DNA of 64,000 nt from Tribonema minus. Lineage: Eukaryota; Sar; Xanthophyceae; Tribonematales; Tribonemataceae. The position numbers and the translations under genes were made by a program. The notes beneath the pieces were generated by a model that saw nothing but the letters and a program-made list of their open reading frames with translations, ran no database searches and was not told the DNA's origin. The DNA lies in assembly GCA_017506865.1 (NCBI GenBank), contig JAFCMP010000002.1, forward strand, positions 1,550,001 to 1,614,000. The letters run 5' to 3'. Shown one piece after another: positions 1 through 64,000 of the stretch (within the stretch, counting starts at the first letter, position 1; each line of letters starts with the position of its first letter).

Positions 1-215
1 ATTTTCCGTATATACGTATTTCTAAACCGTATCTGACAAACGCATATCACCAGTACAGGCGTTTAAACTTCAACTTCAACTTCAAAAGTGAAGCAGCTAA
101 ACCAGACACTTGCAAAACATAAATACAAGCAAACACACTTGAAAATAACATCATGTATGTGCGTAATTAGCCTAGTGTAGATATTGCCCTAGTCCTTCAT
201 CCCCCCATCTGCATG

Positions 216-2598
216 TTACATGTTGACAACCTCTTCCTCCGCCGCCTCCATCACTGTAAGCATGACTTCCTCATCTGTCTTGCGCTCAGCAGCCTTATCA
301 TTGCCTTTAATGAACACTAGCTTCTCACCACGCTCAAGTGCAAGCCTGCTGCGGCACTTAGGGTACACATTGCCCCACAGGGACCAGTTGCGCTCGGTTG
401 CACATGCAGTCACGTGGAACGACAGCAGGCGCACTGCCACCCGCGACAAATGAGGAAAATGCTCGCGACCATAGGTCTGCCACCAGCCGCGGCGCATGCT
501 GCTGTCAGCGAGCTCAACCTTGCCCTTAGGCAGCGATGTACGCTTGGTCAACGTAGGCAACGCAGCCCACATGGGCTCGGGAAGGGGTGCAAGCTGCAAC
601 TTGACAAGCTCAGCCTCAACAGCCTCTGCATGCTCCCCTCCCCCCAGCTCCAGAAAGCACTCTTGCGCACCCTTGCTCTCTAGCCTGCTGAGTTTACTGA
701 AAGGCAGAAACCACTCCCCATCAACCTTATAGGCGTAGACAGGGTCAAGCACATATGCTGCAGGCCACGACTTGTCGAAGTGAGTGTTGTAGCGCCACTC
801 AAATAGTGGCAGCACAGGGGAGCGCTCGACATTGTCAATGTGGTCATCGAAGTCTGCCGCATGCTGCAACAGCTGCTTCCAGATCGGCAGCATCTGACTC
901 AACAGCGGCTTGTCGCTCTCAACCTGGTGAATGGCATCAGACACAGGCTGCACTAGCTTCTTCAGCGCTGCTGCCTCATCGAAAAAGTAGTATGCTGCCG
1001 CCCGCCCCCGTGCTGGCTCTACTGTGGCTGCAGTCGTAAACGCTGCCGCATGTGTGGTGCCCTCAGACACTTTACCCCAGCTGCGGTCGCCAACCATCAG
1101 CTTGATGGCCTCCTCGGAGTCGAGCAAGTCGGAGCAGATGAAGTGCAGGATGGCGAAGCGCGTGGGGCAGTGAGAGCGGACGGCCTTGACTTTGCCGTAC
1201 TTGAACTTCTGCTGCTCACGCAGGGCGCTGTGTATGGTCTCTGAGCCGTTGATGGTGTTGGACATCATCAGCGCTTTGCCGTACGCTTTCTTGGACCAGT
1301 CGCATCGCGCATTCTTCTCGCCGTGTAGATCCTTGATGAGAAGGGCCAGTGCGTGAGCCTGGCACCCCAGAAGCAGCCAAGTCGGGTGCTTCTGCTTCAT
1401 CAGGTCCAGCGCCTTACGATTTGCCTGCAAAGTTATTGCAGGTGATGGAAAACATCATGAGGCACTGCAGGCATGTACCAAGATTTGCTCCAGTTTTTAT
1501 GGCCACAACATGTGCATTTGCCAGCATACTATCAATTCCTGTGTGAGCTGTGCTACTAACCACGTGTCAAGCGAAGAAAGGGAGCATCTGGATCAGCGCG
1601 CAAGCGTGGGGAGCTGGTTGACTTGCTTCCATTCAATTTATTACAATGATATGCTGCATTGCATGCACTGCTGGACTTACTGTAGCATATATTGCTGTCA
1701 TTGCATGCAAATGACGCACTGGCAAAAAACTTTCACACACCGTAGCAGCTTCTACAGCAGCACGTACCTTGGTATTGTCCATGACCATCCCCAGCAGCCT
1801 GTCCAGGTTCCCCCTGGTGACCTTCTTCGCCCACCGCATGTGCAGCTCCTCGATCCACTCCGCATTCTTGCAAACGCCTCGCGCTGGCTCCGTTGTCACG
1901 AAGTAGGAACCGCCCTTTGGCAACAGTGCGCAAAGGTTAACCAGCGAAGTGCCGTCTCCGCAATGCTTGCGCCTCCACCCATCGCTGGCAAGCTGGACGA
2001 GGTGCAAGGCATCGATCGCTTCCCAGACGTCGCGGCTGACGCGGTCGTGCTCCTTGTTCAGCATTGTCCCGGCCAAGGCTTTGCGGTTAGGCAGGTCGGC
2101 GCCAAGGGCAGCGAATGCTGCAACCAAGTCCTCCTGCTCAATCAGGTGGAACGCCACCCCGGACTTGTAGAAGAAGCGGGCAAGGCTGTTCCGTGCTTGA
2201 GTTATCTGGCCTGATGTAGCCATGTAAGGTGTGATGCCAGCAGCACCGCGGTGGCGTTTAGTGCCAGTCACCTCTACTTCCTCCTCGCCATCGCCAGCAG
2301 CAGCAGCAGCAGCGGCTGCTGCTTCGGCAGCAGCAACAGCTGCTGCACTGGCAGCAGTCGCTCTGAGGCATGCCTTGCTCTTAAGATGGTCGTTTGCTGC
2401 GCGCGAAGGGTTGCTGGCACCTAGCTTGGCTGAACAACGAAGGCAAACAAGCCGCACCTCGTGCTTCACTGAGTCCAGCTCGACACTGAATGACCCCCAC
2501 CAGCCCGCCTGACCTTGGCGCTTTTGATCACAACGCTTTTGATACAATGCTCTGGCCTGCTTGGCCAGGTCGGGGCCAGGATCGGCGGCATCCGCCAT
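216..2598 (-). CDS. hAT transposase, two exons, DUF659-type with hAT dimerisation domain
   Basis: Exon 1 is 2598-1768 and exon 2 is 1424-216. The 343-bp intron (1425-1767) has donor AAG|GTACGT and acceptor TTTGCAG|GC, and both junctions are phase 0. The product is about 679 aa. The N-terminus has a BED-like zinc-finger region (LVCLRCSAKLG, then a His/Cys-containing stretch) and an Ala-rich linker. Next comes a DUF659-like catalytic part with SDGWRRKHC and VMDNTK. After the intron it continues ANRKALDLMKQKHP and LGCQAHALALLIKDL, the usual order in hAT transposases. The C-terminus has the dimerisation signature CATERNWSLWG followed by RSRLALERGEKLVFI. The ATG at 2598 is chosen over an earlier in-frame codon because that extension would run into the terminal repeats. 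Both exons are open, so the enzyme may be functional. In the cell it would act on the element ends by cut-and-paste. Confidence 0.86.
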
Positions 2599-2639
2599 GC
2601 TGCACTGCTCTGTGTGACTTGAAAGAAGGAAATACGGCA

Positions 2640-2743
2640 AAATACGAATTTTGGCGCGCCAGAAATTGACATACGGCGTAGATACGGCGTATATACGGAT
2701 ATACGGTGTATCTACGGAATACGGTGTTGCCAACCCTAGTCTA
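2640..2743. repeat. hAT terminal/subterminal repeats, right end
   Basis: Clustered copies of tacggcgta, tatacggata and atacggtgta lie between the transposase start and the terminal caaccctag. Related blocks (ccgtatatacgta, accgtatctga) sit at 1-40. They probably serve as transposase binding sites. Confidence 0.6.
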
Positions 2744-3452
2744 TCAGTGTCCTCCTATGTAGAAGTGTGCCTGCACCTTAAGTACTACCTCTGGCATTTA
2801 TCCACCGCTACAGGGTTCTATTGTGACAGAGGTGTCTCATAGCGCTCATATTGCTAGTGTGATTACAAAGCAGCACTGAACTAACTTGCTTTGCCCGCGC
2901 TGTGCCACCTCATGGTTCCACTCTCATTGTCAGTGATGAGTATGACTCGCCTGCCAGTTTTATCTTCCGCAAGCTTTAATGGCATGATTAGCACATCTTG
3001 GTGCAAGGCCAGGACAAGCCCTGAAAAGCTGCTACGGCGGGATGCTTTGACATAACTTACTGCAGTTAACTCAAATGTCATGGCCCACTCTTGAGTGGCC
3101 TGATTGGTTGCGGACTTTTCCTATAGGTATGTCAGCCCTTGCTTTTCTCGCAGCACATTGCAGTGCTCAGCAGATGCGATATCAGCTTGCCATGAACACA
3201 CATGTACGGGGGAGCTATCTGGCTAAAAGTGGGAAATGTTATCAGTGCGTACACAATTTGTACATATTGATCATGTAGCAACAATTGGCGTTCAGTGAGC
3301 CCAGCACAATGTCGTGTTTGTATTTGTTAGTGCAGGCAGTATTATTCTTGGCAGGCCTTTTTGACTGTCACAACCATGATAACGTGTATCGCGCTATTTT
3401 CCATTCCCATTGCATTTCTGATGAAAACGCGCGTCGCTTTCCTCATGCGCAG

Positions 3453-3888
3453 GCATGCCACGCTCGGTCCAATGTCGGACGCTATGCCAACGGCTGGGCC
3501 AAGGCACACGAGTCCCAGCGGCAGCAGCAGCGGCAGCGGCTATTCCACCGATGAGTCAGAGGAGGAGGACCCCACAGTGGCACGCCTGCTCAAGCGCAAA
3601 CGGGCGCATGATGACGCGGTCAACACGCCGCTGCGTAAACGTCCGGCCACTTTGAGAGCAGCAGCGCTGGCAACAGCAGCGGGGGCAGGGTCCGGTGCCC
3701 TCGTTCTGCACAGCGACAGCAGCAGCGGCGCCGGCGGCAGCAGCGGAGGCGTCATTGCCGTCAGCAGTACTCAGCGCAGCAGCATCAGCGATGCTCAGCG
3801 CAGCAGCGCCACCGGCAGCGGCGGCGGCGGCGATGACGGCACCGGAGGCGACATGGACGTCGGCAGCGCTCAACATAGCAGCAGCAGC

Positions 3889-3923
<35 letters not shown>

Positions 3924-6900
3924 AAACGGCATGGACATCGACAGCGCACCTAGTAGCGGCAGCAGCAGCAGCAGCAGCATGGACGACAGCAGCGCTCAGC
4001 ACGGCGGCGCCAGAAGCTGCGATGCTGGAGATCTCGGTGACGCTTCCGACGATTCGCTCCATCTACTCCGCCAGCGACGACGACGCAGCAGGCGACCATG
4101 ATGACATGGATGCTGCGTCCAGTGGCTACCGCAGCGCCTGCGACGACATCTGGGCAGGTGATGCTGACATGGACACTGCGTCCGTCAGTGCCACCAGCAA
4201 CGCCGACCCAGACGGCAGCGCTGCGCCCGCTGCCGCCGCTGCTAGCGATGCTGTTGCTTTTTCCAGAGGAGGCAGGCGCCGCCGCGCCGACTCTTTCGAT
4301 GAGGATGCCTTGATGAAGGACCTCTATCGCCAGGTGGCGGCGCACTACATGGTGGGGCCTGAAGCGGGACAGGCAGACGGTGCGCTAGCGCAGGAGCACG
4401 GCGAGATGGATGCTCAGCAGCACGAGGCACCGCCCGCAGCAACAGCCGCAGCCCCAGCCTACGGTGCCACTTCTGAGCACGGCAGCAGCGACAGCAGCGC
4501 TCAGCAAGCCGGCGACGCCGCTGATGCTGCGCAGGAGGCTGCGCCGAGCTGCGCCGACTCTGTGCCGCCAGCGACAGCGGCACCTGCGCTAGAAGAGGAG
4601 CCTGCTGTGTCCGCGCATCATGCCAGTGGCGACTACAGCATCAACGGCATGGACATCGGCGGCGCACAGCACAGCGGCAGCAGCAGCAGCATGGACAACA
4701 GCAGCGCTCAGTACGGCGGCGCTAGAAGCTGCAATGCCGAGGATGTCAGCGACGCCGCTAGTGAGTGCGCCATATACTCCGCCAGCGACAATGACGCAGC
4801 AGGCGACCGTGATGACATGGACGCTGCGTCCTGCGGCCAGTGCACCGTGTACGGCAACAGCGGTGCAGGTGATGCAGACATGGACACTGCGTCCGTCAGT
4901 GCCACCAGCAGCGCCGATGCTGACGGCAGCGCTGCGCCCGCTGCCGCAGCTGTCAGCGACGCCCCGGACATCTCCAGCGGAGGCAGGCGCCGCCGCACCC
5001 GCAGCTACAGTGATGAGGATGCCTTAATGGAGGGCCTCGCTCGCCAGGTGGCGGCGCAGTACATGGTGGGTCCTGAAGCGGGGCAGCCAGAAGGTGCGCT
5101 AGCGCAGGAGCACGGCGAGATGGACGCTCAGCAGCACGAGGCGCCGCCCGCAGCAGCAGACGCAGACCCAGCCTACGGGGTTGCTTTTGAGCACGGCAAC
5201 AGCGACAGCAGCGCTCAGCAAGCTGGCGATGCCAACCATGACGCGCAGCAGGCTGCCGCAAGCTGTGTCGACTCTGTGCCGCCAGCGGCAGCAGCACCTG
5301 TGCTCGAGGGGGAGCCTGGTGTGGCGGCGCATCATGCCAGTGGCGACTACATCATCAGCGGCAGCGCGGCGGACTGCTCTGATAGCGGCCTCAGTCAGCA
5401 GACCAGCAACTGCGCCAGCGCACGTGCGGACGGAGATGGCAGCACACCCGGCAACAGCGACGCGTCGCATGCCGGCGGGGAGCAGGAGTCAGCAGCCTCT
5501 GCAGCGCTGCGCTCACGAAAGCGCAAGCGCGCCGCCGCTGATGACACGCCGCCGCGCAAGCGTCCCGCCGCTGGGCCAGCATCGGCAGCAGTAGCAGCGG
5601 CGGCGGCAGAGGAGCCAGCCTTTGACGCAGCAGCGGCGGCGGCAGCGGCAGCTGCGGCAGTGAGAGCGCGGCTGCGCAACCACCGCGCTGCGCTGGCAGC
5701 AGCAGCAAGGGCGGCGGCGCCACACGCGGCATCGCGCAGACGGGCCGCTGCGCACCCGAAGCGGGGGTCGTGGCGGTGCAAGGCGTGCACTGCCCTCAAC
5801 CACGCAGAGAGCAGGACGTGCCACATGTGCAATGCAGCAGCTCACGACACGGCTCAACGCGCTGCCGCCGCTGCTGGTACACCAGCAGAGCAGAGCGCTA
5901 CTGCCGCACACGCCACGGCGCACGCAGCAGAGCAGAGCAGCATCATCAGCAGCGCCGTCGCCGCCGCCATGGCTGCCACCGCCGCGCGCTTGGCGACTCC
6001 TCGGCTTTCGCCGCAGCCATTCGTGTTCAGCAGCGACCATGAAGACGGTGGCAGCGCTGCAGGCGTGTGGCCAGACTACGGCGGCAGCACTGGGCTTGCG
6101 TCGGGAGCGAGGATCCACCCTCCAGGCTACTACGCGCAGCCTGCGCAGCAGCCTCCAGCAGCGCCCGCCGACATGGGAGCAAGCGCCGCTGCGGGGCTTG
6201 CGGCAAGCACGCATGCCCACGGAGCTGCGGGGCGTGAAGCGGGTGGCACGGACAACAGCTGCGGTGGCAGCGGCAGCGGCAGCGGCAGCGACAGCGGCAG
6301 CGCAGATGACGAGTCCATCAGCGCGGCGAGCTCACCGCTGCCTGGGCGGAAGCGCAAGTGCGCGCCTGCCAGTGAGGACGCGCCGCCTCGTAAGCGCGCC
6401 TTCACCATCTCAGCAGCAGCGGCAGCGGCAGCGGGGCGGCGCAGCAGTGACTCTTCCGCAGCTGGCGGCAGTGACCACAGCAGCGATGCTCTGCGTGCCA
6501 GCAACGGCGCTGCGGTCGAGTCTGATGGCTGCCTCAGCGACTGCGCCAGCGAGGGCGGTGCGCGCGCAACGGAGGAGGAGGAGGATGCTGAGTGCAGCTT
6601 CGGCGCAGAGGGGCAGGGCAATAGGCTCGCTGCCACAGCTGCTGTCAGCGCCGCGGGCGGATCCGCCAGGCCGGCTGGCAGTGCTCCGCTTACTGCTGCA
6701 GCAAGGGCTGCTGCGATCGGGGAGATGGGCGAGCCTGTGAGGCCATCGCAGCGCCCTCGGGTCAGCTGGCAGGACCCCCGCCCCCTGGTTGCGGCGCCGG
6801 CAGCAGTGCCCCGCGTGGTTGACATGCTGCCTGCGGCGGTGGCAGCATCAGCACCAGCAGGTGTGCGGGGACAAGACAACCCCTTCGTGGTGGCTCGCCC

Positions 6901-6925
6901 ACCGTGGATGACGTCCCTCCCTTAG
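3453..6925 (+). pseudogene. Left-arm copy: Ala/Ser-rich nuclear-type protein with RanBP2 zinc finger, 1-bp frameshift
   Basis: A large last exon starts after the acceptor CATGCGCAG|G at 3452 and ends at TAG (6923-6925). It reads in one frame to about 4050 and then in the next frame. The right-arm copy has one base fewer here (gactgctcc against gattcgctcc near 4051-4060), so the left copy carries a 1-bp insertion. Encoded features are a Ser/acidic N-terminus and two tandem repeats of about 210 aa (each with QVAAQYMVGPEAGQ-like and AQEHGEMDAQQHEAPP blocks). A basic pair of the form RKR-x(4-8)-D-x(2-4)-P-x-RKR occurs three times, which suggests bipartite nuclear localisation signals. One RanBP2-type finger lies at about 5764-5835 (W-R-C-x2-C, then C-x2-C, with the NH pair). 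No enzyme domain is visible and the function is unknown. It is called a pseudogene because of the frameshift. A sequencing error would restore an ordinary gene. Confidence 0.7.
5764..5839 (+). other. RanBP2-type zinc finger coding segment
   Basis: The peptide runs WRCKACTALNHAESRTCHMC. The spacing W-x-C-x2-C-x10-C-x2-C with the internal Asn is the RanBP2/NZF signature, a family that binds ubiquitin, proteins or single-stranded RNA. About 62 residues around it are absent from the right-arm copy. Confidence 0.8.
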
Positions 6926-7594
6926 AAGGGTACACGCGCATTGACTGCAGCGGGCGTCAGTATGGCACAAACTATCGGTGCGCAAGATGCCATCGCTCGC
7001 GGTAATGACGCTGAGGTTCCCATGTGTGCCAGCAGTGTCGTCGCACACCCTTCAGAGTCTTCTCAGCTTGGTTAAAAAGGCCCCTTATGCGAGTGTGACA
7101 CAAGTTGGCGTTGCACGGCTCTCTTGCTGGTGCAGCTCCATGCCAGTGGTTTTGATAGAGCAGACCTGTGCAGTGTTGACAGATTTGTTCATACCTTAGC
7201 AGGACAGCAGCAATGTGCAAGGTCTTTCGGCGGTGTTGTGTATGTCGACAAGAGCTTTGAGGCATGCAAAGGCGCAGCGCACATTGGTGCCAGCTTTCGG
7301 GGTGTGTGGGGGTTTGCAACGCTTGGTTGTAACGTTAAACAACAGGTGCTGATAATGGTTTCATACGCATTTACCATGCACTGAATCATGGTGTTGTTGC
7401 CGCATGTGCGTTGCCTGCATGCTTGCTGCAAACCTGCATGATGCGGTGCTGATCCACTTGCCCATATGTCTGCATTGACGCGTACGAGAGGACTGGATCA
7501 AATTATACGCATGCAATTCGTCCCTTCTGTTGGTGCGCCGCACAGTTCACACTTTTCGGGACAAGTAGTTGTAGGTGTATTAAAGTCATTTCCA
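6926..7594 (+). other. Conserved 3' flank of left-arm gene
   Basis: There is no convincing gene here. The stretch is collinear with the reverse complement of 12810-13451, including a cysteine-rich reading CARCH just after the stop codon and the block agcaatgtgcaaggtctttcgg. Conservation between the arms comes from their shared origin. A degraded downstream exon is possible, but no consistent frame survives in both arms. Confidence 0.45.
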
Positions 7595-7855
7595 TCAGCA
7601 GCGCTCTACATGGCGTACTCTTTGGTATACATGAATGCATTTCATGACATACATGGCAGAGTCCAAAGCGGGCGAATAAATGGATCAGGACATCGTGGAG
7701 GGAGATGATATTTGGTGATGTCGTTCAAAAGTACCGTAGTCGTCAATGCGCCTTTCACAAGATACAATGTCATTCACAAGATACAATGTCATGTAGATTC
7801 CGGTAGCAAGCTTGAAATTCACCATGTGGGCATTTCATGGCGTAGGCGAGAGTCT
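7595..7855 (+). mobile_element. Diverged relic of LINE 3' end at inner edge of left arm
   Basis: The sequence resembles the 3' end of the LINE copy at 54919-56038 in the same orientation: gcgctctacatggcgtactc, then catggcagagtcc, then gtcgttcaaaag. It includes a 20-bp tandem duplication, cacaagatacaatgtcatt, at 7756-7795. The partner relic in the other arm is at 12568-12810 on the minus strand, so it predates or accompanied the inverted duplication. Confidence 0.6.
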
Positions 7856-7909
7856 CATGAAAAAAATTGTTGCCAGTGTGGCAATAAAAAACATGTGCGG
7901 ATGTTCATG

Positions 7910-9005
7910 AGGGCAGGGGCGACAGCGGTGACACGAGCATTTGTAAGCCATGTGGAAATTTCCGTCGTTGTCATCTGGCTCAGCCAGACCTGCGACTTGG
8001 AAGACCACAGCATTGGTGAACATACGTCAATAGTGCTTCACGTGGAATGCACGTGCACTTACTTTTTTTTCACATGGTTGAGCACTGGCGCGGCGTCATT
8101 TGACACGCCACGAACCTTGCCTGGAGAATTCTGACTGTGGTCTGCGCTCTCAGCCCTTGAAGTGATGATCAGAAGTGAAAAGTTTCTGTTGCACTTGCTG
8201 ACAACAAACAGGTGTACTCATGCCGCCCACTTGCAGCTTTCGCAAGTGCCCACCAGTTGAAGATGGTGCGTCACACCTCACTCGCCCAGGGCGGGCACAC
8301 GTGTTGGCGAATTCGATAGAGTGGCACCTCGGTTCCCTCAGCAACACCTACCAGTGAGTTTAATCAGTTGCGTGTGCGCTTGCTGACACCAGGCAGATGC
8401 ACACTTGCTGCACAGAGGAGAGATTATCTACACACAAAGAAGATCTCACAGTTGAAGATGGCGCGTCACACTTCAATGGGAACATCAAAAAGAAGGAGGT
8501 CGCGTGTAAGAGAGTACGCTTCCAGCATGGTCAGCGGAGGCCTCCACCGTGGGGCCCGTGGGGCTAGGAACATGCCCAAAGCGGGGCTTCGGGCACACGA
8601 CCAGCGCGGAGGGAGCAGGGGATCTCTGCCCAGCTGCCAGCACGGAGGGAGTGGGATCGCTGCAGCTGGGGCAGCTGGGCAGGTGGGCAGCGATCCCATA
8701 CTCAGTTCTTTGATCACCGCTGAGAGGCCCAGATCATAGTTAGAATTTTCCAGGCAAGGTTCGTGGTCTATCAGACGACGCCGCGCCAGTGCTCAGCCAT
8801 GCCAAATCAGCATCTGGATCGGTAACTGCACTTGCATGCTGCGTGAAGCACTATTTGCGCATGTCGGTACCTGCATGTGCATGCCACGTGAAACACTATT
8901 TGCGTATGTTCGCCAATGCTGTGGTCTTCCAAGTCTCAGGTCTGGCTGAGCCAGATGCCGATGTTTCCACATGGCTACAGATGCTCACGTCACTGCTGTC
9001 GCCCC
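7910..9005. mobile_element. Fold-back element, copy 1
   Basis: About 7910-8160 and about 8705-9005 are inverted copies of each other. Examples: gacagcggtgac, ctggctcagccagac, cttggaagaccacagcattgg, gagcactggcgcggcgtc and aaccttgcctgg recur as reverse complements. The unique interior (8170-8700) contains gttgaagatggcgcgtcacac-type blocks and no clear coding exon. A second copy with the same ordered blocks in the opposite orientation lies at about 25950-26780. The long TIRs, non-coding core and second copy together suggest a non-autonomous fold-back transposon. Confidence 0.65.
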
Positions 9006-9047
9006 TGGCCCCATAAGCATACCGCTCATGATTTGATTGCCACACTG

Positions 9048-10469
9048 CAACTTTGTACTTTTTATTAATTCTCGCTCAGGGCGCGAAAAAGCCCAGATGA
9101 TTGGCATCTAGCTGTAAGGAATCTACATGTCGTATGACAGTCTGAAAGTGTCGCAACGACAACCACTCAAACGCCGCCGCCGCCAAATGGCATCTCGGGG
9201 TCCTCCCCTACGTCCTCCTCCATGTGCCCCCCCCCCTGGATTCTGCCATGTGTGTCATGACACGGCCAGAGTACGCCATGTGGAGCGCTGCCGACAGTGC
9301 CGAGCGTAAGCGCGCCAGGGCGATGCCCTTGAGAGCTTTAGGGCGCGCTCCTCCGGGCACTGACATCCTGCTGGCATACTCCGTCGCCACAGCCTCCAGC
9401 AGCTTCCGCCCCTGCTCCCCGATGCTGCCAAATGACCCTATTGCCAATGTGGCAAGTTTGTAGCAATTCTGATCATAATGACCAGAATAGTGGGTAGTCT
9501 TGGCGGCCTCTTGGTCGCGGCAGCATCGCTCGGGGTCTGCTGCAGTCTTCGCCGCCCGCGACGCCACCTGTGCCTCGAAGCAGGTAACGTCCACCATGAG
9601 CGGTAGGTGGCGTGTCGGGTCGTCGTAGCCGGTCACCGGGAAGGCGTCGGCAGGCAGCACGATGTCCATCCTGCGACTCCCCGGCGGCCCGGCGGACCCC
9701 AGAAACGGCGTGTAGTCCTCGTCCACCAGTCCCGTTTTGAGGTATTGCCGCAGGAGGCGCTGCGTGGCCCTCTTGACGCTATTGTGGACAATAGTGTCGT
9801 GCGCCTTGACGCGTGGCGCTTGACACAGCCGTGCATGCAGGGTGCCGCCCGGCGACTTCCCGCACAGCTTGCAGCCTGCCGTCTGCTCCTCTACTCCGAT
9901 GGCGCGTTTGACGGCCAGCTGCCAGGATAGGCCATCGAACGAAGCCGTTGTGGAGTACATGGGCTCGTTGAGGAATGCCATGCCGATCGAGTGCATGTGG
10001 CGCTGCGACCGGAATCGAGCAAGTGCTTGCGTGCGTTGCGTGCCCTGCGGCAGCTGTTGCAGGTCCGCCTCCACCTTATCTGCAAGCTCGGTAGCGACGG
10101 CATCTGCAAGCGCACTCTGATTGGGGCGCTTCAGGCTACACTGCAACTGCAGAGCACTGGCATCAAGTACGCAAGCAGCATCCGCACCAGTGCCACCACC
10201 TGCTGTCGGCCGCAGCGGCGGCTGCTGCGTAGGTGGTTGCTGCTGCAGTGGCGTTAGCGCTGGTGGCAGTATATGTTCCAGCTTGTCACCTGTTGCTGCA
10301 CGTAGAGATGTGGCAGCTGTGGCGATCGTCCGCATGAGGGGCAGGCGCGCCACCTCTGCCGCTGCTGCGCCTTGTAGCATTGCTGGTGTGGAACGCGCAG
10401 CGCCTGCATTGACGGCTGCCGCTGCTGCGTGCGCTGGTGCTGCAGCTGTGCCGCCAACTTTGTACTTTT
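9048..10469 (-). mobile_element. LINE-like retroelement copy A, 5'-truncated, with target duplication
   Basis: On the minus strand the copy runs from the Ala-rich coding region to a 3' UTR that ends GAATTAATAAAAA|GTACAAAG. A 15-bp direct repeat, CAACTTTGTACTTTT, flanks it (9048-9062 and 10455-10469) and reads as a target-site duplication. Only the C-terminal part of the LINE ORF is present; no reverse transcriptase domain remains. It is almost identical to copy B, which indicates recent insertion or duplication. Confidence 0.75.
9208..10380 (-). CDS. LINE C-terminal fragment: CCHC finger plus REL-type endonuclease-like domain (copy A)
   Basis: The open frame has about 390 codons and its 5' start is set by truncation, so it is a fragment and not a complete gene. 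After an Ala/Gln/Pro-rich part comes a region typical of the sequence after the RT in non-LTR elements (SWQLAVKRAIGVEEQ). Next is a CCHC-like finger, CKLCG-x6-LHARLC, then a helix-rich HDTIVHNSVKRATQRLL. A PD-(D/E)XK-like core follows (GSRRMDIVL, then LMVDVTCFEA), with a conserved DQ-containing segment and a C-terminal SFGSIGEQGRKLLEA. Finger followed by nuclease is the order found in R2-type elements, where the nuclease nicks a preferred target. The family assignment rests on motif order only. The frame differs at the very end from copies B and F by a homopolymer C difference at about 9230. Confidence 0.6.
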   Translation of the reverse strand: MLQGAAAAEVARLPLMRTIATAATSLRAATGDKLEHILPPALTPLQQQPPTQQPPLRPTAGGGTGADAACVLDASALQLQCSLKRPNQSALADAVATELADKVEADLQQLPQGTQRTQALARFRSQRHMHSIGMAFLNEPMYSTTASFDGLSWQLAVKRAIGVEEQTAGCKLCGKSPGGTLHARLCQAPRVKAHDTIVHNSVKRATQRLLRQYLKTGLVDEDYTPFLGSAGPPGSRRMDIVLPADAFPVTGYDDPTRHLPLMVDVTCFEAQVASRAAKTAADPERCCRDQEAAKTTHYSGHYDQNCYKLATLAIGSFGSIGEQGRKLLEAVATEYASRMSVPGGARPKALKGIALARLRSALSAALHMAYSGRVMTHMAESRGGGTWRRT

Positions 10470-10499
10470 ATTATATTCCACTTGTGGCTGTGGAAATGC
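10470..10499. other. 30-bp spacer between LINE copies A and B
   Basis: The sequence attatattccacttgtggct and its continuation separates two 15-bp CAACTTTGTACTTTT repeats (10455 and 10500). It appears to be the remaining host or older element sequence into which copy A inserted, at the 3' junction of copy B. Confidence 0.5.
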
Positions 10500-12424
10500 C
10501 AACTTTGTACTTTTTATTAATTCTCGCTCAGGGCGCGAAAAAGCCCAGATGATTGGCATCTAGCTGTAAGGAATCTACATGTCGTATGACAGTCTGAAAG
10601 TGTCGCAACGACAACCACTCAAACGCCGCCGCCGCCAAATGGCATCTCGGGGTCCTCCCCTACGTCCTCCTCCATGTGCCCCCCCCCCCTGGATTCTGCC
10701 ATGTGTGTCATGACACGGCCAGAGTACGCCATGTGGAGCGCTGCCGACAGTGCCGAGCGTAAGCGCGCCAGGGCGATGCCCTTGAGAGCTTTAGGGCGCG
10801 CTCCTCCGGGCACTGACATCCTGCTGGCATACTCCGTCGCCACAGCCTCCAGCAGCTTCCGCCCCTGCTCCCCGATGCTGCCAAATGACCCTATTGCCAA
10901 TGTGGCAAGTTTGTAGCAATTCTGATCATAATGACCAGAATAGTGGGTAGTCTTGGCGGCCTCTTGGTCGCGGCAGCATCGCTCGGGGTCTGCTGCAGTC
11001 TTCGCCGCCCGCGACGCCACCTGTGCCTCGAAGCAGGTAACGTCCACCGTGAGCGGTAGGTGGCGTGTCGGGTCGTCGTAGCCGGTCACCGGGAAGGCGT
11101 CGGCAGGCAGCACGATGTCCATCCTGCGACTCCCCGGCGGCCCGGCGGACCCCAGAAACGGCGTGTAGTCCTCGTCCACCAGTCCCGTTTTGAGGTATTG
11201 CCGCAGGAGGCGCTGCGTGGCCCTCTTGACGCTATTGTGGACAATGGTGTCGTGCGCCTTGACGCGTGGCGCTTGACACAGCCGTGCATGCAGGATGCCG
11301 CCCGGCGACTTCCCGCACAGCTTGCAGCCTGCCGTCTGCTCCTCTACTCCGATGGCGCGTTTGACGGCCAGCTGCCAGGATAGGCCATCGAACGAAGCCG
11401 TTGTGGAGTACATGGGCTCGTTGAGGAATGCCATGCCGATCGAGTGCATGTGGCGCTGCGACCGGAATCGAGCAAGTGCTTGCGTGCGTTGCGTGCCCTG
11501 CGGCAGCTGTTGCAGGTCCGCCTCCACCTTATCTGCAAGCTCGGTAGCGACGGCATCTGCAAGCGCACTCTGATTGGGGCGCTTCAGGCTACACTGCAAC
11601 TGCAGAGCACTGGCGTCAAGTACGCAAGCAGCATCCGCACCAGTGCCACCACCTGCTGTCGGCCGCAGCGGCGGCTGCTGCGTAGGTGGTTGCTGCTGCA
11701 GTGGCGTTAGCGCTGGTGGCAGTATATGTTCCAGCTTGTCACCTGTTGCTGCACGTAGAGATGTGGCAGCTGTGGCGATCGTCCGCATGAGGGGCAGGCG
11801 CGCCACCTCTGCTGCTGCTGCGCCTTGTAGCATTGCTGGTGTGGAACGCGCAGCGCCTGCATTGACGGCTGCCGCTGCTGCGTGCGCTGGTGCTGCAGCT
11901 GTGCCGCCTGCCGTTGCTGCTGCTGCCAGTGGTGTTGCTGCTGCCGCAGGTGTTGGTGCAGCACCTGCCGCATTGGCCGCTGCCACCGCCATTGCCGCTG
12001 TCGCAGCCGGCACGGTTGCGGCGCCGCCTGCCGACGCTGCTCCTGTTGCAGGTGCTGCAGCAGCCCTTAGGCTAGTAGGGCCTGTAGCAGCTGTATTGCC
12101 TATGCCCGCAGCCGCTGCTGTTGATGCTGCAGTTAGTGATGCCGCCGAGGCCACTTGAGGTGCAACATGTGCTGCCGCTGCTGCAGCAGCCTCTGATGCT
12201 GGAGCAGCTGCTGCTGCCGCCGCTGCTGCTGCCGCCGGAGTAGTTGCGCCGTGCGCCGCCGCTGCTGCTGCTGCCGCTGGTGCCGCCTGTGCTGCCGCCG
12301 CGGCCCCTGATCCAGCGGCAGCTGCGTCGTGTGTTGCCGGAATGGCTGCGCCATAAGCGCGGCCAGCCGCTGATGCAGTTGCCGCTGCCGGAGCGACTTT
12401 GATGGTTGAACAGTGGCACGTTTG
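10500..12424 (-). mobile_element. LINE-like retroelement copy B, longest copy
   Basis: This has the same 3' end and tail as copy A (AATTAATAAAAA|GTACAAAG on the minus strand). It extends further 5' through a long Ala-rich segment to about 12424, where the 3' end of a third copy begins. Copies A, B and C are therefore head to tail. Even this copy has no reverse transcriptase motifs, so it is 5'-truncated or a chimera with low-complexity DNA. Confidence 0.72.
10619..12154 (-). CDS. LINE C-terminal protein, Ala-rich plus CCHC and REL-like domains (copy B)
   Basis: The frame has 511 codons from the ATG at 12154 to the stop at 10619. It is also open upstream to about 12424 with more Ala, so the ATG is only the first Met. 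About 190 N-terminal residues are almost entirely Ala with Thr, Pro and Gly. After them come the same CCHC finger (CKLCG, LHARLC), GSRRMDIVL and LMVDVTCFEA motifs as copy A, ending in an acidic and Gly-rich tail (EEDVGEDPEMPF, GGGGV). The substitutions from copy A are few and mostly conservative (T/I after GG; V/M silent-class changes). Without a linked RT it could act only in trans. It may also simply be a dead fragment. Confidence 0.6.
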   Translation of the reverse strand: MASAASLTAASTAAAAGIGNTAATGPTSLRAAAAPATGAASAGGAATVPAATAAMAVAAANAAGAAPTPAAAATPLAAAATAGGTAAAPAHAAAAAVNAGAARSTPAMLQGAAAAEVARLPLMRTIATAATSLRAATGDKLEHILPPALTPLQQQPPTQQPPLRPTAGGGTGADAACVLDASALQLQCSLKRPNQSALADAVATELADKVEADLQQLPQGTQRTQALARFRSQRHMHSIGMAFLNEPMYSTTASFDGLSWQLAVKRAIGVEEQTAGCKLCGKSPGGILHARLCQAPRVKAHDTIVHNSVKRATQRLLRQYLKTGLVDEDYTPFLGSAGPPGSRRMDIVLPADAFPVTGYDDPTRHLPLTVDVTCFEAQVASRAAKTAADPERCCRDQEAAKTTHYSGHYDQNCYKLATLAIGSFGSIGEQGRKLLEAVATEYASRMSVPGGARPKALKGIALARLRSALSAALHMAYSGRVMTHMAESRGGGHMEEDVGEDPEMPFGGGGV

Positions 12425-12567
12425 TACTTTTTTATTAATTCTCGCTCAGGGCGCGAAAAAGCTCAGATGAATGGCATCTGAGTTGAAGCTTGCTGTACGG
12501 AATCTACATGTCGTGTGACAGTCTGCAAGTGTCTCAACGACAACCACTGAAACGCGCGTTTGTATTT
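12425..12567 (-). mobile_element. LINE-like copy C, 3' end only
   Basis: The stretch gaattaataaaaaagtacaaa (minus strand) heads a diverged 3' UTR of the same family (gggcgcgaaaaagctcagat, ctacatgtcgtgtgacagtc). It lies directly 5' of copy B in the same orientation. About 120-140 bp are recognisable before the right inner edge of the large inverted repeat. Confidence 0.65.
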
Positions 12568-12810
12568 TTTTTTGGCTCTCGCTTAGGGCGCGACAAAGCC
12601 CAGATGGTGGACGTCGAGCTTGCTACCGTAACCACATGGTATTGTATCTTGTGAAATGCGCATTGCCGAATACTTTTGAACGACACCACCAAATGGCATC
12701 TCCCCCCACAGTGTCCTCGTCCATCTGTCCACACGCTTCAGACTCTGCCATGTGTGTCATGACATGTATAATACAGAGTACGCCATGGAGAGCGCTGCCG
12801 ATGGAGCTGA
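12568..12810 (-). mobile_element. Diverged relic of LINE 3' end at inner edge of right arm
   Basis: Inverted partner of 7595-7855. The minus strand shows ggcgtactctg-type sequence, catggcagagtctgaagc, ggtggtgtcgttcaaaag and the 3' UTR-like gggctttgtcgcgcc. The two arms therefore end inward in LINE tails that face each other. Confidence 0.6.
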
Positions 12811-13451
12811 AAATGAGTCACATATACACATGCCGACAAGTGTGAGCTGTGCGGCACACCAGCAGAAGACTGAATTGCGTGCACAACATCTGATCCAGTC
12901 ATCTCATACATGTCAGTTCAGACATTGGCAAATTGATAATCACCGCATCATGCAGGTGCAGCGAGCATGCAGGCAACGCACAAGCAGCAACAACACCATC
13001 ATCCAATGCATGATCAATACGTACAACACCATTATTAGCACCTACTCTTTGGCCATACGGCCAAGCATTGCAAACCCACACACTCCGAAAGCCAACAACA
13101 GTGTGCTTTGCGCCCTTGCATGCCACAAGTCTCTTGTCGACATACACGATACCGCCGAAAGACCTTGCACATTGCTGCTGTCCTGCTAAGGTACGTACAA
13201 ATCCGCCAACACTGCAAAGGTCTTCTATTCACAACCCACGGAGCTGCAGCAGCACGAGGGCTGTGCAACGCCGACTTATGCCACACTCGCAAAAGGGGCC
13301 TTTTCAAACAAACTGAGACGACTCTGAAGGGTGTGCGGCGACACTGCTGGCACACACGGAAACCCCAACGTAGACACCGTGGGGTCATGACATCTTGCGC
13401 ACCAATAGTTTGCGCCATGCTGACGCCCACAGCCATTGTGCAAGCACCCTA

Positions 13452-16400
13452 CTAAGGGAGGGATGTCATCCACGGTGGGCGAGCCACCACGAAGGGGTTG
13501 CCTTGCGCCTGCACACCTGCTGGTGCCGCTGCTGCCACCGTCGCGGGCAGCCTGGCGCTCACGCGGAGCACTGCTGCCGGCGCCGCAGCCAGGGGGCGGG
13601 GGTCCTGCCAGCTGACCCGAGGGCGCTGCGATGGCCTCACAGGCTGTCCCATCTCCCCTATCGCAGCAGCCCTTGCTGCAGCAGTAAGCTGAGCACTGCC
13701 AGCCGGCCTGGCGGATCCGCCCGCGGCGCTGACAGCAGCTGTGGCAGCGAGCCTATTGCCCTGCCCCTCTGCGCCAAAGCTGCACTCAGCATCCTCCTCC
13801 TCCTCCTCCGCTGCGCGCGCACCGCCCTCGCTGGGGCAGTCGCTGAGGCAGCCGTCAGACTCATCCGCTGCGACGGCGCCGTTGCTGGCATGCTGAGCAT
13901 TGCTGATGTGGGCGCTGCCGCTAGCTGCGAAAAAGTCATTGCTGCGCCCTCCCACTGCTGCTGCCGCTGCTGCTGAGATGGTGAAGGTGCGCTTACGAGG
14001 CGGCGCGTCCTCACTGCGAGGCGCGCACTTGCGCTTTCGCCCAGGCAGCTGTGAGCTCGCTGCACTGATCGGCTCAGCATCTGCACTGCTGCTGTCGCTG
14101 CCGCTGCCACTGCCGCCGCTGCCGCTGCCGCCGCCGCCGCTGCCGCCATGCGTGCCGCCTGCTTCACGCCTTGCGGCCCCCTGGGCATGCTTGTTTCCTG
14201 CAAGCCCTGCAGCGGCAGCTGCTCCCACGTCAGCGGGCGCTGCTGGAGGCTGCTGCGCAGGCTGCGCGCAGTAGCCCGGCGGGTGGATCCTCGCTCCCGA
14301 CGCAACCCCATTGCTGCCGCCGTAGTCTGGCCACACGTCTGCAGCGCTGCCACCATCCTCACGGTCGCTGCTGTACACGAACGGCTGCAGCGAAAGCGGA
14401 GGAGTAGCCAAGCGCGCGGCGGTGGCAGCCATGGCGGCGGCGACGGCGCTGCTGATGATGCTGCTTTGCTCTGCTGCGTGCGCCCTGGCATGCGCAGCGG
14501 TGCCGCTCTGCTCTGCCGATGCGGCGCGAAGGCTGCCCATGCGCGCTCTCACTGCCGCAGCTGCCGCTGCCGCCGCCGCTGCCGCGTCAAATGCTGGCTC
14601 TTCTGCCGCCGCCGCTGCTGCTGCCGATGCTGGCCCAGCGGCGGCACGCTTGCGCGGCGGCGTGTCGTCAGCGGGGGCGCGCTTGCGCTTTCGTGAGCGC
14701 AGAGCTGCGGAGTCCCCTGGGTCCAGCTCCGCGCCTGCATGCGACGCGTCGCTGTTGCCAGGTGTGCTGCTGTCTCCGTCCGCACGTGCGCTGGCGCCGT
14801 CGCTGATCTGCTGACTAAGGCCGCTATCAGAGCAGTCTGCCGCGCTGCCGCTGATGCTGTTGTCGCCACTGACATGACGCGGGGGCACCGCAGGCTCCTC
14901 TTCTAGCGCAGATGCCGCTGCCGAGAGCAGCACCGCATTGGCGCAGCTCACGGCAGCCTCCTGCGCGTCATCAGCGGCGTCGTCAACTTGCTGAGCGCTG
15001 CTGTCGCTGTTGCCGTGCTCAAACGCAACCCCGTAGGCTAGGGCTGCCTCTGCTGCTGCGGGCGGCGCCTCGTGCTGCTGAGCATTCATCTCGCCATGCT
15101 CCTGCGCTAGCGCAGCGCTTGGCTGCCCAGCTTCAGGCCCCACCATGTACTGCGCCGCCACCTGGCGAGAGAGGACCTCCATTAAGGCATCCTCATCACT
15201 ATAGCTGCGGCTGCGGCGGCGCCTGCCTCCACTGGAGATATCTGGGGGGTCGCTAGCAGTGGCGGCAGCAGGCGCAGCGCTGCCATCAGGGTCGGCGCTG
15301 CTGGTGACACTGACGGACGCAGAGTCCATGTCAGCATCACCTGCGCAGCTGTCGTTGCAGGCGCTGCGGTAGCCACTGGACGCAGCGTCCATGTCATCAT
15401 GGTCGCCTGCTGCGTCACTGTCGCGGGCGGAGTATATGTCGCACTAACTAGCGGCGTCGCTGACATCCTCGGCATTGCAGCTTCTAGCGCCGCCGTACTG
15501 AGCGCTGCTGTCGTCCATGCTGCTGCTGCTGCTGCTGCCGCTGTGCTGTGCGCCGCCGATGTCCATGCCGTTGATGCTGTAGTCGCCACTGGCATGATGC
15601 GCGGACACAGCAGGCTCCTCTTCTAGTGCAGGTGCCGCTGTCGCTGGCGGCACAGAGTCGGCGCAGCTCGGCGCAGCCTCCTGCGCAGCATCAGCGGCGT
15701 CGCCGGCTTGCTTAGCGCTGCTGTTGCTGCTGCCGTGCTCAGAAGTGGCACCGTAGGCTGGAGCTGCGGCTGCTGCTGCGGGCGGTGCCTCGTGTTGCTG
15801 AGCATCCATCTCGCCGTGCTCCTGCGCCAGCGCACCGCCTGTTGAGCCGGCTTCAGGCGCCACCATGTACTGCGCCGCCACCTGGCGATAGAGGTCCTTC
15901 ATCAGGGCATCCTCATCGAAAGAGTCGGCGGGGCGGCGCCTGCGCCTGCCTCCACTGGAAAAAGCAACAGCATCGCTAGCAGCGGCGGCAGCGGGCGCAG
16001 CGCTGCCGTCTGGGTCGGCGTTGCTGGCGACACTGACGACCGCGATGTCCATGTCAGCATCGTCTGCGCAGCTGTCGTCGCAGGCGCTGCGGTAGCCACT
16101 GGACGCAGCATCCATGTCATCATGGTCGCCTGCTGCTTCGTTGTCGCTGGCGGAGTAGATGGAGCAGTCGTCGGAAGCACCGCCGACATCCTCGGCATCG
16201 CAGCTGCTGGCGCCGCCGTGCTGAGCGCTGCTGTAATCCATGCTGCTGCTGCTGCTGCTGTGCTGTGCGCCGTCGACACCCATGCCGCCGTGTTCGCTGC
16301 TGCTGCTGCTGCTGCTGCCGCTGCTGCTGTGTTGAGCGCTGCCGACGTCCATGTCGCTTCCGTTGCTGTCGTCACCGCCGCTGCTGCCGCTGGCGCTGCC

Positions 16401-16749
16401 GTGCTGAGCGTTGCTGCTGCTGCTGCGCGGAGTACTGCTGACGGCAATGACGCCTCCGCTGCTGCCGCCGGCGCCGCTGCTGCTACTGCTCTGCAGAACG
16501 AGGACACCGGACCCAGGTCCTGCTGCTGCTGCCATCGCTGCCGCTCTTGAAGTGGCCGGACGTTTACGCGGCGGCGTGTCGACTGCATCGTCATGCGCTC
16601 GGTTGCGCTTGAGCAGGCGTGCCACTGTGGGGTCCTCCTCCTCTGACTCATCGGTGGAATAGCCGCTGCCGCTGCTGCTGCCGCTGGGACTCGTGTGCCT
16701 TGGCCAAGCCGTTGGCATCGCGTCCGATATTGGACCGAGCGTGGCATGC
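13452..16749 (-). pseudogene. Right-arm copy: Ala/Ser-rich nuclear-type protein, zinc finger deleted, in-frame TAG
   Basis: The large last exon runs from the acceptor CATGCGTAG|G (exon starts 16749) to the stop at 13452. It stays in one frame throughout, interrupted only by TAG at 15444-15446. The left copy has GAG at the same codon (GCT AGT GAG TGC), so this is a one-base nonsense change. It shares the two ~210-aa repeats and three basic RKR...PxRKR motifs with the left copy. The segment with the RanBP2 finger is missing: about eight residues replace about seventy near 14515-14545. Upstream, the 763-bp intron 16750-17512 joins in phase to the exon ending CCTGCGCT|GTGAGT. Read-through of the TAG cannot be excluded but is not needed to explain the data. 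Confidence 0.72.
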
Positions 16750-17512
16750 CTACGCATGAGGAAAGCAACGTGCATGTTCATCAGAAATGTAATGGGAATG
16801 TACAGTAGCATGTTACACGTTCTCATATTTTTGACAGTTGAAACGGCCTGTCAAGAGCATCACTGCCTGCACTAACAAACATAAACACCACATTCTGTTG
16901 GGTTCAATGCATGATATATAGTTGCTGCATGTAACATGACCCACACCAACAGGTTGTGTACACGTTGACATTCAAATATGTATATATTGACCAATTGTAG
17001 CGGAAATCACTCCACAATACTGTTCTGTAGATGGGAAGCTGACTACCTGCCTCCTCTGAGCACTGCAACGCGCTGCGAGAAAACCTTGGTTGGCACACCT
17101 GCAGGAAGCTCCCACCATTTAGGCCCATCATGAACCATGAAACTTGAGTGAAGTTCACGGTAAAAATAGTAAAGCATGCCAGCTCAGCAGCTTCTTAGTG
17201 GAAGTCCTGGCCTTGCGCCGTAGTGCGCGCAATCATGCCATCACAGCTTCCGGAAGAGGATACCGGCAGGCAAATGAGGTCATGAGCATCATATTGATCA
17301 TAAGAATAGGAACGTTGAGGTAGCACAAGCGGGCAAAGCGGGCTAGTTCAGTGCCACTTTGTGATCACACTTTGTAGCAATACGAGAGGTACGAGATACT
17401 TCCACAACAGAATCCTGTACTGGTGATTGAATGCCAGAGGCAGGACTCAAGGCGCAGGCACAGACTTCTACGTGGGCAGACACTGATCATAAATTGATAA
17501 TCGAAGACTCAC

Positions 17513-19350
17513 AGCGCAGGGGAAGCAGGGGGGGTGGCTGACCATGCTCCACGCTGGACCTCTTGACGCGCCTCCGCCGCCGCCGCCGCCGCCGCCATTG
17601 CAGGTGCCGCTGCTGCCTCCGCAGCTGCGCGCGCTTGCACCACTTCACTGGTCGCTTGGCTTAAGTGCTGCCGCGGTGCCTGCTGCTGGCGCCGCCAGTG
17701 CCGCCTCTGCAGGTCCTGCTGCCGCCGCTGCTGCCGCCGCTGCTGCAGGTTCTCCTGCATGTTCAACTGCGTTTGGCGACGCTCCATCTGCTGCCGCCAG
17801 TACTGCGCGTGCGCCTCATTCCGCCACGCCTGCTGCGGGACACCCTCCGAATCACCTCCGTCGAACGCGTGCGCCGCTGCCGCAGCCCCAGCGGCGGCAC
17901 CGAACATCGAGCTCTCGCTGTTGCGTTGTCAGAAAACGATGTCCGCCTCCACCGCACGCGTTGCGTTGCCAGGTACGGCGTCTACGCGCGGCTCCTGCGC
18001 CGCCGCCGCCGCCGCCGCTGTCGCAACCGCTGCCTCTGCTGCTACGGGCTCTGCTGCCGGTGCTGCTGCTGCTGCTGCCTCTACTGCTCGCTGCGCATCA
18101 ATGGCTCCTGCGCAGGCCGCCGCCGCAAGCGCAGCTGGCATCGCTGCTGCATCCAGCTCCTTCGGATGGCAACCCCCCTGCCATCGACGGCGCCGCCGCG
18201 GCAGTAGCTGGCAGCGCTCCCTCCGCCGTCGCCGCTGCAGCATCTGCGGCGGCAGCGCCTCCGTGCACACGCGCCGCCGCTGCCTCCGCCACTGCGCCGT
18301 TCTCTGCTGCGTCATCTGCAGCAGCAGCAGCAGCAGCACCGCATGGTGAGACCAGTGGCGTAAGATGTATTTGTGAGAAGGTGTGCGTGGTTGCATGCCG
18401 CTCCAAATATGTGCGGAAGGTGGATGAGCACTGTGGCTGCAGTAGCAGAAAATTGGGGGCTGTGCCCAGCCGCGGCAACACATGTTGTGCAATAGACTAT
18501 ACGATCTCTGACCATGCGGCGGCGCTGACAGAGTAAGCAGTAGCTTGTGTATATGTGGAGCGCATGCAATCGGTGTGCAGAGTCCAACTGATAGTGCTAC
18601 GGTTCCACAAGCCTGCAGTGTACGCTACAAGCACACACACGAGCATGAGACCTTACCACTGCCTTGTAGAATGTCAAGATACAATACCAGTACTGGAGCA
18701 GTCAGACATCAAGACATGTCAGCAGATGACATTTTGAATACATTTCTTGCTAGAATGTACTACACAGTAAATCACTGCATGCATAGGCGTCCCTGGAAAC
18801 GAGCATCATCAATGCCCTGACCGGCAAGTGTCAGCCTTTCTTCTGCACTGACATATTTCAACTGAAAGTGAATACCAACCATCCATGCCATGACACATCT
18901 TGTGAACGGTCCGCTTCAAACCCTACCAATCGCACCACCTCAACTGCATACTTCAACTTTTTGTACTTCAAGACCCACCTCCTCTTTCCGCAGCAGAAGG
19001 CTCTACGCCCACCACGTGAACACGTGATTCGCCCGCACGCACTGTCACATTGTCCACCGCCGCTGTGATGAGTCCCAAGTTTGCAGTATCTGCCTCCGCC
19101 AGCTCTGCTGCAGGCTGCGTCTCCGCGTCCATGGCTCCTGCGCAGGCCGCCGCCGCACGCGCAGCTGGCATTGTTGCTGCGTCCAGCGCTGCTTCCGCCA
19201 GCAAACCCCCTGCCATCGCCGGCGCCGCCGCAGCTACAGCTGGCAGCGCGCCCTCCGCTGCCGTCGCTGCTGCAGCATCCGCAGTGGCAGCGCCCCCGTG
19301 CACATGCGCCGCCGCTGCCTCCACCGCTGCGCTGTCTCCCGCTGCGTCAT
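17513..19350 (-). pseudogene. Upstream exons of right-arm gene, tandem duplicated exon pair, one copy broken
   Basis: Two homologous exons lie on the minus strand, 19350-18979 and 18315-17513. Both start with a phase-1 acceptor (GCAG|ATGACGCAG) and share Ala-rich sequence (AHVHGGAATADAAAAT against ARVHGGAAAADAAAAT; APAMAGG against APSMAGG). The first ends with the module LGLITAAVDNVTVRAG ... HVVGVEPSAAERG and donor GGAG|GTGGGT (phase 1), so it splices in frame to the second. The second has a small deletion near 18165 that shifts frame and an in-frame TGA at 17929-17931. It then continues as a Gln/Arg-rich helix (QYWRQQMERRQTQLNMQ) to the donor at 17513. These breaks suggest the right-arm gene has decayed. 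Gene start not found. Confidence 0.55.
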
Positions 19351-19671
19351 CTGCGGCAGCAAGAGTACCGCGTGATGAGACCAAGAAGTGGCATAGAATA
19401 TATGCGTGGACAGGTGTGCGTGTGCAAACTGCTCCATGTATGTGCTGATACTGGATGAGCACTGTGGCTGCCGCAGCAGAAAATTGGATCCTGCGCTGAA
19501 CTGCACATATATCAATGCCGCACAGTGGACTGTGCGTTTTCTGACCAAGCGACCGTGCTGATGGTGAGTGAGCAGTTGGTCATGTATTCAAGCACAAAGA
19601 CGTAAATCACAACGATGTACAGATTGGGGCAGAAAAGTGCTGCGGTTCCGTCGCAGCTGCAACACTGCCAG

Positions 19672-20106
19672 TTTCGGCAGAGGGGGCGTTGGCCATGCAG
19701 GAGGCCGCGACAGCACCTGCAGGGGCAGCGGTGGAGCTGGTGGAGGCGGATGCTTCAATTTGGGACTCATCACAACGGCGGTGGACAGTGTGACAGTGCG
19801 CGCGGGCACGTCACATGTTCACGTGGTGGGCATACAGCCTTCTGCTGCGCAGAGAGGAGGTACGTCACATGTTCACGTGGTGGGCGTACAGCCTTCTGCT
19901 GCGCAGAGAGGAGGTAGGTCTTGACGAAAACAACTTGAAGTATGTACCCCACGTGAACATGTGACGTGCCCGCGCGCTCTGTCACACTGTCCACCGCCGT
20001 TGTGATGAGTCCCAAAGTTGAAGCATCCGCCTCCGCCAGCTTCACCGGTGCCCCTGCAGGTGCTGTCGCGGCCTCCTGAATTGCCAGCGCCCCCTCTGCC
20101 GACACT
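19672..20106. repeat. Inverted repeat, 163-bp arms, with exon-like module on both strands
   Basis: 19672-19835 and 19944-20106 are inverted copies at roughly 90% identity by eye. Both contain ggaggccgcgacagcacctg and ggactcatcacaacggcggt. Each arm encodes the AAVDSVTVRAGTSHVH-type module seen in the exon at 18979-19350, now on opposite strands. A 1-bp deletion (tcaatttggg against tcaactttggg) shifts the plus-strand copy. The spacer holds two 57-bp direct repeats (19809-19920) built around cacatgttcacgtggtgggc. Confidence 0.7.
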
Positions 20107-20167
20107 GACAGTAATACTGTAGCTGCGACGACAGCTCAAACAGATGTAATCTGCGATCTTGGACTGC

Positions 20168-20200
20168 GCGCGCTGCTGCTGCTGCTGCTGCTGCTGCTGT
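20168..20200. repeat. (CTG)n microsatellite
   Basis: A run of about ten gct/ctg units lies just downstream of the stop codon of the gene at 20203-25878. Similar short CAG/CTG runs are at 3894-3920, 18318-18337, 53759-53781 and 58215-58236. Confidence 0.85.
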
Positions 20201-20202
20201 AG

Positions 20203-23200
20203 TCAGCCTCGCCGCCGCCAGTGTAAAGTGCCTTTGTTGAGCACTGCGACAGGCTCACCGTCGTGTGTAGCCGCGCCATTGCTGCCGTCTGACGGTTGAG
20301 CAATGCTGCTGCTGCTGGTGCTGCCGCTGTCACTGCTGTCGAAAGTCTCGCCGTCAGAGTCAGCGCTCGAATCGTAGTAAAGGTGTGCTACCTGTTGTGG
20401 GCGCGCAACGCAGCAGAGTGTGCTGTCAGCAAGTGAGCTTTTTACGGCGCTGGAAATCACAACATCGAGACCAGGCAGCGTCTCAAGAAAGCAGTGGCAC
20501 CTCATGAGTGAGCCACTTGAAGCATCTCAGCAGGTGCAATGAGAAATAAAGTAGTGTGCGTCTACAAACTGGTGCAGTAATTGGTGGATGTAAATGCACT
20601 GCATCGTCGCCGGCAATCAACTCAACATGTTTGTGTCACCAATTGATCTTGACACCTGGCGTCCACAGCCTTCTACTACACAATACTGCTACTTCTATAT
20701 ATATATGTGATGCGTGCTGGCAGTAACAACTGTCGTTTTACCATCACTAGCACCTCCTGTTGTGCTGTGCACGCAGAGCAGAGGAGCACATCGAACATAG
20801 CGCGTGCGCGCGCCAGAATCTGCACAAGGCGCTGGCAACAACAATGACTCACATTCGTCGCGGCCAATGTCATCATCGGGACATCGCCGGACTTGGGCGT
20901 TTCTCCCCTGTTGATGCACTCCCAGTAAGTGTTTGCTGCAGCTGTGACCTTCTCCGCCTCCGCTCCGGCAAAAGGTGCAGCTGCGATTGCATCCTGTCCT
21001 TGAGCATGTGCGTTAAGCGCAGCGATGAAAATGTCGCGTTTGTATTCACCGGAGAGTCTTGCTGACCCTGTCTCGTCTGCCCCCCCCTCCCCCTTGTCTT
21101 GCGCAGTTGGCGCCAGGTGCCCTCCTCTCGGGCCCCACTGTTGTGAGCTCCTGCTGTGGCAGCCGCCGCTGTCGCCGCTGCCGCTGTAGTGGCGAGGAAG
21201 CCATCCGTGCTGCCCTCCGTGTCCTCCTGTGCTGCCGCGGCCGCTGCCGCTGCTGCTGCGGCAATACTGCCGCCATCTAAAGCGCCCCCGCACCCTTCTG
21301 TACCGCCTCTGTTATCTCCCTGAATCTGTGCCGCAGCCGTCATCGTCGCCGCAGCCGCAGCCGCAATGTCTTTGGCGTTCAGCTCTAGGGCGCCCTCCTC
21401 TCGGGCCCCACTGTTGAGCGCTGCCGCTGTGGCAGCCGCCGGTGCCGCCGCTGCCGTCGCAGTTGCAAAGCAGCCATCCGTGCTGCCCTCCGTGTCCTCC
21501 TCGGTGATGTCTATGTGCAGCTGCGCCGTCGCTGCCGCTGCCGCTGCCGGTGCTGCTGCTGCAGCAACACCGCTGTCTAGGACGTCCCCATGCCCTCCTC
21601 TCCCCCCCTTTCTACCCTCCCGAGTCCGTGCCACAGCCGCCGTCGCCGGCGCCGCCGCAGCTGTCGTGTGCATACTGGCATCAGGGGCAGCCACTGCAGC
21701 GCCCGTGTCTCCCTCTTGGCTCCTGATCTGCACTGCAACGGCGGCCGTCGTCGCCGCCACCGCAGCCGCCGCATTGCTGCGGATGGAGGCAGCTGCGCTT
21801 CGGTGCCCCTGCTGGCCCGCCTCTCGGTGCCCTCCCTCCGGCTTGCGTACTGGCGCCGCCACCGTACGGACACGCTTCTGCAGCGGCTCCTGAGCGGTGT
21901 GGCCGCCGCTGCCGCCGCCGCTGCTGCTGCTGCCGCTGCCACTGCCGCCGCTGCTGCTGTTGCCTGCGCGGAGCCTGTGGGAGCTGGCGGTGCTGATGTC
22001 GACCGCCGCTCGCTTGGCGGCAGGGCGCGTGATGGCTGAGGACGCCGCAGCGGTGCGCACCGCCGCGGGAGCTGCAGCAGCTGCACGCCTGTTGAGCACC
22101 TGCGCATAGATCAAAAGCATGGAGAAGTAGTGCGCTCATCAGCAAGGAGACGCTGAAAGCATGGGAGCATCGGGGATCACAAATCAGTGTCAGGAAAAAG
22201 CATTGGGCAAGCTTAACTGTAAAAAAAGAATACCCTTGCATTCCCCAACATGCTTCTCAGCGCAGTTTCATGTGATGGGCACATGATACGAAGTGGAACA
22301 TGACAGTGGGACACCTGCACGAAGCTGCATTACACCATTACACAGTGGATCTCACACAACTCGTGTTCGATGAGGCGGCAGTTCATGCGCTCACAAGTTT
22401 GTCTAAACCCAAACATAGTGGGAGAAATGGCATCGTTGAACACACTGGGTGATGGCAATCGCAGAAGACTCTGGCCTGCTGAGCCATACCACCACAAGAT
22501 AGTTCGCGCCTCGTTGCCTCCCCACTCTGAGTTCCTCAGCTGAATACGCACCTCAAACAAGCTGCCCGGCAGCAATAATAGTTGATCGCACGCTCCATGT
22601 CCGCAACCGTTGTGGGATCAGCTCTATAAGCAGAGTACACACACTTTTTTCTCTACGCTTCAACTTCAACTAAGAACTTCAACTTCCGATGAAACGCTTG
22701 AAGGGGTGAAAGACAACCCAATCAATAATCAGCTCTGGCACTGTATGAGTGTTGCTCGAATGGCTGTGCTGCTCTGTGCGGAGCATACCAGCACGTCATC
22801 ATGGGGCCGTTGCCTTGAGCGCAGCCGGCTGAGCAAATCCAGACTGAAGCAGATGGGCTGCACTCCGCGCTGTGCTGGGCAAGCCAACGTGGATATCCTA
22901 CGCAATGCTGTGTTGTCAGCATCAAACCCCCAATGATATGAGCCTGTGACTAGCGCACATGAGCTGACGGAGCGTGCCATGGCGTACACGCGCGGAGCCG
23001 GGGATGCTAGGCGGCGCAGCAGCCTGCAGCCTCGCTCGTGGCGGTGCAGCACAGACTGAAGTGCCGCGTACCTCCCCGCTGAAGGCACGAACTTCCCGCA
23101 GAGCAAAGCTGTGATACACTTACCTCGATGCGTTCCACTTATGCTTTCTCACAACAAAGCGGTGAGTGACGACATCAAGAGTCTACTCTTCACAGTGTGC

Positions 23201-25878
23201 GTACCTGGCCGCGCGACGCTGGTGGTTCCGCCTGAGCGCTGCTGCGCGTCTGCGGGCGCTGAGCAGCTGCACCCCCATTGTTCAAGTTGCTGTTGAAGTT
23301 GCTGTCCAGGTAGTCTATGAGCACGAGCCGCGCCAGCTTGAGGCGAAGGTGGGAGACCGTGGTGCCGCGCACATCGAATTCGTCCTTCAAGCGCCCCTTG
23401 CAGATGTACCAGTTTATGGCTGGCATCAGGTCTTGAGCGCGCATGGTTGCAATGGACTCCTGCCCCCTGCGCAGCCATCAGATACGTCATGCAACTTGCA
23501 GTCAGAATACAATGGTGACACAGTAGGCAGCTACCGTGCTGGTGACAATGTTCGTAAAATTCGTGTTACTGTAGCTTCAGCATCGAACACTGTCATGCGT
23601 ATGAAGTGAATCACTTCAGTTGGGTTTGGTTCGAGTGCAATCGCTCGGCCTTGGTTGAATCAAATGTCTACTTCAAAGTATTTCATTTTGCTCACAACGA
23701 AGGCGTGATCAATCAAACATAACTGATAATTGAGGTAGTTAGTGTTATGAAATCACCAATCCACCAAGTGATGGGCGATGTGATGTCGAGCCTTTGTACA
23801 AGGCGCATTTGAAGGCTAGGTGGCGCCAGCCTGATGATTGTGAGGCTTAAAAAAAGCTAGGTGATCGCTTTCAGTCTCTTTGAGAGGGCCCAAGCGCCCC
23901 TTTCACGAGCACGTGCAAGTGTTCACGATATGAATGCAGGGGCGCGCAAGATGATTTCGAAGCTACAAACATTGTCAGCACCAACAGCGTGGGGCTTGAA
24001 ATTGCGCAACTGACTGACTGCGCGCAAAATTTGGTCACTGAATTATGGCCAGCACAGACGTGAGTTTTTGTATGTACTTTGACTTTCCCATGTGCTTCAG
24101 GCTTCTCATCACCAGAAGTGCAACTGCTAGGCCGGAACGGCAGCGCACGGATCCACAATGAAACTTGCTCGGCGTGCGCACCGTCACGCATTCTCTGTGA
24201 CGCGCTTGTGTACTTCTCCACGATCGTTGAACAGCGATGCGCATGTGCATACCAGTATGGGAGCTCCTTGCACAGGCAATCCTTGGTTTCCTCGCGCACG
24301 CTGCGCTTGGACAGCACGTCCAGGATTTCGCGCGCCCTCTTCTCCTGCACGCAATGGCCAGAGGGCGTCAAGGGGGGGGGGGGGGGGTGAGCGCTACATG
24401 ATGACATGGTTGAGGTGTGCGTGTGCGGGACGCGCGCAAGAGAAATGTGCGGCGCCTACGGGGGGGGAGTGGTCGCGACCACATGGAACCACTTGCAGTT
24501 TGAGAGCGGTTCGTTACACGGGGGATGGGGGGGGGAGGGGGCGCGCATCGCGTTGCGCGTTGTGGGAGCTTGAAGGCGCGTTGCGCGTGCATGCGGCACT
24601 GCGACGCGATGATGCGCACGCACGGCAGCCCACAGAGGATGGGGGCCACTGTCACAGGTTTATGGTCAAGAGATTCGCACAGCATGGGCGCTGAGCTTAC
24701 TAGTGCGTGCAGCAACGCTCAGCCTGCAGCTGCGTTAACAGTTGAGCGATGCAGACAGTAGGCTCTGGCCTTCCGTATGATTGCTGTTGGGAGCACGCGC
24801 GCAGCAGCCGCGACTGCGGCGCTGCCTGAAGGTCATGACTGCTTGTGCGCCATCGCGTAGAAGGGGCGGTGAGGCGATCGCTCAGCATTTAAGGTGCACG
24901 ATTCAGGAGTGGTAGGGCAATGGTACGGGGGCGTGCGATGACTGTTCACAAGACAGTGTGAGATTGGACGTATCAGCAGGTCTGCTGAAGCATTGGTTGC
25001 CGCCGCAATGGTGGCTTTGAGTGGCGGCGACGCTCCTCTGCAAACTACTCTGTACGCGCGGTGTGGGTATGTATCATCACGGCACGAGGCAGCGCTCAGG
25101 TCATCCACGTGACATAGTGCAGCAGTGCTCAATGCTGGCAAAGAGCGGTGCTGTGGCCTTTTTTACCACCGATGAAAGCTGTATGAGATGACTGGTCTTG
25201 CAGGGGGGGGCGGGGGATGGGTGTGTTGCTACTTGTGGACTTGTCTTGTACCCCCGCATATTAAGTCTGGCACGCTGCATACTGGCAAAGCTTATTTGCT
25301 TGAGACGACAAGGCATCACCGCAACTTTACATATGATAGCCCTGCGGCTTGTTTGCGACCCACAACGGCGCTGAGATCGTACGTTACCGCGAAGACAGTC
25401 GTAGAGTGACGTTAGCATCGCACTTCAAGCATGTGAAAAGCAGGGCACCTCCAACTTGCCGTCTGACACCCTGACCTATGTGCAGGCCCTGAATATGGCA
25501 ATACTCACGTGTATTGTCAAGGAAAAATCAAGTGAGTCTGAAACGCAGATAGCGCTTCCTTCTGACGCGCCAGATGCCGTCTGTTGGCGCATTAGCACTA
25601 CAGGCAGGGCTTGGCCCGAATCCAAACGGAGTCGATTTTTGAGCATCTCTGAGTGGAGCGCAGCTTCGTTGAACGGCACGTTGTCAGGAGCCTGACGGTC
25701 GGCATGCCGTCCATTATGTTGTGGTCCTAAGCACAGCTCATGCGCAGACATCGCTGCGTGGCGTAAATCCAAAGAGAGAGCCGATGGGACACACGAAGTG
25801 AACGAAACAGCTGTGTTGATGTTCTCTCACCTGGCGCCTCCTCAAGTTGGCCGCCGCCTCGTCGTCCAACGCGTCCTC
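20203..25878 (-). CDS. Multi-exon gene of unknown function, Ala-rich middle
   Basis: Six minus-strand exons join in phase: 25878-25831, 25691-25509, 24344-24253, 23466-23205, 22099-20853 and 20481-20203. All donors are GT (GTGAGA, GTGAGT, GTATGC, GTACGC, GTGAGT). One acceptor follows a poly-C tract (24345-24387). The first half is ordinary globular sequence: ALHSEMLKNRLRLDSGQALP, SDSLDFSLTIH|EKRAREILDVL, KELPYW|GQESIATMRAQDL, INWYICKGRLKDEFDVRGTT. I do not recognise the family. The fifth exon is Ala/Gly/Ser-rich with repeated NSGAREEG and EEDTEGSTDG blocks. It changes frame near a G-run at 21080-21096 and ends in a globular tail (EYKRDIFIAALNAHAQGQD). The last exon is acidic/Ser-rich and stops at 20203. 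The 5' end is uncertain because the acceptor at 25879 is weak. An extra exon in the 1.1-kb intron 22100-23204 is possible (open frame 22330-22560, LFEVRIQLRNSEWGGNEAR). Confidence 0.55.
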
Positions 25879-25949
25879 CTTACGGATTCATGCGTACACA
25901 CATACGGGACACTGCGGTGAGCGATGCACGCCTATGAGAGCGCATGGAA

Positions 25950-26780
25950 CCATCAACCTTGCCTGGTTGAAACAGCCCCAAGGCAGGCAGTTGCACGATG
26001 GACCTGCACGATGGACCTTCATTGTTGACGCAGCCGCTCTGCCGCAACCAGCACAGGCTCAGTGTCTACCTCATCATGGCGCACGACGCCAGCGCCCTGT
26101 CCCACCGCCGCCCGCCTCGCCCTCTGCTCGCCAGTAGCGATCCCCTGCTCCCTCCTCGCTGGTCGAGTACCTAAAGCCCCTCCTTGGGGCATGCCCCTGG
26201 CGCCACGGGCCCCACGATGGAGGGCTCCGCTGGCCATGTGATGTAAGTTACCCCCTCTTACGCCGATCCGGCAGCGTCAAGGTGTGTGTGCCTTGGCTCT
26301 CTCTCGGTGTGGGTGGAGTGATTTTTTTTTCCCCAAAAGCAGTTGAAGTGTGACGCGCCATCTTCAACTGTGGATGCACCTTGTGTAGAGTCTCTCCTCT
26401 GTGCGGCATCTGCTTTGTGTCAGCGAGTGCACATGCATTGAGTGTGCTCTTATTTCTGCATCACCGAGAAAACCAAGACGTTTTAGCTCTCGCTTCGTGT
26501 GTGTGACAGGGGTGCTAAACTTTTTGTCTTTGTGCCCCCCCCCCGCGGAGTTGAGGTGTGACACACCGTCTTCAACTGTTTGGCGCTTGCCGAAGGCAGA
26601 AATGGGGTGGTGAGCATACGTTTGTCTTAGTGTCCGCAAGCTCAACAAAACGTGTTCACCTCTAATCACCGATGAGAGGCCCAGATCAAAAGTCAGAATC
26701 CTCCAGGCAAGGTCCGTGGTCTTGTCAAATGACGCCGCGCCAGTGCTCAGCCATGCCAAAAAAGCTCTGCAGTACCGAGG
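25950..26780. mobile_element. Fold-back element, copy 2 (partial)
   Basis: The order of blocks is the reverse complement of copy 1 (7910-9005). The blocks are gatcccctgctccctcc (26140), cgggccccacgatggagg (26198), gaagtgtgacgcgccatcttcaactg-like sequence (26345), and gatgagaggcccagatc, aggcaaggtccgtgg and cgccgcgccagtgctcagcc (26660-26755). The right TIR is clear. The left TIR is reduced to short matches such as aaccttgcctgg at 25956. Confidence 0.5.
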
Positions 26781-27351
26781 CTGAGAGCACAAGCCCCACA
26801 ATAGACGCTATGGGCGCTTCTCACCTGTATACAGAAAACTGTATACACAGCAGTGCGCACACAACCGTACGATGGCACAAGACGATACTACATTATGAGG
26901 GCAATGTCCGAAGCGGCCAGCCAGCCATGTGGTATTATATAGGCGCAGCATGCATGCACGCGTGCGCGCTTAACGTCTCTTACGAAGTGTGTCGCTACAG
27001 CGCCCCTGGGGTGTGTGCGTGTGTGTTGTCGTGGTGGTCTGAGCAAGGCTGCACTGTGGTTTGCTTGCGTGCGGTAGCGCGGCCGCTGCCATCGTGTGGC
27101 GCCTTGTGCAGCAACAGCATGAATCTGGCCTCGAAAACATGCCTATTAGCGTCAAGTGTGACCAAACGACGGCGCGCCGCGCCTTCGCATCAGTGGTGTC
27201 ACTTCATGCGCCCCACGAGCTCAGCAGCAGCGCTCCAACGTTTGCTGCCACAGCGCTCAGGAGCTTGCTGCGCAGCAGCGCTCAGCCCCGCCCAACGAAA
27301 ATCGTGCAAAGTTTTGCCGTTGCAGCGCTCCGAAGCTCGCTGCCTCAGCGC
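26781..27351. other. Intergenic region, no gene supported
   Basis: Between the fold-back element and the last TCX exon I see GC-rich low-complexity sequence. Irregular cagcgctc repeats (27225-27360) occur here, and the open frames have no recognisable domain. Confidence 0.4.
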
Positions 27352-38597
<11,246 letters not shown>

Positions 38598-40687
38598 CTA
38601 CAGGGGTCGCAGCTTTTGCAGGAGCTTGTCATGCACTACAGTGCCAGAAGCTTTCGCGAGTCACCTTTTGTGGATCGTTGGATGCGAAAATACAGGAGAC
38701 AGAGGAAGCACTTTCAGGATTGCACAGCCAGATTATGGAGAGTTCGACATTAATGGAACATATGCGTTACAGGCAAGCCTCACGGACTGAGCAGGTCATT
38801 CGGGCACGTCTACGCCTTGCTCGAAGTTCAAACTGTGAGATGAGAAAAGGTGCGAAGCCTGATAGATTGCGACAGCACCAGCTGTGCGATTGCAAATGCA
38901 GCTTACCTGGTGCCACAGGCGGCCTAGTTCACCGGCTCACACCAAGACGGCTGCACAACAGCAGCAGCAGCAGCAGCTGGTTGGTGTGTGCCGAAGTTCG
39001 GCAATCGAGCGCGAAACACACACCAAACCCTAACCCTAATTAGCCCTCCTTGTGCCTGCTTATATTTATAAGCTTATTTTGAAGGTTTTGAAATTTCTGG
39101 ATACCCTGCAACTACTTTGCTCTGCAGCACAACGCATGTCACCGGCGCTTATGCCCGCTAGTACAGCCGATACTGCGGCGGCACGCCTGAGGCACGCGCA
39201 GCAGCTTCACGTTCAAGTTGAGATGTTGCAGGCCTCCGATTTTACACGGATACACACATGCATAATGCATAAATTGCAACGACATAACTGTCACGTTGAT
39301 TGACACTGTTCGCTTGTTGCGAAGCATATTGGCACAGGTAAAATCTTGCTCAGATGTGTCAGAGCACAATGGCACAAGTGCCACAGTGTGGGTTGGTGCA
39401 AAATAACGTTCCTACCGATACCTTGCAGTTCTGGGGCACATAGGTTTTCATTTTTTCTAATTTCTAAGCGGTTTTGAGCACCCATAAGCTGAGGCTGCTG
39501 ACGAACAGGTTCAAGATAGAACTCCGGCACACAAGTCCATGAGTAACGAGCACTCGACCATGTACCCCAGATGTTCACGACTGTAAACATTCCAGAGCAC
39601 TAGTTGACAACAAAACAGTGCCCCGTGGTGCAAGATGCAATGCCAGCCAAATCTGGCATGTTCAGCTAGAAATATGACACGTTGCTCCGTATATGTGCAC
39701 ATCGGCAGCAACAAGGTGGGCAAAAGCACAATACCAGCATGATTAGGTACACCCACTGCTACTACAGCGCCCGATCTGAATGGTCTCAATGAGCAACATC
39801 CAACTAGTCCTGCTCAGCCTGAGTGACTGTGGCTCGAGTCAGGCTGTCGCTGCGCATGCATTACACAATGTGCAAGCATTGACCAATCACGCTGTTGGAA
39901 ACTTGTGAACAAACACGCAATACAGGACACACACACACACACACACATGCGCGCGCGCGGACGAGATGGTCGTCATCGGTGCGCAAAGGTTTAGATATGT
40001 GCGCATTTAGCCATTGTCTACACCACGATGAGCACAGCAGGTGCCATTCATGGCGTGCAGCGTTGTGTAGGTGGTTGCTGACAGCGCCAGACACACTGAT
40101 GCCCAAAGTGCTCACATGCCATCCCTGCGCGCTTTCACTTCGGGCTACCAGCGAAAGCTGTTTGACAGCAGCCTCACGACTATGCGCGGCGCGAGCGTAT
40201 GTCATACTGTCGCTCCCCCGGTCATGCGCCATTTATGGTACATGATAAGTACGTTACGAACAGAGGCCTCATGAGGTGGTCAGCCCTGGTCTGCGGCGCT
40301 TGGTGTGGAAAGGTCAAACACCAGCGGGCTGAACTATCGCTTCTTAGAGCACATGTCTTTTGTTTTTCAATGGCGGCATGGAAATGGTGGTGACATGGGC
40401 AGTATGCGGGGAACGTTCTTGTCGTCCTCTTGGTGAGTTTCCAATCATGTGGCAGCACACACAGACTCGCATCTGAATGCAGACTATCCGACAACACATT
40501 TAAAACTACACTATGTGAGCACTGTGTCAGGTCCCTTGAGACGCCGCGCATTGACGGCCGTCTCCGCCTAAACACAGTTTAAGTGGGGGAATGCACAGGG
40601 GGGGTTGGGGGCATCGTGTGCACATGGCAACAGCGGGTGCTCACTCCCCAAGAGGCCGCTAATGTAGGTTTGAAGTCTCTGCCGCAG
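38598..40687. other. Intergenic region between TCX 5' end and the next gene
   Basis: This should include the TCX promoter if the ATG at 38597 is the true start. I see a (CAG)5 run at 38957-38972, reverse telomere-like ccctaaccctaa at 39027, and an (AC)n run at 39928-39948 followed by alternating GC (39951-39959). No exon is supported. A plus-strand open stretch after a CTGCAG at 39120-39240 is possible but unproven. Confidence 0.4.
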
Positions 40688-42232
40688 TTACACCATCGTG
40701 GGCTCAATGCCCTGGGCCTGCAGCGTGGGGGGCCGGTCCAGCGACGCGCTGCTCTGCTTGCGCGACCTCTGCAGCGCCTCCTTGAAACCGCGCCTGCGCG
40801 CGGCGCGCGCCGCGGCCGGCGGCGCGCGCAGCTTCGCCCCGCAGCTCAGCAGGACGCACAGCAGCACGGCCGCCGTCGTCACCACCGCAATCTGTCAGGC
40901 AAAAGGGGGTGAATGCGATTGTGGTCGTCAATGATGCGACAGTTGAGCATCGTCAGATTTGAAGTCTGAGGGTGGCATGGCGCCCTTTGATGCCGCCTGA
41001 GAGATGCAACATCCTGGCCTTTGCCGTCTTTTCTCAACTCCTCTGCACGAGGCTCCCATGGGGGGGTAAACAGGAGGCCGCTGTCGAGAAGGAGGGTTTT
41101 AGTGCAGCAACTCTTCGGCTCGCGTGCAGCAACTCTTCGGCTTGCGTGCAGCAACTCTTCGGCTCGCGAGAATTGAGGCCAGAGTTGCGTGAGAGGAAAG
41201 TATGTACAGGCTGGAAAGTGTCGGACGTCCGCTAGCAGTCATGACAAAAGAGTGCACCCAACCACACGTTTGCATCAATGCGCCATGGAGTTTGGTGCAT
41301 GTAGTGAATCCGACGGATGAATGCTTTGAGTGCGGCACTGACAGCAATGCTGAAAATGGTGCTGACACAAAATACTGGCACTGTTGATTGCTTAACCACT
41401 TGACTGCAATGCAATTGTGCCATATTCCTCATTGCTTATTGTACTCGAGCAGCACGCTGGTCGTGCATCAGCGGCAGCGAAGGTGCTCGTCCTTTCCATA
41501 CGCAGGGCGGCAAAACGCGTGCTGCGCTACTGCAACACGCTCTACCCGGTCGTCTTTCCTGCGCGCCTGAGCCTTCTCTTGCCATATGTCACTGCCATCA
41601 TTAAGTTATAGCTGCTGTTTCAATGCATTTTATACCGCACATGTGTCCTCTCATTCACTCAATGGGCGTAACTCACGGCCCATTATAAGCTGATCTACGC
41701 AATTAGGGCCTCACGTGGATTCAGGGCAGGGAGAGGAACCGTGAGTACTGCGCGCACGGGCCCACATGATTTTTCTCCATTGTAAATTCAACCTCAGAAC
41801 TCGCCATACGTTGGCACCATTTATCATGGGCGATGTAAGATGTCATCCAGTGAGTGACAAACTCGGCTTAAGCCGCTTTGCTAAGAAAAGTATCACTGCT
41901 AGCTCACTGCAACAGTAAAGTAGCATTAGGTGAGGTCATAGTACTGGACAGCGAACACGGCGATGTCGTGTCAATTTTCAAGGATGTTGCTGTCCGGCCC
42001 TCACGTGTGCGCGACAAGCTTACATTCAAAAAGCACCACTCACCGCTATTGACAGATATACGATAGTTGAATGAGTTGGTTTCATGCTGGGCCCTCCCGC
42101 TTGCGCCTCCAACCCCTGCTCAGCTTTGTTGCTGTCCGAGTTGCTGCCCATGTTGGTGTTTTGGAGATCTCGAACGTGAGAAGGCAGACTGGGTGCTGGC
42201 AGCAGGTCGATCATGCTCATGTTCCCAGGTAG
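40688..42232 (-). CDS. C-terminal exons of a single-pass membrane protein
   Basis: Exon 42232-42044 (acceptor CACTAG|CTACC, donor ATAGCG|GTGAGT) joins in phase 0 to exon 40891-40688 (acceptor CTGACAG|ATTGCG), which ends in a stop. The first gives a polar, probably extracellular stretch (LPAPSLPSHVRDLQ, SNSDSNKAEQG) and the start of a hydrophobic helix (STIVYLSIA). The second completes the helix (IAVVTTAAVLLCVLLSC) and gives a basic tail (RAARRRGFKEALQRSRKQSS) ending IEPTMV. The transmembrane helix is thus split by the intron, and the tail is probably cytosolic. The 5' exons lie to the right and are only partly seen (next entry). The family is unknown. The plus-strand neighbour at 47380 is also a cell-surface type gene, so the two could be related. 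Confidence 0.62.
41101..41166. repeat. Three 22-bp tandem repeats
   Basis: gtgcagcaactcttcggctc occurs three times in a row, in the intron of the membrane-protein gene. Confidence 0.9.
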
Positions 42233-42260
42233 CTAGTGGCTGCTCCCTCCAGCGATGTGT

Positions 42261-42261
42261 G

Positions 42262-42301
<40 letters not shown>
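42261..42301. repeat. (CA)n microsatellite
   Basis: About twenty uninterrupted CA units. Confidence 0.95.
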
Positions 42302-42302
<1 letters not shown>

Positions 42303-42485
42303 GTAACTTCAAGATGAACTTCAAAAGTTTTAAATTTATTCCTTGTGTGCTGACGACATCACAATCAGACTTAAAAAACAATTCAGGGAAAACTCCTTAT
42401 GATATTGTAAGTGTGCACGAGTGACCCATATCTGCACACACACAGCGCGTGAGTAACGATTCGTGTCATTGTTTCTTCCACTCAC

Positions 42486-42650
42486 CGGTATGGAGCTCTC
42501 CCATCCGTGCAGATACAACTTGTTGAACTGGCAGCACACCCCGCAGCATCCTTCCGAACAATGCTGCCAATCCGATCTTGCCCAGGCCGCCGCGCTCCGA
42601 GAATTGAGAAAATCTGTACTCCAACAAAGTTGAGACGATCCTGTATGCCC
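42486..42650 (-). CDS. Possible upstream exon of membrane protein, EGF-like cysteines
   Basis: The minus-strand open stretch ends at the donor ATACCG|GTGAGT (exon end 42486). It reads DRLNFVGVQIFSILGARRPG and then GCAASSTSCICTDGRAPY. The C-x7-C-x-C-x2-G spacing is EGF-like. A further Cys-rich stretch at about 42790-42880 (DPCRNECSFLP) may be another exon. Its phase does not join directly to 42232, so at least one exon between them is missing or this call is wrong. Confidence 0.35.
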
Positions 42651-42880
42651 TTGATCATTCAATCAAGTTGCTGCTGCCGATTCGGAAGCAGCCACAGCCA
42701 CCTAGTCTCCTCCCCACGTGAAAAGCTGCAAGTTGGAATGCAGTGCTCCTGGCAAACAGCAGGCTCGCAGCACGTGCGCAGCTTAGTCTGATGCAGTCAT
42801 AGCCATTCCCCCTTTGGCCAGGCAGAACCGGCAGGAAGCTGCACTCGTTGCGGCACGGATCACTCCTGCCAGCAGCACCA

Positions 42881-43685
42881 GTCAGCTGCTGTGCGTAAAT
42901 GCTGACATGTTAAAGTTGTACATTTACATACATTTACATACGTAGGGCTGATCATTGAGCGGCGTATGATACCTCAAATTTGGTCAGGTCAGTTCTCACT
43001 TGAGAATATTGGCATCATGATTTCATGCAGGACCTCAACTGCTTTGTGCTTTACTGGTTACAATGTATAGTATACACATATTATACAATAGTCTCGCCGA
43101 CGGGATAACCTGCCGGGTGTGTTCATGCCTGGCCCATTGTATGCATACCCATCAAAAGACCGACAGCCTGAGGTTATCCAAAGCGGCAGATTATCGATTC
43201 GGAAATGGCACTTGTGGACTCAAATAATGTAAAAATGAGTGCAATCCTGCTCCGCACTTCCTGATCATTTTCATTTTTGGGGGTTCCGCCCAAAGTGACC
43301 AGCAGGTTATCCAAAATTGCAGGATATCCACCTGCAGGTTGTTGCGAGACTACTGTATACACAATGTTTTACACATTCATCATGATCAAAGAAGCGTGTT
43401 GTTCGATTTGATACCAACAGCCTGAGGCTTGCAGCTACGGTACTACCATGTAACGTCGTGCATTGTGGACTCATCAGATACATATGTGGGAGCTCAATCT
43501 GTGTTGACACTGCAGTCATGATGATACATATTTGACTACTCACTCTCCTCATGACATTGTGCACTGACAAGTACCACTGGCACGTACGCATGATCACGAT
43601 GCGTATGAGGATATACACATGTGCAATCACACTTATTAACCTACAAGAGCCACTGCATGCATGCATGGATACATACACACCAGCC
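42881..43685. other. Gene-poor stretch
   Basis: No exon is supported. The sequence aggttatcca recurs near 43172 and 43305, and in inverted form as ggataacctg at 43100, so short diverged repeats may be present. Confidence 0.35.
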
Positions 43686-43687
43686 TA

Positions 43688-43824
43688 GGCTGAGTGTACT
43701 TTTTATTAATTCTCGCTCACTGACAGGGCGCGAAAAAGCCCAGATGATGGTCTAACTTGATGCTGCTGTACGGAATCTGCATGTCGTGTAACTTCTGAAA
43801 GTGTCTCAACGGCTGAGTGTACTT
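43688..43824 (-). mobile_element. LINE-like copy D, 3' end only, with 14-bp target duplication
   Basis: About 110 bp of the 3' UTR (gggcgcgaaaaagcccagatgatgg, tacggaatctgcatgtcgtg) ends AATTAATAAAAA|GTACACTC on the minus strand. The direct repeat GGCTGAGTGTACTT lies at 43688-43701 and 43811-43824, showing a clean 5'-truncated insertion. Confidence 0.8.
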
Positions 43825-44062
43825 ATGGCTCAGTGTCCATCGATTCACACGTGCAGACCCTCAAAGAAGTCTGCCATGAGGCTCTCCTTCAAGTTGTTCC
43901 TGCATAAAGCCCCAGATGCATACTCGCGGCGGCTTCGGTTCAGCCTGGACTCCTATAGTATACCGCCGACAATAGCGCATATGATATCCTCACAGCTGCA
44001 GCAGCAGCTACTAGCACGGTAACTGTTCTGCGCTGCTGCTTTCCGAGTCACCGGCAATTTGC

Positions 44063-44476
44063 ATGTACTTTTTATTAATTCTCGCTCAGGGCGCGAAAAA
44101 GCCCAGATGATTGGCATCTAGCTGTAAGGAATCTACATGTCGTATGACAGTCTGAAATTGTCGCAACGACAACCACTCAAACGCCGCCGCCGCCAAATGG
44201 CATCTCGGGGTCCTCCCCTACGTCCTCCTCCATGTGCCCCCCCCCCTGGATTCTGCCATGTGTGTCATGACACGGCCAGAGTACGCCATGTGGAGCGCTG
44301 CCGACAGTGCCGAGCGTAAGCGCGCCAGGGCGATGCCCTTGAGAGCTTTAGGGCGCGCTCCTCCGGGCACTGACATCCTGCTGGCATACTCCGTCGCCAC
44401 AGCCTCCAGCAGCTTCCGCCCCTGCTCCCCGATGCTGCCAAACGACCCTATTGCCAAAGTGGCAAGTTTGTAGCAA
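44063..44476 (-). mobile_element. LINE-like copy E, 5'-truncated
   Basis: Near-identical to the last ~410 bp of copies A and B, from the SFGSIGEQGRKLLEA region to the 3' tail AATTAATAAAAA|GTACATGC (minus strand). A short direct repeat (atgtact) flanks it at 44063 and 44478. The 5' truncation point is inside the codons for KLATLAIG. Confidence 0.8.
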
Positions 44477-45164
44477 TGTACTACGGCATAATGAGTGGAT
44501 ACCCCCCTGATACCCCCACTGGCATCCCATGCACAGTCAGACGGTCGAATTGTTTGCCAAGTGATGCATCATGATGTAACAGTTGATGATCATCGATGCA
44601 GTTTCCTGTGCCGATCGCATATGAAGCCATGCAAGATATCTGCACCATGCGCGTAGTCTGCAGGCGCGTCTGACTTCGGAAGCGATTGACCATTCGTTGA
44701 CCATTCGTTAAACTTTGCAGACTCGCAGCCCTCGCCCTCCACGCACGAGCGGAAAAAGTGTTGTTCCTGGTCAAGTACTACTTGGGCCTTTATAAATATA
44801 CGTACTACGTCAGATTCCAGGGGGAGAGTATTTAGCATTTCCAAAAGACCCACCTACCAATAATAATAATGGCATTGGTTGCCATTTGGTCGCACCTCCT
44901 AGTGCGTGTGTGGGGGGTTGTGTGTGGTGTGTGTGGTCAAAGTTGTCGGTGTATTTCTGACAGAAATTCGAATACTATTGAAAAGGTTTGACCGTTCCCG
45001 TGTCTCTTCACATGTGGTGGATCCTGAACTATAATGAAGTAATCGTGCTGGGGCAATTGATTGCCCACTCCATTCCCAACGTTGTACAGGTTTGCTGCGC
45101 AGGAGCGGCTGGTGGCGCGGTAGGGAGCCCCCGTGATTGTTAGGTGAGCCCCGCATTGCACTCG

Positions 45165-45660
45165 CTCTGTCAAGCTCATCGCCATCATGTTGATACGAGT
45201 TGGAACGCTCCCAGGTGGTAAAAAACTCGTTCTGATATATCACCCAGCTGCGTCCCGGGCCGCCGTCCTCAGCGGCGAGGGACTGTTGAAAGGCGGCCTA
45301 CACAATTGATCACATCACCATGTTTAAACTATACGTCCCTCCTCAAGGCTGTTGCTTGGCGAGATTGATGCCATAATGATTGCACACCGGCCACGCGGCG
45401 GCAGCTGCAGCTGCGCCGGGCCGCCGAAGACGCCGGCGGCGAGAGACTGAGTGATATGCACTCACCATGTCAAGGTTTATCGCGGTGTTCATACGAGCTG
45501 GTTCGCTCCCGCCTCAAACTGTTTTGGCCGCTTCAAGTTGATTATCATACGTTAAACTTTGATCATAGCACGGCAACTACACTCTGAGCTGAGGTCTGCG
45601 CTCACCCTGTCAACTTATCGCCATATTGATACGAGCTGATACGCCTCTCCTCAAGCTGTT
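45165..45660. repeat. Diverged tandem repeats (~140-160 bp)
   Basis: The pattern gtcaag/gtcaac, tcatcgcc, gatacgagctgg, cgctccc and ctcaagctgttg recurs at about 45170, 45310, 45465 and 45605. Two GC-rich blocks (gccgggccgccg, cggcggcgagagact) lie at 45250 and 45415. Confidence 0.5.
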
Positions 45661-46371
45661 GTCAAAGTACTGCGTAGGCCCTCACTGTAAGAAATTCAAT
45701 GTAACAAATTGAATGACACAACAACAGTGTTGTCGACCTCCAGTTCAAAATCTGAATCAGCGGTGCACATCTCCGTACGTCTCACAGAATTGCTTGTGCA
45801 CGAGTACGGGCAGCGGCTGAGCTGCCATGTTTCATGCAGCGGGCGATAGAATCGGCCAACACTAAAATCATCCTAAAACACAAGACTTAGTGAGTCACCA
45901 CTGTATTATCAGAATCAAACGAACAACCACAGGTGCTGCCGTATCTTTTTGCAGCACCGTAGTGACTAAAGCACCTAAACTCGTTCTTGCCAGACACATG
46001 CAGTGCCATGGCTGCAGCAATAGTTCTGGCGTGCATTCTCCATGTAAAACGCGCATGCAGTGCACGTAGTGGTACCAAAGCTTGAAGGACTCTCAGACTC
46101 AGACTCTGTCACAATGTGAAAGCTGCGCGATTAGTCAACGTAGAATATTATCATGACCCAGTCAGTCGCAGAGGTGGTGGTCAGAGGCGGCTTTTGTTTA
46201 AGAATGGTAGCAGTTTCTCGATTTTGTGGCTGTTGTCGCAGATGTGTTGAGCGCAAGTGGCAGGCAACCATGCTGATGCAGATGGAAGTCTATCACTTAA
46301 TAGTTCAACAAAGTTCTCTCTTTGTTTGCATGCACTGCCAGGCAGCTCATCCCGCCAGCAGGCACATGCCA

Positions 46372-46460
46372 TCAGTGAAATTGTCTCCACACGTTCAACT
46401 TCTGAATCATCCCGAGGAGTCGGAGCTCCTTGTCGTAGATAGGGCACTCGTGGTCGTTTA
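46372..46460 (-). pseudogene. Possible Ty3/gypsy RNase H scrap
   Basis: The short reading NDHECPIYDKELRLLGMIQK followed by LNVWRQF resembles the RNase H entry motif of Ty3/gypsy polymerases (Y-x-x-x-D-K-E-L-L-A-x ... W-R). It stops at 46372, and no integrase or RT neighbours are seen on either side. If real, it is a very small relic. Confidence 0.35.
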
Positions 46461-47379
46461 ATGAATTACAAAGTGTTGGCCAGCGAGTAGCGTGAGCCCG
46501 CCTTGATGCACTCCATGAGCTTCTCTCGCATGCCAGTGGCCGGTGCCTGATCCCGTTGAGCCACTGGCAGTTCAAAGCTTTAGTCTGACTCAGAGCCGAG
46601 CATACAAATCGCTCTGCTTCGGGCGTAGTACCATTGGTGCGTGGCACGCTCCGGGCAGGTCATCAACACCTCTGAGGTTGACCACTTGTGGTAGTACGCA
46701 CAAATTCACCTTCATACTTGAAACCGACGCAATGATCAGGTGGCCTGGCACTGCATATTTTCCTGCCAGTGCGGTAGCATGTCCGCTCGTGTGAGACCAA
46801 AGTCACTTTTGAAAGTGGCAATGCCGGTCATCCTGCTGCTCGCTCGACTTGAGCTGGACCACACATCTTAACTTATCACTGATGGCATCAACGGAAGCGC
46901 TGACATCGACGGTCATGCCATCTGGCGCGCATGTGTATTGAAGTGTGCTGTCCCGCATTGGCATGCAGGCCTGACTGGTTGATCAACCTACGTTGAGTCA
47001 ATCATTTCAAACTCAAGATGACACACCTGGCGCAGGCCACGGCCGCCGTGCATTGGTCGAAGTGCGCTTCTTTAAATCATATGCCAGAAAGCTGCTTAGC
47101 CTCCTTGTACATCACATTCATCTCATGCTGCAGGTGACGTGCATGCCAAGGTGTATGCCATCGTGACGTTGAATGCTGATATAGTTATATGTGATTCCAC
47201 ATTTTTCGTTTGCCTCTGTCAACCGCACATTTCTGACTACTGTATGATGCCTGCACGTGTCTCACATCTCTCTGTCACATTGCTGACTTTCAATCTGCAC
47301 TGGCCTACAGGCACGTTCTGCAGCATCAGCAACCGCTTCAATGGCTGTTGATTTTGCGCATTGTTTCTAGACGTCCGCG

Positions 47380-50300
47380 ATGCAGCGCTATCAGTCCACT
47401 GCAGCACACAGTTGGCACGCTGGCTATAATACACCCCTTAATGTGTACAACAACGCCGCCTTTGCGCAATTCGGCGCAGGCTCTATGGATCCTCAGGCTC
47501 GACGCGGCAGCTCCAAGTTGACGTGGTCCTCAGTCCCAGCTGCTGCTGCTGCTGCGTGGGCGGTGGTGCTATGTATGCTTTCAAGCATGACATGTGCGCT
47601 TGCTTGGGAGCACAACATCGGTGGCAGCCTCAGCAAAGTGATGCAGCGGGAGACGCCCACCCTGGAGGCGGCGACTGCCGGCGCGTTCTTCAACCGCAGG
47701 CTGCCGACGGTGTGCACAGTGTTCACAGCTGTGCAACGATTTGAGGTGAACAGACGACTGTTACAGACCACCTCCTGATTTTACTAGACAAAGTAGCTGT
47801 GTTACAAGTAGTTAACCATGCAAAAGACTTAGTGTGAAACACGTATACGTACCTGGTGAACATCAGCGAGCATCAGGGCCGTACATTTGTGCTTGTAGTG
47901 TCGTTGCATGCCTCGTCAGTTCCGCATCGCAGCTATATGTTACCGCACGCACTTTCCAGGTAACTCGGCAACACGAGTGAGTAAGCATACTGAGTCTTCT
48001 TGGCTGATGGCGCTTGACTGGAGGCAGCGGCAGCAGCTCCTAGAGCATGCAGCGGCTCACACTGCACCATCGTCTACTACATGTTGCATGCGTTTGATAC
48101 CGCATGCTGATGCTTTGGAACTGGCAGTGACGAGGCGGTGGTGGTGCAGCAGCTCAGAAGGGTGCACCATCATGATCGTACGTTGACTTCAGGATGTGAT
48201 CGTACGTTGACTTCAGGATGTCACGGCTGGCACTATGTCATCTGTTGAAGCTTGCTTCACATCGGAACGCCTGAGTGACCACTGGCATGACCACCACAGC
48301 AGAGCATACTGATGCGTTCATCGAGCAGGGCAGCCGTGCTAGAGCCATAGCATTGCGGCAATTGTTTTGGGTTGCCAAGGTGCACTGGAAATTTATTCAT
48401 GGCGTACTTTGCCTGTAAGTCCCTTGTACCATATCCCGTATGTATAGTACCTTGCCATCCAACAATTGTTGGAGCTCCTTGACACAAGGGTTGCTCGGTG
48501 TCCAGAGCTTCACGTACTTGTATATTGGTGCATTCACATACAACCATACATGCATTATCAGCGAAGTATATGTATGCTCAGCACCTGAGGCTATGTTCAC
48601 AACTCAATTTGGTGCTGTTGCCAGGGATCCTTGTTTCTGCTTTTGCCATGCAGTGCCTGTACACGGCAGGGCAGTGCGGACCTGCACATCTGCTGCTATG
48701 TAGCAGCTGCCCCTTATGTTGCCCTTACATGCACCCATGGCTTACGCACGCGTGTGCGACACTCAGCACATCACACTGCAGCAGCAGACGCAGCAGCAGC
48801 TGCGCTCGTTCAGCGACTGATTCTGCAAAGGTGTTGTCTTCTTGCAGTGCAGAAGTTGCTCTGCTGCCTGGCCCTTTGCTGGAGCAAATGAAGACTGCTC
48901 TGCTGAACATTCCTCGCTCTGCTTTTTGTGCCGCGCAGGTCGTTGATGAGGCCGCTTCTTGCAGTGCACAAGTTGCTGCCTGGCCCTTTGCTGGAGCAAT
49001 TTGAGACTGCTCTGCTGAACATTCCTCGCTCTGTCCTTTGTGCCGCGCAGGTCGTTGATGAGGCCGCTTCTTGCAGTGCACAAGTTGCTATGCTTGCTGG
49101 GCCTTTGCTGGTACAGTTGGAGACTGTCCTGCTGAACATTCCTCGCTCTGTCCTTTGTGCCGCGCAGGTCGTTGATGATGCCGACGTCCTGGCGCTCACA
49201 AATTTCATCGCGAGACCCTGCGTCAAGGCATCCGCGATATGGTCCGGCGCGATCGTGCTGATGCAGCCCATCATACTCGGACGGGGATCGTGGCTCGACG
49301 TCCAGGCAGCAGCAGAAGGCACGGCGGCCGCAGTAATTGAAGGCGAGAGGCTCATGAGGATATTCAGCGTGGCCGCGGGCGGGCGGCTGTCGATGGGAGC
49401 TGTCACGCTCTCGAACGGGAAGGTGAGCGAGCGATGAACATGCGAACCGGCTTTACTTATCCTATGTTGACATTTTGGAGTAAGGCCATATTCCTTCATT
49501 TTGCACAAGTATGATATCAACGTGTTTCACATGGGCCTGGTTGACGTACCATGTCATGGTGGCACAAGCAAGGCCTTTCAACGGGGATGGGTGATGCGTG
49601 GCAGAAGTGAACATTCATTGCTTGCAGCCATGCATATACAACTCAGTTTCTTGCATCACCTGTGCTTTAAGCCGCTTTGCAAACGCGTGGTGCCATGTCG
49701 TACATGCGCGAAACCACAGGCTTGTAATGAGTCGCGCTGTGCAGTAGCTGTCAGCAGAGCATTGATGAGGCGACCAGAGGGGGTATGCTGCACGCAGTTC
49801 AACATTACCTGCTCAGCCCTACTTCAACTACTGCTTAGACCCCAGGGTGCCTCACGATAGGGAATATACCCGACTCTGGTGACTGTGTGGGCCGCCCAGC
49901 TGGGGCATTAGCTAATACGGGCGAATGAGCAGAGAGTCAGCTGCCCTCTGTGTCACAGCAGCGACAATGAGTCGCCATTCGGCCTGCGCGAAGGGCCTCT
50001 GACATCATGGACATGCAACAAAGCGCGTGAAGCGCCCATCCTGCTTCTTACTTATCGTCAGCTAAGAACACTTGGTCCCCTTGGTACGCAAGTGTTTATC
50101 TCATAAGCAGACCGAGAATTTTTTTCAGACCCAGGCCATCCTGGTATCGAAGAGCTCAAAAAAATGGGATGGCAAGGTATGTACATCATATGGAATGTGC
50201 ATGCCTGTGGTGACGCAGTCTAAGGCAATTCAACAGAGGCTGCTGGTGAGTCTGGAGAGCGGGTAGCCATCACATCATGCCGCAGTGGTCACCAGTCAAC

Positions 50301-53300
50301 AGTTGTGCTGCCAGCAACAGATATTCTGCGCGTGCTTGAAAACATTTGTCAGTTAATAAGGGTTGTAGGTCTGGTGAACTGGATGCACAGGCTGGCGGCT
50401 AAACCTCCGCTCCTGCGCCTGGGCAGTTTAGCCCTGCCCTTGCGCCCGGTGGCGCCCGAGAAAGAGCGTGTACGGCCCAGGCACAAGGGCGCACATTGGT
50501 GCTCAGCAACCCGCTGAACAGCTATATACCTGCTCAGCAATATATGTGCCCCCCTTGCGCCCCCAGGCTCAACGAGGTTGCGCCTGAGGGCCTGCGCTAA
50601 ACCTTGTGCGCCCCCCTTCCCCCCCCCCCCCCCCTTTCATGTACCCGCCAGCCCTGTGAGTGCAGGTGGTTTGGGCACCGATTCAAGCCTCAACTTTAAC
50701 CTCATTTTTTCTTTTTTTCTTTTTTCGCCTGTGACAGGCTGTGTCAAACACCACTGCAGATGCAGATGTTAGTGGGGGTGCCATAATGGCAGCCTCCGGC
50801 AGCGAGGTGGTACTGGTCAACACGCAGCTGAAAGGCAACAATGCTACAAGAGGTGAGTTCAGCGTCATGCATGCGTGACGTCGCTTTGTCGCAGGATGGC
50901 CGTGATGCCTTTGCACACTTGTATGGGTTTGAAAGTCCTTTCGGTCTGGTTTTGAGATAAACGCTTAAGTACCAAGGCGACCAAGTACTTTGATGAAGAG
51001 CTGACGATAGGTAAGAAGCAGGATGAGAGCTTCACGCACTTTGTTGCGTTTCCATACATGTACATGTAGTTGGATAAGCCCCGACAACACTTAGAGCATG
51101 TATGTACAGTGCACACCTGTTCAGGACACCATGTTGGAGGCGAATGGGCGTGCAGGTAGCGGCAGGCTGAGCACAGCTTTGAAGGCTAGATGACACGGCA
51201 TATAGCCCGCAAATAAGAAGCACAGCAAAGGCGTCAATCGTCGTCATGTTTAACTTACTACGTAGTATATCAGCATATATTTGTGTATGTGCGGGGTGCG
51301 CTGATGGCAGGGAGGGATGCAAACCCTGCAACAGCGCTTCTATGTGCAACGCCGCCCTGAGCAAGGCGGCACCCTGACTCTATCAGTAGCCCGCAAATGG
51401 GCTAAGGCCGATGTTACACATGGTATCACTACGTACTCCTTGTGTAACCTAGCACTACTTTAGGGCATAAGATGTCGCGCATCAGGGCTCCGCTGTCAGC
51501 CTCAACGCAGCTGGCGCTTTTAGAACGTGTGATTGACACGTGGCCTCAACGTGGCAGAGGGGCCAGCAAGTACACTATGTGGGGGAGATTCCTGGAGCAG
51601 AGGAGGAGCTGGACTGAGATGGGTTGTAGATGTTTCAGCCAGATTCTGGTATAATGATGATCTTCGTTGCACAAGGCCTGTTTGTGATTATTGTAGCTGG
51701 CCGGTCAGGGACCCAGGGGTGGTGGTTGTGGATCGACGCCCCGTGATAGCAAATCTAGCAGTGCAACATATTTCGCTCATGCTCATGTTTGCCGCACTCA
51801 TCATGAACCATCAGGCGCCATTTGGAGCCTCGCTCATGCTCATGTTTGTCGCACTCATTGTCGACCATCAGGCGCCAATTCGAGCCTCTATGTGAAGTCG
51901 TAGTGGCACCGGCTACGCTGTACATGTGGCGCTAACCGTAGCTGCTGTAAGCCTCACACTGCGATGAAAGACGAAGACGTGCTGCTTTCCGAGTCAGCGC
52001 ATGTGCAAATCGGACAGAAAGGAAATGCCGGCAGCGATGTGGCGTGACTTTCTGTGGCGTCTGCTCGCAATTGCCATCTTCCACTTCACTATTAGATCAA
52101 AACTACCACTCAATGCCTGTTGCAGATCATCGAAGGCTACTCTAACCACGACTGCTGACATTTCGCCTGTCTTCAACAGTCGTTGTTGCTGCTGGCAGCA
52201 CAATTTTTTGCTGCAATTTAACCACGCATGTGAGCAGAACTGCTGCTCTCGGACAGCAACAAGGTGTATTATTACATACCTCTGGAAGTAGTATATACTG
52301 CACCGCGGTGAGGTAGAGCTCGGGGCCAACGCGGTACCTAATGCGGTACGTGTTGCTACCTCTTGGGGGTACTGCCTCACCGACTTGCACATGAGCATCA
52401 CACTGCACGAATTTACATGTGTCATGTGGCGTCCACCCGTAGCACTGCATGGGCGAGCTGCTGATCAGTCGCCAGGCATTGGATGCAGATGGGGCGTATG
52501 TTTAGATGTTCCACTACTTCAAGTACATGCGCTGGGCAGCGACGCTACTGTCACATGCTCATGCGTGATCTCTCTGCGCACACAGTTTGCTGGTGTGGTC
52601 CACAAAGCCGCAGACCAGTGCGCATGCAATGAGATAGACGACACAGTTGTGCTTGTTTGCATTGCTTCGAGGGTCACTTTGTTGTTGTTGCGTGCTGGGG
52701 AACCGATACCTAGCTAGGCAAGCTATTTGCCCTTGAATGCTACTGCATGCAACTGCCGGGGGTACTTGGCGTCTCATCTGCACCGCTGTGGCAACTCTCT
52801 TGTGTGCGTAGGTGGAGCCATCGCGCTGCTTTCGGAAGCGCATGCCACTCTCACCAACTGCGTTTTTAAGGACAATTATGCTCTACAACAAGGTATGTCA
52901 CTGCAGCAGTTGCCACTACGTCATGATACTTTTATTACTATCATTATCATTAGTAAATGCCATACTACTGGTAGTGTATTGCAAGCCCGACGAGCCCCGA
53001 CGAGCCTCGACCGACAGTTTATCGAAAGGAGGGCAACATGGGCCTGCGAGCTCTTGCCTTGCTCAAAATGCTGACCGGACGCTTTGTACATGATGTATGT
53101 CTAGACGTATGAACATGAATTGGGCACAAACAGCACAAGATGGAGATCAAAGTCAATTCTTCACAATGCAATCAGCAGCAGGGGTGCTGGTCTGAGCCAT
53201 TGTCAGCATATGCGCGTCAAAAAGGCCAATGCTTCATCTTACACTCACCGACTTTTTTTTGCCAGGACAAGCCTGCGCGTTACACAAGTGATATCGAAAT

Positions 53301-56300
53301 CAACCGCTCAATGATTTTGTCCCCAAGAGGATTGACGTCATATCTTTCCTTGGACGTGGCCTGTTAGATCAGTCAGTCACATCAGGTATATGGAACCCAA
53401 CAAAGTGTGAGCTCTTGATCCTGTTTTGTAGCTATTGCCAACTAGAAGCACTTGATTCCCAAGTACACGAGGGTCGTCTCATAGCCAAACTGTTTGCCCC
53501 ATCTGGTATACATGCATTGTCTCACAGCCACACTGAGAAAACTTTTAGAGGCCCTGTCAGCCTGGGACAATGAGCTTCAGCTTAGTCGGATGGCATGGTG
53601 CTTGTAAGTCGGAAACTCTGTTATTGATCGGCAGGCCAAGCTCCCCAGGCCAATCCCTGCGAGTTCCAGTGGCAGCAGTGAGACGTCATTGAGAGCGCAG
53701 CAGTGTGACAAATGATGAACGTTTACTGCAAGCTCTGGTAGAGCCAGTATGATAGTACAGCAGCAGCAGCAGCAGCAGCAGCTCGCACATGCTTATTCAC
53801 TTTGTGCGCTTCGAATCTGATCAAAGCTTGCAGCAGTGACCTGAACAAGCTGCTCTCCCGCAGATGTTTCTGCCAACATTCTGGCACCAGCATGTCAACG
53901 TGCAACAACATGCCGAGCGCCACCACTGCAGGTCCATCTTGACTGGCACGTGCAGGAATGTCATCACCATAACTCTGATGTCACTTCATATCGGTGCGCT
54001 AATGCGACGTACTGAACTTGCGCCACCAAGCTCGGTGCGTGCAGGCAGCGTACGGATCACGACGCTCTTTGCGTGTCCTGCACACTTGCATCCTAATCCC
54101 ATGCTGTCGGCAAGTGCTGGGTCATGTCAAGCACCAACTAGAAATCAATTCATACAATAGCATGACTGAACACTGTAGAACAAGGCCTCGCATTCCGCAC
54201 AAACCATGTACAGCCAACAATATGACCGAACAAGGCATGACTGGCTGAAGCAGTTGCGCTTGTATCTACAGTTGTCATCTCTCATTCTTTTGCAGCAGAC
54301 GCTTGCCAAGCGCGTGTGTAACCTTAAGTATGCGTGCAATGCGTACAAGTCAGCCCTGCAGTGCTCCACTCTTACGGTGCTTGACGCGCCTCAGCCTCTC
54401 TGCAGCCCACCATGCATCTTGCATCTCCAGATGATCAATGAGCGTAGCCTTACTGAGGGCGTACCCCTCAACCTGAATGACATATTCTTGTCTTAGAAGA
54501 GGCCGCAAGCGCAAGCGAGGCCGGTCATCTGCGTGCAAACACCAGAACTGTCGGTGGCACTGGCTCAGCAGAGCCATGTTTGAGCAAATGCCAAAACCAA
54601 GTGCGCTGCGCAGCCGAGCATCGCCGCTCCGCACGATGCGCCATCATGCGCTCTTTGAGCTCCTGTGCCAGCGACCTGCTCGTGCCGGGTGCCGCAGCCA
54701 CCGGTTTCCTGTTGACAGCCCTTCACACTGCTATGATATGTGTGGTACGCTTCCCCTGATGCTGCCCTTGCTTTTCGTCTTTATTTAAGAAGAAGTATAT
54801 GTGTCAGTTTTTACATTTATGTGGGCAACAAACAGGGCCTTACTCTTTAGTGACACAACAACCTGTTGGTGGAAAGTCACATAAAACCTATACTATCATC
54901 TTTAATACTTGAGTATAAGCGTACTTGACGCCAGTGCTCTGCAGTTGCAGTGTAGCCTGAAGCGCCCCAATCAGAGTGCGCTTGCAGATGCCGTCGCTAC
55001 CGAGCTTGCAGATAAGGTGGAGGCGGACCTGCAACAGCTGCCGCAGGGCACGCAACGCACGCAAGCACTTGCTCGATTCCGGTCGCAGCGCCACATGCAC
55101 TCGATCGGCATGGCATTCCTCAACGAGCCCATGTACTCCACAACGGCTTCGTTCGATGGCCTATCCTGGCAGCTGGCCGTCAAACGCGCCATCGGAGTAG
55201 AGGAGCAGACGGCAGGCTGCAAGCTGTGCGGGAAGTCGCCGGGCGGCACCCTGCATGCACGGCTGTGTCAAGCGCCATGCGTCAAGGCGCACGACACCAT
55301 CGTCCACAATAGCGTCAAGAGGGCCACGCAGCGCATCCTGCGGCAATGCCTCAAAACAGGACTGGTGGATGAGGACTACACGCCGTTTCTGGGGTCCACC
55401 GGGCCGCCGGGGAGTCGCAGGATGGACATCGTGCTGCCTGCCGACGCCTTCCCGGTGACCGGCTACGACGACCCGACACGCCACCTACCGCTCATGGTGG
55501 ACGTTACCTGCTTCGAGGCACAGGTGGCGTCGCGGGCGGCGAAGACTGCAGCAGACCGCGAGCGATGCTGCCGCGACCAAGAGGCCGCCAAGACTACCCA
55601 CTATTCTGGTCATTATGATCAGAATTGCTACAAACTTGCCACTTTGGCGATAGGGTCATTTGGCAGCATCGGGGAGCAGGGGCGGAGGCTGCTGGAGGCC
55701 TTGGCGACGGAGTATGCCAGCAGGATGTCAGTGCCCGGAGGAGCGCGCCCTGAAGCTCTCAAGGGCATCGCCCTGGCGCGCTTACGCTCGGCACTGTCGG
55801 CAGCGCTCCACATGGCGTACTCTGGCCGTGTCATGACACACATGGCAGAATCCAGGGGGGGGGGGCACATGGAGGAGGACGTAGGGGAGGACCCTGAGAT
55901 GCCATTTGGCGGCGGCGGCGTTTGAGTGGTTGTCGTTGCGACACTTTCAGACTGTCATACGACATGTAGATTCCTTACAGCTAGATGCCAATCATCTGGG
56001 CTTTTTCGCGCCCTGAGCGAGAATTAATAAAAAGTACAAGCTTAGCTTCACTATTGTTCTATCATACTCTTTCACAGAAAAGTGAGCCTCTGGTCTCATT
56101 TGTGTTTGTTCTCAACAACGCGTGCAGGTGGCGCCATCATGCGCTCTTTGAGCTCCTGTGCCAGCGACCTGCTTGGCGCGGCAGCCACCTGTTTCCCGTT
56201 GGCCGTACTTCGCGTCTTGCTCCTATGACATTGGAAACGAGTTCAAATATTTGTAAAGCTCTAGGTAGACGAAGTGAGGTCGCATGTCATGCTTCCACGA

Positions 56301-59300
56301 CTAACACAGGTCGCCGCCACTCGCTGACGGAATCGGCCTGGGTCAAACAGTGCCACCTTTCACGAGAATGAACTGCGCTGCAAGCTGTTGTGCGTTCAAA
56401 GCAATGTTGTGCTGTGCGCTTCCCCTGATGCTGCCGTTGCTTTTAATGCGTGCAGGTGGCGGCATCACAGTGGGGGTCAACGCCACTGCCAACGTGACCG
56501 GCTGCAGCTTTTCGCAAGGGAGGGCCATTTTTGGTACGCAACAAGACGGGTCGTTGCATGCAGTCAATGTTGATGACGGCAAGTAGATGGGGCTTGTGCA
56601 ACACGCGCTGCATTGGCAGCACGATGCTCGTTGAACCGCGCGGTCCACTGCGCACGAGCATCAGCTAGAAGCGTTTAGAGACGATGCGTTGTGGGACAGT
56701 ATTGCTGGTGGCACACAATTGTGCTGGCGCTGGGGAAGCTGCTTGTCACGTACTTTGGATGGCTAGCTATCGTTCACGTCGCGTGTTTCCTCTGCCCCTC
56801 TCAAGCCCCACTGCTGCTGCAGTAGCTCTTAGCAATATCTGCTGGCATTGTATCAGCGGGTTCTGCCGTTGGCTGGATCAGGGTGCCTCACAGCGTACGC
56901 TGCATTGCACAGGAGTAGCCATGCAAGGCACTTGGACAGCACTTGTGTCTTATCCGGTGCCACCAGCTTTGTCTGACCGAGTGCACCTGTACCGCATAGT
57001 CATTGGCGAAATGCACGCGACTCACTGCTGCTGCTGCCACTTGCCTCGCAACTGTGCAGGGGGCGGGGGCGCAATACACTTGGACTCTGACGCAGTGGTA
57101 TACATCGTGGACACGTCTCTTGACAGCAACGTGGCCGTTACAGGTGCGGTACTTTTAACCACGTATTGGCCTGCCATTGCACGTGAGAGCTTTCCATGTT
57201 GTACACCACCCCTTGTTTGAACACACAACAGCTTGCAGCGCAATTCATTCTGCGTGAAAAGGCGGCACTGTCTATCCCAGGCCGATTCTGTCAGCGAGTG
57301 GCGGCGACCTATGTCAGTTGTGGAAGCATGTTATGGAGCTTCACTTTGTCTACCTAGTAGAGCTGTACGAATATTAAATTCGTTTTCATAACATGTGCTA
57401 GTCTCCCATCGTGTCGTGAAGGTCCTACGGTAGCACTTCCCTGCACATATCAACAAGCAGAAGACCGTACGCATGTGCACGTGCGACCCAGCACTCATGA
57501 GCTGGGCCAGCGCAAATTCACTTTCCATCTTTTGTGAACGACAGCACTCATGAGCTGGGCCAGCGCACACTTACATTCCATCTATTGTGGACGGCAGCTG
57601 TGCGTTGCTGCTAAACACGGAACTGCCATCAATATTGACACTGCACCATAACCTTTGCAAGGGGATCCGACGATGATGTGCACACAAGCGTGTTGTAGCT
57701 ACAGCTAACGACATGGACGCCACAATGCGGCATCACCATATCGCCACATCGTACAGTATGGCTGCCCTGCTGGTTCCGCGGGAGTTTTCAATGTGCACAT
57801 ATTGCTCTACAAACCATAGGGTGTTAGGACACAAGCTCAACCTGCCAATTGAACAAGGCACAAGCTCTGTCTCTGCACCAATGGAACCCAAAACATCACA
57901 GGCTGGAACCAGATCTCCGCAAGATCTGAGCACTCTAGCTGAAAGTGCAGAGCCCCATAGGCGTGCTTTAACAAGGTTCCTGAAGCTCCATGTTGTGCAC
58001 ACTTGCCATGCTTGGCCATTGCTCGTCATTTTGGCGCCCCTGCTTCAAAGGCTTCCATTGTGAAGCGTGCAATTGCACGTAGTGCTGCCGCCAGCTTCTA
58101 CTGATGCCATCATTGTGGCTAGCCCTGCAGCCGCCTTGTGCTGGTCTGTAATTTGTCCGCTGTGTGACTCGCTGCCGTCAATAAGTCGCTATGATGTACC
58201 GTGCGCAACGGCAATAGCAGCAGCAGCAGCAGCAGCAACATGCTTGTTGTCTAGCGGAGATCCACTGTGCCTATTGTCTTTGCATAGCAGACGCTAGTAA
58301 GCTGTGTAGGCAACAACTTCGTATACACTGTACTGTGCTGTAGTGCACACAGCGAAGTTGCCGCTTTAAGCCTATCTCACTTCAAGCTGCCTGATCACAT
58401 GTGCTCACGTTTTGGGCCCTGCGCTGCATGACCTCAGGTATTTGTTGATCGGACAATTGCAATAACATCAGGAGAGCAAGCAGCCTTGAAGACTCAGTGA
58501 AGAGGAATTGAATATCTGTGGGCAAGGCATCATCCTTGCCAGCAACTGCAAAACTTTGCAGCAACGCCAATGTGCGTGCGTGTTTGCTCGTATCGTAAGG
58601 ATGCCTCTACAACCACTGGACTTGCTGCATCACCCTGAACGCTTGCGCAGGAATGGCCCGTGCAGCAATCCACAAGGCTTGCATGCGCACGCTGCTGCGT
58701 GGAAAATCCCGAAGGCACAACTGCGAATCTCGCTTGAAGCTGATGACCTGCAAGTGGGGTTTGACACCTGTGTCTTCTCAATACAACGCATGCACACAGG
58801 GGGTGCCATCTACTCCAGCGGCGTCATCCACGTGGTCGCCAGCAACTTCACACGCAACTCTGCGGTGTCCGGCGGCGACATCTACACCGGCAGAGCCGTG
58901 TCCAGCGCGTCCACAGGCAGCAGCGCTGTGCAGGTGTACGTGTCCGACAGCACGTTCGCGGATGGGAATACAACAAGCAAGGTTACAACAAAAGCCATCC
59001 CGGACAACGGCTACGGCGGGTCCATGATCATTGGTCCACAGTCCGATCAGGACAGCTGCCTGATGATCATGCTGCGCTCGACGGTCCGAGGTTACATGGG
59101 TGAGTCAAGTACTGTTGAATTATTTTCACGGAGTGATTGCGCTCATCTATTTTTGTGTTCAAATCCGGCTTCACTTGCGTCGCGAGGCCGGATTTCTTTT
59201 TTCTCATCAAGCTCAACAGTGCTTTTTATGCAAACGAAGCCTGAATTATTTCCAAGTTCATTTTGAGCGTGGCAACCACTAGCAGCGGCACATGTAGGCG

Positions 59301-62037
59301 GATGGCACGCCGCAGGCGCAAGGGAGGTAGCTGCTTGACAGCAGTTAGCAAGGTGGTACTCTCGGCTGTCCGTCGCACCCCACGGGTCTGCTCAACGTGT
59401 CGCATGCGGCTTTGTAGCGCTCGGTGCGCCAGCGGATGATTGTTGAAAACCAGCAGACCCGACCACAGTCCTCTCAGTTTGAAATCATGTGCACGATTTG
59501 CTGTGGTGCTTCCTGCGGTCGAACGGCTGGCACTCTTGTGTAGGAGATAACTGAGAGCCTCAAACTTCTTGTACTACGCAGTACGTTTTGTGAGGGATGT
59601 GACTGCAGCAGCACAACATGATTGCTGCAGCCCTATCAAAGACCCGGAGTGATGAAGGCGAACGTTTTCAAGAGCTGCATCTTATGAATCAGCAGGCGCC
59701 TGCGCGTAGTGCGATCACAAGCTACTTGAAGTTGAACGAGTACCAGCAGGACTCGCTTGTGTTGTGCCCGTAGCAACATGCATCCCATCGGCTTTCTCCC
59801 GTCTCTCGTCATGCACTCAAGCTCATGTGGCAGTTTCTGGTGCAGGTTCTTAGCATGGCAACAGCCGCCACACAGACACTTGCACGACGATGTCGTTTCT
59901 TGATATTGTTGCAAGACACCCAGGTGCTGTAGCGTCCTAACATGCGATGACCTTGGCCACCCATACAGGCAAGCAATGTGCCGGCCACGCAAAATCGAGC
60001 AGCACTTGGAGTCGTGCTGCTATTTCTCAAGTACAAGATACAGAGTCTTCACCAGCCGTGAGGTTGTTATCATGTACAGTTACAAATGCTACTGATACGT
60101 TAACAAGAAGAGGTAGCGTATATGTAGAGTCAGACACACTAATGAACGATTTCCGGCATTAGCCCTCAGTATTAACTTGTCACAAGGGCAGAAAGAAAGG
60201 TCTGTTTTGCGCGTTCATGAATCACATGTCTCCAGTTGTCTGACAGATGCTATCACTGCTGTACCTTGACTGCTGCTCACACCTCAGCGGATGGTTGGGG
60301 TGTGGTCAACACCAAATGCAACACCACCATCAGCGGCTGCACCATAAAGGACAACCGTGCACGTGAGTGCCACCGTCTGTGTAACGGTCAACAGTATAGG
60401 TTGCAGATGCTCAGCTAAAACGCGGGCTTCTCGACAGACAAGCCAACCTATTGCATGCCATGCGCCTCTGTCTGGGTCTGTGCTGAAGCCATGGACAATT
60501 CAAAGCCAAGGAACCGAGTTTGTGCATCCTACGATGCCGCACCTCTCTGTCCAAACACTGCATTGCACGCTGCACTTGCTAGCATTCTTGGCGGTAGACC
60601 ATGCCACAGATCCTTTCAGGCGGAGCTTGCACATGTTGCAAGCAGAGCCCTGCACGGCAGCATAGTCTCATGTAGATGCACTGAGTTGGTGGCAAACCTT
60701 GCCGAGCACTTCGCTATTGAGCGTGCTTTGCTCGATGTTTACAACCAACGAGGACTGTAGCTTTATTTTGTAGGCAGACCCACAAGGCGTGGAATAGGGA
60801 GTGCTGTCGTGTCTTGTACGCTGTTTGTCGGCATCACATGACTCAGCTTGCTGCGCTATGGCACTTACAACTGAATTGTCAAGCGACACACCGCCAGCTC
60901 CAGTGGTACGGTGAAATGAGATGACTGGCAAGGTGCGCGTTAGGCTGCGCAGCGCACGTGGTCGCTATTATGCCATGGCACATTCATGCCGTAGTTGTTC
61001 ACACACCGTACCTGCAAGGCACCAATGCAGATACCGCAGGGATTACCTCACAGCTTTACAATCTCGTGACAAAACTGCCTAGCAAATTCGCACACTGGCC
61101 ATGTGTAATCGAGCACTGTCGCTCAGATCATGCGCGTCTGGCCTGGCCCTATGGCAGAGATGACACCGTCGACCCTCCTTGCATGCCAGCAGCGTCAGCC
61201 ATGCATGCTGTGCCGTGGATGCCAATTAGCGTGCGCAGCGTGATACATATGCTGGCAGGTATGCCACCAGTTGCTTGAACTTCATAATCCCGTTGAAGTA
61301 CCAGTGTACCAACATATTTGAATTCAAATGTGATCAGCCAGTTTTCTTTATTTGTACTTGGAGTAGGCTGTTTCATCTTGAGACCTGGACGCTCCATCAT
61401 CAGGCTTTGTAGGAAGGTTGAAAGCCGCAACTGAGAGCCTCACGAACTCCTGCTACATTTGCACAAGTTTAGCGTGGAGGTAATCTTATAAACATTTACT
61501 GTGGTTTGGCCGCCGTCCCTTGCAGCCCTATCCCCTCACAACCTACGCCTTTCAGCAACTGATCAGCAGATCAGTACGCTCATTGTGCACATTGGCAATC
61601 AGCACCATTTTGTGGTGCTGACTGGCAGTTCGGCATCACGAAAAGCCGTGTTCAGTGCTGCACTGCCTGTCGAATCGAACAATCAAGCACGCGTACGTGC
61701 ACTGCGCTGCAAGTATCTGACTAGCACGCCACATGCAGCCTTGAATCTCGAGCGTGCAATGCTCATCCGGTCACCAACGGCGTAGGTGTCTGCCAGTGCA
61801 AGTCATCCGCAGGCACATTGAAGCAAGACTACTGCAATACATTGCACTGGCACGGTCTGCAAGGCAGCCCAGCGCCACCTTCAGCCACAACTTCAACTTC
61901 TATCTTCACGGGGCAGTTGCCATCGCTTCCAGACCCTCGAAGTTCACTGCACATGCCGCTTTTGCTGCAGAAAACGCTGCGGGGCTGCGAACGATGGGCG
62001 CAAGTGGCGAAGTTCATGTCAAGGATACCACATTCAG
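47380..62037 (+). CDS. Secreted/surface right-handed beta-helix protein, 3' end not in window
   Basis: Exons: 47380-47745, 49168-49422, 50738-50852, 52812-52892, 56456-56533, 57060-57143, 58800-59099, 60288-60362, 61917-62037. All have GT donors and AG acceptors and join without a stop (about 490 aa so far). Exon 1 holds a signal peptide (KLTWSSVPAAAAAAWAVVLC, possible cleavage after TCALA), best read from the Met at about 47485. Exon 2 is the typical lead-in of parallel beta-helix domains (VVDDADVLALTNFI, VIEGERLMRIFSVAAGG, MGAVTLSNG). Later exons each give one turn: GGAIMAASGSEVVLVNTQLK, GGAIALLSEAHATLTNCVF, GGGITVGVNATANVTGC, GGGGAIHLDSDAVVYI, GGAIYSSGVIHVVASNFT. This resembles Pmp/pectate-lyase-like repeats used in adhesins and surface enzymes. 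No catalytic residues are identifiable. The protein probably acts outside the cell. It continues beyond 62037, where the palindrome begins. Confidence 0.78.
48174..48221. repeat. 24-bp tandem duplication
   Basis: gatcgtacgttgacttcagg plus atgt occurs twice in a row, in the first intron of the beta-helix gene. Confidence 0.85.
48842..49190 (+). repeat. Acceptor region of beta-helix exon 2, tandemly triplicated
   Basis: Three units of 112-117 bp each contain tgctgaacattcctcgctct, TGTGCCGCGCAG|GTCGTTGATGA and cttgcagtgcacaagttgc. Acceptors fall at 48939, 49051 and 49168 (first exon base). The third gives the expected domain start. The second would add 39 codons in frame, and the first would shift frame. 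Confidence 0.85.
51771..51890. repeat. ~57-bp tandem duplication
   Basis: ctcatgctcatgtttg-cgcactcat, accatcaggcgcca and tcgagcct-type sequence occur twice, in an intron of the beta-helix gene. Confidence 0.8.
54640..54780 (+). repeat. Diverged duplicate of an exon-like segment, 5' copy
   Basis: gcgccatcatgcgctctttg and cttcccctgatgctgccctt recur at 56131 and 56417. The 3' copy at 56123-56215 has an intact acceptor (GCGTGCAG|GTGGCGCC) and would encode a beta-helix-like GGAIM start, but then loses the pattern and stops. These look like decayed turn-encoding exons on either side of LINE copy F. Confidence 0.55.
54909..55925 (+). CDS. LINE C-terminal fragment (copy F)
   Basis: About 338 codons are open. 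The first few are host sequence read in frame. The LINE part starts at LDASALQLQCSLKRPN and includes the CCHC finger (CKLCG, LHARLC), GSRRMDIVL, LMVDVTCFEA and the Gly-rich end. It differs from copies A and B by scattered single residues (for example RILRQC for RLLRQY, GSTGPP for GSAGPP). Copy F is therefore an independent, somewhat older insertion or comes from a different source copy. Confidence 0.55.
   Translation: MSISVLDASALQLQCSLKRPNQSALADAVATELADKVEADLQQLPQGTQRTQALARFRSQRHMHSIGMAFLNEPMYSTTASFDGLSWQLAVKRAIGVEEQTAGCKLCGKSPGGTLHARLCQAPCVKAHDTIVHNSVKRATQRILRQCLKTGLVDEDYTPFLGSTGPPGSRRMDIVLPADAFPVTGYDDPTRHLPLMVDVTCFEAQVASRAAKTAADRERCCRDQEAAKTTHYSGHYDQNCYKLATLAIGSFGSIGEQGRRLLEALATEYASRMSVPGGARPEALKGIALARLRSALSAALHMAYSGRVMTHMAESRGGGHMEEDVGEDPEMPFGGGGV
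54919..56038 (+). mobile_element. LINE-like copy F, 5'-truncated, in an intron of the beta-helix gene
   Basis: This plus-strand copy has the same 3' UTR and tail, AATTAATAAAAA|GTACAAGC. The flanking gtataagc (5') and gtacaagc (3') form a likely 8-bp target duplication with one mismatch. It lies between exons 52812-52892 and 56456-56533 in the gene's own orientation, so its AATAAA-like tail could in principle cause premature polyadenylation. Confidence 0.8.
56225..56405 (+). mobile_element. MITE-like repeat, copy 1
   Basis: It contains taaagctctaggtagac, aacacaggtcgccgcc, ctcgctgacgga, tcggcctgggtcaa and cagtgccacctttc. Other copies are at 57220-57395 (minus), 62868-63003 (minus) and 63026-63170 (plus). 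No coding capacity is seen. Size and copy number suggest a short non-autonomous element. Confidence 0.6.
57220..57395 (-). mobile_element. MITE-like repeat, copy 2
   Basis: Inverted relative to copy 1 at 56225-56405. It shares ccaggccgattctgtcagcg, gtggcggcgacct, gtcagttgtggaagc and actttgtctacctag. Homology extends beyond the core on one side (caacagcttgcagcgca), so the pair may have arisen by local inverted duplication. Confidence 0.6.
57486..57598. repeat. ~56-bp tandem duplication
   Basis: gcactcatgagctgggccag plus cgca occurs twice, followed each time by ttccatct-ttgtg, in an intron of the beta-helix gene. Confidence 0.85.
60363..61916 (+). other. Long beta-helix gene intron with unassigned open stretch
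   Basis: An open frame at 60455-60760 (ILGGRPCHRSFQAELAHV, ELVANLAEHFAIERALLDVY) looks protein-like but has no matching splice phase with its neighbours. Nothing else is supported in this stretch. Confidence 0.3.
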
Positions 62038-64000
62038 GTACATGGTGTGGTTTTGCGATTTTGTGCCAGCGGATGTTGTGCACTTTCGGATACTGTGCTG
62101 GTCATTTTGCGTGAATTGAGCAAAAAGCGATTCGGCCGGGAAGCGTTGAAGAACTGGCAGTCGTTTGCAGGTTATTGGAGCAAGCTAGTGCCATTTCGAG
62201 TGCATGCTGCTTTAGATTTTGTGCCAGTTTTTGCAGTGTAGACCAGACCAGCATAACACGAAAGTGTGTTGCTGAAAAAGTGTTAGTGGGAGTAGAATTG
62301 AAAGTATACCCCTGTGGATTATAGGCAGTCAATGCCTTTGCAGTTGCTGTACGAGGTTGCTGTCTCCGCGTACGCAAAGAATAAGGGTTGAACTCAGCTG
62401 AGGTCTTCGTCTCCCACTCGCCTCCTTCCACCCCTCTCCACATGTGTACAAAACATGCAGCGGGGCCTTGGCGTGGTGATGCTGTGTAGGTCCACAACCG
62501 GCACAATATCCGAAGATCGGCATGATCGACGATGTTTCTGTAGCAGTTGTGCAAAAAAAGCCTGGCAAAAAATCAAAGATGCATAATATGCACTGGCGTA
62601 ACATCGCGATGTTACTATATAGAAGTACGCAATACCTAACATCACATCTGAGACAGTTTCTGTCTACAGCCCATCCCAAATCCAGCTCCTGCCCTTCTCC
62701 ACAGTTCTCTCCACGCAATGCCCAAAGCCCCCTGTCTCTCATGTGGCAGCCACGTAGCCCATCACGTGTGCAGAAAGCGCCATCTACAATGACGCTGACA
62801 ACGCAGCTCTAATGCGAGACGACCCAATTAAAATATATACATACGACAGCTTGCAATGCAGTCCCTTTCTGCATGAAAGGTGGCACTGATTGACCCAGGC
62901 CGACTCCGTCAGCGAGCGGCGGCGACCTGTGTTAGTTGTGGAGGCTGTCATGCATTCTTACTTTGTCTACCTAGAGCTTTACGAATGTTAAAAATCCGTT
63001 TTTATATATATACATATATATATATGAAAACGGGATTTTTAACATTCGTAAAGCTCTAGTAGACAAAGTAAAATGCATGACAGCCTCCACAACTAACACA
63101 GGTCGCCGCCGCTCGCTGACGGAGTCGGCCTGGGTCAATCAGTGCCACCTTTTCATGCAGAAAGGGACTGCATTGCAAGCTGTCGTATGTATATATTTTA
63201 ATTGGGTCGTCTCGCATTAGAGCTGCGTTGTCAGCGTCATTGTAGATGGCGCTTTCTGCACACGTGATGGGCTACGTGGCTGCCACATGAGAGACAGGGG
63301 GCTTTGGGCATTGCGTGGAGAGAACTGTGGAGAGGGCAGGAGCTGGATTTGGGATGGGCTGTAGACAGTAACTGTCTCAGATGTGATGTTAGGTATTGCG
63401 TACTTCTATATAGTAATCGCGATGTTACGCCAGTGCATATTATGCATCTTTTGATTTTTTGCCAGGCTTTTTTTGGCACAACTGCTACAGAAACATCGTC
63501 GATCATGCCGATCTTCGGATATTGTGCCGGTTGTGGACCTACACAGCATCACCACGCCAAGGCCCCGCTGCATGTTTTGTACACATGTGGAGAGGGGTGG
63601 AAGGAGGCGAGTGGGAGACGAAGACCTCAGCTGAGTTCAACCCTTATTCTTTGCGTACGCGGAGACAGCAACCTCGTACAGCACTGCAAAGGCATTGACT
63701 GCCTATAATCCACAGGGTATACTTTCAATTCTACTCCCACTAACACTTTTTTCAGCAACACACTTTCGTGTTATGCTGGTCTGGTCTACACTGCAAAAAC
63801 TGGCACAAAATCTAAAGCAGCATGCACTCGAAATGGCACTAGCTTGCTCCAATAACCTGCAAACGACTGCCAGTTCTTCAACGCTTCCCGGCCGAATCGC
63901 TTTTTGCTCAATTCACGCAAAATGACCAGCACAGTATCCGAAAGTGCACAACATCCGCTGGCACAAAATCGCAAAACCACACCATGTACCTGAATGTGGT
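62027..64000. repeat. Near-perfect palindrome, ~975-bp arms, reaching the window end
   Basis: Left arm 62027-63003 and right arm 63026-64000 are reverse complements apart from a few substitutions and small indels (for example cagtttctgtc against cagtaactgtc; ctaactaggt-type changes near the centre). The spacer is (ta)n-like, tatatatatacatatatata. Each arm includes the last 11 bases of the final visible beta-helix exon, its donor, and a MITE-like copy next to the centre. The right arm is still matching at base 64000, so the palindrome continues outside. Confidence 0.9.

Follow-up and report, generated by a model that had tools for sequence, protein, structure and literature searches.

LINE copies in the window

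What places the copies of a LINE family against the same few bases, time after time, is the question raised by the 64-kb window, the whole stretch of DNA analysed here. All six 3' ends reported earlier are present; they have been placed again at 9059, 10511, 12428, 43700, 44069 and 56033, at most 4 bases from the earlier figures. Five of them read AATTAATAAAAA|GTACA as had been claimed, while the one at 12428 has an additional A ahead of GTACAAACG.

The features between 9048 and 44477 described here all lie on the minus strand. Copy A (9059..10455) is 5'-truncated and 99.7% identical to the full-length copy L069. Its 3' target duplication, GTACAAAGTTG, occupies 9048..9058, and the same sequence at 10455..10465 is both its 5' target duplication, with 1 bp common to copy A, and the 3' flank of a 35-bp remnant of a 1,058-bp non-autonomous family. 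The remnant (10466..10500) ends TATAATAAAA|GTAC and overlaps the adjoining duplication by one terminal base; this third GTACAAAGTTG copy, at 10500..10510, forms the 3' flank of copy B. Copy B (10511..12395; 99.9%) is likewise 5'-truncated, carries an open frame with a C-terminal knuckle and a region resembling a restriction-like endonuclease (RLE), and displays no clear 5' duplication past GTACAAA. The diverged copy C (12428..12555; 85%) is nested at the 3' end of an older relative of the LINE 3' end (12566..12801; 69%), whose tail AAAAAAAA is followed by ATACAAACG.

A short diverged copy at 43700..43811 (78%) is flanked by a target duplication of 12 bp, GTACACTCAGCC, at 43688..43699 on its 3' side and at 43811..43822 on its 5' side, where 1 bp overlaps the element. 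The copy at 44069..44477 (99.0%) has the 6-bp duplication GTACAT. Copy F lies on the plus strand (54919..56033; 98.7%), with its 3' junction GTAC at 56034..56037 (plus strand). Some duplications read shorter here than had been given: that of copy A, said to be 15 bp, is 11 bp and reaches 15 only on counting AAAA of the tail, and the flanks of copy F, credited with about 8 bp, have by eye only GTAC (4 bp) in common.

The 3' junction and its target sequence

The genome-wide collection of 3' ends that the earlier note had proposed was carried out by a pattern search over the whole 158 Mb of this photosynthetic organism, probably an alga. GTAC directly follows AAAAA in 1,759 of the 1,989 exact LINE 3' ends, and GTACA does so in 1,324 of the 1,989; base composition alone would place GTAC at 0.4% of positions. 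GTAC next to the LINE 3' end is near-strict, and A in the fifth place is preferred (75%) but not fixed, so that the strict A|GTACA of the earlier note is nearly right for GTAC and too strong for GTACA. The 3' terminus of the LINE is itself nearly fixed as AATTAATAAAAA; a gapped-pattern search returned 7 ends only, every one with extra bases ahead of GAGCGAGA.

Distinct ends, obtained by merging duplicates by flank, were also read singly. GTAC immediately adjoins 77 of these 87 and stands behind an A tail carrying a substitution in 5, and the remaining 5 have the variants GTAG (1), GTGC (2) and GGAC (2). Copies ending in unrelated flanks had been named as evidence that would speak against the junction; 82 of the 87 ends have GTAC, and the other five have these variants. 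L051 has GTAG in both flanks, and GTAC is thus not absolute.

The site logo was built from 51 copies with duplications of at least 6 bp, which removal of the nested ones reduced to 30. These 30 non-nested sites exceed 1,247 background GTAC sites in A at -4, -2, -1 and +5 (p = 4e-6, 3e-4, 2e-4 and 1e-5, respectively, uncorrected for 22 positions), whereas no A preference is seen at -3. The preferred site is ANAA|GTACA, consisting of a GTAC core, an A-rich upstream side and a preferred following A. The copies are dispersed, with 133 protein matches over many contigs; among the matches listed (the first 100 of the 1,989 ends) contigs 1 to 8 are represented. Target duplications, site pattern and the many contigs back the earlier proposal of a short sequence preference at dispersed sites.

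A non-autonomous family with the same junction

The 1,058-bp family is unrelated to the LINE in sequence and has no recognisable reverse transcriptase (RT), and its longest frame (328 aa) matched nothing in Pfam up to an E of 1. The GTAC junction is present in 429 of its 458 ends genome-wide; among 14 ends examined, with duplicates merged by flank, 13 read TAATAAAA|GTAC and one TAATAGAA|GTAC. With no recognisable RT, and with the 3' tail and target of the LINE, it is a candidate SINE-like partner. A 3' hairpin common to both families was considered and is not established: folding gave the LINE 3' end no clear gain in stability over shuffled versions (z -1.0; equalled or exceeded by 28 of 200), whereas the non-autonomous 3' end did stand out from its own (z -3.6; 1 of 200).

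Proposed insertion mechanism

The observations are probably explained by an RLE LINE that inserts at dispersed GTAC, rebuilds this site each time and probably has it in common with the non-autonomous partner. The LINE inserts in one orientation just 5' of GTAC, preferring ANAA|GTACA and producing variable duplications that start with GTAC. Its RLE would nick the complement of the strand shown where A meets GTAC, and the ...GTAC-3'OH set free would prime copying of the RNA from its A-rich end (target-primed reverse transcription). An existing copy, through its AATAAAAA|GTAC junction, may itself offer a good landing site. Tail and target suggest that the 1,058-bp family, with its TAATAAAA|GTAC end, is mobilised by the machinery of this LINE, though another LINE could do so.

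Alternatively, the target may be set mainly by base pairing, in which a read-through RNA would end AAAAAGUACA, the nicked TGTAC-3' strand would anneal to it, and loosely specific nicks ending in GTAC would be selected. Pairing would suit the exactness of the junction, where the A run is of equal length in 78 of the 87 distinct ends, as well as the preference for A at +5, the base in most existing flanks (1,324 of 1,759), and the occurrence of TAATAAAA|GTAC in two sequence-unrelated families. However, the upstream preference for A at -4, -2 and -1, and not at -3, falls across the nick from the primer and resembles recognition by a protein, which leaves pairing as the main determinant possible but doubtful. 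It is also tentatively suggested that the LINE spreads the very site it uses: the element terminates in the upstream half of that site, the adjoining GTAC is perhaps read into the RNA as a primer-binding site, and each insertion would leave a good, perhaps better, site, the two unrelated families being alike in this.

The full-length element and its affinities

A search for a full-length copy with RT, also suggested earlier, was successful. The full-length LINE is ∼5.5 kb and has one ORF of 1,786 aa with RT and a C-terminal RLE-like region, the ORF being present in each of the three full-length copies read. The protein matches RVT_1 (Pfam, E 2e-10) and no other Pfam family at E up to 1, and N-terminal Cys/His motifs were seen by eye. 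Exact 5' ends number 92 genome-wide against 1,989 exact 3' ends; truncation at the 5' end is usual, frequently with a 1-2 bp overlap at the joint, and self-comparison of the three full copies revealed no long direct repeat linking the element ends. With its RVT_1 match, the 92 versus 1,989 ends and the duplications, the element is a LINE (non-LTR retrotransposon). Protein identity is 100% in all of the best 133 of 2,826 first-look candidates, these being the best-scored only. The full-length copies are nearly identical and therefore probably recent, and the family is high-copy and probably recently active.

The CCHC knuckle, CX2CX8HX3C at residues 1552-1568, has its last spacing one residue short of the CX2-3CX7-8HX4C that stands before the endonuclease in RLE LINEs (PMC5678591). 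In place of the catalytic residues PD...D...KX2KY (PMC5678591), the RLE-like motif has MD (M instead of P), a D after 24 residues and KX2HY, and its D-to-D spacing exceeds the PD(X)10-14D of the Entamoeba RLE (PMC3118788, excerpt). By motif order only, the C-terminal region is a putative RLE.

Descent from an R2-clade (rDNA-type) LINE with loss of the rDNA specificity would fit the layout of the single ORF, which runs, as expected, from N-terminal Cys/His motifs through RT and a CCHC knuckle to RLE-like motifs. Such an origin is nevertheless unlikely in view of the M for P, the long D-to-D spacing, and a phmmer comparison with PDB chains, presumed to include R2 (PMC10499050), for which the complete protein and its RT and RLE portions were used; up to an E of 10 it matched no reverse transcriptase, though a distant kinship to R2 would escape it. 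The earlier label 'R2-type' reflects motif order only, in view of these results and the knuckle spacing; R2 membership is not supported by the sequence. The 30 non-nested sites have only ANAA|GTACA in common and no 28S rDNA-type site. Dualen carries APE and RLE. An APE domain was looked for here by Pfam at E up to 1 and none was found, which does not agree with Dualen/RandI membership. Searches for relatives gave 8 pattern matches in viral_contigs and 42 in genome_contigs, 0 of them confirmed.

Nesting and head-to-tail clusters

Among 100 listed places, 19 pairs of neighbours within 1 kb share a strand and 1 pair does not, with 0.63 expected per class. Head-to-tail insertion of a copy into the AATAAAAA|GTAC junction of one already present is frequent, which would be expected of a junction that is itself a good target: the tail of the element and the adjoining GTACA together form a favourable site anew, and new copies tend to pile beside old ones. 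A strict rule, which gives a less biased count, classes as nested 2 of 21 insertions for contig 1 and 4 of 20 for contig 2, the latter set taking in 2 (both in L095) outside the listed sites. Two further of the 21 (L041, L057) look nested and fail the strict rule, and among the 20 there is one more whose nesting site is the 3' end of a non-autonomous element. A count of 18 nested among 51 was rejected as inflated, loci centred on one copy also showing neighbours.

Template jumping or tandem duplication, without repeated insertion, might also yield clusters, and copies A and B, which adjoin in one orientation and agree at 99.6% over 1,409 bp, with copy B lacking a clear long duplication, would agree with it. 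Several neighbour junctions (9048-10510; L029, L030, L007), however, have GTACNNN duplications of their own, and truncation points differ between neighbours, making such an origin of the clusters quite improbable as compared to repeated insertion.

GTAC as part of the target

From 97 distinct copies with both flanks, again after merging duplicates by flank, the 82 with GTAC exactly at the projected end were kept and the other 15 dropped. GTAC belongs to the target, because duplications of at least 7 bp starting with GTAC are present in 46 of the 82 versus 5.1 expected by shuffling. The earlier note had itself raised the prospect of GTACA proving to be part of the element, and it fails on the same figures: GTAC as the element's own 3' terminus, with 5'-flank GTAC by chance, would give GTAC after 1,759 of 1,989 exact ends and accommodates the 10 of 82 copies without GTAC at the 5' boundary, but is hardly credible when 72 of the 82, with differing truncation points, have it there against 12.7% of random same-size window stretches, and 46 have at least 7 bases common to both flanks. 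The 5' joint has an overlap of at least 1 base in 35 of 51 copies, and extra bases separate the duplication from the element in 14 of 51.

Significance and comparison with known systems

A near-strict 4-bp target at nearly 2,000 exact 3' ends provides a clean natural data set on nuclease reading, primer pairing and the qualification of a SINE-like partner, and nested LINE clusters would find a straightforward explanation in the rebuilt target. Should the GTAC-centred preference of a compact RLE be confirmed, it would also be of interest to researchers of R2-type insertion proteins.

Known RLE LINEs use long, gene-like or repeat targets or have looser preferences. With R2 and other RLE LINEs (CRE, R4, NeSL/Utopia, HERO) the element has in common one ORF of the apparent order finger-RT-knuckle-RLE, a fixed 3' end and a presumed target-primed reverse transcription; it differs in its dispersed target, a core of 4 bp bordered on one side by A-rich sequence, where others use an rRNA, tRNA, snRNA or spliced-leader gene or a microsatellite. 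According to an excerpt of PMC4640811, target specificity is found in most RLE LINEs, in some of them for microsatellites, and HERO has many non-specific members.

RandI/Dualen and SINEX of Chlamydomonas are also an algal LINE with SINE partners paired by 3' ends; RandI tails are (ATT)n or (CTATTT)n repeats (PMC3747384, excerpt), whereas the tail here is fixed and no APE was found. EhLINE1/EdLINE1 of Entamoeba likewise combine an RLE of short preferred nick sequence with a SINE partner. Theirs is an in vitro nicking preference, for 5'-GTATT-3' (PMC3118788, excerpt), whereas here GTAC follows 1,759 of 1,989 ends. Zepp and Zepp-like LINEs of green algae resemble the present family in their nested, 5'-truncated insertions into existing copies (excerpts of PMC8226300 and PMC3446292); they are of the L1 clade and cluster at putative centromeres or chromosome ends, whereas the copies described here are dispersed, with RT, an RLE-like end and a defined GTAC target.

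Junction and target of the LINE

The scan of the genome (158 Mb, 554 contigs) revealed 1,989 occurrences of the 3'-end 15-mer GCGAGAATTAATAAA of the LINE, as compared to none for the reversed control. The six 3' ends reported in the window by the earlier note are all present and have AATTAATAAAAA|GTACA in common, one with an extra A. Its description of the junction as strictly GTACA is to be relaxed, as AAAAA|GTAC follows 1,759 of the 1,989 3' ends in exact form, but AAAAA|GTACA only 1,324. When 87 distinct 3' ends were inspected one by one, GTAC was found directly in 77, behind a substituted tail base in 5 and replaced by a one-base variant in 5, the expectation from base composition being about 0.4% of positions.

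GTAC is part of the target, and its alternative placement within the element, which had been considered earlier, fails on the flanks. Among 97 distinct copies with both flanks, 82 carry GTAC at the projected 3' end; it recurs at the 5' boundary in 72 of these and is absent there in 10, while equally long stretches drawn at random from the window contain it in 12.7% of cases. Flanks match over at least 7 bp in 46 of the 82 copies, against a mean of 5.1 with the 3' flanks shuffled among copies. One copy (locus L051) has GTAG in both flanks, and the GTAC rule therefore has exceptions. Duplications of at least 6 bp (51 copies) overlap the element by at least one base in 35 (mode 1-2), abut it in 2 and are separated from it by extra bases in 14, a pattern that would be the expected remainder of 5'-truncated target-primed insertion, mostly closed at short overlaps.

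Preferred site and nesting

Comparison of 30 non-nested insertion sites with 1,247 background GTAC sites of the same DNA (22 positions, p uncorrected) displayed an enrichment of A at -4 (20/30, p 4e-6), -2 (20/30, p 3e-4), -1 (18/30, p 2e-4) and +5 (23/30, p 1e-5) relative to the A|GTAC boundary and none at -3, with weaker signals for C at +8 (p 0.0085) and +11 (p 0.02). The preferred site is thus ANAA|GTACA, bearing out the short sequence preference at dispersed sites proposed earlier.

The LINE tail followed by GTACA itself matches ANAA|GTACA, and the target is rebuilt at each insertion. The window holds three successive occurrences of GTACAAAGTTG, after copy B (10511..12395, minus strand), after a 35-bp remnant of the non-autonomous family and after the adjacent copy A (9059..10455, minus strand), an arrangement suggesting that one site was hit repeatedly. 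Among the first 100 of the 1,989 places, neighbours no more than 1 kb apart form 19 same-strand pairs and 1 opposite-strand pair (0.63 expected per strand class); strict nesting at the own 3' end was recorded in 2/21 and 4/20 copies of less biased samples. Own junctions make up about 0.16% of GTAC orientations (1,759 of some 1.1 million, extrapolated from the window). Since ANAAGTACA sites are far fewer than all GTAC (5,500 when extrapolated from the window and 31,000 when extrapolated from the loci), most of the nesting may be accounted for by the motif, and no additional homing step would be needed.

Second family and relatives

CAAGTGGAATATAATAAAA, the 3' end of a non-autonomous family, occurs 458 times in the genome with GTAC next in 429, and retrieved from three loci a 1,058-bp unit with a common 5' end, the longest frame of which matches nothing in Pfam at E up to 1. 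GTAC stands at the 3' junction of all 14 copies examined. The unit and the LINE have no 12-mer in common on the same strand; they share the tail TAATAAAA and the GTAC target. A LINE 3' end adjoins 6 of 12 copies with a 5' flank (L007, L031, L056, L066, L108 and the window), a share biased by the selection of most of those loci for holding the LINE.

Older relatives at L010, L058 and L095 carry the CATCTGGGC 3' segment of the LINE behind a different upstream sequence (ACATCCAC), which suggests a sister family; GTAC is at the junction in one and another sequence in two.

Other features of the window and genome

Stretch 12576-13500, next to the element cluster, is 78% identical to a second one at 6877-7852 in opposite orientation, with Ala/Ser-rich open frames beside both. 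Minus-strand hAT-type transposase frames (219-2754) comprise one at 219-1454 with a hAT dimerisation domain (PF05699, E 4e-10) and one at 1636-2754 whose sole match, to DUF659, is weak and misses the cut-off. A minus-strand frame at 38145-38597 carries a tesmin/TSO1-like CXC domain (PF03638, E 1.5e-11). The genome is photosynthetic, as evident from 92 matches, many partial, to the chlorophyll a/b-binding family PF00504; it is probably algal, with a green alga as the likely source.

The element, its protein and its mechanism

Full copies of about 5.5 kb, 99.2 to 99.9% alike, are present at L069, L070 and L071, each with a single ORF of 1,786 residues holding a reverse transcriptase (RVT_1, 748-952, E 2e-10; YMDD box from 909), so that the full-length copy sought earlier exists. 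Most copies are 5'-truncated, since only 92 exact 5' ends occur genome-wide; some are reduced to about 20 bp (L018, L097). The family has probably expanded recently, judging from the 100% identity over 295 aa of all the best 133 of 2,826 first-look protein candidates.

Short leaders upstream of the 5' end, several with GTAC, are common to copies at different loci (L070 and L086; L076 and L081; L074 and L080; L075, L077, L079 and L084); GACAAGTACTT precedes GCGGATAGG in four copies, and L077 and L084 have more than 45 upstream bases in common. These leaders look like source flank carried along, in which case transcription would start upstream of the element.

Site, duplications, orientation, a near-fixed 3' end, truncation and nesting are direct observations on the LINE. 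Its putative restriction-like endonuclease (RLE) would nick opposite A|GTAC, and the ...GTAC-3'OH would prime reverse transcription, possibly pairing with read-through GUACA in the RNA; the same machinery may mobilise the non-autonomous family.

No LINE with a GTAC target was found in literature on green-alga RLE LINEs, Scenedesmus, RandI/Dualen, EhLINE1, Zepp and self-insertion, weak evidence from mainly open-access sources exclusive of Repbase reports, nor in PMC4640811, PMC3747384, PMC5678591, PMC8226300, PMC3118788 and PMC3446292. A Pfam search of the ORF (E up to 1) gave nothing besides RVT_1, and N-terminal Cys/His motifs were spotted by eye. The LINE is not filed as R2, because a sequence search found no R2 relative among PDB chains; what stands of the earlier R2-type claim is the motif order, a CCHC knuckle near the C-terminus (1552-1568) followed by RLE-like MD (1620-1621), DVT (from 1646) and KX2HY (from 1676). 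This order of knuckle and then catalytic residues is as described for RLE LINEs in PMC5678591, whereas the present protein has M for P and unusual spacings.
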